64,000 bases of DNA from Kalaharituber pfeilii (Eukaryota; Ascomycota; Pezizomycetes; Pezizales; Pezizaceae): positions 186,001 through 250,000 of the forward strand of contig WHUZ01000058.1 of the NCBI GenBank assembly GCA_015179045.1, given 5' to 3'. This document shows positions 1 through 64,000 of the stretch, in pieces. The notes beneath the pieces were generated by a model that saw only the letters and a program-made list of their open reading frames with translations, was not told the DNA's origin and searched no databases. The first letter of the stretch is position 1. Each line of letters starts with the position of its first letter. The position numbers and the translations under genes were made by a program.

Positions 1-42
1 CACATGAATTGCAGCCACTACTGCAAAAATTCGCATGTTCCG

Positions 43-114
43 AAAGTGCGCAATATCCCGGTTGTGCGCAATATCCCGGTTGTGCGCAATATCCCGGTTG
101 TGCGCAATATCCTG
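43..114. repeat. 18-bp tandem repeat, four units
   Basis: Four head-to-tail 18-bp units of the form GTTGTGCGCAATATCCCG; the first and last differ by a few bases. A diverged relative of the motif (caatatctcggttatgtgc) occurs near 16540. There are no spacers, so this is a minisatellite and not a CRISPR array. Confidence 0.9.
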
Positions 115-574
115 GTAGAACACAGTAGCTGAACTAAGAAATGAGGCTGAAGTACTTTCCGACGACGGCAATGTAACGAGAGCCGAAGCTAACAAATGCA
201 GCAAGAGCAGAACATGACGACAGTATCAGCTTGTATCTCGCATTAGCCTGCGTCTTGCATCTGTTCTTCAGCTCACTGACCAGGTTCTACTTGGTTAGGC
301 CTCGGTGCAGAAATTACTAAGCAAGAGTAAAGTATGGCGCATACTTCACCCTGGCCGAAGCCCCCCTGCTGTTCTGGTACATATGCCGGTATACAAGGAT
401 GCAGTGATATAACAATCGAAACGGGGAAAAAAGAATTGGGTTGCAACTATTGTCGGCATCGAAACTGACGTCAAAAGCGCAGTTCGTGTGAGGCTACTTG
501 TCCGCGGGTTGACCAGTCCATGGATGACTAAGCACCAGTCACACCGACTTCACGAGCTCCAAGGGTATCAGTAT

Positions 575-982
575 CTTAAGGCTTCGTTGCAATATGGACC
601 TGGCCCCTTCACCACCGCATCTTCCCTCCGCTATCCGATCACGGAGGCAGGCATACGCCAATTCGCAAGAGCACGGAGAGCCGCAGAACGAAACAGACTA
701 CGCCTAGAGTACCGCCCGTTGCAACGCCTGGGACACAGAGTCGCTACACGGGCAGGGATACTCGGGAATAAGGGACTACGTCACTGGAAATACCAGATAG
801 GGAAGGAGGACAGCCCGGAGTGCCGGAGGTGTGGGAAAGGATTAGAGACCACCGCACACATACTGACGGAATGCGAAACCTGGAAACGGAGATGGCCGGT
901 GGGAAAGCCTGACCAAAGGAAACCCCCCAAGGACGGAGACAGAGACACCTTGAGGGAGCTCCTAGAATGGGTTGACCGATAG
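575..982 (+). pseudogene. LINE ORF2 C-terminal fragment (RNase H tail and zinc-knuckle region)
   Basis: The open frame ends in the conserved C-terminal module of the resident LINE: TEAGIRQ, then AGILGNKGLRHW, then SPECRRCG followed by H-x4-C (AHILTEC), and finally LRELLEWVDR and a stop. The same order of motifs is found in the copies at 50.3-50.9, 54.0-54.5 and 62.9-63.4 kb. Reverse transcriptase and the RNase H catalytic core are missing. No poly(A) tail follows; the sequence runs straight into an 83-bp tandem repeat. This is a decayed fragment, not a host gene. The open frame extends upstream to about 488, but that part does not match the other LINE copies. Confidence 0.8.
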
Positions 983-1028
983 AGAGGGAGCGCGGGATTC
1001 TACTATATTTATCCTCTTCCCTTCCCTT

Positions 1029-1277
1029 CATCTATTATAGTACTGAGCTACATCCCTCTTGGCGTCCACCTAACCCCTGTCAAAAAAGACCTTGGCAACA
1101 ACCGCGAATACCATCTATTATAGTACTGAGCTACATCCCTCTTGGCGTCCACCTAACCCCTGTCAAAAAAGACCTTGGCAACAACCGCGAATACCATCTA
1201 TTATAGTACTGAGCTACATCCCTCTTGGCGTCCACCTAACCCCTGTCAAAAAAGACCTTGGCAACAACCGCGAATAC
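1029..1277. repeat. 83-bp tandem repeat, three units
   Basis: Three successive 83-bp units begin with catctattatagtactgag at 1029, 1112 and 1195 and look nearly identical. They sit immediately downstream of a LINE 3' fragment and could be an amplified LINE 3' UTR. Apparent ORFs across them are by-products of the period not being a multiple of three. Confidence 0.9.
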
Positions 1278-1529
1278 CATATCAACGTACTGAGTGAAAT
1301 GTTCCACATACTCCTGAACCTCAACATACCCCTGAACCTTCGTCATAAGGCACATATTAATGTGGAATATGCCAAACGCCCGACAATACCTATATCAAGA
1401 GTTTCCATCACATTTCGTATGGAATCAACCTTCACGGAAATAGACACCACGACAATGAGGAGTTGCAATTGGCCGTATCTATCACTGCAATCCCTTTATG
1501 TAAAATGTTCACATTCTCCAGAACCTCAA

Positions 1530-2452
1530 CATACTCGGCATAAGATACAGAAGAATGAGCCAAATTTTATAGGTATGATATATCTCTCTCACTATCAGGA
1601 GATGAAGCATAACGAGTTCAATTTGACAGGTACAACAGCAGCTTTCCATAGCACAATAGTAACAGAGTGAGCTGAATTTAACAGGTATAAGAGTACAATT
1701 TGACTGGTATTGGATGGCACGAGATGCAGCTGAACAAGTCAAATTTGACATGTATGGTAGGTCCATTTCACCTCGCGAGATACAGCAAAATGAGCCGAAT
1801 TTGACAGGCACTTTGACAGGCACGGCAGCTCCTCAATTTAACAGGCACGACAGCTCCTCAATTCGACAGGCACGGCAGCTCCTCAATGGTGTGAGATGCA
1901 GCAGAACGAGTCAAATTGACAGGTATAGTAGGTCCATTTCACCCTGCGAGATGCCGCAAAATGAGCCAAATTTGACAGGCACTTTGACAGGCATGACAGC
2001 TCCTCAATTTGACAAGCACGACAGCTCCTCAATAGTGCGACATGCAGCAGAACGAGTCAAATGTGATAGGTATGGTAGGTCTATTTTACCTCGCAAGATG
2101 CAGCAAAATGAGCCGAATTTTACAGGAACTTTACAGGTACGATAGCTCCTCAATGGTGAGATGCAGCAGAATGAGCCGAATTTAATAGGTATAACAGTCT
2201 TCCTCAATGGCGTAAGATGTGGTCAAGTTGACAGATATGACCTTGATAGGGAAAAATGAGGCAGAATAAGCCCAATTTAACAGGTATGACAGCTTTCTCT
2301 CAATGGCGCGAGATGTGGCCAAATGAGCTCAAGTTGACAAGTATTACAGGACTCTTTCCATAGCGTAAGAGCAGCAGAATGAGCAGAATTTGACAGGTAT
2401 AGTAGGTCTCTCTTGCCCTGCCATGGCGAGCAGCTGCAAGCGGAGTTACGGG

Positions 2453-2500
<48 letters not shown>

Positions 2501-3400
2501 TAGGTCTCTCTTGATAGCACGAGATGCAGCAAAATGAACTCAATTGCACCGGTGTGTAAGTCTCCCTTGACAATACAAGATACAGTAGAATAAACTAACT
2601 TTAACAAGTATATAGGTATGGCAAGACTCTTCTATGGCACGAGATACAAAAGAATGAGCCAAATTTCATAAGTATGGCACATCTCTCTTACCAGCGTGAG
2701 ATGTAGTAAACGAACTCAATTTGATAGGTATAGTAGTACCTTTCCATAGGAGAGTAGCAGAGTGAGCCAAAGTTGACAGGTATAATAGGACTCTTTCCGC
2801 ATTGTGAGATATAGTAGAATGAGCACAATTTGATAGTTATTCAATAGCACAAGATGCAGCAGAACGAGAGTCGAATTTGACAGATATGGCAGGTCTATTT
2901 GAGCCTGGGAGATGCAGCAGAATAAGCCGAATTTGACAGGGATTGGTAGATCTCTCTTGCTAACATGAGATACAGCAAGGCGAGCACAATTTGACAGGCA
3001 TGACAGCTCCTCAATAATCTGAGATGCAGCAGAATGAGCCGAATTCAATAGGAATGGCAGTCTCTCTCGATGGTGTGAGATGAGGTAGAATGAGCTCAAT
3101 TTAATAGGGTATGATAGCTTCCTTTCGATAGTATGAGATGAGCTAGAATGAGCTTAAGTTGACAAGTATTACCGGACTCTTTCCACAGTGTGAGAACAGC
3201 AGAATGAGCCAAATTTGACAGGTACGGCAGGACCCACCTGGCAGCGTGGAACATGGTAAAATGAGCTCAATTCACAGTTAAGGCTGGCCCCTTTCTATGG
3301 TGCAAAGTGAGGCGGTATGGCTCAATTTGACAGATACAATAAGATCTCCTTGATGGTGCGAGATGGGGCAAAATGAGAATGCGCTGGACTGGTACGGCAT
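1530..3400 (+). repeat. Degenerate minisatellite array
   Basis: About 1.9 kb is built from diverged units of roughly 55-60 bp with the recurring elements GAGATGCAGCAGAATGAGC, CAATTTGACAGGTATG and a pyrimidine-rich stretch such as AGGTCTCTCTTGATGG. Unit length and sequence vary. The ORFs on both strands are short and repetitive and are not genes. The same repeat in opposite orientation forms 23330-24310, and single units occur at 27457-27800. A tail B insertion interrupts it at 2416-2498. Confidence 0.85.
2416..2498 (+). mobile_element. Ultrashort tail B retroposed unit
   Basis: The unit begins CCCTGCCATGGCGAGCAG, ends in ACGGGAAATT and a long A run, and is flanked by a 15-bp direct repeat AGTAGGTCTCTCTTG at 2401-2415 and 2499-2513. 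It contains only the 38-nt tail plus poly(A). The flanking duplication shows insertion into a minisatellite unit by target-primed reverse transcription. Confidence 0.85.
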
Positions 3401-3420
3401 GGTGCTAGAGGCCAGATAAG

Positions 3421-3841
3421 GAAGCTAGGTACACACGAAAGGGCATATGCTGGACATCTGAGCAATATCATTGTGGGTAGATATTAACCGGAATATAGGT
3501 AGAGTTTATGGGCTGTAACGAGGGTTTCGCTATCCATAGGTTCTACAATTATTAGCATTATACTCCACAAAATATATAAAATTAATACTAGAGCTCCCTG
3601 GATGCAGGAGTGGGATTACGTGATATTATAAATAACAATGAGAATATACCAATATGAAAAAATGCAGAGAAACGAGATTGTACGGTTATGGAACTGGTAA
3701 AGAGTGTACAGTCACTTGACGCCGACTTTACGGGTCCCTTATCCACTACCGCTACACCTACACTCACCCTCGCGGTCGCGAGGTGGCTACATGCTAGTAT
3801 TCATGTACTTATGATCTTTCCTTCATACTCATGTATTTAAC
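3421..3841. other. No gene seen
   Basis: AT-rich stretch without a convincing ORF, RNA gene or repeat. Confidence 0.5.
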
Positions 3842-3906
3842 CTCGCCATAGCCCATAGGGCGGCACGCGAGTAATGATATATAAAAAAAAAAAAAAAAAA
3901 AAAAAA
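3842..3906 (+). mobile_element. Tail A unit with poly(A)
   Basis: Carries CTCGCCATAGCCCATAGGGC, then GCGAGTAATGATAT and about 20 A residues, matching the 3' end of the resident LINE and the other tail A copies. I cannot identify the target duplication or any LINE coding sequence upstream. Confidence 0.75.
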
Positions 3907-4828
3907 TCCAACAATAAACCATTACTACACGCAGGCTTCAGTTGGGTTTCGTAACACTGCTGCGATTCTTGCCTCCCGGCAGGTCACATAGCTGAGGTCA
4001 CCTCTGCCCGGCGTCATCATCACGGAACTGGATGCTTGGTGTCCGTCGCCGCCGCCTCAGCTCCTGAGACGCTGTTGCAGTAACAGCTAAATCTGATTCT
4101 CCATGTACTCCCACGCCGCCACTTCCACGGTCCGAATTTCTCCATGGCATCACAGATAATTGTAAGTGTCTCGGCTCGTCCACGCAGCTGCAGCATCCTT
4201 GGCGCATCTCCGCATGCTGAGGGTTATATGTAGCACGCGGGGGAAGCCCTCGCGGATACCAGCGCCAACGAGGCTGGTCCGAACAATGCTGCCAGAAAGC
4301 TTCCACATGCATGAAGTAGCAGTGCCCGTAGGTTTTTTTTATCATTACTCGTGTGCCGCCCTGTGCCCGTAGGTTGCAGGGGCCCGAGGCCCTTGCTAGG
4401 CCCGCAGACCGATGCTCAAATTAACAGCAACTCCGGCACCGACAAGTATTCAAATGTCCTTTGGAAAATCTTGCGTGCTTGCTCTTGAGTCTTGACGCTG
4501 GCCCCTTCATTATGGTGGCATGTAGTGTGGCCTGCCTGGGGCGTCTCCAACGCTTCTGCCTTGGCCCACGACAGCGCAATGACCCCTTTCGTGACTACTG
4601 CCCTCGCCACTACGGAACTGGAACTCACGTCCCTGTCAAGCTTCAGCATCCCGTGGTCCTGCAGATGTCATCGCCCTTGACCTACCTCGTCGGTAAACAT
4701 TATGAAAATGCCGTCGACAAAGTCTAGAAGCGGGGGAGAGGATTGGCGGCGCAGAGAATTGCTGAAGAGAGCGCGGTCCTCGATTTGGTACATTTTCCTC
4801 ATTTGGCGCACCTCAAAGTGTGCAACTT
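3907..4828. other. No supported gene; degenerate tail A relic at about 4332-4372
   Basis: Short overlapping ORFs on both strands have no recognisable domains. A T run followed by ATCATTACTCGTGTGCCGCC near 4332-4372 is a decayed minus-strand tail A copy. Confidence 0.45.
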
Positions 4829-4890
4829 GCCCTGCCATGGTGAACAGCCGCAAGCGGGGTCACGTGAAAAAAAAAAAAAAAAAAAAAAAA
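4829..4890 (+). mobile_element. Ultrashort tail B retroposed unit
   Basis: Only the 38-nt tail B (GCCCTGCCATGG … GGGGTCACGTG) and about 24 A residues. It is bracketed by the perfect 13-bp duplication AAGTGTGCAACTT at 4816-4828 and 4891-4903. No other LINE sequence is present. Confidence 0.92.
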
Positions 4891-4903
4891 AAGTGTGCAA
4901 CTT

Positions 4904-5890
4904 CTGTGTATTTATGTTGGAGATTGTGTCACAGTAAGCAGCGACAGGCGCTTAATCTTGTATATAGGTTTCCTATTTCCTGGGACATCAAAACACACCT
5001 TGCTAGTTCCTCTTAAGGACCGACTGCCTCTCACAACAAACTGACCGACAAGGCAAAGCGCACGCACTAGAAGCCGGCGCTCGGTGGTGGTCACCAATGC
5101 CCCGCAAAAGTTGAGTGACCTTCCACGCTGCAACGACGTGGGATGGCAAGAATATTGCCGGCGGTAAATTGAAATGTCATCTGGCTTAAACTGGTAGTGC
5201 CACAGGCCCTATGTTAGCACAATCACCTTTCTCCATCACATTCAAAGCAATCCCTCAAATAGAATTCGATCCTTCAACTAGTTCCTTAAGGCGTCATACA
5301 GCCCACATCACACTACTTTGAGAAACTATCCTATTTAAACAAGGCCAGCATGATGAGCGACCTCCTATCTACCACCAACCCAACCCACCTGTCATGGGCA
5401 TACCCAGAGAGGCTGGGGCTATCCACCAGAGTTGACCCGTAAGGCGGCTAGTGACCATTCGGCCTGATCAACTGATAGCTACAGCAGGGCAATTCAATTC
5501 ACAGGTCGGGTCACGGAAATGCATCACAAGCAGAGCGCATGGTTGAGTGACTAAGTCACGCCACTGGGTGGCAAGAGTACGCGTAGGCTTGTTGTGCAGG
5601 ATCATTGTATCCGGCTTATGCCATCGCTATGGCTTACTTATAGGTATCACAAATATTTTGCAGCGAACTCTTGCACAGTAGCGAATTAGCATAACATGAT
5701 ATCTACTCAGCGTTCGCAAAATATAGGAGCCGCTAGAGATTGATATACTCGCTGCAGTATTCTGAACGTATATATAACATCATTCATCGACTTGGACAGC
5801 AGCCGCCATCTCCAAGACCCTTTGTTCGTTGTCTCCAATCCGCTGCTAGTTATTGTAACTGCCGCTTTGGCAACCTGCATTGACAGCTCA
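4904..5890. other. No gene seen
   Basis: Nearly 1 kb without a supported gene; small ORFs lack domain signatures and are probably chance. Confidence 0.45.
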
Positions 5891-5957
5891 TTCGCCATAG
5901 CCTATAGGGCGGCACGCGAGTACTGATATAAAAAAAAAAAAGAAAATAAAAAAAAAA
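5891..5957 (+). mobile_element. Tail A unit with interrupted poly(A)
   Basis: TTCGCCATAGCCTATAGGGC, then GCGAGTACTGATAT and an A run broken by G and T, suggesting an older insertion. Flanks share an imperfect GCTCAT motif but no clear target duplication. Confidence 0.7.
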
Positions 5958-6613
5958 TTGGCTGCTCATCGCGTATCCACAAAGAAACAAATCTATTGTG
6001 TCAGAACATTTATGTCTTGTCCGGTTACCCTATATACTCCATTTCCACTGGGCATGTTAATCATGTGCCTGGTAACATCTTTTCTGTTGCCCAACGACTT
6101 TAACTCCAAATCGCCGGACAGATGGAAACACAAGCACCGTGTCGTATTTATGCCCTTTTCCTTGAGGCTACATGAGACAACAGTTTTCCGGTATCGATGC
6201 TTGTAAATAGGCCCAAAACGGACTCACTAAGCCCTTCTCAACAACGGGATTCAGAATACTTGATTTATTACACAAAACTGGCAGGAAAGACCTGCAATAC
6301 ATAATGATCGACGACGGTAAAACATAAATGGTAACAGGACTAGATGGAACACAGTAAAACCGCAATAAAAGAGAATAGATGAGCTTCAGATCCACTATTT
6401 CGTTTCCTCCACTAAGAAATTCATAACGTGACTATCATTCCCATCTCACGTTCAGAAAATATATAGGTCTCCGCCTAATCGAAACGTTCCGACCACATAC
6501 AGCCCACAACGGCAAATGTCCCAGAATATAAGAAAAAGGATGACCCCATTCCATACTCAACATGAAGTAGCGTTCAATTTATATTCCTCGGCGTTCAACC
6601 GCATTTACTGGCC
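5958..6613. other. No gene seen; 3' flank of the ankyrin gene
   Basis: Lies downstream of the minus-strand ankyrin gene. It probably includes that gene's 3' UTR. No strong terminator or second gene can be recognised. Confidence 0.4.
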
Positions 6614-9600
6614 TTAGCGTGCTCTGTTCAGCAATTTTCTGATGCGTGCCATGCGAGACGAGGTACCTCTAGCCGTACTTAATGGTGTATTCCCGAATGA
6701 ATCCTTCGCTTGAGTGTTGGCACCGCGGCGGAGTAGTACCGAAACCGCTTCTTCCCCCTTACTCAGCACAGCACGGTGTAGTGGCGTCTTGTTCTCATCG
6801 TCCAGAGCTTCCATATTGGCGCCTCGATCGAGCAATAGCTTCATCACTTTGCCATTTCCATTACTTGCAGCAATGTGCAGTGGTGTCCAGTTCTCATCAT
6901 CCAGAGCTTCAATATTGGCACCTCGGTTGAGCAATAACTTGATCACTTCGCAATTTCCTTCACTTGCAGCACGGTGTAGCGGTGTCCAGTTCTCTTGATC
7001 TATAGCTTCGATATTTGCACCTCGGTCAAGCAATAGCACAATGATGTTGCCATGTCCCTTATCTGCAGCAACTTGCAGTGGCGTCCAGTTGTCAATATCT
7101 AAAGCTTCAATATTGGCACCTCGGTCAAGTAATAACTTAATCACTTCACCATCTCCTTCACTTGCAGCGTAGTGTAGTGGCGTCCAGTTCTTATCATCCA
7201 TAGCCTCGATATTTGCACCTCGGTCAAGCAATAACACAATGATGTTGCAATGTCCTTTATCTGCAGCAACTTGCAGTGGCGTCCAGTTGTCAATATCTAA
7301 AGCTTCAATATTGGCACCTCGGTCAAGTAATAACTTAATCACTTCAGCATCTCCTTCACCTGCAGCACGGTGTAGTGATGTCCAGTTCTCTTGATCTATA
7401 GCTTCAATATTTGCACCTCGGTCAAGCAATAGCAAAATGGATTTACCATGTCCATTATCTGCAGCAAAGTGTAGTGGTGTCCAGTTGGTATTATCGAAAG
7501 CTTCAATATTGGCACCTCGATCAAGCAATAGTTTGATTACTTTATCTTGTCCCTCATGCGCAGCACAGTGCAGTGGTGTCCAGTTTTCATTATCCAGAGC
7601 TTCAATATTTGCACCTCGATCGAGTAATATCTTAATTACTTCATCATATCCCTTGTCCGCAGCACAGTGTAGTGGCGTCCAGTTGTCATCATTCAGAGCT
7701 TCAATATTTGCACCTCGATCAAGCAATAACTCAATTACTTCATCATGTCCCTCATCTGCAGCAAAGTGCAGTGGCGTCCACTTCTCATGTTCTGAAGCTT
7801 CGATATTAGCACCTCGGTCAAGCAATAGCTTAATAACTGCATAATCGTCATTAATTGTAGCAAAGTGTAGTGGCGTCTTGTTTTCATGATCCAGAGCTTC
7901 GATATTCGCTTCTCGATCAAGCAATAGCTGAATGATTTTACCATGTCCATTATCCGTAGCATAGTGCAATGGCGTCCAATTTTCGTGATCCAGAGCTTCG
8001 ATATTGGCACCTCGGCTAAGCAATAGTTTCATTGCTTCATCATACCCCTTATCTGTAGCACAATGCAATGGTGTCTGATTGTTATTATCTAGAGCGTCGA
8101 TATTGGCACCTTGATCAAGCAATAGTTCAATAACTTTGTTATAGCCCTTATCTGCAGCAAAGTGCAGTGGCGTCCAGTTTTTATAATTCAGAGCTTCAAT
8201 ATTAGCACTTCGGCTAAGCAATAGCTTCACAACTTCATCATGTCCCTTATTCGCAGCACAGTGTAATGGCGTCCAGTTTTCATAATCCAGAGCTTGGATA
8301 TCAGCTCCATAATCAAGCAATAACTCAATAATTTTCCCATGTCCCCCGTCTGCAGCAAAGTGTAGTGGTGTCTGCTGTTTTTGATTTGAAGCATCAATAT
8401 TAGCACCTCGGCTGAGTAATAGCTTCATCACTTCATCATGTCCCTTATTTGCAGCACAGTGCAGTGGCGTCCAGTTCTGGTTTCCTAAAGCTTCGATGTT
8501 GGCACCTCGATCAAGCAGTAGCTTAGTTACTTGATCATGTCCCGCACCTGCAGCAAAGTGCAGTGGCATCCAGTTCTCATTACCCGGAGCTTCCATATTG
8601 GCACCTTGATCCAGCAGTAGCTTAGCCACTTTGTCATGCCCCTTAAGTGCAGCAACGTGCAGTGGTGCCCAGTTCCTATCACCCAGAGCTTCAATGTTGG
8701 CACCTCGATAAAGTAGTAGCTGAGTTACTTCATGATGTCCCACACCTGCAGCAAAGTGTAGTGGCGTCCAGTTCTCATTACCCAGAGCTTCGATGTTGGC
8801 ACCTTGATCAAGCAGGAGCTTAGTTACTTCGCTATGTCCCTTATTCACAGCACAGTGCAGTGGCGTCCAGTTCTCATTACCCAGAGCCTCGATGTTGGCA
8901 CCTCGATCCAGCAGAAGCTTTGCCACTTTGTCATGCCCGTCAATTGCAGCAAAGTGCAGTGGTGTCCAGTTCCCATTACCCAGAACTTCGATGTTGGCAC
9001 CTCGATCGAGCAATAGCTCAATCACGTTGTCATGTCCCTTATGTACAGCAAAGTGCAGTGGTGTCCAGTTCTCATTACCCAGGGCTTCGATGTTAGCGCC
9101 TCGATCGAGTAATAGCATAATCACTTGTCCATGACCCTCCCTTGCAGCAATGTGCAGCGGCGTCCAATTACCCTTTGTTCCAGCTTCGATGTGGGCGCCC
9201 CGATCGAGCAATAGCTCAACTACCTCCATAGATCCAGTCTCTGAAGCCCTATGCAGGGGTGTCCAGCAACCTTCGTCCACAGCGTTGATGTCAGCACCTC
9301 GAATGAGCAAAAGCCTAACTACCTCGTAGTTCCCGTACTGTACAGCATTGCGAAATTGCGTTCGTTCATTGTTATCTTGAGTTGCCACGGGAGAACCCGG
9401 ACCAAGTAAATGTTGAGCCATATCAGCTGGCACTTGCTTACTTGAACTTGCGACGTGCAGGGGCGTCCAGCCATCCTGGTCCCTGGCATTAATATCAGCT
9501 CCACGATCAAGCAACAGCGCAACCACGGTTTGATTTCCAGACTGTACAGCCGCATGTAGTGCTGTCCGTTTCGATGTCCTGTCCTTTGCTTTGACGAGGG

Positions 9601-12067
9601 CCTCATCTCCAAGGAGATACTCCATCACATCGATTGCCCCAAGCTGAGCAGCCACTGCGAATAAAGGCGCCTTTTCATCAGGAAGCTCGTATTGCAGTGA
9701 CAAACCCTCATTCATCCAAAGGGAAAGAAGTTCTCGCCAGTTAACATTATGCTGGATGATTTGGACAGGATATAGCCACTTATAAAGCCCGTCCTCAGGA
9801 GGAGAACATCCGTGTTCCTTCAGGAAAAGCCGTACTATGTCCTCATATCCCTGACATAACATCCATCCAAATAAAGAGGGCTCACGCATCGCTTCATAAA
9901 AGCCTCTCTGAGAAGAAACCGGCAGTTCGTAGGGACTTGCTTTCTCTGTAAAACTTCCGTGATTCTTAGCGACTGCCCGTACCTTTCCGAGAAAAAGATT
10001 GTCGCGATCCGAACTAGTCTGTTTAGGCAGCTGAGAGTCTTCATTGCCCAACAAGAAGGTTACGGCCTCATAACACGACATCTTCATTGCAAGTAGCAAT
10101 AGAAGAGCTTCATGATTGCTTTTGTTTGAGGAAAAACCTCCCTGGAAGCCGTAGAGAAGCGATGCATGTTTCAGGTATAGGACTAGCATAAGGCAAAGAA
10201 CCATTGCTCCTGTGAGGTATGTTAATTTGAGTTTTAGTTCAATCGCCAATTGATCAACTAACCTCCACGTTCAGGCAATATGATTTTCTGGCCAGAGATA
10301 CTAACAACATTGGGCTCCTCTATCGTCGCCATGTACGCAGCACTGGTTTCGACTATCAACATGTCAGTGAAAAGAAATAAATGCATACAGACATTCGAGT
10401 AAGTATAGCAAATAGTCCGCATGAAATATTCTGATGGTACCTGTAAGCTGAAACTCCGCCAGACATCTCCACCCGGAATCATGGATAACGACACGAGGCT
10501 GGTCCATTCGTGGCTTTCTCAGAAGAAGCAGTACTAACGAGGGAATTTTACTAGCGTGTGCATCCGCTTGGTATAGTGCGAATCTGTCGAATAAAAGGAT
10601 TAGCTGCACCGTATGACACGATAAATGTGCTTCCTTGTTTGTTTTATTTTATATTTTTATTTCTTCAAAATATCATTCGCATCTGTTCCCGTAGCATGTG
10701 GCTAGAGACGCTGTGAGGGTTGCCGCGCCTACCTCCGGAACATAATCTCCTCATCGGCCATTACCCACTCCACTCCTGGCTCGTTTCCCTTGGAACCTGG
10801 CTTCGGTGCAGGCCGTGCCACTTGCCCCTCCCAGATCTGTAAATCGTCATCGCTGATATGGTCGACTTTAGGAATTTTAGCATTAAGCTTCTGCATATGC
10901 CGGAACTCCTCGTTGACTGCCTGTCATTGTTCGTTAATATTTCATCAGGGCATCTTAAGCACAGGGAAGGAATTGAGATTACCTCAGTCAAGTTTTGAAC
11001 ATCGTATCTGACCGTTTGGTCAATGTATCCGAATTGGGGATGCGAAGTAATAATGTCAATTAGAATCCAGGATGCCTTAAGCAGGTTCACAAAAGGTTCC
11101 TTCGGAGTATCTCCCTGTGCCGGAAGAGATTCGAGTTCGGCTCCCGCCTTGATAGCCCGCAATCAGTAGACGTTAATGGAACAAGGATAGCAATAGAGCC
11201 AGACTCGGATCACGCACTCTTAACAACCACCATCTTCCAGCTTTGATCCACTCCTCGACGCCGATTGCTGTCCATGGCTGTGTTACCTGGGCAAGCTTCA
11301 TACATCGTTCGCTAAATGTGTTGCGAAAAAAGGTATCTGGTGCAGCTGGAGCTGTTAAGCTGGGAGCCAAACTTCCTGTGGGGACGCGCCGGAGATATCC
11401 TTTAAGCTCCCGTAGCCCATTGTCTATCTCATGTGTAGCCTTCTCGATGCGTTGAAGGGATGAACTACAGACAGGCGGTCAGTTAACTCTAGATAGGCGT
11501 TATCCTGCACATTTGATAATGTGACAAGCAAAATTGGTAGCCAAAGCGTAACGGGTCTTGAACAATTGCATACTTCCCAGCACAGGTGAGAATTAAATTA
11601 AAGACTCCATTATGATAAGCGATCTACACACAGGTATTGGTTAATGAATGCAAGAGCAGGAGACAGAAGGTTCGGTAACTGACCTTATGTCGAATACTAT
11701 CAACCTCTTTAGCATCGATTGACCATTTGAATTTGTCCCACTTTCCCTTGATGCCAGACCTCGATGAGTTTCCAAGGTTGCGGTGCTTTTCGAAGATATC
11801 TTGTAGCTGGTTTAATATGCCTCGCACTCTATTCAACATCTCCAGCAGCATACACTGCCTCTCTTCTCCTGATTGCAGGAAAATTGATGTAGGATCCTTA
11901 AGTTCCTCAGCGAAACTCTGCATTACCGCCCACATATGGCGTAAATCATCGACTAGCGTCCTAAAATCTTGTGGCGCACCCCTTGCAACTCGATAGCACT
12001 GATCGTAAAGCTTCCAAGCTAGCTGACCCACCGCCAGAAAATCGCCTACCCCAAATCCGAAAGACAT
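6614..12067 (-). CDS. HeLo-like N-terminal, ankyrin-repeat protein (8 exons, about 1620 aa)
   Basis: Exons on the minus strand, read high to low: 12067-11684, 11623-11574, 11464-11218, 11147-10983, 10920-10733, 10583-10441, 10352-10263 and 10209-6614. All junctions have GT/AG ends and stay in phase, giving 1620 codons. The first 128 residues (MSFGFGVGDFLAVGQLAWKL…) resemble the HeLo-like N-terminal domain of fungal STAND/NLR proteins, which signal in self/non-self recognition and cell death. A hydrophobic stretch near residue 430 (AMVLCLMLVLYL) may be a membrane segment. About 30 ankyrin repeats follow, most with the core NWTPLHxAAxxGHxxVIxLL. No NACHT or NB-ARC nucleotide-binding motif is visible, so this is not a canonical NLR. 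The 99-bp repeat units are very similar to each other, and a 198-bp two-repeat block is locally duplicated (7020-7410), implying recent unit turnover. The exon 1-5 structure is independently supported by the homologous copy at 18967-20622. The domain name is from family resemblance only. Confidence 0.78.
7020..7410 (-). repeat. Recent duplication of a two-ankyrin (198-bp) block
   Basis: The repeats that read ALDIDNWTPLQVAADKGH and AIDQENWT occur twice in succession with almost no change. This pattern is expected when ankyrin units expand by unequal exchange. Confidence 0.7.
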
Positions 12068-12380
12068 GGTGTTAGTTGCTCGTGGTTAGAATGCTGGTAT
12101 TCGGTGTGTCGCGCTGCTTGTGAGTTATTATACTCTTTAAGAGTCGCTTCATGGGAACGAAGGAAATACCCTGAAGTGGGGTTTTAGGCTATGAGGCTTC
12201 GTATTGCTTCAATGTATTATTAGATCTATTTTCGAGACTATTATTAGATCTCTATTTACCGCGATAGTGCTCAGTGACGTGTGGACCAATGCTTGGTGCC
12301 CCTGCACGCAGTTATAAGGCTAACTGTTTCAGGCGTGACGTAGCTGGTCTCATTCCAACTCTCCAGGAGGGATATAGTGT

Positions 12381-12522
12381 TTTTTTTTTTTTTTAATATC
12401 AATACTCGCATGCCGCTCTATGGGCTATGGCGAGGTCTTTATTAAAAGCAAAAGAGAAAGTAAGCTATATACAGTAGAGATCCCCGGATCCTCCTGTGTG
12501 TTGGGGAAGGAGAGGGAAATAG
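12381..12522 (-). mobile_element. 5'-truncated ORF1-type element with tail A
   Basis: On the plus strand a T run is followed by the reverse complement of tail A (CGCATGCCGCTCTATGGGCT…) and about 85 bp of the 3' end of the ORF1-type element. Imperfect target duplication: AGGGATATAGTGT at 12368-12380 and AGGGAAATAGTGT at 12523-12535. Confidence 0.75.
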
Positions 12523-12659
12523 TGTGCGTCAAAGCCAGTGCACGGAAAAATATATTCAATCATCCTCTGCACATCCATTCTTTATGGCGATGCTTTCTAT
12601 TTAGCAAAACCTATATTGGACAGACTGAGTGCAGGTGACTTGACTTTATGCATCTCGAT

Positions 12660-12715
12660 GTGCCCTGCCATGGCGAACAGCTGCAAGCGGGGTTACGTGA
12701 CGAAAAAAAAAAAAA
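12660..12715 (+). mobile_element. Ultrashort tail B retroposed unit
   Basis: 56 bp: tail B plus about 13 A residues, flanked by GCATCTCGAT at 12650-12659 and 12716-12725. It lies 31 bp upstream of another retroposed element (12747-13273), so two insertions hit the same small interval. Confidence 0.88.
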
Positions 12716-12746
12716 GCATCTCGATTTACTCCATACTCTGCTGCCC

Positions 12747-13273
12747 GGGAAGAAGAGGACACCTCCCTCTGTGGGGAGTCCGGAGCCGAAGCCAAAACCG
12801 AAGGTCAGGGCCGGCATCGTTGTACATGGGGTCGCGTTGAGAAGGGACCTAGGGAAGGTGCAACGATGGCTGGGTGAGGACAACAAGGACCTGAGGAAGA
12901 TTGTTGGGGTTCGCTGGTTGAGAAGGAAAGACTTACTGGTTGGGGAAGGAAAGAAGACGAGCTCGGTAGTAGTTTTTCTGGAGGACCAGCAGGATGTCGA
13001 CAGGGTTAGGCTCGGAGGAAGATGGTTGAGGGCGTGCCGGTATGAGGCCGAAAGGGGACGGGGGTGAGGAAGATTGCTGGCCGCTTTCCCTCCCGCAAGA
13101 CAAATGGAAACAGCGGGAAATACATGTATTTAGGACAGGGTTGAGGCTTGGGGTTTTAGGCGGGAAGTTTCTGTCGTGGATATTAATCTTCTTTTTCTTT
13201 TCTATATAGCACAACATCGCCATAGCCCTTAGGGCGGCCTGCGATTAATGATATAAAAAAAAAAAAAAAAAAA
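12747..13273 (+). mobile_element. ORF1-only LINE derivative with tail A
   Basis: A 527-bp insertion bounded by the 14-bp duplication ATACTCTGCTGCCC at 12733-12746 and 13274-13287. It encodes a C-terminal ORF1 fragment: GIVVHGVALRRDLGKVQRWL, GVRWLRRK, then TSSVVVFLEDQQDVDRVRLG and RYEAERGRG before the stop. It then passes directly into tail A (ATCGCC … GCGATTAATGATAT) and poly(A). There is no reverse transcriptase. The same protein and order occur at 29403-30093, so these are copies of a defined non-autonomous element. Confidence 0.85.
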
Positions 13274-13287
13274 ATACTCTGCTGCCC

Positions 13288-13829
13288 ACGAGGGGTCGGG
13301 ATAAGATGTCGAGATTGTCACTGTTATGTGAAGGTACATGGCGATGTTACATCTCCTCTACTATCACGGATATTGGATGCATCTCGTAAGGGAAGATTGA
13401 TCTCAGATTCTGTTAGCATTGTTCGTTAGATATAGAGTATTGTCGAAAATATCGGGCAGCTGCTTTCGCATCAGGTCTTGGTAGAGAAGGGGATTCATAT
13501 GCTCAGCAAAAAAGGTCGGAATTATTACCTGCGCCAAGGTACTCATGGGGGCTAGGGTGTGTAGAGTACTCGCTACAGGCATTCACTGACCCAGGTAAGG
13601 CTGTATGGCCGTGCGAGAAAGTCCACCTGAGTTGGATATTGCCAGTGGCAGGCATTTTCCATACAATTTTTTCCCAAAGTCACCGTAGCCTCACCTGCTC
13701 ACTGGCCCCTCACATGTCCTATAACCTAGCCCCCACCTGCATTACTAAATGCCAATAGCGAGTACTTCGTTTAGTACTGAAAACTAGACACTAGTCGCAG
13801 CTGGTGAACGCTGCAAGTAATCAAGGGAG
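13288..13829. other. No gene seen
   Basis: No ORF of substance and no recognised repeat. Confidence 0.45.
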
Positions 13830-13853
13830 TAGCCTGTATGCGGGGTTACGTGA

Positions 13854-13886
<33 letters not shown>
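13830..13886 (+). mobile_element. Ultrashort tail B2 retroposed unit
   Basis: TAGCCTGTATGCGGGGTTAC, GTGAAT and about 32 A residues, flanked by the perfect 15-bp repeat AAGTAATCAAGGGAG at 13815-13829 and 13887-13901. B2 is a sister variant of tail B seen at the 3' end of the LINE fragment at 45727-46313. Confidence 0.9.
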
Positions 13887-13892
<6 letters not shown>

Positions 13893-13901
13893 TCAAGGGA
13901 G

Positions 13902-14378
13902 GATTGAGTGCACCCGAGCGAGTACAATGCACTTCTATCCACAATAAAAACGAGAAAAGGTAACAGCACGTACTCTGCGATCTTAAGGCCAGAGGGCACT
14001 AGATATGAGCACACGGAAATTGCTGTGAAAAAATAATAGAATAATACTTTTTCATGTCTATTGTTGTTACCTTGGAGGTTGGTTTTTAACAGCTTCTCTT
14101 TTGCACTCTCCCTTTCTTGCAACATGCTTCGTTTCGCCATGGCAATAGGCTACAAGCAATAACCCCCCTCCAGAAAAAGAAAACAGATTGGTTGCCACAC
14201 TGTCAGTTACGCCCATTCCTCCTATAGAAAAGTACAGCTTAATTTTCTGCCCTAGTGGACCCACGTTTCAATCGACACTCAGTTCCATAGCCAAGGAAGG
14301 TATTTATAGTAATTCATCCAGGTTCAAAATTGAGTTGAACGGCCACTTAAAGCATATCATGTCGAGCAGGCGCGAGGA
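13902..14378. other. No supported gene
   Basis: No recognised gene. A decayed tail-B-like stretch (cgccatggcaataggctaca) lies at about 14137-14170. Confidence 0.4.
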
Positions 14379-14434
14379 TTTTTTTTTTTTTTTTTATATC
14401 ATTTATCGCTTACCGCCCTGTGGGCTATGGCGAG
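14379..14434 (-). mobile_element. Tail A unit
   Basis: T run, ATATCATTTATCGCTTACCG and CCCTGTGGGCTATGGCGAG: the reverse complement of a full tail A. The target duplication is not convincing. Confidence 0.72.
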
Positions 14435-14733
14435 AGGAGCAGTTAAGCTGGCGGGGGCCTATCATGGAAAGCCGCCAAGTTAGCTATCAAGTTAGCAGAG
14501 AAGCTATTGAAACAAGTAGTGAACTACTACCTACCGAGCGGTACATTGAAGAGTTGTCAATTGTGGAAGGCTACCGTTACCGGACTCCCATAGACTTTAT
14601 CTCTGTTTCAAACCTGCTCGTCAACTTACCACTACTTGTTCGCTGCCTAGTCAGTCTTTAACCTATCAAAGCTGCAGCGTGGGTATTACATGAGTCCACG
14701 TGAGTACGTTGGCGCCATCCCTTGCAGTGTTAA

Positions 14734-14791
14734 TTTTTTTTTTTTTTTTTTTTAATCATTAATCGCGTGCCGCCCTAAGGGCTATGGTGAT
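14734..14791 (-). mobile_element. Ultrashort tail A retroposed unit
   Basis: 58 bp consisting of a T run and the complement of tail A only, flanked by the perfect 12-bp repeat TTGCAGTGTTAA at 14722-14733 and 14792-14803. Confidence 0.9.
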
Positions 14792-15099
14792 TTGCAGTGT
14801 TAAGACACAATTGCACTGTATTGCATTAGAGGATCTTATTGTATTGTATGAAATCGTATGCACTATATACATGCACATGTCACCGAACACATTATCTTTT
14901 TACATGCTCCACACATAATAGCGTGTCCTTGCAATACAGTTCCTCTGTGTCTTGGATTCTAAGTTCGAATCGAAGTGTAGCCAACCGTTTTTTTTTGATG
15001 TTATTCTTCTTTTACGCTCGCGACTTATGCCAACCGGGGTTAACAGCTGACCTGCCAAGATGCACTAATGCAATGCAAGTGTGTTTCAACACTAGACGG

Positions 15100-15330
15100 C
15101 CACACACATCTGGAGCAGGTGTGGGGATGGAGGAGGAGGTGACCGGGTGGGCTGAAGGCGATAGACAGGTGGGAAGGGCCTCCCCGATGGGCTTGATGAG
15201 AGAGAGGTGCTCGGGGATTTTCTCTTATCGTTGACTCTTCTGATACTATTTTTATTTCTTATCTCCTTTGGATTAATTTCGTCATAGCCCATAGGGCGGC
15301 ATGAGAGCAATGTGATACCAAAAAAAAAAA
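15100..15330 (+). mobile_element. Decayed LINE 3' fragment with tail A
   Basis: Upstream of a diverged tail A (TCGTCATAGCCCATAGGGCG and an 11-A run), codons resemble the zinc-knuckle end of LINE ORF2 in a degraded form (HTSGAGVGMEEEVTGWAEG). The left boundary is approximate. Confidence 0.5.
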
Positions 15331-15466
15331 GAAGTGAACATGTAACATTTTGCCCTTTTGTTTTTACAGTAGCAAGGCAGCTGAGTTCGAGAAACTTCGC
15401 TACTGATTAACCTCAGCTATTGACTTGCTATGTAGTGATGGAAATAGCCACATTAAGCAATCCATT

Positions 15467-15532
15467 ATCGCTATAACCCTTAGGGCGGCATACGATCAAT
15501 GATATAGAAAAAAAAAAGAAGAAGAAGAAGAA
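15467..15532 (+). mobile_element. Tail A unit
   Basis: ATCGCTATAACCCTTAGGGC, ACGATCAATGATATAG and a mixed A/GAA run. Flanks carry AAGCAATCCATT (15455-15466) and AAGCAATCAATT (15533-15544), a target duplication with one difference. Confidence 0.75.
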
Positions 15533-15544
15533 AAGCAATCAATT

Positions 15545-16640
15545 CGACTGCAATTGGCGGTAGTAGTGATGAATAGGAATGGAAATAGAAAAGTAAGAAG
15601 TAGTAGTAGTGGGAGAAAATAAATTAGAAGTAATCAGTAGTAGATTGAGAGCAGTGATCAGGGCAAGTGGCATCTATTCGTGCCAGCAGCCTACCCAGAA
15701 GTGATAGACACTCACAACTTGGCAACATAGTTGCTGTTCGCTGGGCTGCTCAAGAATTACTGGTTCGCAGGAGGCAAGGCAATTGCAGGCGGTTTCTATA
15801 GATTTCATTAGCCTCTTTTCGTTATAGTGACAAGAATTGGTTTGTAGATAAAAATAACTTCCTCTAGTTTTTTTTTTTCATTACACTGTTTGGCGCGATT
15901 TCATTATAGCAAGGTCAAATTGTGTGAGGAAAGAAATCCGAGAGCGCAGTGTCATCATAACAAAGTTTTTCATAGTGGGGTTCATTGACAAGGTCAGACT
16001 GTAATTCCACGCACCTACCGACATCCCATGTACTCTACAGTAACATAATTTGTGATGCCACCAACTTGCAGGTCTGCCCAGCAGGATGTATATTCAGGAA
16101 TGGCGATTGCGAAAATCACAGAGCACTCTCACCAACGTTGCTTATTAGCACCGCTTAGCAGATGTTTCAACTTACTTGGGAAAATTTGCGTCCAGACCAC
16201 TAAAGAGAAAGTGCATAGTGATCAAAACCTCTGCCTGATATTGAATTTGCAGCGCTACTTAGGTGCTCTCGTGCCCAAACTCTAGTGTCACGCTGAAGAA
16301 ATTCAGGTAAGCGGTGCTGCCCGCACCTACCTCAGAAAAAAGGCCTTCCCAGCTTCGTAAGCAATTCTGTTCCAGGTACAGTATCAGGAGAATAGCAGGG
16401 CTACTCATATCTTAAAAATTGGCCTAATGAAAATGCGGAAGATAATTCCATATATTCTCCCATGCTCTGGCTTCAATTTCAGCCCACTTGAGGGCTATTG
16501 CACTTACAGGAATTTTTTGTTGTAGCATCCAGACAATGTACAATATCTCGGTTATGTGCAATACCTGAGTACAGGAACGTATAGCACTATATTGTAGAGC
16601 TAGAGCTTTTCCAAGCCATGTATTGTACTATAGCACTGGT
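15545..16640. other. No gene seen
   Basis: Low-complexity purine runs (GTAGTAGTAG) near 15600 and no supported gene. Confidence 0.4.
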
Positions 16641-16649
16641 AGTACCATT

Positions 16650-16742
16650 GCCACTATTGATCAAGCAGGTAAAGTGTTGTAGCAAGTAGGTATCTGCTTG
16701 TAAGCATAAGAGGGGAGGTATTTCACAGAGTATAGAGGTGAT

Positions 16743-16779
<37 letters not shown>

Positions 16780-16990
16780 CATTACTCGCGTGCCGCCTGA
16801 TAGGCTATGGCGAGATGGAGGTGATAGAGCTATAGATGCTATAGATGTTGCTTTTTTGCATTTTTTTCGTTCAGATTCAGAATCAGGGCTATTAACTTGG
16901 TCTAGAATTAATTCATCACATATATCAGAGATATATTCTGTGCGTAATTGAGTGCTACAACTGCAAACTTGATGCTGGAAAAAGTGCCAG
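16650..16990. repeat. Dispersed duplication, copy 1 (partner 18590-18850)
   Basis: Shares an ordered series of blocks with 18590-18850: GGTATTTCACA…, TATAGATG…, TTTGCATTTTT…, AATTAATTCAT… . This copy holds a tail A insertion that the partner lacks. Confidence 0.7.
16746..16817 (-). mobile_element. Ultrashort tail A retroposed unit
   Basis: A long T run followed by the complement of tail A only. Target duplication GAGGTGATAGA at 16735-16745 and 16818-16828. The inner hairpin reads GCCTATCAGGC, a compensated variant of GCCCATAGGGC. The partner repeat at about 18640 has the empty site. Confidence 0.9.
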
Positions 16991-17030
16991 GGTTACTCAT
17001 ACGCCGCTCGTTACTACTACGGGACTGGTA

Positions 17031-17190
17031 CCGTAACCCCGCACACAGACTACTAGCCTATGGTCAGGGATGCAGCCCTGGGTAACTTTAGATGAACCAA
17101 GTGCAACAAGGCGACCGCACTCATCATGAAGCTTCCAAATTAGCTTGCCCACTGCCTGAGTGCGAATGAATATGCATAATTGCAAATTTC
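17031..17190 (-). pseudogene. Relic of the HeLo-like N-terminal exon with a tail B2-like insertion
   Basis: Minus-strand codons read QAVGKLIWKLHDECGRLVAL, matching VGQLAWKLYDQCYRVARG of the ankyrin gene's first exon. The match is cut short by a B2-like sequence (GTAACCCCGCACACAGACTA … CTATGGTCAGGG) at 17031-17069. Only this fragment survives. Confidence 0.6.
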
Positions 17191-17918
17191 AATTCAGGTC
17201 ACTCCGGCGATCCTGGGTTTATTGGTCGCTTCCACCCAATAATAGAAATTGTGTTAAAACATGGCGAATGGAGGGTTTTTGCACAGTCTAGCAGCAAAAG
17301 ATCAACCTCAGCTGCGTGCGCTGCATGCCCTTATGTTCCCTGTAGAGAGTTGCAGGTTGATTGCAAGTCAAGGAAATGTTATCCGCAATTGTATGCGAGT
17401 ATAGTACCACCATCCGACGACAGCCAACCGATTTTAGCAGATTTCAAGCATCTAGCGGGAGGTTCTGAAATTCAAAATAATACGGTATGTAGACAGCCAA
17501 TATGTCATGATGGCACTGGCTATGTGTGTAAACAGCGATTCTAGTATAATGATGCTATTTATATGTCAATAGCGCTATCTATATGGCATCTAGAATTTGG
17601 TCATCAGTCCAAGGCATCCATGAGGCTCAAGATACCCATAATGCGAAAATCGTGCAAGACTACGGATAGTATTGCACTACCGCCTCTCGATTTCCCAGAG
17701 CGGAGGAAACTGGCGGAATGAATGTACATCTGTTGCGAGCGCTGGTGCGGAAGAGAATAAGAATAAGAGATGTTCAATTTTTCTAAACCTCTGCACACCC
17801 TGAACTTCGCTCAGCTCAGAACCCTTTACTGCCAGGAGAACAAATAAAATCCTGTACTTAATTTCTGCGAGGTAAAATAAGACTTCTCTATAACTTGTTG
17901 GAATTCTATGAAAGGTAA
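17191..17918. other. No supported gene
   Basis: One 97-codon frame at 17251-17544 (plus) has five cysteines but no motif I recognise. There is no conserved neighbour or repeat to support it. Confidence 0.35.
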
Positions 17919-17971
17919 TTTTTTATTTTTGGTTCACATAACCCCACATACAAGCTGCAAGCCTATGGCAA
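17919..17971 (-). mobile_element. Decayed tail B2 unit
   Basis: T-rich run, GGTTCACATAACCCCACATA and CAAGCCTATGGCAAGG: the complement of a diverged B2 tail. No target duplication seen. Confidence 0.55.
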
Positions 17972-18589
17972 GGAGCGACCATATGGAAGATAATGGTGTG
18001 GACATTGGAGGGGTGGAAATACGAGGGGCGGGTCGGAGGCTGAGGGCTGGAAGGACAAAGATGAGGCCTGATTTTACCGTTCTTCTGCAAACTACTATTA
18101 CCCCCAAGTCACTGAGGTTGGCGTCGGGGACCTATATGCCGTGCGACGCAAAAGCCATATTCTCAGCTCTGGGGTGAAAAAGTATCATGCTCCATAACGG
18201 CGGAATGTAATGTAGCAAACGAGCAGTCTGCACAATGAGAGGGGCAAAAGAAGAATAGTTCGATGGGGAGAATGAGGGCTCCAAGACCGAAGCTATGATG
18301 GACATAAACTACTATTATAATTATCGTAACATAACTTGTCTAAATAACTATTGAGGACTGGAACCACGATGATGAGACATTCCTAAACCGAACCCAAGTA
18401 ACTAAAGCTACACTAAAATCAGCTCCTGAGCGGCAGGTCCGACAGTTTCCCTGCGGGGAAAACCTAAAATCCTTTCGGATCCCCACGGAGTAAAATAACT
18501 CTACTACGCAACCCCGTCAGTTATTCTATGGAGTACTGGAATGGCGTGGGGATTGAGACCCAAGATATATACCATTAGATGAGCTGGTG

Positions 18590-18850
18590 GAGTGTTACAG
18601 AGAGTGGGCATTTGCTGTTGAGTACTGAAGGGGGTATTTCACAAGGTACAGAAGTGATACAATTATAGATATTATAGATGTGGCATTTTCGCATTTTTCC
18701 CTTTCAAATTCTGAATCGGCGCAGTCAATATAGGGTATATAATTAATTCATTGTATATACCAGCGCTATACTCCATGAGATATAGCCTGTATTCGGCTCT
18801 GGGGGAGAGTGCCAAGGTGCCCAGCGTTACCAGTATGCACATCGTTACCT
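18590..18850. repeat. Dispersed duplication, copy 2 (partner 16650-16990)
   Basis: Homologous to 16650-16990 but without the tail A insertion. The uninterrupted sequence near 18640 (cagaagtgatacaatta) shows the pre-insertion state. Confidence 0.68.
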
Positions 18851-18883
18851 ATACAGTGATGGTAAATGCAAATATCAAAAACC

Positions 18884-18950
18884 CTCGCCATAGCCCTCCG
18901 GGCGGCCTGCGAGTATTGATATATTAAAAAAAAAAAAAAATAAAAAAAAA
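18884..18950 (+). mobile_element. Tail A unit at the edge of the duplicated pseudogene
   Basis: CTCGCCATAGCCCTCCGGGC, GCGAGTATTGATATATT and an A run. It sits within 17 bp of the point where homology to the ankyrin gene stops, so it may mark or have promoted the breakpoint. Confidence 0.75.
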
Positions 18951-18966
18951 GGGCTGCCACGCTTAC

Positions 18967-20622
18967 CTCCGAAACATAATCTCCTCATCAGCCATTACCC
19001 ACTCCACTCCTGGCTCATTTCCCTTAGAACCTGGCTTCGGGGCAGGCCGTGTCACTTGGCCCTCCCAGATCTGTAAATCATCATCGCTGATGTTGTCGAC
19101 TTTAGGAATTTTAGCATTAAGCTTTTGCATATGCCGGAACTCTTCATTGACTGCCTGTCATTGCTGGTTTCTATTACCTTAGGGGGCTTGCGGGGGAAAG
19201 ATTTGAGATTACCTCTATCAAGTTTCTAACCGCGTACCTCTTTTTTTTTTTTTTTTTTAATTTCATTACTCGCATGCCGCCCTGTGGGCTATGGCGAGGT
19301 TTTATTAAAAGAAGAATAAACTAACTAAATACATGATGCCCGCGGTTCACATAGTATTGCGGGGGGAGCGGTCAGCAGTCTGAATCATCTCCGTCCTCTT
19401 TCAGTCTCATACTGGCTCGCCTTGAGCCATCTTCCTCCGAGTCGCACCTTGTCAGTGTCTTGTTTTTCCTCCAAGTAAACCACTATGGAGCTTGTCTTTT
19501 TTCCTCTCCGATTAGGATTTCTTTAACCGCGTACCTCACCGTTGGGTCAATGTAGCCAACTTGGGGATGCGAAGTAATAATGTTCAATTAGGATCCAGGA
19601 TGCCTTAAGCAGGTTCACAAAAGGTTGCTGCGGAATGTCTCCCTGTGCCGGGAGAAACTCGAGTTCGGCTCCCGCCTTGATAGGCTGCAATCAGTAGGTC
19701 TTCATGAAACAAATATAGCAACAAAGCCCGACACAGGTTACGCACTCTTAATAACCACCATCTTCCAGCTTTGATCCACTCCTCGACACCAATTGCTGTC
19801 CACGGCTGTGTGAACTGGGAAAATTTCATACATCGTTCGCTGAATGTATTGCGAAAAAAATTATCTGGTGCAAATGAAGCTGTTAAGCTAGGAGTCGGCA
19901 CCATAGTAGAAGCAGTAAAGCTTCTGGTGGGGACCCGCCGAAGATATCCATTAAGCTCCCGTAGCCCAGCATCTATCTCATTTGTAGTCCTCTCGATACG
20001 TTGAAGGGATGAACTACAAGCATGCCGTCAGCTAGCTCTAGACAATGGGCATTGTTATTGCGCATTTGATAATGTGAAAAGCCAAAGTGGGAGTCACAGC
20101 ATCATGGTTTTTGGACACTTTCATACTTCCCAGCACAGGTGAGAATTAAATTAAATACTCCATTATGATAAGCGATCTACATGCAGGTATTAAGTTAATA
20201 AGTGCAAGAGCATGGAGATAGAGATCCCGGTAACTGACCTTATGGCGAAGACTATCAACATCTTTAGCAACGATTGACCATTTGAATTTGTCCCACTTTC
20301 TCTTGATGGGAGACCAGGACAGGTCTCCAAGCTTGCGGTGCTTTTCGAAAATATCGTTTAGTTTGTTTAGTGTCTCTCGCACTCCACTCAACATTTCCAG
20401 CAGCATATGCTGCCTCCCCTCTCCTGATTGCAGCAAAATTGATGTAGGATCCTTAACTGCTTCAGCGAAACTCTGCATTACTGCCCACATATGTCGTAAA
20501 TCTTCGACCAGCGCCCTAAGATCTTGTGGCGCACCTTGCGCAACTCGATAGCATTGATCATAAAGCTTCCAAGCTAGCTGACCCACTGTCAGAACATCGC
20601 CGACGCCAACTCCGAAAGACAT
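18967..20622 (-). pseudogene. Truncated copy of the HeLo-like/ankyrin gene (exons 1-5 only)
   Basis: Exons matching the ankyrin gene lie at 20622-20239, 20176-20127, 20013-19746, about 19679-19201 (interrupted) and 19154-18967, with the same splice sites. Exon lengths of 384, 50 and 188 nt are preserved; exon 3 is 21 nt longer and stays in frame. Exon 4 carries an extra T at 19583-19584 compared with 11060-11063, shifting the frame. A 283-bp retroelement (19241-19523) lies inside the same exon. Homology ends in the intron after exon 5, so the ankyrin repeats are absent. This is a decayed partial duplicate, though exons 1-3 still encode an intact HeLo-like region. Translation of a short product cannot be excluded. 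Confidence 0.82.
19241..19523 (-). mobile_element. ORF1-type element fragment in the pseudogene
   Basis: T run, complement of tail A, then an ORF1 C-terminal fragment (plus strand AGCCATCTTCCTCCGAG …). The 14-bp target duplication TAACCGCGTACCTC lies at 19227-19240 and 19524-19537. The intact paralogue keeps the empty site (ttgaacatcgtatctgacc, about 10996-11014), which proves insertion after the gene duplicated. Confidence 0.92.
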
Positions 20623-20940
20623 GGTTTTAGTTGCCCGGTGTCAGAATACTGGTGTTCGTTGTGTCGCGCTGCTTGTGAGTTACTTTGTAAGGCGGCGCCC
20701 TGATGGAAATTATGTGTAGGGAATACCTCGAAGCGGGGTTTGATTCGTTCCGGGCTGCGAAGGAGAGGAGAAAAAGGAGAGGGGAGAAAGAGGAGAGAGG
20801 AAGGAGAGGGGAGAGGTGGAGAGTTATAGGGGAGCCTTCCCAATGCAGAAACCAGAAGAACCGTCCGGAGGTTTCTGGAAGCAGGTTTTTAGAAGGGGAG
20901 AGGGGGGGTGGAACGTGGATATGTATGTAGAATTTTCTTT

Positions 20941-21017
20941 GTTAAGCCTGTCTCCGGGCTTTGAGGGCTTGCCCAGGGACCCTGCCATGGCTTAGCGCTG
21001 TAAGCGGGGTTATGTGA

Positions 21018-21047
<30 letters not shown>
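20941..21047 (+). mobile_element. Tail B element (about 107 bp) with T-then-A tail
   Basis: Begins GTTAAGCCTGTCTCCGGGCT, continues through CCCTGCCATGGC to GGGGTTATGTGA, then T11 (21018-21028) followed by A19. This is the longer tail B form also seen at 28613-28715 and 42652-42731. The T-A junction recurs at 38908 and 60712. Confidence 0.78.
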
Positions 21048-21048
<1 letters not shown>

Positions 21049-21592
21049 TACTGTCAGAGGATTCCTTCGTTCAAGGCCGGAAACCTTAAGAAAGAACCTT
21101 TTGTATAATATAGCTTAGAAGAGAGGAGCAGAACCTCCGGCCTGCCCCTCCTTACATACAAGTATATACAGGATACAACACATAGTCCCCTCTCCTTCAG
21201 CAACAACCTAATGGGAAGACGATGCCTTATTGATTTTTCACTTGTAGTATGAGTTTTTTTTTTTTTTTTCTCCTTCCTACAAGTTTCAAGTTTTTCGAGT
21301 TTGTGGAGTTTTTCGAGTGCATTTCATGGTTGTAATATTTTTTTTGGAGTCGTTTTACAAAGTTTTTGCATTTTTCTCATATATTAGTGTTATCATGTAT
21401 GTAGCATTTTATTATACTAAAAGTCTGTGGAAAAATTTTGCGGGTTTCCCATACAGAAATTTCCACAGGTTTTTCGTCCTTTTTTACACCACTTTTCTGT
21501 GGCTCCATAGACCCCATAGCAACAGAAGTACCATGTGAATCCACGTGAGTATCTTGGCTCTGTATAATTCTACAGACTTTGTCGCACCCCTG
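21048..21592. other. No supported gene
   Basis: T-rich and AT-rich sequence with a phenylalanine-rich chance ORF (21317-21538) and no recognised gene. Confidence 0.45.
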
Positions 21593-22015
21593 AGTACAGC
21601 CTCAAAATTCGAAGTAGGCTAGCAGCTGCATAGTCCCCCTAGTAGTAGTGAGTAGAGCAGCGGTTGTGTGAGGTGCGACAGTGAGCATTTCACTTGAAGT
21701 GGGTTAAGATTAGTGTCAAGAGTACTTGCGTCGGTAGTGTTCCACCTCTCTCAAATCATTGACTACGGCCATTCATCTACCAGGGCTTGTAAGTTTGTAC
21801 ACAGTGTGGCACGGCTTTTCGTATGCACTTCGATGCTGAGCCTCAAAGCACCGTGTATGCGCCTGCAAATTTGGTCGGTCGAGCTGGTTTACCATGCCAG
21901 CAACGTTCACGGGTGTTGACATTTCCATAAGCTGGCTATTCTGCTGTCACTCAACCTCACTTACCGTACATGCTACAAGCCTATGCCGTTTGAGCAACTA
22001 CATCCTTTGTCTACA
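21593..22015. repeat. Dispersed repeat, copy 1 (partner 30175-30638)
   Basis: Starts ACAGCCTCAAAATTCGAAGT in both copies and runs about 420-460 bp with islands of high similarity, for example CTTCGATGCTGAGCCTCAAA and TTTCCATAAGCTGGCT. Minus-strand codons in both keep LVDE and LNPL segments (see 30212-30409), so it may be an old gene end. Stops in this copy make it non-coding now. Confidence 0.75.
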
Positions 22016-23224
22016 TATTATTGAAATAACAAAGATGGACATTGTTACGGCTAAGGTGAGACTTACTCGATAAGAGGAACACTTACCCTGAACCATTAGT
22101 AAGACCAACGCTGGTAGAGCGGACTAATCACCCGTTAGGCTTGGCAGAAGGTTCTTTGGCTTTCGAATAGGGTAGTGCTAAGGAAGTGTGTGTCATTATT
22201 TATGGTAAGGTCTTCGGACCTCTAAGGCACTCAGTTTATGAAGCTAATATGCGCACATGCATTAGTACATATTATTATCTTGCGTCTGCAATATTTTTGC
22301 ATGTTTCTGTTACGTTTACCTGTTCCTACAGGTATTGGGGTTGATAAGGAATTGTTGTTTCTTTATTTGCTTGACTAGTCATGTATGATGTGCTCAGTCT
22401 ATTTAAGCGCAGGCGATAGCACAGTTGAAAGAATCAAGAGACAAGCAGTGTTCTAAGTTCTCTATTACTCTGAAACCTATCGTCATTACGCCCGTGAATC
22501 GCTCCGCTCTGCTGCGCGCTGCACGCCAAACAGCTGCCATTTCCATCAGCAAAAACGAAAAAATCGCCCCATGCGCCTGGAGCATAGGGCGCACAGGGCA
22601 AGAACTGGGGAACATGTTGTAACACGGTCCCGTCGCGTGCGCCATGTTGCATCCTACCATACATGGATCGCCCTGAGAAATCGGTGAATGTATCTGCCAA
22701 GTCTGGAAGATCCGGCCTTGCAAGCAGTCCCCACAACACACAGCCAAGCGGCCTTCGCATCACTGATTCAGCAAACAATAATGGTTGCACCACATGAAAC
22801 TGTTGGCTAATTGGCTGTGCCTAGGGCTTGATCTACAATGCAACTTGCTTTGAGAGTTCACTGGCGCTGCTAACCAACTCCCTGACCTTTCCAGTCAGGG
22901 ATAATGACCTCACAGATTCATTTGCTTTTAACCTATACTCTCCTAGAGAGGGTGACTGTATCCAGCGATGCCTAAAAGAATCAATCAAATATACTATACC
23001 TTCTTGAGAGATACTATGTTCTCTTGAAGGCCCGTTTGATCCTATAATACCTAGAGCGAAGCTTACTAATTATGATAGCTGGTACCTGTTACATTGGAAT
23101 TCATAATGCGAGGTAACTTTATTTATTTGATCTATTATTATCTTAAAAAATTTGCTCCCCATGAACCAATCCTGGGACATACAATAAAATAACCAAACTT
23201 CCACTGAAATAAAAGTATATAGGA
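22016..23224. other. No supported gene
   Basis: Two overlapping minus-strand frames (22403-22747 and 22434-22793) are open but show no domain. The segment GGGCGATTTT…TTTTTGCTGATG is also found at 28380, so this is repeat-related sequence. Confidence 0.4.
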
Positions 23225-23226
23225 GA

Positions 23227-23283
23227 GCCCTGCCATGCCCAATAGCTGCAAGCGCAGGTATATGATACGGTAAAAAAAAAAAA
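23227..23283 (+). mobile_element. Diverged tail B unit
   Basis: GCCCTGCCATGCCCAATAGC, then AGGTATATGATACGGT and 12 A residues. It is more diverged than other copies and its target duplication is unclear. Confidence 0.7.
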
Positions 23284-23329
23284 CAGTATAGCAATCACTA
23301 AGAGGAGCAAAAAGCAGGACGGCTCTTAC

Positions 23330-24310
23330 TTATTATCTTGCCATAACCTATAAGATTTAGCTTATTCTGCTGCATCTCGTACCATAGAGAGAAATGAGTC
23401 ATACCTGTCAAATTGAGCTTATTCTTGTGCTGTCGAGAGAGACTTATCATACCTGTTAATTAAGATCATCCTGCCTCATCTTACGACGTGCAAATGGTAC
23501 TGCTCTCCTTATAGATTGAGTCCATATGTAGCCATTGACGGAAATCTGTCATACCTATCAGATTCAGCTCATTCTGCCTCATCTTATACTGTTGAGAGGG
23601 GCCTACAATACCTGTTAAATTTAAATGTCTCATCTCTCACTATCAAAAGGGCCTGTCATACTTTGTTAATAGAGCTTATACTACTGTATCTCCCGCCATC
23701 GTGAAGGGTCTACCATACCTGTGAAATTTAACTCAAATTACCATATTCTGCATTGTTGAAGGCTGCCATCCTGTCAGATTAAGCTGTTGTTGCCATATCT
23801 CACATAGTTGAGGAGGACCTAGCATACCTATTAAGTTGAGCTGTTGTTGTCATATCTCGCGTGGTTGAGTGGACCTAGCATACCTATTAAGTTGAGCTAG
23901 TTAGCCGCAGTAAAAGGAGTGGGTTGCTTGTGCTTTGATTCCTGCCTACACGAGATGCAATTCGGGCATGATTTTGTTGTTGCCATATCTCGTATGGTTG
24001 AGTGGGACCAGCATACTTCTTAAGTTGAGCTCATGTTAGTATATTTCGCGTGAGTGGGACCTAGCATACCTATTGAGTTGAGCTTATGTTGCCATATCTT
24101 ACACCATCAAGGTGCCCTGCCATGGCGAACAGCTACAAGCGGGGTCATGTGATATAAAAAAAAAAAAAAAAAAAAAACACCATCAAGGTATGCGATCCTG
24201 TCAGATTAAGCCATATTTCATACCGTTAGGTAGAACGCGTTATACTTATTAGATTCAGCTCATTCTATCATATTTTACGCTGTTTAAGACAGCCCACCAT
24301 ACCTACAAAA
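23330..24310 (-). repeat. Degenerate minisatellite array, inverted relative to 1530-3400
   Basis: Repeating blocks such as ATTCTGCTGCATCTCG, ATACCTGTCAAATTGAGCT and GTTGAGTGGACCTAGCATAC are the reverse complement of the 1530-3400 units. Later units become a simpler 45-50-bp form around GTTGAGCTGTTGTTGCCAT. No gene. Confidence 0.82.
24114..24176 (+). mobile_element. Ultrashort tail B retroposed unit
   Basis: GCCCTGCCATGGCGAACAGC … GGGGTCATGTGATAT plus A run, flanked by the 13-bp repeat ACACCATCAAGGT at 24101-24113 and 24177-24189. It lies within the minisatellite array. Confidence 0.92.
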
Positions 24311-24329
24311 TATTCGCGTCAACAAATAC

Positions 24330-24600
24330 AATCTCTATGCATTAGCATATTGCACATGTCTGCCAGTAGCCTAGTTGTGATGTCAGAGTGGGAGATAATC
24401 CTAGCAGTATTAACCGGCAACCTGGAAGTGTACTGATCAGCAGCCTATCATCCTACCTTGGGTTGCCAGCCGACCTATATGAGTAACAACCAGCGGCTGT
24501 AGTGGCCGGCCCAATGAGAGGCCCAACGCGCAGCCTAATGAGCGGCCCAACGCGCGGCCTGATGAGCTGAATTCACTAACAGCAGACTTTGGCGCACCAG
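24330..24600 (-). repeat. Paralogue of the flanks of the 25506-27250 element (empty site)
   Basis: Read on the minus strand, this matches 25440-25505 joined directly to 27253-27400 (…GCCGCTGGTTGTT ACTCATATAGGTCGGC…). It contains a single TA where the other locus carries the 1745-bp element, so it is the unoccupied site. The match continues to a TTTGTTGACGCGA motif and the minisatellite edge. Confidence 0.85.
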
Positions 24601-24639
24601 CGTATGGTTCGTCCCAAATTAGCAATGTCCTAACAGGGC

Positions 24640-25060
24640 AGCTCAGGCATACTTGCCAGATTGAGATAATTGACTGCCCTGAAGATATTGAGCAGATTGG
24701 ACCAATTGAGCGTATCGAGCATATGGAGTGCGGGTATGAGATATAGAGAGTAGAGAATATTGGGCATATTGAGCCTGTTCAGCATATTGGGCATGAATTC
24801 CCGACCCGGGCTAGGAATTGGCCACTTTCGCAGTGAAAATGAGATGTAGAGAGTATTAAGCACATTGAGCATGCCATGAGTTGCACAGAATATTAAGCAT
24901 ATTAACTGCACACATGAGGTATAGAGAGTATTGAGTATATTGAGCGCACGCATGAGATATTGAACATGTTAAGTATATTGAGTATTTACTGCGCGCATGA
25001 GATATTGAGAGGAAATGGAATCGGCATGCTGAAGGCGATATATACAAATTAAGGACCTCA
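24640..25060. repeat. Short degenerate repeats (TTGAGCATATTGAG type)
   Basis: Irregular repetition of ATTGAGCATATTGAG, GAGATATAGAGAGTA and related words. The resulting minus-strand ORFs rich in Leu-Asn-Tyr are repeat translations, not genes. Confidence 0.7.
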
Positions 25061-25255
25061 CGCCGACAGCCAGCGTCGGGCTGCAGGTCAATTATTGTAA
25101 TTGCATTGTGGATACCCAAATGCAATAATCATTGATCAAAGGTTCACTTGTGGCATCAGGATGCGACAGGGTGTAAGATCTAGCGTCAGAACGCTGGGGC
25201 GCACAGGGCGCAATACGAAAGGTGGGTTGCATCAGGGCGCTGAGTAGGTACGCCT

Positions 25256-25319
25256 TTTTTTTTTTTTTTTTTTTTTTTGGTCACATGACCCCGCATGCGG
25301 CTCTTCGGCATGGCAGGAC
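25256..25319 (-). mobile_element. Ultrashort tail B retroposed unit
   Basis: T run, GGTCACATGACCCCGCATGC and GGCATGGCAGGAC. Target repeat GAGTAGGTACGCCT (25242-25255) and GAGTAGATACGCCT (25320-25333), one mismatch. Confidence 0.85.
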
Positions 25320-25505
25320 GAGTAGATACGCCTGAACGCAACCTTTGTTTTGGTCATGGATGCCCACTACTCAATTGAAATAAACTTTAACTGTTGCAAA
25401 GGGAGCTTTAGAACCTGGGCTACTCGCAGAGTCACTTACTCGGCTGCTTATTGGACTGCTTATCGGGCTGCTCATTGGGTCGGCCACTACAGCCGCTGGT
25501 TGTTA

Positions 25506-26113
25506 GAGTGCTTCACCTAGAAACCGATCATCACCGGGAAACCGATCAAGTCCATTAACTTACATACAGAGCTGCTGTGAATGCAAATGACACTCAAGTG
25601 GCCTCAAATTAAAGCCAGAGCATGGGAGAACATAGTAAATTATTTTCTGCACTTTCTTTTCCCACCTTGTGGCACCTGAGGGGTGCTATATACTGGAATA
25701 TATGCAACCCTATTCTAACGTATACTTTTGAGTCACTATATGTGAATGAGATTACCTGAGGCCTTTGCATCTCAATATATCCTCTATGACTTATGCTAAG
25801 TAAGTATACCAAGTTTTGTGATCATTGGACTTATCAGTACAGAGTTACTGCCATGTCAAAAAATACATTTTCGCGTACTTAGATTGGTAGCGGTATTGAG
25901 CTATTTCTTGATGAGAAAGATGCACAGAGACTCTGTAAAGCTATATAATTGTAATACATGCATAGGGAAATGTTTTCTGAATAGATTGCAGCATTGACAA
26001 ATAGTCGGGGTAGTTGAGCACTACAAGATATACATATATGTAAAATCCTAACTTCCTCACATAGTACGTAGTAGTGTATGCCAATATGGGTTACTAGAGG
26101 TTCGGAAACATAG
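25506..26113 (+). repeat. Left inverted arm of the TA element
   Basis: Pairs with 26643-27250. ORFs at 25609-25812 and 25879-26127 here have mirror copies in the other arm, so they are not independent genes. Confidence 0.85.
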
Positions 26114-26642
26114 TCTGCTAGCTTCATGTACTATCACCGGCACTGCTACCACTCGATGGGGTACTAAAGGGCTGACTCAGAATGAGCACTACATATCGAA
26201 TATATATGCATTTGTATATACCATGCATGCGCTATGTGACAGCAGTAAAATGTGTTGCTATCATGAAGGTGATATGAACTGCTAAGAAGAACTAGTTAGA
26301 ATTGCTAGTCAAGTTTCTTTTTCACTTGGTAGAGGTTAATTCTCTGTGCGTACTATCATTATTACTTATACTGTTGAAGTATTCATATCTATACTAATAA
26401 GGGTCTATGCCATACGGAATTATAATACATTAAGGACAATATGAGACTTGACTACTAAACTTATTTCCACTGCCATGTATCTCATAGGTATTAGTTCTAT
26501 AAGTATAATATGTATATTATTCACTGCTTATAATACACATTCGATACTTACTCACTGGTGCGGTTATAGGAGTCTTATAGGATCTAACGGAGTCATGTAT
26601 ATCCTATATAAGCTTACAAGCAATAGCATGACAGTGCTAAGG

Positions 26643-27250
26643 CATGTTTCTAAACCTCTAGCGACTCATATTGGGCATACACTGCTACGTACTATGTGAG
26701 GAAGTTAGGATTTTACATATATGTATATCTTGTAGTGCTCAACTACCCCGACTATTTGTCAATGCTGCAATCTATTCAGAAAACATTTCCCTATGCATGT
26801 ATTACAATTATATAGCTTTACAGAGTCTCTGTGCATCTTTCTCATCAAAAAATAGCTCAATACCGCTACCAATCTAAGTACGCGAAAATGTATTTTTTGA
26901 CATGGCAGTAACTCTGTACTGATAAGTCCAATGATCACAAAACTTGGTATACTTACTTAGCATAAGCCATAGAGGATATATTGAGATGCAAAGGCCTCAG
27001 GTAATCTCATTCACATATAGTGACTCAAAAGTATACGTTAGAATAGGGTTGCATATATTCCAGTATATAGCACCCCTCAGGTGCCACAAGGTGGGAAAAG
27101 AAAGTGCAGAAAATAATTTACTATGTTCTCCCATGCTCTGGCTTTAATTTGAGGCCACTTGAGTGTCATTTGCATTCACAGCAGCTCTGTATGTAAGTTA
27201 ATGGACTTGATCGGTTTCCCGGTGATGATCGGTTTCTAGGTGAAGCACTC
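26643..27250 (-). repeat. Right inverted arm of the TA element
   Basis: Reverse complement of 25506-26113, with visible differences near the inner end (CCCAATATGAGTCGCTAGAG against CCAATATGGGTTACTAGAG). Confidence 0.85.
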
Positions 27251-27533
27251 TACTCACATGGGTCGGCTGGCAACCCAATATAGGATGATAGGCTGTTGCT
27301 CAGTACACTTCCAGGTTGCCGGTTGATACTGCAGGAATTACCCCTCATTCTGACGTCAAGTTCAGTGTTGACTAGGTTGGTGATACAACGTGCCGACGCG
27401 CTCAGAACATGTTTGTTTATGTTTGTTGACGCGACTGTTGCAGCACATATTTACAGGTATGGCAGGCCCCTCTTAACAGCATGACATTTGGCAGAAAAAG
27501 CTATTGACAGGTAGGGCAGCTCTCCTCAATGCT

Positions 27534-27732
27534 AAAGTCGTGCGTGTATGAGACAGACAGGGGAAGGAAATAGACGTTGGGTGTTGTTCTACCCGCATCA
27601 CGGAGGACAAGCGGGCAATACTTGTATTTAGTTTTTAGTCAGTCTTTTGTGTTAGTTCTAGTTTATATATACCTCGCCATAGCCCATAGGGCGGCACGCG
27701 AGTAATGAAATAAAAAAAAAAAAAAAAAAAAA
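27534..27732 (+). mobile_element. ORF1-type 3' fragment with tail A
   Basis: 199 bp: the end of the ORF1 reading frame (…GTGTATGAGACAGACAGGGG), a T/A-rich 3' UTR, CTCGCCATAGCCCATAGGGC and poly(A). Target repeat TCTCCTCAATGCT at 27521-27533 and 27733-27745. Confidence 0.9.
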
Positions 27733-27821
27733 TCTCCTCAATGCTCCTCGATGCACCACAATGAGCCGAATTCTCTATTGCAGCGAGAGTGGCAAAATGG
27801 ACTATATTACATGAAGCAGGA

Positions 27822-27877
27822 TTTTTTTTTTTTTTTTAATTTTATTACTCGCATACCGCCTATCAGGCTACGGCGAG
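27822..27877 (-). mobile_element. Ultrashort tail A retroposed unit
   Basis: 56 bp of T run and tail A complement. Duplication ATGAAGCAGGA at 27811-27821 and 27878-27888. The inner hairpin is GCCTGATAGGC with a compensated stem. Confidence 0.92.
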
Positions 27878-28149
27878 ATGAAGCAGGAGCGGTAGGGTGA
27901 CTGATAATGGTATGGCATGATAGGATGATGAAGGGGCACCTGGATATAGATCACAATAGCTAGATATACATAATCAGTTGTCAAACAAGGCGTTCTATCT
28001 GCATTACTTGCTATTGTAAAAAAGCTTCTTCAGTGTCTATAAGTGGTTACTACCGTGAAAGCACATGGCACACTTATCAGTTGCGCAGAGACGTAATAGA
28101 GGCATCTGGAAACTGCCTGGGTGTAAACAGCCTTAGTTAGTGCGTCTAG

Positions 28150-28345
28150 TTATGATCAACAGGTAACATGCATCCGGGGTGCATAGGACGTTACAATGAA
28201 TAGATGAGGTGCATTCAGGGCGCACAGAGCCTTAGTTACTGCGCCAGGGTGCAATGAATAGATGACGTGCATCCAGGGCGCACAGAGCCTTGTTTAGTGC
28301 GCCAGGTTACAATGAGTAGATGACGTGCATCCAGGGCGCTCAAGG
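28150..28345. repeat. 58-bp tandem repeat, about three units
   Basis: GATGACGTGCATCCAGGGCG and relatives recur at 28203, 28261 and 28319. No coding sense. Confidence 0.8.
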
Positions 28346-28400
28346 CGCTTGGGGGGTATTCAGCCCCCCGGGTGCTTCAGGGCGATTTTCCGTTTTTGCT

Positions 28401-28565
28401 GATGTCGGCCTGCAGCATATACACCTCCGTAGCCATTTCGGCCCGCCGTATATACACCTCCGTTGCGACTCCGGCCCGCCGTATACACACCTCCGTGGCG
28501 ACTCCGGCCCGCCGTATACATACCTCCGTAGCGACCCCGGCCCGCCGTATACACACCTCCGTAGC
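28401..28565. repeat. 33-bp tandem repeat, five units
   Basis: Five units around CGGCCCGCCGTATACACACC at 33-bp spacing. Because 33 is a multiple of three, several frames on both strands stay open and make false repeat proteins. No spacers, so not CRISPR. Confidence 0.9.
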
Positions 28566-28612
28566 CGTAACATCCAGTACTACGTTCCAGCGCCTACCGG
28601 AGCCTAGCCCCT

Positions 28613-28715
28613 TAAGCCTGCCTCCAGGCTTTGAGGGTTTAGACCCAGGGGCCCTGCCTTGGCGAACAGCTGCATGGGGGGTCACGTGAAATAAAAAAAA
28701 AAAAAAAAAAAAAAA
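28613..28715 (+). mobile_element. Tail B element, longer form (103 bp)
   Basis: Starts TAAGCCTGCCTCCAGGCTTT, passes through CCCTGCCTTGGCGAAC to GTCACGTGAAAT and poly(A). Target repeat GAGCCTAGCCCCT at 28600-28612 and 28716-28728. Confidence 0.92.
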
Positions 28716-28728
28716 GAGCCTAGCCCCT

Positions 28729-29391
28729 CACGCCCGTAACAGGGAGGCCCAAGATTGAACTGTTAAAATTGTTACAATAAGTTTGAGTGGGTGTTTTTGA
28801 ATGTCCAAACAGTGCGATAGAGGCCTCTTGGCATACTAGTCCCTATATAGTAATCAGACTGCATTCATCGTAGAAACGTCTCCAATCGCCTGATCTTGGA
28901 CGAAATTTTCAAGGCGTGCTTAAAATTCAAACTTGGGGACCATCATAATTTTGACATGACGTTATCGAAATGCTCAGCTCTCAACTCAAGTTCGTGTAAT
29001 CGCCTATGATCATAATTTTTTTTTTAGCACTGCCTGCACTTCCAGCCCTGGGTTTGAGACTGCTGCCTTAATGTAGCAGGGATGACTGCGACGCATCGCC
29101 AGTCCGTTCAGGAATGGCGATTGTAGGAATCAGATAAATGCTCTCGTCAAGGCATGCACATCTTATCAGATTTTCGAATATACTTGGAAATCTACAGCCC
29201 CGGGAAATGTTTTCAGTTCCGTAACATGGCGTTTCGCGCCCATAAAAGAATTGGGCTATTCTAACAATCAGATAATCTAATGAGAGGGCGCTGTTATCAG
29301 ATCCTCTGCCTTAGATGAAAGTCCTGCCTCGAACCAGGCGTTGCTCCTAGTAGGTACTTAGGGTCTTGGCAGATGTATTACTTAAGCAATG
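28729..29391. other. No gene seen
   Basis: No supported ORF, RNA or repeat. Confidence 0.45.
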
Positions 29392-29402
29392 GTTTAAAGT
29401 TG

Positions 29403-30093
29403 ATTTTTATTTTTTTTTTTTTTATATCAATACTCGCGTGCCGCCCAATGGGCTATGGCGAGGGTCTTATTAAGAAAAAATAAATCAACTACCTATCAAC
29501 CTAAATACATGTTGTGCCCGCGGACTCTTCCATGATGCGGGTGACGCCCGGTATGATCCCCTACTTCCGTCCCCTCTCCGACTCATACCGGACAGACTTC
29601 AACCATCGCCCACTGAGCCTAACCTTCCCAACCTCCATCTCCTTTCCCAAATACACAACCACCGAACTTGTCTTCTTCCCTTCCTCCTAAGCCAGCGAAT
29701 CCCACTGATCTTCCCCAGTTCCCTGTTCGCGGCTTCCAGCCATGCCTTGACCTTTCCCAGGTCCTTCCGCAAGGCAATCCCGTGTATCACGATGCCGTAT
29801 TTACCTTTGGTGGTGGCATCGGTCTTGGCTGGTGGAGAGGTGGTGGGGCGCTTGTTCCCGGAACCGAAGCGCGCCCGGTGGCTCTGCCATGCCTCCTCCT
29901 GGCTCGGAAGCGGCTTTCCTTTGTTGGTGGAGGGTTTTTGTGGCGTTTTGGGTGTTGGTGATGGCGTTGGCCTCGAAGATGGCCCTGGTGGTGCCGTTGA
30001 AGGCGATGGCGGTGATGGCGGTGGTGCCTGTGACGGCGGTGGCGCCTGTGTTGGTGGTGGCGGTGGTGGTGGTGGTGCTGCCATCGGTGGTGC
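29403..30093 (-). mobile_element. Near-complete ORF1-only retroelement with tail A
   Basis: A 691-bp insertion flanked by GTTTAAAGTTG at 29392-29402 and 30094-30104. On the minus strand its 5' end lies 9 bp before an ATG (30084), and its 3' end is tail A plus poly(A). Apart from ORF1 there is little else, so this looks like a full-length unit that has no polymerase. Confidence 0.85.
29500..30084 (-). pseudogene. ORF1-like protein of the non-autonomous element
   Basis: Starts MAAPPPPPPPP, followed by a Pro/Ser/Thr-rich region encoded by GGT-type repeats (residues 1-50). Next is a basic stretch, then a globular segment: GIVIHGIALRKDLGKVKAWL, ELGKISGIRWLRRK. A shift near 29690 breaks the frame; beyond it the remaining family C-terminus can be followed in another frame (plus-strand ACCACCGAACTTGTCTTCTT) to about 29560. 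The related fragments at 12747-13273 and 19241-19523 are in agreement. By position it would be a nucleic-acid-binding ORF1/Gag-like protein, but I see no CCHC motif in it, so the role is inferred. Confidence 0.65.
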
Positions 30094-30174
30094 GTTTAAA
30101 GTTGTGTTTCTACTGTTGTACCCTCGCCTTGATGTTTTTGTGCAAAGGCACGCTTATATAACAACGCACGTAAG

Positions 30175-30638
30175 TACAGCCTCAAAATTCGAAGTAAGCT
30201 ACCACCTAGAGCTACTTATGTATGTACGGTCCTCCTGACAGTCTGGAGTACAGTAGCAGTGGTGTGAGGCGTGACAGTTCAAGTTTTACGTGCAGTGGGT
30301 TTAGGGTTGGTGTTGGGAGTACTTGCGTCGTACCTGCACTGTCTACTGTAAAGTCATCCACCACCGAAGTTGGGCATTCATCTACGAGGGCTTTTAATTT
30401 TGTACACACAGTGTGGTTTTTATTGCAGCATAATTAGCACGACTCTTTGCATACACTTCGATGCTGAGCCTCAAAGCACCGCGTATGCACCTGCAAAGTT
30501 GGTCGGTCGAGCTGGTGTACCCTGCCGGCAAAGTTCACGGGTGTTGTACATTTCCATAAGCTGGCTGTTTTGCTGTCGCTCAACCCCACCTACATGCTAC
30601 AAGCCCATGACGTTTGAGCAACTACATACTGTATCTAC
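30175..30638. repeat. Dispersed repeat, copy 2 (partner 21593-22015)
   Basis: Same ordered blocks as 21593-22015. The minus strand is open for 65 codons (30409-30212, KLKALVDECPTSVVDDFTV…). A relic of an unknown gene is possible. Confidence 0.72.
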
Positions 30639-30659
30639 GTGCTCTACATACAAACACTC

Positions 30660-31210
30660 AGTACCTACAAACGTACCCTCCGACCCTTCGCTTAGCCCAG
30701 ATGGAGGCTGTCGAACCCTTCCCTCGACCGCGTTGCCCTTCTCGCCTTTCTGCCTCCACCCTTTCTCCTCTAAGTCTAAGTCCTCGCAGCACTGCCAGGT
30801 GACCATCTCGTCATTCCGTCTTCCGCGCCGCATACCTCCCCGCAGGTGCATCGCCCTCCTGCACATGGCTGCGCCTTTCCTAGTCCGCAGCCAGGTGTAG
30901 TCCGTGAAAACTCTCCTGCACCATCTCACGAATTTTTCTGTTCCAAAACCTGCTGATTCCCTCTTCCCTCTCTCTTTCACACTACTCTTCGCGCAGACAT
31001 CATTCCACGCCCTGTCCTTCGTACCTCATGCAGCCAGCCCCCTCTTTCCCCTTCTCCTCTGCCCTCTCATTGCCGGCGAGCTACGTGCGCCACCGCGCCT
31101 TCACGCATGCACACTTCATGGCCCTGGACTCCCTCAGCCTCCTCCACCTTTCTGGAGGTCTACCACTATACGTGCTAGATCCGAAGTCCTTACCTACCTG
31201 GATTTTCCTG
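30660..31210 (-). pseudogene. Decayed LINE (tail B family) ORF2 C-terminal fragment
   Basis: Minus-strand codons ESAGFGTEKFVRWCRRVF, DYTWLRTRKGAAMCRRAM and LEEKGWRQKG match ERAGFGKGKFVKWGRRAL, NYTWLRTGKGGAMWRRM and LEEKGWKQEG of the 45727-46313 element. Internal stops and a missing 3' tail show decay. Confidence 0.72.
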
Positions 31211-32298
31211 TTCTGTTGACTGCAGTGATGGCCGCCTGTCGGCCAATGAGCAGAAGCACTTTCACGCTGCCGTCGACGTCTCCCGGAGCCCCCTCATGCC
31301 TCTGCGTTCCACATGGTAACTTTTGTGCCTACTCACCGGTTCCCTTCGGCCTCTCCAGCTACCACCTGCCTGCAGCGCCATCCACCTCCAACACCTCGTC
31401 CTCACTGCGGAAACTTGCTGCTCGAACGATACAGATAAACGAACTTCCGAACTTCAAGAAACGATGTATGGCAGGTATCATACAATAGCAGGGTAGAGAA
31501 CAGCTATTCTCATTCCCAGACTGAGATGCTGTAAGATATCCTCGAGGTGGTTTGGAGAGGTGGCTTGGCAACTCACAAGGAGACAATTTCCTATCGTGGA
31601 AGGAGGGACCAGACGAGGTCAACTCACGTGCTCATATATTTAAAGAGGATTCTCAGACAAGAATAGAAAGGCAGCTTCTCAAAGACCCCCATCCAGATGT
31701 TTCCTTATCAGCTACGCTTGGCAACCTCAAATCACAGGCAGGCTAGGTGTTCTCACCCTGCCGCATATCCATCGCACGTCCCATTATTTCATAGATACAG
31801 TGCCATTGAAGGCTGATGTAATTTGTACGAAGAACTCTCGGGCTTCCATAGCGTTATAGCAGGACGACTTCGTTGCTGCTACTGCATGCAAATGGGGATC
31901 ATGTTTTCCAGCTTATTTTGGCCGTGCAGAAGGCTGAGAGACTCTTGTTGGTATTCCCGCCGCGGGACGAAGATGGACGTATGCATACACAACTGTGCAA
32001 AGTTGAATTCTCTGAATTCGGATTTCAATAACTACACGTGAGAGGAGTTGCTTCATGAAACAGAATTAATCATATATAGAAAAAAAAAAGGTTTCATGAA
32101 ACAGGACAGCGGGCATTCTTGAGTGAGTCATTTTTTCGTTTCTAGGCAGGTACGCAGTCATAGATCAGACACTGCAGACAAGACTATAGACTAAATAGAC
32201 GATATGTTTCTTGACACTTGATCCTTATGGCCGCTATTGGAGTCATCGTTCTACCAGCTCCGGGTACCGGTACCCTGTGCAACGCAGTGGACGCTATT
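31211..32298. other. No supported gene
   Basis: Several short frames without domains. There may be further decayed LINE sequence at the left edge. Confidence 0.4.
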
Positions 32299-32355
32299 TT
32301 TTTTTTTTTTTTTATTTCACGTGACCCCGCATGCAGCTGTTCGCCATGGCAGGGA
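32299..32355 (-). mobile_element. Ultrashort tail B retroposed unit
   Basis: 57 bp: T run, TTCACGTGACCCCGCATGCA and GCCATGGCAGGGA. Perfect 14-bp duplication CAGTGGACGCTATT at 32285-32298 and 32356-32369. Confidence 0.93.
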
Positions 32356-32789
32356 CAGTGGACGCTATTGAGCCTTCCTCACATTGGTCCCTTCGTCCGG
32401 AGAGCTATGGCTGCGAGCAGGTAGGACTTATGGGCAAATTTGACTCTCTACAACACCTAGGACTCGCCACGCTTTGGATGCAGGACACGATGATGACATC
32501 ATCGCATTGCACATCTTTCGCCAACTGCCCGCTTATAGCAGGACTATTAAGACACAAAATTGAGAATGGTTTCGGGATGGCTATCACGGACTTTATCACA
32601 GGCAAGCTACCTTTGCGGCTCGAAGCTTTTGGCAAGGTGCCAATATTCGTGTGCTGTGCTATCATCAGATCGACGTTGATAGTGAGCAATTGGTGGGCTC
32701 TGCCGGATATCCAAGGACGCTGGGGTTGAAGGCACCAGGCTCATCTCAGGCCCACCACCAAAAGCAGATTCATCAAAAAAAACTTCTTT

Positions 32790-33950
32790 GACTTTTTCTT
32801 CTTCTTTGACCGGAGAACTCGCAAGGCCCAACCACAATTATCTTCTTTAGCAAAAGGGACTCGCAGGACCCACTCACATCTTCGGCGGGACCTTCGCAAG
32901 AAACCACGCAACAGGACCCTTCGCAGGAAGGCACCTCACGGATACTTACGTCAAGACTCTCAACGCGAATATTTCTGAACAGAACCGATTGCTTGCAGCG
33001 ATTAATACCATAATTCAACATTGTCTGGAGCCTCTGGATTATCGAACTCTGGTTTGGGTTCGCACTTGAGCTCGGGAATGACAAATAAAAGCCCCACAGG
33101 TAAAGGCTGCCACCAATGCATGATGGTTCAGGCGTCTACTTTTATCCACTCGCACATCAGCCCAGCGCTCCCACACTTCGATGGCAAGAACATTACCGAT
33201 TTCATTGTGATCTGGAAGGAGATGACTGCCGACTGGACAAATGAATTTAGGATAAAAAGACTTTACAACCGGTTCTTTCAATGCTTTTTGATTCCCTTGT
33301 AAAGACTTCTACTCCGTTGGGGTACCCCTGCGGTAAAATGGTTATTTTCCCTTATAATGAAGAGGCTCATTAGCTAAGATATATCAAGATTGTATCTAGT
33401 TAGATGGGAGACTCCTGGGAACATTTCAAAAAGGACCTATTAGAGGAACTGCGTGAGGAAGATGCAGAACAGCAGAATTACATAGAGACCTATTTACGGG
33501 CAATTGCCTGGGCAGTGCATGAATATCTGAGCCCAAACTAAGGTGTTCCGTGCATTCATTGTTGGTTTTGTGGAAAGAGCAGAATATTTGGTATCCAAGG
33601 AACTGAGTAGCACGCATACACTGGTAATACCTTTCTTGCAGGTGTTTTCGGAGAAGGTTGGCGATGAGCTGTGTAAGAAAGTGCAACTTTGATGCGAAAG
33701 ATCCGACAACGATGACGACAGCATGGAATAAATCTCATGAAAGATACTATTTACATCTGCACAACTGGCAATCTGCGAATGAAAAAGCTATGGAAGGTCA
33801 AGCAGTACATCTACGTTGGTGCCGAAAAGAGCGGAGTCAAACCGCAACGACAAGGGCACAAGGGGGGCAAGGATATTGCGGACCTTACTGAGATGATGCA
33901 GGAACTGAAGGTCTACCAGACGGAATCTCAGAAATGTAGGGATGCGTAAA
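32790..33950 (+). pseudogene. Decayed retrotransposon Gag-like gene
   Basis: Successive frames on the plus strand read VKTLNANISEQNRLLAAI (about 32950), PHFDGKNITDFIVIWKEM (33170-33225), WEHFKKDLLEELREEDAE (about 33415) and FLQVFSEKVGDELCKKVQL (about 33635). FDGKNITDF, a W and a run of EF/DLLEEL segments are typical of fungal Gag-like capsid proteins. Frameshifts and stops separate the pieces. No LTR is recognisable around it, and it is a different family from the gag at 34934-35983. Confidence 0.6.
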
Positions 33951-34077
33951 TTGTAGAAATTCAGGCCGCGTCTCTCAAGCCGTGTTACCCCTCAGGGCCG
34001 TTAGTATTCATGACGGTCCGGGGTGTTCAGGTAAGGTGCAGGAGGTGTTTCATGGAAGGACTATCACAAGAGGTTTT

Positions 34078-34537
34078 TGTTACGGTTTCTACGATAATGT
34101 AGTAAATATGAGGGTGTAACTTAGGACAACGCTTGGTGCTTGACCTTCGACAGGGCAGCTCTAGCTGGCCCTTCTTATAGTCAATCCGGCGTGCCTTCCT
34201 TCTATTGTCTCTCTATGCTATGATATCACGATGCTCTATCTATAGGCATCCCTCAGCCACTGCCTCGCCTCGTCTAGAGGTCCATCCGGTGGCTCTGCTC
34301 CTGGAGGTCCGTTCAGTGGCTCTGCTCCTGGAGGTCCATTCGGTGGCTTTGCTCCTAGAGGTCCGTCCGGTGGCTGTCGCTACGCTCTGACCATGCCGGC
34401 ATTCCTTGTGATACACATCCGTGCCCGACCCATGTTTCATTGCCAGACTGCAGCTATCGGTTGATCAGGCCGAATTGTCGCTAGTAGCTTTACAGGCCAA
34501 TGTGGGTGGATATCCCCTTCGCGGGTAGACCCTGACA
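34078..34537 (-). repeat. LTR (3' LTR in element orientation)
   Basis: Contains four imperfect 27-bp repeats (GAGGTCCATCCGGTGGCTCT type, about 34277-34375). The short ORFs within are duplicated in both LTRs and are not genes. Confidence 0.93.
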
Positions 34538-34933
34538 TTACCCCCCGTCTCTACGGCTGACGTCCTCGTCAGTGGTATGCCACAGGCCGGTATCACGCAT
34601 GGTTGTCCACCGTTAAACCTCTCCATAGGGAAAAAACCACGTGGGAAAAATATCCTATGGGCGAGGAAGGTATGGACTCAATTGCTGTCCCACACTGGTG
34701 CAGCCAATTTTATGAGCTTGCATGCTCTCTGACCCTTATCCTGGTCTTTGTGGTTGCATGGCTTCCACGCCATTTCCACAATCTTCGCTTTTGAAACAGT
34801 GCTCAAAGCCCACTATCGCTCTCGGTTTCTGTCGTCTACCTCCAATGCTAATCCAACCCTCTCACCGACGCTGCTTTTGCAAAACACCTCCATCGTGACA
34901 ATATCCTCCCTCCCAGACGATGATTTCTCTTCA

Positions 34934-35983
34934 CTATTCTTCATCTGAGGAGTATTCCGTTATCTGTAACTGGGCGGTGGAATCAGTGCGAGCTTGCTTT
35001 GGTGCTGGTGAACTAGTGTCTTCGTCCCCGCTGTATTTGCGCTTCTTCGGTGCTGCAGGTTCGGAGTCCGCTTTAGCCGGGCATTCCCATCCCTTATGCC
35101 CTTTGATGCCGCATTTGAAACAAAGTCTCTCTCTCAGTCTCCGGTCCTTCTCCTTGTTGCTGAGGGAGTTGCCATATCTCGAGACGGCCTCTTCAGGGTC
35201 TGCAGTGCTGCTAGCTTCAGAGCTTCCTGACTCCAATCGTGTGCCCGCTTGAATTGCCATAGCTTTCCATTTCTCGTAGTTATCCAATGGGGCGTTCTGA
35301 GCTTCCAGCGCACTACGTAACTCAGGATCCAGACCTGGTTCTAGCAGATACGGCAGTAGCTCTTCGGGCACCCTAGCATATAGGTTCAATGTGTCAGCCT
35401 CAATGAAGAAGTCCAGAATTCCTTCAGTTTGCTCTAGCATCTTGAGTGTGGTTACTGCCCTTGCACGCTGACTTGGGTCACTAAATGCCTTGCATAGCCT
35501 TTCGAATGCATCATCTAAAGTGCTGAGCTTTTTCTCGTTTTTTCGCCACCAACGGGCTGCTTTGCCCTTCATGGCAGAACCGAGCAGTTCGAGGCTGGCG
35601 CTTGCACTTGTAATGTTGCGCAGACGTATGAATTTGCGAAAGTCGTAAGTAAAGTCATCGAGGTCTGTAGTTCCATCGAACTTCGGAATTTCGTTGAGGC
35701 GTATTTTCTGAAGCTTCTGATGATCGCTGTCATCTATGATACTGAGTGCTGGTGTAGCTATAGATACAGTGGCTATGGAGGGTGTAGATGCTGGTGGTGT
35801 AGTCTGCTGAGCTTGCTGAGTCTGCACAGTGGCCGGGTTCGCAGTTAAGTACTGAATCTGGCGGTCTATCTGTTCAAACTTATCTGCCAACACCTTTTCC
35901 ATTTGAGCGAAAAAGGCGTAGACGTCTTGGTTCCCGGTAGCGGCAGTGGCGGTGGCAGGTGGCTGCGAGTTCGAGCTGGCCAT
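34934..35983 (-). CDS. Gag protein of the LTR retrotransposon
   Basis: 349 residues, intact, starting ATG GCC AGC. Residues 1-45 are rich in Ala/Thr/Gln. A helical capsid-like region occupies about residues 95-250 (IPKFDGTTDLDDFTYDFRKF, GKAARWW, PSQRARAVTTL). A single retroviral-type zinc knuckle CFKCGIKGHKGWEC (C-x2-C-x4-H-x4-C) lies at about residues 292-305. The basic and acidic tail ends EYSSDEE. In the retrotransposon life cycle Gag assembles the cytoplasmic virus-like particle and packages the RNA. The frame has no break, consistent with the identical LTRs. Confidence 0.92.
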   Translation of the reverse strand: MASSNSQPPATATAATGNQDVYAFFAQMEKVLADKFEQIDRQIQYLTANPATVQTQQAQQTTPPASTPSIATVSIATPALSIIDDSDHQKLQKIRLNEIPKFDGTTDLDDFTYDFRKFIRLRNITSASASLELLGSAMKGKAARWWRKNEKKLSTLDDAFERLCKAFSDPSQRARAVTTLKMLEQTEGILDFFIEADTLNLYARVPEELLPYLLEPGLDPELRSALEAQNAPLDNYEKWKAMAIQAGTRLESGSSEASSTADPEEAVSRYGNSLSNKEKDRRLRERLCFKCGIKGHKGWECPAKADSEPAAPKKRKYSGDEDTSSPAPKQARTDSTAQLQITEYSSDEE

Positions 35984-36078
35984 TGTGCGAGTGTTCGAGG
36001 ATTCGGGGATTGGGTGGAAACGAGTCTTGAGGATAAGCGAAAAAGTATGTAGATGTATAGAGTAGCTAAGCGTTGTAA

Positions 36079-36538
36079 TGTTACGGTTTCTACGATAATG
36101 TAGTAAATATGAGGGTGTAACTTAGGACAACGCTTGGTGCTTGACCTTCGACAGGGCAGCTCTAGCTGGCCCTTCTTATAGTCAATCCGGCGTGCCTTCC
36201 TTCTATTGTCTCTCTATGCTATGATATCACGATGCTCTATCTATAGGCATCCCTCAGCCACTGCCTCGCCTCGTCTAGAGGTCCATCCGGTGGCTCTGCT
36301 CCTGGAGGTCCGTTCAGTGGCTCTGCTCCTGGAGGTCCATTCGGTGGCTTTGCTCCTAGAGGTCCGTCCGGTGGCTGTCGCTACGCTCTGACCATGCCGG
36401 CATTCCTTGTGATACACATCCGTGCCCGACCCATGTTTCATTGCCAGACTGCAGCTATCGGTTGATCAGGCCGAATTGTCGCTAGTAGCTTTACAGGCCA
36501 ATGTGGGTGGATATCCCCTTCGCGGGTAGACCCTGACA
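36079..36538 (-). repeat. LTR (5' LTR in element orientation)
   Basis: Identical to 34078-34537. On the minus strand an ACTATAAGAAGG TATA-like box lies about 45 nt before AAGCGTTGT (36127-36135 on the plus strand as ACAACGCTT). Confidence 0.93.
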
Positions 36539-36543
36539 GTTTT

Positions 36544-36960
36544 CTTGGAAGGCTATGCGAACGTTTGGTTCGAGCAATGTAAATAGGGATGACGGTACTT
36601 GCTATACCACAGTCTATGATTACAAGGGAATTCAACAACATTCCCTTGGCTGCCAGCTAAGCATGAGAGAAACCGTAGCAGGGCCAGACAAATGGGCGGG
36701 CTGGGAAAAGTAGGCAGTCGGCAATGAACCCAGCCATTGCTGACTGTGTGAAGGATCGAATGGCAAGTTAGGCTGAGAGGCATAATGATGAATGGGGAGA
36801 ACAATGCGGGTTAAAAACCTGAAGGAGATTGGAAGCTCAGAGAGAGGGGATTGGAATGTTATTGGAAGGGCCGACTTCGGGAGGCAGGATCAAACGATTT
36901 CATAGAGGCTGGATGGAGATTTTTGGCGGCGGGAATGTTGATATTTGACGTTTGACTTGT
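36544..36960. other. No gene seen
   Basis: Right flank of the LTR element; no supported gene. Confidence 0.45.
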
Positions 36961-36979
36961 TCTTTATTGTTCTTCGTTT

Positions 36980-38018
36980 TTGAGGATTCTGGAGGATAGT
37001 TCGAACGCGACAGGCGGTTGTCCTAGGAGAGTGGAGTTGAACGAAAAGGGGAGGGTAGGGGGGGGGGGGGTTTGGAAATGGGACTGCGGAGGGAGCGAAG
37101 AGATGGGGACCGGGGCAGCGGTGTGGGACGGGGAGATCAGGGAAATGAGAAAGGGGTTGGAGAATGCGATCCCAGCGCCGGCGGACCTGGTAATCCTAAC
37201 TGACTCGCAAGCCGCAATCGCGGCGGTGAGGAAGGCGGGAAGCCGGGGGAGAGCGAGGACCGGGGATCTGAGGAGAGTAGTGAACCAAATTGCGGAGAGG
37301 AAAAGAAAGGGGGGGGACGTCAAGCTGATGTGGGTGAAGGCACACATTGGCATCGCAGGCAATGAGGCGGTGGATACAGAAGCGAACAGAGCAGGGATAG
37401 AATAGAACGATAAGTGGTGACTGAAAGGGGGCTGCGGCAGAGGTAGAAGAGACAGCGCGCGGCCGAAAGACGCGAACCGGGGTATAGAGGGGCGCGGTGA
37501 TGAAGTGGGGCAGGGCAGCAGCCAGCGCTTTCACCAGGCTGAGAACGGGGGCGGGGAATGGGACATGAAAATCGGGAAGGCAGCGGAGGGGAGTGTATGC
37601 GGGTGTGGGGGAAAAAACAATCGGCAGACCACCTGGCCTTCAGGTGCGAAGAGGTGGTATATCCAGAAGGGTGAGAAGCGTGGATGGACTTGGAGAAAAG
37701 GAAATGGGTGGAACAGCAGGAGAATGGGGAGGAGGTGGACATCCTGGAACAACTGTTCTACTCCTTGAAAGCGTGGGCGGCGGAAGCGCGGGGACACTGA
37801 GAGGTAGAAGCGGGGAGGGTGAAAATTTCGTTTGTACGAGAGTGGCGGTGGAAGAATGACGTAGCTATTTTTATTGCCACGGGGAGGTGTGGCGGGGAGG
37901 GGGCGAGATTTTCGTATGTAGATTGATTGCCTCCGAGCATTAAGGGTTTAGATCCAGGGGCCCTGGCATGGCGAACAGCTGCATGCGGGGTAACGTGACA
38001 AAAAAAAGAAAAAAAAAA
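36980..38018 (+). mobile_element. Decayed LINE (tail B family): RNase H region, 3' UTR and poly(A)
   Basis: The RNase H core is recognisable: LVILTDSQAAIAAV, then VKLMWVKAHIGIAGNEAVDTEA (37140-37385), with the catalytic-type D in TDSQA and the final D. The C-terminal part (37390-37860) is frameshifted. It ends GCATTAAGGGTTTAGATCCA, GGCATGGCGAACAGCTGCAT, GGGGTAACGTGAC and an A run. This ties tail B to an RNase H-bearing LINE lineage distinct from tail A. Confidence 0.8.
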
Positions 38019-38129
38019 GGAGAGGGGAGTGGTATGTGATGGTGACCACGGTGCCGACGCAAAAAGTACGGTTGAACGCGGCAGGGTGTGGCAGTCGTCG
38101 GTAGGAGCATATGATGATTTATAGATTGA

Positions 38130-38208
38130 AGTTTTTTTTTTTTTTTTTTTTATTTATTTATTTTTTTATATCATTACTCGCATGCCCTGTGCGCTATGGC
38201 GGGGTTTA
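38130..38208 (-). mobile_element. Ultrashort tail A retroposed unit
   Basis: Long T-rich run and a tail A complement with a partly deleted hairpin (CGCATGCCCTGTGCGCTATG). Duplication TATAGATTGA at 38120-38129 and 38209-38218. Confidence 0.85.
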
Positions 38209-38430
38209 TATAGATTGAGCTATGGGTTCTAGCGTCAGACAGAAATGGATCGGACTATCATGGAGATACGCAGATACAGCCCAGACACCGCAGACAGGAC
38301 TATGCTCGGGGCCAGCCATCTTAGCGGGCCACTCATGAAGTACATAGTGGCAAGCGATGATCTAAAGAAAAGAAAGAAAAAATGCATGTCGGTTAAGAAA
38401 TCATGTTCTGTAAAGCAACAACATCTCTAC

Positions 38431-38701
38431 GAGGAGACGACGGAACACCTGTTAAGAGTGTGTAGGGTGTAGAAGAGGAGGTGGCCAGGGGGTGAGGAGC
38501 AAGTGAGGCGCCCACCGAAGAGGGGGGAGGGGAGAGAGACCAGTTAGGAGTGTTGCTGGCGATGTTGGGAGAATAAAGGAGGGGAGGTGACGGGGAGGAG
38601 GGGGAAGGAGGGGGGGGGGTGTTCTTCAATGTTAATTAATTTCTTAGAGCTAGTAGCCACGGCATCGCCATAGCCCGTAGGGCGGTATGCGATTAATGAT
38701 A

Positions 38702-38751
<50 letters not shown>
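38431..38751 (+). mobile_element. 5'-truncated LINE with tail A
   Basis: Begins inside the ORF2 zinc-knuckle region (ETTEHLLRVCRV then stop), then about 190 bp of G-rich 3' sequence, ATCGCCATAGCCCGTAGGGC, GCGATTAATGATAC and 50 A. Target repeat AACATCTCTAC at 38420-38430 and 38752-38762. Confidence 0.88.
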
Positions 38752-38754
<3 letters not shown>

Positions 38755-38883
38755 ATCTCTACTCATGTATCTAATTGGTTCGTTGTTGGTCTTTCATCCT
38801 TGTAAGTTGATCGCTGGCCCGTCCCAGTGATGAGTAGCCCAGTTACCGACTGGTCCTGATAAGACGGCTGGCCCAAACAACTA

Positions 38884-38930
38884 AATAGCTGCAAGCGGGG
38901 TTGGGTGTTTTTTTTTTAAAAAAAAAATAA
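38884..38930 (+). mobile_element. Truncated tail B relic with T-then-A run
   Basis: AATAGCTGCAAGCGGGGTTG, then T9 (38908-38916) and A10. No target duplication found. Confidence 0.6.
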
Positions 38931-39024
38931 AAGAGCTTTCCTTACACCGGTTACTGTGAGAGGCCTGAAGACTGAGGAGAATTAATGATCTTGGCTCATT
39001 TGCGGACTTAGAAATTAATGTCCG

Positions 39025-41560
39025 GCACGTTCTTGATGCATGCTGATTGACGTTGATGCACACTTCATGCAAATTATTGCATCCTGTCTATGAAGCCAAG
39101 CGGGCATTCGGATTCTTCTAAACTGCAGCACTTCGTAGAGTAATATTGCCAGCAGCGGTTGCAGTTTAGCGCAGGGAATAGTCACAATGTGAGGGAGGTG
39201 CTTACTACCAGTAAATCGATCGATCGAGCGCAGGGAAAGGCGGGGTTAATTGGTAGCAATCACAGCGCCGCCCAGGGGCAGAATGCAGCAGGCAGATCGC
39301 CCACAGGCTACCACCACTTGTTCTAGGGGAATTTGAATCAACCATTTATTTTTTTTCGCATGAGAGCTAGAATTCGCATAAGTACACCTGCCAGCTTGTT
39401 TCAAATGTATTTCTCGCCGTGCACACGGACACAGTTCTGTATGGAAGAGGCAAAACGTTCTATCATAGGTGCGGAGGTAGGGGCGGGCCTGGCAGCCTCG
39501 TTCTCTCGTACCGTATACATAGACACTATCCTGAATATACTAAAGGTCATGATCAGCTGTCACCCTTGTCCTGTCAGGTTGCTGGGAGGCTGACATGAGT
39601 CTATTTAAGATGTGAATCGCTGCGAAATCCCAACTTGGTGTCCAAACCTCACCACTACTCACGTTACTTGACCAGGCCAACGCACCCCAAGCACCTGCGC
39701 ATTGCACTCCCTGATATATTACAACGACAGAGGGCGCATCCATCGAGACTTGAAAACTGAACTATGGCGTAAGGAGAAATTCCATAATATGTTTCACATC
39801 CACATGCTGATGCAATATCCAAAACAGCGCAAAGGACATCGAGTTTCTCAAGACCGACTTGTTTAAGATCGTTCTCAAGAACCCTTCATCAACTCCTATT
39901 GCTCCAACCGCCTCCACAGATAATGATACCCCGGGGTCTGCCTCACCCATCGCATTCTTTGTACATAGAGGCTTGCTGGCGTCATTGTCTGAGGAGCTAC
40001 ATAAACATACCAACAATGAAATGAGGGAGGGTAGAGAAGGAGTAATGGAGTTGAGTGAGGTTGACGAGGCAACAATGAAGGCATTTGTGGAATGGGCGTA
40101 CTGGAAGGACTATACAACGTCGGTAATGTCATTACTTCATATTAAAGCTCGGTTGAGTTTGTTGTTAAGACTCTTCTGATGCGATGATTACAGAGACCTC
40201 CAAAAAGGGCCTGCAGCGTTGTTGTATCACACAAAAATTTATGTGCTTGCCGACCGCTTCAATGTTGTTACCCTAAAGGGCCTTGCATACTCTAGAATTA
40301 CTGCGATGCTTGCAGAGATCGGGGTGGTGGCAGAGAAAGCCGATGTGGAAGCTATGGTGGCAGTGGTCAACTATGCGTTTGGGAATCTTCCATTTTCATC
40401 CAGCAACCCAAAGATCATCTCCGTCCCCAGAGAACCACTTCTGAAGTATTTTGCGCATTACACTTCATGGGCACTCGACGTGTTCACAACCAGCGACGCA
40501 TTCTGTGACTTACTGGTACAGTGTCCGGATTTCGCACAGGCATTGGTTTTTAATTCCAATCCCGCCCGGAGGCCACCATGGGTGGACGCAGTGTCCCAGG
40601 GCAGTGATGGTGAGGTGGTGAAACCTCCTGAAGTGAGCGTGACCAGTGAAGAAGACAAATCACACATCCTCAGCAGACACTGCTCCAACTGCGGCTATAT
40701 TGGAGTGATGAGCATTATGTGCTGGCACTGTAGTAAGGTCGATAATGAGATCGGCGTCAGGATTAAAATTGACAATTCCGTGCTTTGGACTGTGGGTCAA
40801 GACAGAATATATGGCGAAAAACAGGATTTCTACTACACCTGCAAGTGGTGCAACAAGAAAAAAAACTATTACGGTTCTGCCCTTGACTATTCCTCCCATG
40901 ACAATAACAACTATTCTTTGAGTGGCAACCTTGGGTCGTTAATCTGTCGGAAGTGTACCAAGCCAGGTTACTATCGCAAACTTACGTTTTCAAATTGAGA
41001 TATTACGCCTTTTCTTCTCCGCTCCGTTCACTAAGGACAGGACATACCTCAACTTGTATTCAGGCTTTATTGTACCTAGAATTGCTTTGTAGATGTCGTT
41101 TGACGGAATTATAGTTGAGAACGTGTTGCATTCACGACTAGAACATGTACGTAAGAAGTTCTGACTCGATGGAGCAAAGTGTTGGATGGCGCGCGGCAAG
41201 TGAGTGCATCGGCCTGCCGAGCAAGTTTCTTAGCAAAGCATAATTAACTGTCGCAATCGTAGCTGTCCTCCGTTGACCAAAGCATAGCGTCACGTACAGA
41301 GCACGCGGTGCGAAAAGAGATACTCAGGCGCGCGCTGGACGAGATACTCTGTAGTAGCAGACGCCGCAGCAGCCAGGGGGAGGGGAGGGTGCAGTAGTTA
41401 GCGCAATGTAGTTGCAGCTACTTCTTGATGCACCCAGCAACCAAATTGACTAATGGAACATTCCTAGTAGGCTTCCATCTTTCCTGCTGGATCAGAGCTT
41501 AGATGTTTGCCCGTTGGTCAAAAGGCTGGCGAAGTCGAGTATTTGATCTTTATTAAGGAA
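39025..41560. repeat. Segmental duplication, copy 1 (BTB gene and flanks)
   Basis: Homologous to 43325-46600 in the same orientation, about 4.3 kb apart. Similarity covers the 5' flank (GTTCTTGATGCAT…), the gene and about 550 bp downstream up to ATTTGATCTTTATT. Confidence 0.85.
39764..40998 (+). CDS. BTB/POZ domain protein with C-terminal zinc ribbon (copy 1)
   Basis: Three exons: 39764-39768 (ATGGC), 39828-40118 and 40194-40998, giving 366 residues. Intron 1 (GTAAGG…CAAAACAG) has a CTGAT branch-like site; intron 2 starts GTCGGT. The five-nucleotide first coding exon is supported by the paralogue, which has the same structure. BTB motifs: FFVHRGLLASLSEELHKHTN, VDEATMKAFVEWAYW (first half, before intron 2) and KIYVLADRFNVVTLKGLAY after it. 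BTB domains dimerise and often recruit cullin-3. Residues 262-355 hold CxxC pairs (HCSNCG, CWHC, CKWC, CRKC) that could bind zinc. The function of the fungal family is unknown to me. The C-terminal ribbons suggest protein or nucleic acid binding, which is inference. Confidence 0.82.
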
Positions 41561-41820
41561 GATAAAGCTAATCCCGCCCGTTATTCCCGTCCCGCCCATT
41601 CTAACAGTTCCGCCAATCTGTCCCTTCGTCGTCTATCTTCGGGGCTTTTTGAGGTCCGATTCCCCTCCCGGCCATTTTCGTTTCCATACTTCGCACTCGT
41701 TTAGCACGTGTGCGGTGGTCTCCAGGCTTTTGCCGCACCATCTACACTCTGGGCCGTCGGCTTTCCCAATCAGTCACGGAGGCAAGTCACGCACTCCAGG
41801 ACTTCCGCATCTGCCTGATA
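41550..41820 (-). pseudogene. Decayed LINE ORF2 C-terminal fragment
   Basis: Minus-strand codons give a zinc-knuckle remnant (KADGPECRWCGK-like, from GCACCATCTACACTCTGGGC on the plus strand) and an AELLEWAGRE-like end. No tail or poly(A) is left. It marks the right end of homology with the second BTB segment. Confidence 0.65.
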
Positions 41821-42651
41821 TGTTACACCTACCTTTCTAGTTATAGTTCTGCAGTCACGTCATGCAATACTTATCATGTTATATAATCCTGTTTGTTCTG
41901 TATCTTTAATCAATTAGACTTATTGGACCCAAATGATACAGACCTTCTTCATTCCTTCTAGGAAGCTCTTGTTCTACGTGACGAAACCCTCCTTATCCTA
42001 CGTGCGAAGGCGGAATTCCAGGGTTGACTTTAGAACAGTAAGTTGGGTGAAAAACAAAGAAATTAAAGCCTGTTACTCTATGAAGCGTGTAGAATAACAA
42101 GTATTACATAACCAACAGGTCAACTCTATGCTAGCAACTATCCCTGTCATGTTGTACGCAACTTTTGGCGCTTCTGAAGACTTACCCTTGCCCTCCAGTA
42201 TACTTTTGTCTAGGTACTGTTCTCGGGGTAGAGGAAAATACCCAGAAGCACTATGCATGCATCAACGTACGCCACTGGAGAGTGGGTCGAAAGTGAAGAA
42301 GGTATGACTTTTGCCGAAAAGTCTTCAGAACTTCTGTATGGGATTTACACACAAAAATATGACACACGTATTTTTCAGCTGCATACAAGTTCATCAGGTG
42401 TTGCATACTTCCATTTCACTACCATAACAGCGAAGTTGATCCAGCACACTTCTAACTCATGACAGGAGCTATTCATTTATCATTTGACCCCACACTTTTG
42501 AATCTCTTCCACCTCATTTGTGCATTCATCACGTAAAGTAATAATTCAGATGTGCTCAACTCAAGTAGTTTCTCAATTGTGAATTCTATGACCAAAACCT
42601 TGCATGCCGAGCTCGGATTTTCATTTCGCTATTATACAAGGCCTTAGCGGG
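41821..42651. repeat. Intergenic sequence with a small direct duplication (42055-42160 with 42815-42920)
   Basis: Both pieces share AACAAGTA, TTACATAAC and CTAGCAACTATC blocks. No gene is supported here. Confidence 0.5.
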
Positions 42652-42731
42652 GTTTTTTTTTTTCTTTTTTTTTCACATGACCCCGCATGCGGCCCCTTGG
42701 TCTAAACCCTCAAAGCCCGGAGGCAGGCTTG
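42652..42731 (-). mobile_element. Tail B element, longer form
   Basis: T run, CACATGACCCCGCATGCGGC, AAACCCTCAAAGCCCGGAGG and CAGGCTT. Target repeat GGCCTTAGCGGG at 42640-42651 and 42732-42743. Its 5' end (AAGCCTGCC) coincides with that of 28613-28715. Confidence 0.9.
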
Positions 42732-43337
42732 GGCCTTAGCGGGTGATTCGAGGCTGTGACTGGGAAATGGAGTTGTGCAAGTTGGTCGAAAACAAACATT
42801 AAAGCATGTAGCGATGCGAAGCGTGTAGGAGATGCTTGTAGAGTAACAAGTACTGTATTACATAACAAACAGGTGGACCCTATCCTAGCAACTATCGCTG
42901 TCACATTGTATGCTCTTACCCCTACCCCCGAGTACATACAAAACATCAACCATGACACTTTCATACCTACGCCAAGACCTCAATGATACTGCAGCTAAGT
43001 TAGCTTTACCTGCAATAATACTGGTGATATATATGTGCTGTACAGCGGCTCCGACAATGACGCAGATTCAGCCTAAGTCTTTTGCTTCTTTTTGTTCCGA
43101 AATCAGCAGCCTTGTTAGACTATGACAATATGTCTTGCTTTAGCTTATGCTATACAATGTTGCAAAATTGAGGAAGCGGTGTTTCTGAGAAAGCGAGGAA
43201 GCAATTCCAGATAGATGACCTTGCAAGCTTATAAGGACCTAAGAGCTCTTCTATAGATAGTTCTTGATTTTCAGTGACTGTCCTCCTATTTCAGAAAGTG
43301 AGATGGAGGTTGATAGCATCTAGCAAGTTCTTGATGC

Positions 43338-43393
43338 TCCCTGCTATAAGCTTGTAGCTTGTATGCAGGGCTACGTAAACCAAAAAAAATAAA
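43338..43393 (+). mobile_element. Ultrashort tail B2 retroposed unit
   Basis: 56 bp with TAGCTTGTATGCAGGGCTAC and a short A run, flanked by AGTTCTTGATGC at 43326-43337 and 43394-43405. Copy 1 has the uninterrupted GTTCTTGATGCATGCTG at about 39031. Confidence 0.92.
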
Positions 43394-43613
43394 AGTTCTT
43401 GATGCATACTAGCTGATATTGATGCACATTTCATGCAAACCATTACACCTTGTATCTGATGCCAAGTAGTCATTCGGGTTCTTTTAGCTGCAAAACTTCA
43501 TCCAACAACCTCTGCAGACAGTGGAGCCAAATGTGAGTAACGTTTTAATTTAGCCACCAGTCACATAGTGTGTTGCTTACTACCATAAATCGATCGACTA
43601 GTTGCGGGGAAGA

Positions 43614-43663
43614 CAGGGGGCAGGGGATGAAGGTGGGATGAGGTCATGTGTGTAGAAAAAAAG
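43614..43663 (+). mobile_element. 50-bp insertion with poly(A), tail-B-like
   Basis: CAGGGGGCAGGGGATGAAGG … GAGGTCATGTGTGTAG and A7, bracketed by GTTGCGGGGAAGA at 43601-43613 and 43664-43676. Only the last 15-20 nt resemble tail B. Copy 1 lacks it. Confidence 0.8.
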
Positions 43664-44179
43664 GTTGCGGGGAAGATAAAGATGGAGGGGTCGGTTGGCA
43701 ACAACCACAGCGCTGCTGGGGAGCAGAATGCAGCGGCACAGCAGATCGACCACACGCCTGTTCTAGGGAAATTCGAATCGACTTCAAATATTTATTTTTT
43801 CATGTGAGCTAGAATTCGCACAAATTCACCTATGAGCGAGGTATGTCGCGCGCACTAGAAGGGTACAAAATGTTCTATAATAGTTGCGGGGCAAGGGACG
43901 GGCGTTGCATGCATCGTTGTCTCGAATCCCGTGCATAGGTATTAGCCTAAACGTAATAGAGTCATGATCAGCGGCTATCCCTAGTCCAATCAGGTTACTA
44001 AAATAGCTGAGGGCCTAGCATGAGACTATTTAAACCTGAATCGCTGCGAGATCCAAACTTGGTGTCTAAACCTCGCAACCTATTTACGTTCCTTGGCCAG
44101 GCCAACTAACTATCAAAGCACCTGCATATTGCATAACCGATAGTTTATGTTCCCTCCATCAAGACTCGAAAACTGAACT

Positions 44180-45398
44180 ATGGCGTAAGGGGAGATTTCC
44201 TTATACGTTCCGCATCCACATGCTGACGCAAGTGTCCAAAACAGTGCAAGGGACGTCGAGTTTCTCAAGAGCGAATTGTTTAAGATTGTTCTCAAGAACC
44301 CTTCAAGTTCGATAGCTCCAAACGCTTCCACAAATAATGAAAATGCCCGGGGGCCTACCTCACCTGTCGCGTTCTTCGTGCATAGAGACTTGCTGGCATC
44401 ATTATCTCCCGAGCTGCATAAACATACGAACAATGAAATGAGGGAGGGTAAAGAGGGAGCAATGGAATTAAGTGAGGTTGATGAGGCAACAATGAAGGCA
44501 TTTTTGGAATGGGCTTATTGCAATGACTATACAACGTCAGTAACACCATTAGTTCATATCAAAGCTTGCTTGAGTTTTCTCCTAATGCGATGATTACAGA
44601 AACCTCCAGAAAGGTCCTACGGCATTGTTGTATCACACAAAGATTTATGTGCTTGCCGACCGCTTCAATGTTGTTACCCTAAAGAGCCTTGCATACTCTA
44701 AGATTACTGCAATGCTAGCAGAGATCGGGATGATTGCAGAGAAAGACGATGTGAAAGCCATGACGGCAGTGCTCACCTATGCATTTGCGAATCTTCTGTT
44801 TTCCTCCAGTAACCCAAGGATCATCTCCACTCCTAAAGAGAGACTTCTCCAGTATTTTGCGCATTACACTTCATGGGCACTCAATGTGTTTACAACCAGT
44901 GAAGCCTTCTGTGAATTACTGGTACAATGTCCTGATTTCGCACAGGCATTGGTTTTTAACTCCAATCCTGCCCGGGTGGCACCATGGATAGATTCGGCAG
45001 TCCTGGGTAGCGATGGTGAGGCCGTGAAATCTGGTGAAGTGAGCTTGACAAGCGAAGACAAATCACACTTACTCAGCAGACACTGTTCCAACTGCGGCTA
45101 TACCGGAGTAATGAGCATTATGTGCAAGGACTGTAATAAGGTCGACCTTGAGATCGGTATAAGGGTTAAAATTAATGATTGCGCAGTTAGGATTATGGGC
45201 CAAGACAGAATATCTGGCAGAAGAGCGGATTTCACCCACCGCTGCAAGGGGTGCAACAATTCAGTACGGTATGCTGACAATACCCGCAGGAGCTATTACT
45301 CCTATGACAATGTCAACTATTCTGAATATGAGAACCTTGGCTCGTTAATCTGTCGCAGGTGCAACAAGCCAGGTTACTATGGCAACCTTAAGTTTTGA
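44180..45398 (+). CDS. BTB/POZ domain protein with C-terminal zinc ribbon (copy 2)
   Basis: Exons 44180-44184, 44245-44535 and 44600-45398, 364 residues. Splice sites: GTAAGG…AAAACAG with branch GCTGAC, and GTCAGT…ATTACAG. It matches copy 1 along its full length, with FFVHRDLLASLSPELHKHTN and KIYVLADRFNVVTLKSLAY in the BTB fold and the cysteine pairs HCSNCG, CKDC, CKGC and CRRC at the C-terminus. It has no stop or frameshift, so both copies appear functional. Divergence is greatest in the linker after residue 230 and between the last two CxxC pairs. The two genes read in the same direction with separate promoters. Confidence 0.82.
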
Positions 45399-45726
45399 TG
45401 TTGAGATATTCCGCCTTCACTTCCCCGCACATGCGCCCTGTTCACTAGGGACGGGATACATCTCAAGTCATATTCAGACTTTTTTGTAGCTAGAATTGCT
45501 TTGTCATGTTGATTGAGGGAATTATCGTAGTTCAGTTTTTAGAACACGTGAGAAGTTCTGACCCAGCGGAGCAAAGTGTTTGATGGCGCCACAGCTTGGT
45601 CCGTCGGCCTGCCGAGCACGTTTCTTATTCTATTTGCCGTTCTGATTGTATATGAAAACCCTAGTACAAGCATTTGATGCACTGCCACGCTACATAGCAA
45701 AGCACAACCGTCGAAATCGCAGCTAT

Positions 45727-46313
45727 GAGAAGGCGGATGAGTTGGCCAAAGAGGGGGCCAAGTGCATGAGGTATGATGGGCAGGCCACTGAGGGTGGGCT
45801 GCGTCAAGAGTTAGTTCGAAAAAGAAAAGAGGAGAGGGAGCGTGCAGGGTTTGGGAAGGGCAAATTCGTAAAGTGGGGCAGGAGAGCACTCACAAATTAC
45901 ACATGGCTGCGGACTGGAAAAGGCGGAGCTATGTGGAGGAGGATGGTCAGTGGCGAGGAGGTACAATGCACATGTGGTGAGGCATGGAGTACTGAGCATG
46001 TGGTGTTCAGATGCACAGAACTGGAGCGGCCCCAGAGGAAGAACAAAAATGGGGCACATGTCACCTGGCAGTCCTGGAAGGACCTAGAGGAGAAAGGATG
46101 GAAGCAAGAAGGCGTGGAAGGTGACCCGGTCGAGTACTGGTTTGCCTGCCTCGATCCGGGGTAGCCGGGGACCGGGGGACGGAGGGCACTGGTGCTCAAG
46201 GGTGTATGTAGATTCCCTAGTTAGTTGTCTCAAACCTGGCCCGGGTATATGGGTCCCTGCCATAGGCTGGTAGCCTGTATGCGGGGTTACGTGAATAAAA
46301 AAAAAAAAAAAAA
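45727..46313 (+). mobile_element. 5'-truncated LINE with tail B2, inserted after BTB duplication
   Basis: 587 bp encoding the ORF2 C-terminus in one frame (EKADELAKEGAKCMRY, AGFGKGKFVKWGRR, CTCGEAWSTEHVVFRC), stop near 46162, then CCCTGCCATAGGCTGGTAGC, CTGTATGCGGGGTTACGTGA and poly(A). Perfect 14-bp repeat GAAATCGCAGCTAT at 45713-45726 and 46314-46327. The empty site is in copy 1 at about 41252-41266. Confidence 0.93.
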
Positions 46314-46600
46314 GAAATCGCAGCTATACTTCCTTGACTACGGTACTAGTGTCATACAGAGAACGCGAGGAAAGCAGGGATGCTTTAATGCGCGCTTGGA
46401 CGAGATAATCTGTAGTAACAGACACAGCAGTCTCTAAGGGCAGGTGCAATAGCGAGCGCAATGTATTTGCGACAACTGCTTGATGAACGCAGCTACCAAA
46501 TTGATCAATGGACCATACCTACGTCACTCTTTCCTGATGGATTCAAGGTTAGATCTTTGGGCATTGGTTCGAACGGCTGGAACAGTCGGGCATTTGATCT

Positions 46601-48770
46601 TTATTGCTCTGTGAACATTATTATTGCATCGCAATTGTCTTTATTCCATTTTGACGTGGGATGCGTACAAAGAATTACAACTTCAAATTACCGCAAAGTA
46701 GGAAAAGAGTAATGACAACAGGACGAGCAAAGTTCTGCTAAAACGCCTCGAAGATTATTTTTTCAGACACCCAGTATTTTCTTGTAACATAATAGAGTCA
46801 AAAATACTCGAGTTTCAATTAGCATAGAATTCTCCACATTCATCACAAAAATCGCATCAATTATTCTGTTATTAATGTAGAGGATGCTATGAATGGAGCT
46901 TGCCCCGGTAAAGGTCAACCGCCTGTGGCTGGTTATGATGGCGGAGAAGCTCAAATTATTGAATATGTTACACTTTTGGCGTTCATGGCCGACTGACGGG
47001 ACAGAGTTACTGTACTGCTACGGCTGACAGATGCATTTGCACTTTTAGGGCCCCGCATGCTCAATATTGGGTCAACCATAAGTAAATAACATAGCTTGGT
47101 GCAAAGGCTGCATATTATGTAGGAATACTCCGTATAGTAGTGGTAGTAATTTTATAATCACAGATGACCCTCTATTTCTTCAAGGTTTCTTGTATGTCGG
47201 CAACTACTTACAAGGTAGAAGGCTTTTATCTACCCTACTTGCCATCCAAAACCACACTTCTATCCTGGTCACTTATCGGATTGTCGATCTTTCAGTGTCC
47301 AATTAAGGTTCATGATGGAGACATCCTTGTCGTTACATGCACAAACATACTCTAGTTAACCTACAGTATGTCCAGCCATATCATACATAATGTCGGGCGT
47401 GTGGGAGAATTCTACCCCACAGTGTGTGTGTGTGAACAGATACGGGTGGTTCGCCTCATACGGTAGTCGCTGGGATCCTGCGCGACATATTGAATTTGCA
47501 ACTAACCCCACATCTATTTCGTTAGCGCGGTGCGCTTTCTCTGAAGCCTGTTACGCATGCACGTTATATCGTCTTATGATACTGTACCGTAACTGATGAG
47601 ATCACGCCAGGCTCCAATCAGGTCTCCGAGACGTGGATAAGCAAAGATATGAGAGGTATGGGCCGATCTCCGCTGAGGTCTCAGACTCAACAACATGCAG
47701 GCAGAATTACGACTAGGTTTAATTTAGTGCTCGATTCATGTTAACGCAGCAGTTTCGCATGTACTAAGCAAGAAGAAACAAAGGGTGAAAGAGGAACAGA
47801 AACAAAAAAAAAAAGCGTATCCGCTGTATTCAAAGTTACAGTGGGCATAATATGCCTTGACAGCTCCATAGGCTAGCATTGATATACGTAAGTAGAAATT
47901 GGAGATGCTTATACATATAATCGGTTTGCATAATGCAATCAAGCGCTTTTATGACCTTTGTGACTTGGACCCAAATCCCTTTATGGCCCGCAAAGTAGAG
48001 AATCCAAACTCAGGGCCGAAATATGTATTTTCTGTAACGATAGGGAAAATTTTTTTATAGAACTGAACCCTTATTATTATTTTCACATGATTTCAAAGCA
48101 TACATTAGTATATATAAGTTCTGAACTCAGTAATTTATTTTCTCCGCAAGCACCTGCAGTTATTCTGGAATCGAGGATTTGATTGAGTTTAGATGGGTGA
48201 AAGGAGACGATTTGAGTGTTTTTTTTTTGGCGTGCATATTTGGTGCTTCTGAGTGGTTTGTAACCTTTCCCGCCGCTTCCAGAACCTCACCCATCCCTGT
48301 ACTGTCAACAGCCACCCGCATGCTTAAATGTAAGCGAATGGTCACGTTATCACATGAAGCGCGCTCCCATTTACCTATACTCCCAGTGTTGAGAACGATG
48401 ACAACGCATCGCATGGTACAACACTACTCATCTGGGATAAATTATTGCCTGTCGTCTTCGAGGGATGTTACAGCTTCACAGCGTTCGCAGAGTCATTCTC
48501 CAGGATCGGAATGGACTCTTATGTCATTAATCAGGGTGCACACTCCCTGAAAATACCATGAGGGATATCCACTGAGCAGAAGTAACTCGATTGGATGCCG
48601 AGGTCGGAAACGGAATATTGATTTCATGAATCCCGCCGGCGCATCAAAAACCTGCCGACAAGCACCTGAATGATTGCAACTGGAGCAAACAGAAGCAGAG
48701 ATCTCCCGGGTACATCATGACGTCTTCCTGGCTGCAATTGCACATGGTGATTAGGTGAAGGCGTCAGCAT
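46601..48770. other. No confidently supported gene
   Basis: About 2.2 kb, mostly AT-rich. One minus-strand frame at 48414-48160 (84 codons, TIRLHLSMRVAVDSTGMGEV…) has a protein-like composition and could be an exon, but no motif or partner exon is found. Confidence 0.4.
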
Positions 48771-48774
48771 TCTT

Positions 48775-51041
48775 TGAATTGGACTTCAAGTTTAGGAATT
48801 TGTTCCATGGGAATCTGGGAAGGGAGTGCGGACTGGAGCTGGAGGTCTTTGTTAGGAGACTACAGGCGCACCCGGCGATTGAGGCCATTTCGAATCAGTC
48901 GGGTTCAAGAGTTGACCAGAAAAAGATGCACGGTTCGAATGGCTGAGTTGAACATGGTCATGATCCTCAAGAAAGGGAAGCCCCGAGATCAACCCGGGAG
49001 CTGGCGTCCCATCACGCTTCTAAACACAGTCGCCAAGCTGGGACAGAAGGTCATGGCCAAAGCTATACAGAGGAAGGACGAACTGTTCAGGGAATCACAA
49101 CTGGGCAGCCGACCCTTCCGGGGAAGCGAGGATCTCCAGAGACAGGTTCTGAAAGAGGTCGACATACGGCTCAAAAAGAGGGAATGGACGGCACTGGTAG
49201 GAGACGACATTAAAGCAGCATTCAACCACCTGAGACGGGACAAAGTAGTCTCAAGGCTGGAACGCCTGGACCCAAACATAGCCAGCTTCGTTCAAGGGTT
49301 CCTCCAACCCACACAATTCTCCATATCCTGGGACGGGAAGGCACGCGGGACGGGAACGATGACGGACGGGGCCCCGCAGGGGTCACCTCTCTCCCCGGTC
49401 CTGTTTCTGGTGGCGGTCGCACCAGTTGCGGAGAAAGCCGAAAAAAGCCAGTTCACGCGCTCCTACGTCGATGACTTCCACAGTGTGATCTCCAGCAGCT
49501 CGATGAGACAACTACGAAAAGACATAGACACTCACCGCAGGACACTGGCCCAAGAAGCATCCAAGGAAGGCTTCGAGCTGGACCCTCGGAAAGCAGAGAC
49601 GCTGATCATAGGTACCCAAGGACCGAGTTATCGATTGGTTGGGCTGTCGGTCGATTGGGAACTGAAATACGAGGAACACTTCCGGAAAAGGCTGAACCTA
49701 GGGAAGGCGGCCTGGGGCATCGCACGGAGACTACATAAAATCCCCCGAGCAAGAGACGACAGTTATACACCAGCATAGCGAGAAACATCGCAACATACGG
49801 CTGCTGGGCCTGGCAGGACTTCGCCAAGGGAGCACCAGTCCAGAAGAAACTCAGACAACTGGAAAAATGGCAATACTGTATCGCCAGAGACATCATAGGC
49901 GCCCCCTGGGGTACCAGAAGGGACACGGTAGAGGGAATAGTCAACCTAGAATCGATCCAAACCTTCGCAAAGGGGGAAAGAGATCGCGTCGAGGCCCGAT
50001 CCCTGAGGTTCCCCGACGAACCTCTCCTAGACCCTTCCGCAGACACCATATACCTAAGAGGCGATCTCTCCCACCGGACCCCCATCCCCCTACATATCTT
50101 CCCCACACTCCCTAGCGACACGAGCCGGGAGAGATGGGAGGAAGTCATTCAAGCCGAAGAAGAGGAAGGTTGGAAAGGGGTCTACACGGACGGAAGCCGC
50201 ATAGACAACCTCACCGGGGCGGGAACACACTCTCGCGGACAGGAAGAGTACATATACCTCGGCAGATGCAACACCGTCAACGACGGAGAAATGATCGCAA
50301 TTGGCAAGGCCCTCAACACCGAAGGGGAACTCATGATCCTAACCGACTCGCGCACAGCAATTTCCAGACTACAAAAGATAGCCAACGGCGACCCAAACGC
50401 CGAAGGCTCATCCATGGCAGTTCGACAGGCATGGGAAGAGAGGACCAGACGCGGCGACCTAGACACAGCTGTCATGTGGGTCAAGAGCCACATAGGGATA
50501 GTCGGGAACTCCAAGGCGGACAAGGCAGCCAGGACGAGCACAGCCATCCAGTACGAAGACGAAATGGTCACGGAGGCGGGTATAAGACAAGAAGCCAAAA
50601 GACTCAGAGCAGAAGAACGCAATCGTCTGGGACTATCATACAGACCCCTCCAGACAATCGACAACCGAAAAAGATTATCCACCCTGGCAGGGATCCTCGG
50701 GAACAAGGGCCTCAAGGAGTGGAGACACCGCATAGGCCAAGCCGATTCACCGGAGTGTCGATGGTGCGGGAGAGCCCTGGAAAACCTGACGCACATATCC
50801 AACGATTGCGCCCCTTGGCTCAGGAGGATGAGAGGAGGGGCTGAAAGCCTCACACATCCGGACAAAGACATCAACATGGCGGAGATATTGGACTGGGCGG
50901 GGAAAGAGTAAACTTAGAGCGGGCGGGGATATCTCAGTTTTTCATATTATTCTTTTCATTCTCATTTCACATTATGTATCTAAAACATCGCCATAGCCTT
51001 CGAGGCGGCATGCGATTAATGAAATAAAAAAAAAAAAAAAA
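48775..51041 (+). mobile_element. LINE retrotransposon: RT, RNase H, tail A, poly(A)
   Basis: The most complete LINE copy. Order: reverse transcriptase, connector, RNase H, zinc knuckle, short 3' UTR, CATCGCCATAGCCTTCGAGG … GCGATTAATGAAAT and about 16 A. The 5' part is truncated within the RT fingers, and I find no ORF1 or endonuclease. No obvious target duplication was found. It shows which LINE lineage owns tail A. Confidence 0.9.
48953..50911 (+). pseudogene. LINE ORF2 (RT-RNase H), one frameshift
   Basis: RT motifs: GSWRPITLLNTVAKL, DIKAAFNHL, GAPQGSPLSPVLF and the catalytic YVDD (about 49465). The frame shifts once near 49755, after which a single open frame continues from 49757 to 50911. 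That frame has a connector (IARNIATYGCWAWQDF), then RNase H with YTDGSRIDN, DGEMIAIGKAL, LTDSRTAI and VKSHIGIVGNSKADKAA. The C-terminus is GILGNKGLKEW, SPECRWCG with H-x4-C, and MAEILDWAGKE. RNase H removes the RNA template strand during target-primed reverse transcription. The upstream part (48774-48950) is out of frame. The enzyme is inactive as read. Confidence 0.88.
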
Positions 51042-51790
51042 TTAATAATCTCATCACTAATCTCATGCCAAGCTTCTTGCTACCTCAAGTAGGACCGAAC
51101 CTGGTTACGAGACTAGGACCGAAGCTCTCTCCCCCGTACCCCCCATTTCCTCCCATAATCTATTCCCTCCCACAACTCACCCCCTCGCACAACTCATTCC
51201 CTTCCACAACCAATACAGACGAAATATGTTTAAAGTTTCTGCAGAACCCAGTTGCCTATTGTTCTTAGCAGCACGATTACTTCACTTCCTCTTGTGGCAC
51301 CCAGACCCAGAGGCACCTTTATTCATAGCATCAGTGCAGATACAAGGATATAGCAAGATTTCTTGAATTTCTTAAAGACGAGCGGCAGCAGGAGGGAAAG
51401 GAGAGCGACAAAGGGAGATAGGAGGAGATAGGTCCTCTGTACAAAGGTTGAACGTTATATGACGGTACGTTGAGTTGCTTGAAATGGTACTTTCTCCTTC
51501 TAATCTAGCTGAACCCACTGCTGGTAGAATCGTGTAATGCGACCCATGGACGACAAGTTACGTCTGCAGAATAATCTTAATGCGAGAGGCGCTCTTGGTT
51601 CTTTAATACAACCCTTCTATTAACGCAATGTCTAACTACTTCGATTGCAGAGCCAATTGCCCATCAAGCTACAATAGACGGGAAGACTGAAAACAGTGCT
51701 GGAGTTTAGCAAAAGGTTGGACGACCTAGCACACGCTCCTGAATTTGATAGTATTTTGCTAAAAGAGGGAAAGGTCTTTTTGTGTGATCT
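51042..51790. other. No gene seen
   Basis: C-rich stretch (51120-51210) and AT-rich sequence without a supported gene. Confidence 0.45.
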
Positions 51791-52130
51791 TCAAATCGTT
51801 ACTCGTATTACCACCCTGTGGGCTATGACGAGACTAAATAGGCAGAGGATAATCATAAAGCACGAAAAAGAAAAAAGAAGACAAGAATAAATCCATAATA
51901 TCTCAATACAAGATAAGGCTCCGTAATCCCTCACTCCACCTCAGCAGCTTAGCCAGAGGGTCCTGTTCGAACTCCTTCCCCACCCGAAGCTGTCTTATCC
52001 CCTCCAGCCCCCTGGTCACCTTCTTCTCCACACCTCGGACCTGGACCAAATGAGTGCATCCATCTCCTCCTCTATTCCGCGTCACTGGCAATTCAGGCTG
52101 TCCGCCTTTCCTATTCCGTAATGAGCGGTC
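51791..52130 (-). pseudogene. Decayed LINE 3' fragment with degenerate tail A
   Basis: GTTACTCGTATTACCACCCT and GTGGGCTATGACGAG at 51797-51832 are an eroded tail A. Farther on, minus-strand codons read RKGGQPELPV … VEKKVTRGLEGIRQL … DPLAKLLRWSEG, the frameshifted zinc-knuckle end of ORF2. Confidence 0.68.
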
Positions 52131-53249
52131 AAGGGGTACGGCCGACCATTGCTCACGACTCCGAGTTGGAGTCACCAGCCGTGGGACCTCTGCTGGGAGT
52201 TCACTGGGCATCTTGCCTCAAAGGGATACTTCAGGTTGTCCTGTATGGTGCCGTGTAAGTGTATGTGCAAGTGCGAATGTACAAGCAAGGCGAGAACAAC
52301 TGATGTTTGTATGTATTAAATATAGTAGAAAATGATCAGTAAGAACATGAAGGCAAGCTACATAAAGAATACGCGACAGTAAGGAAGAACTGAAGACAGG
52401 AATACAGAACTAAATCGTAGAAAAGAAGAACTGGATGTGTAGAAAAGAACTGAATTGTTGAACGAAGAGCTGTACAGAACCAGTGCCTCTTATACCGCAA
52501 GCCGACCAAATATCCATTTCTAATCCCACGTGACATGCGACTTCCTTGAGCCCATCACCAGCGTGGTTATAGCAGTTAGGCGCCGCCGCCTACCACACCG
52601 GCCCTCCCATGACCTCAGACTCTTCCCTCCACGCAGGCCTGCCAGGGTCTTAGCCTATATAAAACGTTATTTCGGAAAGTTATATCAAGAAGTCCCAAGA
52701 CACGCCCATGGCAACACTGGGCAAATTGAGCTCCATCAAAAACAGCAACGAGTTTGCGGCGCCATGTGCGCCGAAATGGAAAACGGTTTAAAGGTTTAGT
52801 ACAGTTATTTAAAACGTTTGCTCCTTCTTTTATTTTTATTTGCTTTCTATATTGTGCGTATGTGCGTGGATTGATGGTCGTGTCATAATCAACATCCACT
52901 GTCCTGTATATATACTCTAGATATCAGTTAACAGGATTCCTGGTCGCTTGAGTGCTGATTACACTGCTAGTTTGGGTAGATATCGTGGCAGCATAGTGAT
53001 TAGGAAAGACTGCACGCGGACACCGGGGTCCAATGGCCCACTTAAGAGGAACTTTTTATAATTTTTGCCCACTTCCAATCGGTTTATAGAATGGGGAGAA
53101 AAACACAAAAAATGAATGTAGGTATGAAGCCAGCTGGCTGTACCTTGATTCACTTCATGTTGCTAATAAATAATCACTGAAAGCCACGTCACCAGACCAC
53201 TAGCCTGCTGCTTTATTTCATAATAAAATAACTGAAGATTGCCTCCTAA

Positions 53250-53490
53250 TACTCCGCCATTCCAACGTTTGTATCGGTCCGTCTATGCCCCAGCAGTTCC
53301 TTTAATTAGCCTCGCTCTGTCCGGCCACTTTTGGTCTCCTACCCGGCGATCCTCCAAAATGTGTTTGCGTGTTTCCTTAGCCCCATGGCATCTTCTACGT
53401 TTGGGTGTGTCCTTTCGCCTATTCGATGTTGCAATCGAGTTGTTACCTGCTCTCCTTGTCCTGGATAACCAGTGAATCATCTTGTCATGT
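53250..53490 (-). pseudogene. Probable LINE ORF2 zinc-knuckle relic
   Basis: Minus-strand codons RRRCHGAKETRKHILED then KWPDRARLIKG follow the spacing of the LINE C-terminus (CRRCG…ETTxHIL). Weak, and no tail is present. Confidence 0.4.
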
Positions 53491-53692
53491 CCCATACTTC
53501 CCCGTTCTCACGTGTAATACGCTACTCATGCGTCCTACATACAGCAGCATATACGCAAGTACAATGTACTTAGGTACGTACGTAGTACTGGTGTGCCATA
53601 CATACCTGCTTTACGTACCTGAGTAGATGCACAACATCCTCGGTAACACTGAATTTGCCGAATGGAGAAACGACCCGGCATCCATTCTGCTC

Positions 53693-54510
53693 TTTTTTTT
53701 TTTTTTATATATCATTACTCGCATGCCGCCTTTTTTATTTTTTATTTTTTTTTAATATGATTAATCGCAGACCGCCCTATGGGCTATGGCGATATGTTAG
53801 GTACAAAATCAATCATCATACGCGTGCCGCCTGATAGGCTATGGCGAGGTTTATCTAACTACATTTATGATGATGAAGAGGGGAGAAAATAACGAAATGA
53901 AGTAGAAATAGATAGGTTATAAGGAAAATTAGGAAATTGATCCCGTCCTCACGCAAGTCTCCTCCGAGTCAATGTCTCCACGTCTGCTGCATCCGCTATT
54001 CATCCGTCCTCACCCAGCAATTCCATCAGGACGTGTAGCGGGTCCGGGTCGTCGTCTCCTGTTCTTGGAGGTCTCCGTATGTCCTCCATTCCTCCTCGCC
54101 ATCTCCTTCGCCATACCTGGCAATCGTTGAGGAGGTGTTTCGTGGTTTCGTCGTGTTCGCCGCACCACCGGCGGTTCGGGCTGTCTGCCTTCCCTATTTT
54201 GTGCCTCCAGGCTCGTAGGCCTTTCGCACCTAGTAGTCCCGCGAGTTTCGCTACCTGTTTTCTGAGCCTCTGTAGTGGGCGGTAAGTCATCTCGAGTCTG
54301 TTTCTTTCCCCTGCCCTTGTTTGTCTGGTGATCTGTCTCATCCCGGCTTCGGTGACTACCTCGGGTAGGTATTGCAGGAAGGTGCCTGTTTTCGCCGCTT
54401 CGTCTGCCTCTTCGTTTCCCTGGATGCCCTTGTGTCCCTTGATCCACATTACCGCGACGTCCCGGTCGCCTTTCGCGATTCGTCTTTCCCATGCCAATCT
54501 GGCCTTTTGT
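53693..54510 (-). mobile_element. 5'-truncated LINE with nested tail A insertion
   Basis: 818-bp insertion flanked by the 15-bp repeat GCATCCATTCTGCTC at 53678-53692 and 54511-54525. Minus-strand coding runs about 54551-54000: VAVMWIKGHKGIQGNEEADE, TEAGMRQITR, GLLGAKGLRAWRHKIGK, and a zinc knuckle with the first Cys altered (SPNRRWCGE). A second tail A with its own T run interrupts the element's tail at about 53731-53812. Confidence 0.9.
53731..53812 (-). mobile_element. Nested tail A unit inside another tail A
   Basis: T-rich run, AATATGATTAATCGCAGACC, GCCCTATGGGCTATGGCGAT and a short remnant, placed between two halves of the host tail (CATTACTCGCATGCCGCC before and CATACGCGTGCCGCC after), which look like the target duplication. 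Confidence 0.7.
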
Positions 54511-54551
54511 GCATCCATTCTGCTCGGTAGCAGCCGATGCAGTAGGTACAA

Positions 54552-55106
54552 TGAACATATAATCCAGTTACATACCAGCGCAGATGGCTTCCAAAGCAGT
54601 TATAGCCCGAGTTTCCACATGTGCTACGGATACCACTTTTGAGAATGGCCCCTCAATCTCACAATAGCATTATAGAATTCACGCATGGCATTGCACGTTG
54701 TTGTTCTATGAAGCGCAATGGCCGTTGGTCAGGTTAAGCAGAGGTAGTTGGTCAAACCGTAGACAGTGAATGCGCCTGAGACTGCAAAATACAACAGCTT
54801 GACAATGGGCAGCAAGCATACAGGTACGAAACGTGTAATGCAGCAACATATTTCACTTTGGGTTTACCATAAAGTAGCAATAATGGACATGGCTAATTTT
54901 TTATACAAGATAGCATATGAGCAAGAAGATTAAAGACTACTGACTTGTGAGTTTTCGTGATGTCTAAGCTGCATCAATTGATAGCACTTATTCCTTATGT
55001 GAATGAGGTTGTATGATGTAGTATTTACTGTTGCTATACATGGCCTCTCTAACCCAATGATGATTCCTATTTTATCTATTTATCTCCCATGTACATAGTG
55101 ACTAAT
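54552..55106. other. No gene seen
   Basis: No supported ORF or repeat. Confidence 0.4.
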
Positions 55107-55152
55107 CTCGTGATAGCCCATAGGGCGTCATCCGACTAATGATATCAAAAAA
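55107..55152 (+). mobile_element. Eroded tail A unit
   Basis: CTCGTGATAGCCCATAGGGC, then GACTAATGATATC and A6. The outer stem is no longer paired, so it is old. Confidence 0.65.
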
Positions 55153-55920
55153 TCATTGATTGCTTGGAACGTGTAGAGATTTATACTCCAGTAATTGCGG
55201 AGTCCAATCCAATTCCGCTTAGTAAGGAATTGTTATGCGCCATGTACATTTCGTAAGAGATACAAATAAGTCAGCTGAATTCAAATGCCGAATGTAAACG
55301 TACTGGCTTCCCGAAAAAAGGACTGCGGAAGAACACCTGAAATGGCGAAGGCTTCCAAACATTTCAAGCTACAAACTAATAATTTTGTAACTCTGCACAG
55401 TGGGATAGGAGGATGGAGCATATTTGGGAATTTTTCTAAAATTTCTCTTTCCATGGATATATATAGTCATATTTAAATAATTTTATTTTTCTTATATTGA
55501 AAATTAGAAGTATAGGAATGAGTTGTTTTATTGATTAGGTTGATGCTTTCGAATATGTAGTAATGGTAACAACTGTGGTTGTGCTGCGCCGTTTGCGGTA
55601 TTCAACAGTCTTGCTAGTATCAACAGCATTAATACCTTGGGTCATTGTCAGGGCCCATGGCGACATATGCGCATGGGGGCTGCATGGCGTTGCAGCAGAA
55701 GCTTCTGGTGCATGGGCCGACAGAAGCTTCCGGTATGCGAGCCACAAGTATTTAAAGTCTCAGCTTAGACTCGATTGAGAGATCATCATCAATATGCTTC
55801 ACTCTCTCCCACTAGGCTTCGTCCTCTGGGCTCTGTCCTTAGTTATGCTCGCGTTCGTATTCACATCCTTGAAGTGACGGAGTTGCGCAGCCGATATCTC
55901 ACTCTGCGACCCGGTCCGCC

Positions 55921-55972
55921 AGTAAAATATGTATTCGCATTATGCGCGTTATGTCTGAATACATATTTTACT
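55921..55972. repeat. Perfect 16-bp inverted repeat with 20-nt loop
   Basis: AGTAAAATATGTATTC at 55921-55936 and its exact complement at 55957-55972. It could extrude as a hairpin. It lies upstream of the 56229 gene. Confidence 0.85.
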
Positions 55973-56228
55973 AGCTAGCATAGTAGAAGCATGCTAAAAA
56001 AAAGGCAGGGTTCATGTCTTGGCTGGAGGCCTAACAGCTGTTTCCTGTGAATGTTCTCAGTACATGCTTTGATTTGATGTTTTTGCGCGTATACTTTCAC
56101 CGAACGCTGGGTTGCTACTGAGTAGGCATCGACACAAATTATACAAGGAGTCCTTTTACCTACTGTATTAGGGAGAAATTGTTATAATCTTTTTACAAGC
56201 ATCCTGCTCAACTTTCAACACGCACTCC

Positions 56229-57240
56229 ATGGCGCAAACTCGCCCGGATTTCTGCCCGCGTGACCAGGATTTGGTGGGCGACGACGATTTCCTAACGGAG
56301 AGCAAACTGGACAGCTTGTGGGAATGGTTCTGCGATGCGAACCAGGATAAGGTTTCTCCACAAATGATTTTTGCGAAGCTTGTCAACGCGGTAAATAGGA
56401 TGCATGTGAATTCCAAGATGTCGCTAACATGGTATTTAGTCTCGGAAACCTTATTGCGATGACGTTGAAGCACTACGGAAAAACCTTGTCCTGACGGAAG
56501 ATGAACTGCGGGCGAGCCGAGCAACCATAAATCAATTGCAGGAATGTATCCGGAAGATGAATGAAGAGCAGCATGGGAAGCAACAGTGGAAGGAGGATGA
56601 GAAAATCCAACTGGAACAGGACCTTAAGAAGGCGGAAAAAGCCAAGCGGGAATATGAAGTGTTGGTCGAACGTGAGAGGAGACGATTGGAGTTGGATTTC
56701 AAGAACATGAAGGACCAACTTTTGGAATACAGACTTAAGGTCGAAGTGGAGAAGATGGAGTTAGGCCGTAATCTCGACACACTCAAGGCACAAATGGAGA
56801 AGAGTAGCAAGCTAGGCTCACAACGCATTGTACTGAAGCCACGCAATGCTGATAACTACCTGGGGATTCAGAAAGGGGGTAGAGCGTCATTAACGTCACT
56901 AGCCCTACCTTTTCTAGTGATAAGATATCCTGACGGCATGGTTTCCTTGCAGGCTGCCACATGCCCCGGTACATATCTTAGCGCGGGAGATCCGCAGATT
57001 ATAGAGAACAAGTACTGTCTTGGAGGGATCGTCAGGTTAAGCGAAACTTGCGACAAGAAGGAGAAGTTTTGGGTCCATGAGGACGGAGAAGTGGTGCATT
57101 TTGAGTCGGTGAATTTTCCAGGATTCTTCTTGAAGGGGTTATATGGCCATTTTACTTTTCGTGACTTCCCTGTAGTGAAAACCTTTTCTCTGGGAAATAG
57201 GAAGGATTCAGATTCGGCATTTGAAATGATTGCAATATAA
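56229..57240 (+). CDS. Coiled-coil protein with beta-rich C-terminal domain (2 exons)
   Basis: Exons 56229-56390 and 56440-57240 give 320 residues. The 49-bp intron has GTAAAT, branch GCTAAC and TTTAG, and keeps phase 0. Residues 1-55 are acidic (MAQTRPDFCPRDQDLVGDDD…). Residues about 62-178 form a charged heptad-rich coiled coil (MNEEQHGKQQWKEDEKIQLE and beyond). Residues 180-320 have repeated short strands with YLGIQKG, GTYLSAG, FWVHEDGEVVHFES and GFFLKGLYGHFTFRDF, suggesting a beta-trefoil-like fold. A 39-nt stretch at about 56879-56917 (GTAGAG…TTCTAG) could be a second intron or 13 extra in-frame codons. I do not recognise the family. The trefoil suggestion is inference. Confidence 0.72.
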
Positions 57241-57820
57241 GAGGTTTTGCAGTGGTGAAAAAAATTAAAATGTTGAATGCACTGCATAATGTGAATAAGA
57301 ACGGTAGCGGAGCAAGCGAAGATCTTAATGCTGCATGTAGAGCTAGCTTCTTAAGTGGTTTAGTCATTTGAGTTTGCACAATTTCTGTAGATGCGCAACT
57401 ATATTTCTCGTCATTTCTGTGTTGTCATTTCCAAGTTTCTTCTACCAACAGGCCCCCACTTGTTAGGCGGATTTCGCGATGTTCCGAGTAAAGTTATTTG
57501 GTTAACGTCAGAAATAGTATTAGTAATGATACTTTAACCAAGAAAGATGGTTAGATTTTGTAGCTCTTAGGCTACTTTTGCGGCTATTTTTCTGGATTCC
57601 ACCGCATCTCTGCTGAGAATCTTATCCTCTCCCCAAGCTTTCCTTTTTGCCAAGGCTGACGCTCTGCTTGATTCTTAACACATCAATGGGCAAAATGAAT
57701 TTTTTTTCTTGCTCTTTTAGCCAAGTGTGCAAAGCTTCGAAGGATGCTGATGATAGGCTCAATGGAGTATTCATTCATGGTTGCCTGAGGAATAAGAGTC
57801 TCGGATGATTGAGAACTTGA
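57241..57820. other. No gene seen
   Basis: 3' flank of the preceding gene. Confidence 0.4.
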
Positions 57821-57831
57821 GAAGACATACT

Positions 57832-57863
57832 AGGCCGGTAGCCTGTATGCGGGGTTACGTGGC
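57832..57863 (+). mobile_element. 32-bp tail B2 insertion without poly(A)
   Basis: AGGCCGGTAGCCTGTATGCG then GGGTTACGTGGC, flanked by GAAGACATACT at 57821-57831 and 57864-57874. The smallest insertion seen, with no A tract. Confidence 0.82.
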
Positions 57864-58141
57864 GAAGACATACTGTACTAGCTTTCTCAAGTGATACAAC
57901 CAGCCTGGTGTTGAGAATAAAATTTTCTTGGAAGGGGAAGTTAACCAGCAAAGTTCGGTTATCAATCAACCTTTGCCTGATACACCAGCCACAAGCAATT
58001 CGTCGCTACAGCAACCATGATTAATAATTGCCTGAATTGCTTTACCGAGATGTTTGTACCAGGTCATGGCAGAGTCGACATAGTAGCTGACCCTCTAGGT
58101 ACTTTACAAGTCAAAAAGAAACATTTTTTCCACAATTAACA

Positions 58142-58223
58142 TCTTCAGTAGTATAGTGGTTAGTATTCCCGCCTGTCATTTGAATGCCCGCGGGCGACCG
58201 GGGTTCAATTCCCCGCTGAAGAG
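58142..58223 (+). tRNA. tRNA-Asp (GTC) with 10-nt intron
   Basis: Acceptor stem TCTTCAG (58142-58148) pairs with CTGAAGA (58216-58222), discriminator G. A box TAGTATAGTGGTTAGTA and B box GGTTCAATTCC are intact. Anticodon stem CCCGC/GCGGG with loop CTGTCA…C gives GTC. A 10-nt intron (TTTGAATGCC) sits at the standard position after base 37. The T stem is GGGG/CCCC. A TTTTT run at 58230 would terminate RNA polymerase III. Confidence 0.95.
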
Positions 58224-59080
58224 CTTACATTTTTAGGTCGGAAATGTTTTTTTTCTTCCCAGAGCTTGCGACAGGTTTTGTCGCATAGAATAGATTTCTT
58301 CAGCTGAGTTTTGTTCATTTCACTAAGTTCATAAACTCTGCTAGTTTCAGCTGGTTGTTGCCTTGGAATGGGAGCCAGCGAATCCGTGGCAATGGGGCGG
58401 TGCAGCCTCACGAACTGTCCTCGACGGACAATCGGGTCCGATTTGCTAGACATTTCGGCTAATGTGCGGTTTCGTAAATAATCGGACGTCAATCCCAGTC
58501 ACAACTGCAAAAAAGTATCATTTTCCGGAAATGCACAATTGTGTAGTAAATATATAAGGGTGATAGTAAGGCATGCAATGAGCCTGAATTGCTTAATGAT
58601 CTATCCAATACAAGATGACGCTTCCAGACTCATATAAATATACAAATAAATACATAACACGAAGTTGGGTGAAAAGACAATAACCCACGATAGCTAAGTG
58701 CATGGTAGGGCCCACCTCATGGCCCCCACTCTGTCATTACCGCATTAATTACCAAGACCAGACGTTACTGCGGTACATCTTAGCTATCCATGGGTTCCAA
58801 CAGATTGTCCCAGTAGAATAGAGTATTATTTAAAAGGTATTATAGCCTACATTGTTTTAATTGTCGAAAACTAAGGCCGGAGCCAGAGCGAGCCAGAGCT
58901 GGTTTTCTTCTCTAACCCGACAGGGCGGCGATCCGGATAAGGAAAACAAGGAAGAAATAACATTCTCCCATGGCCATCAGATCCTAAGGCAAAAACCACA
59001 GTGCCATTCTAAACTCCCGTGCTTCCTCTCTATGCCGATTTACGACGCTCATACTTAGGATTGGTAGGATTCAACAACAC
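58224..59080. other. No gene seen
   Basis: A 95-codon minus-strand frame overlaps the tRNA flank without domain support. Confidence 0.4.
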
Positions 59081-59983
59081 TTAGGCCACAACGCCCTGCT
59101 CAAAAAAAAACTCCAGTCCAGGCTTCCGCAGCATATCGACCACATCCTTTGTGCTTCCCAAGGGGTCCTCTGATCTCAGCACCCTTGCCATGAGAATTGA
59201 CAAGTCACGTCCAAACTCCACCAAGTGCGGCTGCGTTGGGATCCACGTGAGCATGAGTTCAACGTCAATTGTTCTGATCCTCTTCACGCTCCACCTGCCG
59301 GGTTTAGATGAGCATGCAATGGCATACAAGAAACCCGCGCCTAGAACTTCTGCGATTCGATGCCAGCGCTTCCCACGACGTGCTGCGGTCTGTAGCTCTT
59401 CCGTGGAGCGGGTCTCGGTAGGATTATACTCCTGCCAGGCGCGGATGCCAGCACTGCCCACGACGCCTGTACTGCGGCGGTCTAGGCTCTGCTCAGCACT
59501 GCCCACGACGCCTGTACCGCGGCGGTCTAGGCTCTGCTCAGCACTGCCCACGACGCCTGTACCGCGGCAGTCTAGGCTCTGCTCAGCACAGTAGGCGTAG
59601 ATTGCGTAGTCTGTCAGGATGTCAGTAAATGTATGGCTGTAATGTTCATAATCGATCATAGAAAAGGGAACCATGATTTCCTCTGCTGGAACCGGTGACA
59701 ATGGTGCCGGTGGGTTTTTGCGAAGAACCCGGAGAACTGGCTCAGAGAGATATTTCAGGACACCAGCCCACTGATCTATCCAGTGGATGCGGAAGGTTCC
59801 GGGGCTGAACATATCCGCAAGCATGTTGTTGATGCGACGGAGCTCGTAATTCTCTCCTGGAACACGATGGAGGGTCAGAAAGACTTCTGGGATAAAGGGT
59901 TGGGAGGCCTGGGTCGTAACGGGGCGTCGGTGAGGCCCTTGCCGGACATCTCGGGTGAGGCCTCCCGAGGATGGAGTGGACAT
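59081..59983 (-). CDS. Uncharacterised protein with internal 15-residue repeat
   Basis: A 300-codon intact frame starting ATGTCCACTCCA. Residues 20-130 look globular (FIPEVFLTLHRVPGENYELR, HWIDQWAGVLKYL, MIDYEHYSHTFTDILTDYAI). Residues 133-177 are three near-identical copies of AEQSLDRRGTGVVGS. Residues 178-300 resume a globular region (WHRIAEVLGAGFLYAIACSS, VELMLTWIPTQPHL, DMLRKPGLEFFF). The repeat looks like a recent in-frame expansion of a 45-bp unit inside an older domain. There are no membrane or signal segments. I do not recognise the family. Confidence 0.72.
   Translation of the reverse strand: MSTPSSGGLTRDVRQGPHRRPVTTQASQPFIPEVFLTLHRVPGENYELRRINNMLADMFSPGTFRIHWIDQWAGVLKYLSEPVLRVLRKNPPAPLSPVPAEEIMVPFSMIDYEHYSHTFTDILTDYAIYAYCAEQSLDCRGTGVVGSAEQSLDRRGTGVVGSAEQSLDRRSTGVVGSAGIRAWQEYNPTETRSTEELQTAARRGKRWHRIAEVLGAGFLYAIACSSKPGRWSVKRIRTIDVELMLTWIPTQPHLVEFGRDLSILMARVLRSEDPLGSTKDVVDMLRKPGLEFFFEQGVVA
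59453..59587 (-). repeat. 45-bp in-frame tandem repeat, three units
   Basis: Units differ at only a few bases (GCACTGCCCACGACGCCTGT on the plus strand). In-frame length keeps the ORF open. Confidence 0.9.
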
Positions 59984-60244
59984 TGTTACTTGGGAAAGAT
60001 TACTTATTTAGTTAATACGAATGGTGTCAAAGGAGTTTTATCTCTTAGCATGGGCTGGGGTTGGTTTCCGTAGAGGTAGAGACAGGTCTTATACCTAGAG
60101 CGTCCAGGGGTCAGGTGAGGCCAAGCCGTGCATCGCTCAAGTACTGGCCAAGTGTTGGGCAGATGGCCGCGCAAGAAGCGGAAGATCGATCAGGATCTTT
60201 GCCGCAAATCAGGTACGCCATCACACAGTCCCCACTTGTCGCCA

Positions 60245-60310
60245 TTTTTTTTATTTATTTTTTTTTTTTTTATTATCATTACTCGCGTGCCGCCCTATGG
60301 GCTATGGCGA
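60245..60310 (-). mobile_element. Tail A unit
   Basis: T-rich run, ATTATCATTACTCGCGTGCC and GCCCTATGGGCTATGGCGA. No clear target duplication. Confidence 0.75.
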
Positions 60311-60469
60311 CGGCTTAGGTACGTGATACGTACTTGACTAAAGTCGTAGACCGCTGCTGTTTAAAATTCTCGATATATGGACGATTCTTCTCATTTGAAT
60401 ACTCAAACAATCTGGTAAACGCTGGCCTCGATTCACCTGGATAGCTGTGGAGGGATTCGTTTAGTTGGC

Positions 60470-60540
60470 TTAAAGCTGCCTGAATGGCCTGGACCGGCCT
60501 GAATAATCTGGACTGGCCTGGTTGGCCTGGCCTGTTGGAT
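60470..60540. repeat. GGCCTGG-type short repeat
   Basis: Irregular repeats of GGCCTGGACTGGCCTG; no gene. Confidence 0.7.
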
Positions 60541-60707
60541 TCATTGTATGAGATAGTTATAATGAGGAAAGGAAAAAGGAAGTGAATAAACGGAAAAAGG
60601 AAAAGAAGGCAAAATGAAGATCCCCATTCTGGTCATGATTGTGTGAACGTCCGACTCTCGGCTAGGCAGCACAGAGTAACTAAGTTGCGTTTTGGATTTT
60701 TCATTGA

Positions 60708-60711
60708 AACG

Positions 60712-60742
<31 letters not shown>

Positions 60743-61180
60743 TATTATTACTCGCATGCCGCTGTGCGCTATGGTGAGGTTAGGTACATAGGGAATAAAT
60801 TGCGGGAAACGGTAAACTTTGAACTGATCCTCGTCATACCTCGCCGTAGGAAATACGTAACAGAACAATGTAAATACTCGTCATGTCCTCGTAAAAGGAA
60901 ATATGTAACAGAAATTGTAGCTACATGTCATGCCCTCACCATAGGAAATGGGTAATCTAAATAGTTAATAAGTATGGGAAGAGTGAATTGTCTGCGTCGT
61001 CATGTCTTTGCCGATGCCAGCATGTCCACCAGTGGGTCCCTGCCTTCTTTCTCCTTGGGCGGTACTCTCGCCTCCGCCTGACCTCCGGGTCACTTCCGTC
61101 TCCATACCCTGCATCTCTCCCACAACGTGTATTGCCGTCCCTTCTTCTACTCCGCACCATAGGCACTCCAGACTCTCCGC
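60708..61180 (-). mobile_element. 5'-truncated LINE with T-A tail and tail A
   Basis: Flanked by the 16-bp repeat TTGGATTTTTCATTGA at 60692-60707 and 61181-61196. In element orientation the 3' end is tail A followed by T16 and A15 (60712-60742 on the plus strand). Coding remnants of the zinc knuckle (SLECLWCG) lie at the other end. The 3' UTR contains three 47-bp repeats (60830-60962). Confidence 0.9.
60830..60962. repeat. 47-bp tandem repeat in a LINE 3' UTR
   Basis: CTCGTCAT…AGGAAATACGTAACAGAA recurs at 60830, 60877 and 60924 with divergence. Confidence 0.75.
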
Positions 61181-61257
61181 TTGGATTTTTCATTGAGAAA
61201 AATGAGGTACAAAGAGCTAAGGACAAAGAACCGAGGCCTCTGAATAAGGGCACCGGA

Positions 61258-61326
61258 TTTTTTTTCTTTTTTTTTTTTTTTTTAATATCACATGACCCCG
61301 TATGCAGCTATTCGCCATGGCAGGGC
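61258..61326 (-). mobile_element. Ultrashort tail B retroposed unit
   Basis: T run, ATCACATGACCCCGTATGCA and GCCATGGCAGGGC. Duplication AGGGCACCGGA at 61247-61257 and 61327-61337. Confidence 0.9.
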
Positions 61327-61539
61327 AGGGCACCGGACTTGAGTTGCGTAGAAAGTTCCTGTTTATGATAATGAGATGTTTGGCCAGCGAGGTTAGGCCG
61401 ATTAGATTAATATTAAGAAGGTTGGTAGTGTAGTGGTAGTCTGAATACGGTGTTACAGCGAATCTCACTTCATCCTCATTTCCATTAGAGTTGAAGCCAC
61501 CACAGTGATGACAGAAGTTGCCTTCTTGCCCTTGTGCTC

Positions 61540-61593
61540 ATCTCGCCATAGCCCATAGGGCGGCACGCGAGTAATGATATAAAAAAAAAAATT
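61540..61593 (+). mobile_element. Ultrashort tail A retroposed unit
   Basis: 54 bp: ATCTCGCCATAGCCCATAGG … GCGAGTAATGATAT and A10, flanked by CCCTTGTGCTC at 61529-61539 and 61594-61604. Confidence 0.9.
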
Positions 61594-61604
61594 CCCTTGT
61601 GCTC

Positions 61605-62117
61605 TACACTACGTATTCGACACCTGACCTTTTCCTACCATCGTCCAAGCCGCGAGGAATCATGGTGGGTGGCCTAGGCCCTGAGGGGTATCGAGACTTT
61701 CGTTCTGCTAGTTGCAATTGTTAGATGTCTTCAGGTCAACAGCTCCCAAAGCGCCCAATTGCCTACCATCCAAGCAATATCCAGGTGCGGAACTGGTCAG
61801 TGCATAGTGGCACTTGGCGAAGTAAATCTTTCACTGGAAATTCAGTGCTAACTTCAGGTGAGGCTTTCCACTGGAACAATCTCAGGAGACACTGGCCCGG
61901 CTTTGATCACGTACTCCATACTCATGTTCGTGTAATAAGGCCCGTTACATTCAAACAGCAGAGGTAAGAAAATACTCATGCTAGCGGAGGCGCGATAAGT
62001 CAAGACGGCGTTTGACAACGTGCCTGACATTGGTAGCAGGTCTTTGCTACTCATGGGTAAGTCAATTCTAGATGACCTTGGTCTGCTCAGACGGGAGGAC
62101 CACGTGGGCTGCCTCCT
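61605..62117. other. No confidently supported gene
   Basis: An 80-codon plus-strand frame at 61725-61967 (HWNNLRRHWPGFDHVLHTHV) and an open stretch after the next insertion (about 62440-62755) might be pieces of one gene split by the 62118-62425 element. Neither has a recognised domain. Confidence 0.35.
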
Positions 62118-62425
62118 CTTTTTTTTTTTTTTTTTTCTTATTATCAGTACTCGCATGCCGCCCTAAGGGCTGTGGCGAGGGTTTGGGTACATAAGAAATA
62201 AAGGAAAAGTAAAAGATAGTTACATGTGGTGCCCGCGACGCCCATTAATATTGCGGGTGGGTTGAGGTCAGTGAGGTTCCCGTATCCTCCGATGTAATGG
62301 GAATGTACAGATACCAGGGGGAGAGCCAGTACCAGTTTACTTCCGTCCCCTGCCAGTGTTTCACTCGTACTGGCTGGGCTTCCACCATTCTCCTCCCAAT
62401 CTCACCTTCTCCAGCTAGCTGCATA
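62118..62425 (-). mobile_element. ORF1-type 3' fragment with tail A
   Basis: T run, complement of tail A (CGCATGCCGCCCTAAGGGCT), TTGGGTACATAAGAAAT, GTGGTGCCCGCGACGCC and a minus-strand ORF1 end (RMVEAQPVRVKHWQGTE). Same structure as 19241-19523. Right end and target duplication are uncertain. Confidence 0.72.
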
Positions 62426-62813
62426 GGAACCTACATAATTTCCGACTTTTGGATCTTATTACTTTCTTTTAACTTGTTGTTTTGCAATAGGAATCTTGTC
62501 AACCCACGGATATTCTACTCCATGCAAGAACCAAATCTTGATGGAGCCCATATCTGTGTCCATTCGAGTGAAGAATTGGTACAGGATCTGCGATTACTCT
62601 CTCTGTGGGCGAATCTAGGCGGCAAACAGAGGATGGCTAACCCTTACGCAGATATAACACATAACTTCGCTACCATCGGATCATTCTCTGAAATCTGGAG
62701 TCTGCACCCAGGGCGGACGGGACTGTCCTCACAAGCAGTCTATATACTCTCGTAAACGCTTTCCAAGATTCCGGAAGTAATGCTTGATGGTGATAATCTG
62801 TACATGTATGGGC

Positions 62814-63909
62814 TTTTTTTTTTTTTTTTTTTAATATCATTACTCGCATACCGCCCTATGGGCTATGGGGTGGCGAGGGTTTAGATACATGAAGAATAAT
62901 AAACGGGAAGATAAATAACGGATAAGGAAATAAAGTGAAAATATGACAGGTTACTCCGCCGCCCAGTCCAACACCTCCGCCAACGTTCTCTCCCCCCCCC
63001 CTCCTCAGATCTTGGCAACTCCTTTAGCCCCGCCTCTCCTCTAGGTAGCCTTTTCTTCCACGCCTCACACCTATTCATGATATGCTCGAAATTTTCGAGG
63101 TCTCTTCCGCACCATCTGCATTCGGGAGAGGTGTCCTTCCCTATTTGGTGTCTCCGCTGGCGTAGCCCCTTGTTTCCCAGAATTCCTGCGAGAGTGGATA
63201 CCCTCCTCCTGCTCCCCAGGTATTCCAGTGGTCTGTACGACAGCTGCAGTCTCTTCCTCTCTTCGGTTCTCCCCTCTTTGGCATCCTGTCTAATCCCTGC
63301 CTCAGTCACCCTCTCGTCTTGGTATTGCATTGCCGTGGCGACGTTCGCCGCCATGTCCGCCCTGGTGTTGCCCTTGACTTCATTATGCGACTTCACCCAT
63401 AGCACTGCTACGTCGTGGTCCCCCGGGCAGTCCTCTCTTCCCACCGCCTCCTTACGAGCCTAGCTGGCCCCTCCGGTGTCGGGTCTCCTCTCGCTATCCT
63501 TTGTAATCTCGCTATGGTGACCCTGGAATCCGTGATGACCAGCAGCTCCCCCTCTCTCTCCAGAGCTTCTCCCACGGCTATCAGCTCCGCGTCGTTCACC
63601 GTGCATCGCCTCCCCAGGTAGGCAGAAGTGTCTTTGCTAGCCTGGTGTACCCCGGCGCCTGTCTTGCCTTCTAATGCTGCCTTCCCCTGTTGCAATCTCC
63701 TGTTGAAGTGATCGTCGACTTTTAGTTCCCAGTCGACGTACAGTCCTACCAGCCTGTAGCTTCGTCCCTTTGTGCCTATAACGATGGTTTCGGCCTTCCG
63801 GGGGCCCAGCTCGAACCCCTCCTCCAGTGCCTCCTCAGTCAGCTTCGTGCGATGCTCCCGTATGTCTCTCAGCTCTTCAGTTGTTTCAGTGACTTATTGG
63901 ATAGAACGC
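62814..63909 (-). mobile_element. LINE with internal deletion between RT and RNase H
   Basis: 1096 bp flanked by ACATGTATGGGC at 62802-62813 and 63910-63921. Minus-strand order: the end of RT (RLVGLYVDWELKVDDHF), then GKAAL joined almost directly to RNase H (AYLGRRCTVNDAELIAVGEA, VITDSRVTIARL, VLWVKSHNEVKGNTRADMAA), GILGNKGLRQRRHQIGK, SPECRWCG, tail A. About 130 residues present in the 48.8-kb copy are missing. Frameshifts near 63430 and in the C-terminus disable it. Confidence 0.9.
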
Positions 63910-63950
63910 ACATGTATGGGCATGGTACACCCGATGAGTCCCGCTTTTCT

Positions 63951-64000
63951 TTTTTTTTTATTATCAATATCACGTATCCCCGCTTGCATCTGTTCTTCGT
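63951..64000 (-). mobile_element. Tail B unit cut by the window end
   Basis: T run, ATATCACGTATCCCCGCTTG and CATCTGTTCTTCG: complement of tail B, incomplete at its 5' side. Confidence 0.7.

Follow-up and report, generated by a model that had tools for sequence, protein, structure and literature searches.

Why should short insertions made of little more than the end of a LINE begin at nearly the same base? The question is raised by a 64,000-nucleotide stretch of the genome of the desert truffle Kalaharituber pfeilii (contig WHUZ01000058.1, positions 186,001 to 250,000; here, the window), where a preliminary description listed twelve such insertions in two families, A and B. All twelve are real and correctly placed: in each, a LINE tail of about 40 bases plus poly(A), and nothing else, is bracketed by direct repeats, its own target-site duplication. 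These duplications score at least 19 in 12 of 12 units, above our threshold of 17, and the 5' ends do cluster, lying 0–5 nt from the 5' base of a predicted 3' hairpin in 12 of 12. The list was incomplete, omitting a likely unit at 15467 and two longer hairpin units, at 28613 and about 42731. The division into A and B holds but is too coarse, since A comprises A1 and A2, and B comprises B-TC, B-TT and B2. The hairpin-only units of the window are as follows, with 5' ends counted from the hairpin base.

2416..2498, plus strand: tail B (sorted as B-TT) and poly(A); 15-bp duplication; 5' end +0
4829..4890, plus strand: tail B-TC and poly(A); 14-bp duplication; 5' end +1
12660..12715, plus strand: tail B-TT and poly(A); 10-bp duplication; 5' end +3
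14734..14791, minus strand: tail A2 and poly(A); 12-bp duplication; 5' end +0
15467..15534 (end approximate), plus strand: probable extra unit, tail A2, absent from the first list; 12-bp duplication with 1 mismatch, score 15, below the threshold of 17; 5' end +0
16746..16817, minus strand: tail A1 and poly(A); 11-bp duplication; 5' end +3
24114..24176, plus strand: tail B-TC and poly(A); 13-bp duplication; 5' end +1
25256..25319, minus strand: tail B-TC and poly(A); 14-bp duplication with 1 mismatch; 5' end +1
27822..27877, minus strand: tail A1 and poly(A); 11-bp duplication; 5' end +0
32299..32355, minus strand: tail B-TC and poly(A); 14-bp duplication; 5' end +1
38130..38208, minus strand: tail A1 and poly(A); 10-bp duplication; 5' end +5
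61258..61326, minus strand: tail B-TC and poly(A); 11-bp duplication; 5' end +1
61540..61593, plus strand: tail A1 and poly(A); 11-bp duplication; 5' end +2

The units combine SINE traits with a LINE sequence. Like SINEs they are short, carry duplications and a poly(A) tail, and have a 40-nt body without an open reading frame. They are collinear with a LINE 3' end, and the same tails terminate longer LINE copies of this genome. No tRNA-, 5S- or 7SL-type head precedes them: each starts at the hairpin base. Rfam at gathering cut-offs and ARAGORN, run over the window, found one tRNA, outside the units, and no such unit head, and a SINE derived from any of these three RNAs was rejected. SINEs are typically longer, and the truffle units would lie well below their usual size. 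As a control for the duplications we used shifted pairing, matching the 3' flank of one copy against another copy; scores of 17 or more arose in 0 of 120 pairings for A, 0 of 120 for B and 1 of 80 in each of two later sets (19.0 and 20.0). Genome-wide, dozens of hairpin-only inserts were checked, and we estimate several hundred in total.

The 5' ends form sharp peaks at the tail hairpin. We sampled copies in list order, with the 3' half of the tail and the poly(A) as the only selection criteria, and derived the background expectation from the ends outside the peak. Among 40 A1 copies, 10 start at -2 to +2 of the hairpin base (0.11 expected); among 40 B copies, 12 start at -1 to +6 (0.15 expected). 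Counted over mapped ends, these are 10 of 17 within a 5-nt window for A1 (Poisson P 6e-17) and 12 of 18 within an 8-nt window for B (P 3e-19), an excess of roughly 80- to 90-fold. A detection floor at the hairpin was rejected as the cause: the sampling pattern would pick up ends to about -16 (A) and -18 (B), and just two copies, L105 (-10) and L109 (-17), fall in that range. The preliminary description had set a smooth distribution of 5' ends against its own claim; in these samples smoothness was not seen, with 10 A1 ends in the peak and 7 elsewhere, and 12 and 6 for B. The remaining ends are dispersed from -17 to 293 nt, so broad truncation also exists. Such scatter is what ordinary 5' truncation offers in its favor, with short copies as the end of an even series, but peaks this far above that very background refute it for these samples and leave it exceedingly improbable.

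Hairpin-only yield varies with the tail subtype. The hairpin-only share of sampled copies is 12 of 16 for B-TC, 10 of 40 for A1, 6 of 35 for A2 and 0 of 14 for B-TT. B-TC and B-TT differ (Fisher P 2e-5) though their hairpins are nearly identical. B-TT hairpin-only units exist nonetheless, making up 8 of 28 B-TT copies examined, two of them inside the window; one of the 14 sampled B-TT copies (L088) lacks LINE context, with no duplication found. A further set of exact A2 copies outside the earlier sample held no hairpin-only unit (0 of 20). Because yields differ in this way, between B-TC and B-TT and in the second A2 set, the hairpin alone is insufficient.

A second class of ends lies upstream, at another predicted hairpin. 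Among B-TC copies that retain upstream LINE sequence (CCAGGGG), 11 of 20 start 38–42 nt upstream, at AAGCC, where pairing of hairpin H1 begins in the fold. The window holds two units of this kind.

28613..28715 (3' end approximate), plus strand: longer unit running from H1 (AAGCC...GGCTT) through tail B-TC; 13-bp duplication; 5' end 39 nt upstream of the tail hairpin
42650..42731 (both coordinates approximate), minus strand: H1-starting unit with an internal deletion; 12-bp duplication beside CAAGCC; H1 module 97% identical to that of copy L189 over 38 nt

Of 50 mapped B-TC ends, a set made up partly of copies chosen on purpose, none falls at 8–37 nt, so H2, a small hairpin, has no end in front of it. 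The ends sit on the 5' side of hairpins, not ahead of them.

Many 5' junctions carry a few extra bases that mismatch the LINE. B-TC units have G at -1, where the LINE also has G, in 35 of 37 cases, whereas G at -2, also present in the LINE, occurs only at background level (9 of 37). In the B-TC units that end at or before 0, the duplication itself ends in G (6 of 6). The bases ahead of the G (TT, TC, CATCT, ACT, AT) mostly mismatch the LINE, and at two B-TC ends at 6–7 nt the bases also differ from it. The C that the LINE has at -1 left no trace in A2 units (2 of 11), and about one third of A1 units retain AC, 2 nt past the stem. A cap-derived extra G was rejected: A units as a rule have no added 5' G, and the G of B-TC is already in the LINE.

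The traits of the insertions support copying by the LINE machinery, as the preliminary description had proposed. Hairpin-only units, upstream-hairpin units and longer truncated copies share a median duplication of 13, poly(A) medians of 21–24 and a nick between a pyrimidine and a purine-rich stretch; this match in all three properties is what makes LINE-driven copying the probable route. One degenerate LINE in the window ends in tail A2.

48774..49778, plus strand: reverse transcriptase open reading frame of the LINE (RVT_1, E 1.2e-22)
49739..50908, plus strand: open C-terminal frame of this LINE, resembling RNase H; CCHC read by eye; 11 homologues, one annotated as ribonuclease H-like and two with PF00075
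50987..51025, plus strand: tail A2, the 3' end of this LINE

The layout, reverse transcriptase followed by an RNase H-like part and a CCHC motif, is one we take to be Tad1-like.

The hairpins are predicted with uneven support. The A1 stem is CTCGC/GCGAG and the A2 stem ATCGC/GCGAT. In tail A, 90% of cells are paired and 40 show a double change; 500 shuffles reached no more than 86% and 24, a comparison that ignores relatedness. In B tails we saw no compensatory changes of paired bases, and the B hairpins are no more stable than shuffled sequences (z -0.5 to -1.1). The B stem relies on G-U pairs, which are absent in cDNA: the B-TC hairpin has -14.3 kcal/mol as RNA versus -3.7 as cDNA, where 186 of 200 shuffled sequences match or exceed its stability. 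The cDNA energies of A1 and B-TT are -7.1 and -2.6. Folded with its LINE context in RNAfold, the B-TC stem reaches -2, yet the units end at -1. Upstream of tail A2, the 31 nt included in the fold are rich in A and U and form no pairs.

We lean toward short RNAs, trimmed from the 5' side to a hairpin base and copied by the LINE machinery through target priming, as the source of the units. The LINE protein would hold the tail hairpin while the rest of the LINE RNA is removed up to H1 or the tail hairpin, perhaps by a 5'-to-3' exonuclease of the Xrn1/Rat1 type or by an endonuclease at the boundary of single and double strand. The enzyme would then run off the end of the remnant, often adding a few bases, before the product is inserted. 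The uneven subtype yield could reflect a differing extent of RNA decay before use. A trimmed RNA is preferred over a stop of the reverse transcriptase because ends fall at the 5' base of two predicted hairpins, often with non-LINE bases. The preliminary description had offered both, a discrete small RNA or a stop at the hairpin base; the former is now the better supported, and both the second end class and the subtype dependence had been overlooked.

Release of the reverse transcriptase from intact LINE RNA just after it has copied the hairpin, for instance where a tail-binding region anchors that hairpin, would require no small RNA and would yield identical DNA ends. The Magnaporthe LINE offers a parallel in the available text of its description, switching templates at hot spots with predicted hairpins upstream (PMC2104539). 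An enzyme moving 3' to 5' should, however, pause ahead of structure, and the 0 of 50 B-TC ends at 8–37 nt led us to reject such a stop; the non-LINE bases at the two ends at 6–7 nt also count against release, the unpaired stretch upstream of tail A2 leaves nothing to halt the enzyme, and anchoring is not an obvious account of the H1 ends. The Magnaporthe motif GCC*A/U is present in the truffle hairpins, but none of the 17 A1 ends and none of the 18 B ends that were mapped lie there (-6/-7), and a stop of that type was rejected; one B2-like window copy (57843, outside the sample) ends at -7. We regard release as unlikely, if a serious contender.

An end made on the DNA side, by nascent cDNA folding back at the hairpin or by a nuclease trimming the cDNA 3' end to it before joining, is improbable. 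Helix bases do coincide with ends, and the RNase H-like part of the LINE, on the strength of the few homologues so annotated, could free the cDNA. The B-TC hairpin, stable as RNA and weak as cDNA, disfavors a DNA-level cause: its G-U pairs vanish in cDNA, and this most productive subtype has a weak cDNA hairpin while A1, with a stronger one, yields fewer units. B-TT is low-yielding too, so cDNA stability orders the subtypes in neither direction, and added bases suit run-off at an RNA end better than trimming. Quite improbable is an independent minimal SINE, in which some hairpin-only loci are transcribed and source most copies. Exact LINE context accompanies only 3 of 49 exact B-TC consensus tails, and one longer B-TC copy has no reverse transcriptase match within 3.5 kb, so B-TC may depend on other LINEs. 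Two tail variants point the other way, showing that the units follow variants of the LINE: of 120 exact TTGG copies, 26 have exact CCAGGGG, and of 90 exact CACGC copies, 11 do (the 26 and 11 are hand counts over one-mismatch rows). Consensus, TTGG and CACGC tails each occur with and without LINE context, which suggests that units derive repeatedly from LINE RNA. The one tRNA found in the window lies outside the units, and no known pol III promoter would fit a 38–40-nt body.

Trimmed, hairpin-only units differ from the systems closest to them, as far as the accessible parts of the cited reports describe these. In zebrafish ZfL2-1 and ZfL2-2, LINEs of the stringent type, the 3' stem-loop is specifically bound by the LINE protein (PMC4176376); the truffle LINE shares a predicted 3' stem-loop tail, but the zebrafish element was studied within its LINE, whereas truffle B-TC copies are mostly the predicted stem-loop alone. 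Mg-SINE of Magnaporthe is likewise non-autonomous, has a LINE-like 3' end and is likely mobilized in trans (PMC2104539), but SINEs have a head derived from a small RNA and the truffle units are headless. MINE elements are template-switch chimeras of the Magnaporthe LINE MGL; both fungal LINEs have non-random reverse transcription end points tied to predicted hairpins, with the motif GCC*A/U, but Magnaporthe ends precede GCC and join a second RNA, whereas truffle units keep GCC and end at the stem base (PMC2104539). The Ylli LINE of Yarrowia lipolytica also left short poly(A) fragments, 104 of them from 30 bp to 1 kb, for which target duplications, present in truffle units, were not identified and no analysis of 5' ends is described (PMC5014426). 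Ordinary 5'-truncated LINE insertions have the 3' end, duplications, poly(A) and nick preference in common with the truffle units; their 5' ends scatter, whereas those of the units sit at discrete bases of predicted hairpins. We found no description of hairpin-only LINE units in the literature searched, which included the accessible parts of PMC2104539, PMC4176376, PMC5014426 and PMC11014359 and covered subscription journals thinly.

Tail hairpin and poly(A) remnants left by RNA decay or processing may be efficient templates for LINEs and the smallest class of retroposon, a reading to which we give a little less than an even chance. By this reading, one subtype has more copies of the bare 40-nt recognition signal than copies still attached to a LINE, and the insertions would be a fossil map of the stops in RNA trimming. 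If true, a hairpin of about 40 nt with poly(A) would be the minimal RNA for LINE-driven retroposition in a living lineage, and the units would mark the LINE recognition element directly in nature. A further consequence would be a link between 5' truncation and the condition of the template RNA, beyond enzyme processivity alone, in a truffle system whose ends can be counted at single-base resolution across many copies.

The hairpin-only units, each a predicted LINE 3′ stem-loop of about 40 nt with poly(A) and its own target duplication, are real, and as a class these very small retroposed units are strongly non-random. All 12 named in the preliminary description are real in the window. Across the genome (78 Mb in 360 contigs, with the window at C315:186001-250000), pattern searches with the tail 3′ half plus poly(A) gave 492 exact matches for tail A1 and 962 for tail B; reversed-pattern controls gave 0 for both. 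We sampled 40 copies of each at the 1st, 3rd and so on to the 79th listed place and, because places are listed in contig order, the samples cover a part of the genome, C1-C42 for A1 and C1-C13 for B. Ends were numbered from the 5′ base of the tail hairpin and counted as mapped at a target-duplication score of at least 17, which yielded 17 ends for A1 and 18 for B. The 5′-end clustering proposed from the window recurred in these list-order samples, with 10 of 17 A1 ends within -2 to +2 and 12 of 18 B ends within -1 to +6. The remaining A1 ends fell at -10, 23, 50, 101, 138, 212 and 229 (the last doubtful, apparently inside a repeat), the remaining B ends at -17, 38, 116, 154, 222 and 293. Unmapped copies (23 A1, 22 B), many with LINE sequence upstream, presumably exceed the 300-nt scan or have lost their duplications.

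Tails A and B share a core, GCCATRG...G.A.GC, in the nine representatives compared. Tail A reads CTCGC...GCGAG in A1 and ATCGC...GCGAT in A2, then TAATGATAT and finally poly(A); tail B reads CCCTGC...GCGGGG, then TCACGTGA in B-TC or TTACGTGA in B-TT, and B2 is a variant. Among 88 distinct full-length A tails, the closing pair alternates between C-G (43) and A-T (29) and an inner pair between C-G (69) and T-A (9). Paired cells reach 90% and double-change cells number 40, whereas 500 shuffles never exceed 86% and 24; the shuffles ignore relatedness, so these statistics are support for tail A pairing and not proof. The tail B hairpin is predicted from folding energy alone, with energies within the shuffle range (z -0.5 to -1.1). 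A CACGC variant of tail B occurs genome-wide in 59 forward and 31 reverse copies.

Unit starts can be placed almost to the base. In 35 of 37 B-TC units the base 5′ of CCC is G, as in the LINE, but the second base is G in only 9 of 37, where the LINE also has G. The duplication reaches CCC in six units and its last base is G in all six, so the B-TC unit itself likely starts at that G; additional bases 5′ of it are mostly T and mostly unlike the LINE. A2 units start at the first paired base, within duplication ambiguity, and A1 units start there or keep AC. Still shorter units with flanking repeats start inside the hairpin at 4341-4365, 13834-13885 and 57843-57874 (ends -12, -12 and -7), the last without a poly(A) run. 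At 53711-53848, three consecutive tail A hairpins, one shortened, are separated by A-rich stretches, an array that suggests nested insertions or template jumps.

A second fixed end lies at H1, the next predicted hairpin upstream (AAGCC...GGCTT). We took the first 20 one-mismatch places from C33 on for a B-TC pattern extended by the LINE context CCAGGGG; five earlier places were excluded, two as exact and three as already fetched, of which two are long copies and the third has its start at 38 nt. Eleven of the 20 start at 38-42 nt, at the AAGCC forming the 5′ base of H1, two of them scoring under 17. Seven are longer, one is doubtful inside a repeat and one lacks a duplication. Over all fetched loci, targeted fetches included and after removal of duplicates, of copies too close to a locus end and of matches whose E exceeded 1e-4, the tail hairpin accounts for 37 mapped B-TC ends and H1 for 11; two lie elsewhere (127 and 149) and none at 8-37 nt.

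Yield is uneven between subtypes. In the 40-copy B sample, hairpin-only units make up 12 of 16 B-TC, 0 of 14 B-TT and 1 of 10 B2 copies (the B2 unit at score 16.5). One of the 14 B-TT copies lacks both LINE context and a detected duplication, and hairpin-only B-TT units are present elsewhere (8 of 28 B-TT copies over all fetched loci, two in the window). Of 60 exact A2 tails genome-wide, 32 have AC directly 5′, as is typical of LINE copies. Among the first 20 previously unfetched exact A2 places none is hairpin-only; among 15 fetched earlier, chosen by likeness to a hairpin-only query, six are (one at 16.5, five at 22 or more), and the combined 6 of 35 pools sets biased in opposite directions.

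B-TC tails number 1446 at up to 2 mismatches and 394 with CCAGGGG added at up to 3, leaving about 1050 without LINE context, duplications being scored in a minority. Exact LINE context accompanies 3 of the 49 exact B-TC tails. The first 20 of these not previously seen include none with LINE context; 15 have duplication scores of at least 17, three have weaker duplications at the same place and two have none found. All fetched loci together hold 74 hairpin-only units scoring at least 17, and from sample shares and pattern counts we estimate several hundred in the genome. Tail copies are sparser in the 200 kb of C223:400001-600000 than in the 64-kb window (5 versus 30 matches to an A1 query, 9 versus 21 to a B query), so the units are unevenly spread.

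Longer copies that end in these tails represent LINE 3′ ends. Features located in the window are:

48774-49778, RT ORF of the window LINE, with a further frame to 50908
50987, tail A2, the 3′ end of that LINE
34934-35983, gag-like ORF, weak Pfam match

All 11 homologue matches to the LINE's C-terminal protein come from Kalaharituber pfeilii. B-TC tails may come from an independent source; L189, the sole long B-TC copy examined, gave no RT match over its 3.5 kb. L189 is perhaps an internally deleted, non-autonomous LINE; by eye, it may fuse an ORF1-like stretch to the CCHC end of ORF2.

The window has other repeats. At 34078-36378, two identical direct repeats, each 300 bp or longer and spaced 2001 bp apart, flank the gag-like ORF and together with it perhaps form a young LTR element. 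An inverted repeat at 25504-27252 has 579-bp arms, 99% complementary and separated by 591 bp. An ankyrin-repeat protein of 1211 aa (6614-10249) has a period of 99 nt (33 aa), and 25 copies of 300 nt overlap there in register.

The nick preference (pyrimidine | purine-rich) is alike in hairpin-only units, H1 units and longer copies, as are duplication length (median 13) and poly(A) length (medians 21-24), so one machinery likely serves all three size classes; they differ in where the template ends. For the hairpin-only units we infer LINE copying of trimmed RNA: the ends lie directly on the 5′ side of two different hairpins and carry added bases, as run-off on such RNA would produce, and a stop before structure would put ends elsewhere. 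Release of the RNA by the LINE RT at the hairpin base is a less probable alternative. For trimmed RNA, a 5′ trimming activity could be stalled by a stable or protein-bound structure, and the order of ends (tail hairpin, then H1, none at the weak small hairpin H2) would fit such stalling. In human cells, as described in PMC11014359, L1 reporter mRNA is an apparent XRN1 target, yet XRN1 loss lowers L1 retrotransposition; PMC12140422 describes decapping of L1 RNA by DCP2, reportedly recruited by MOV10. Any parallel in K. pfeilii would be by analogy. Hairpin-only units are a new variant among LINE-mobilised short elements.
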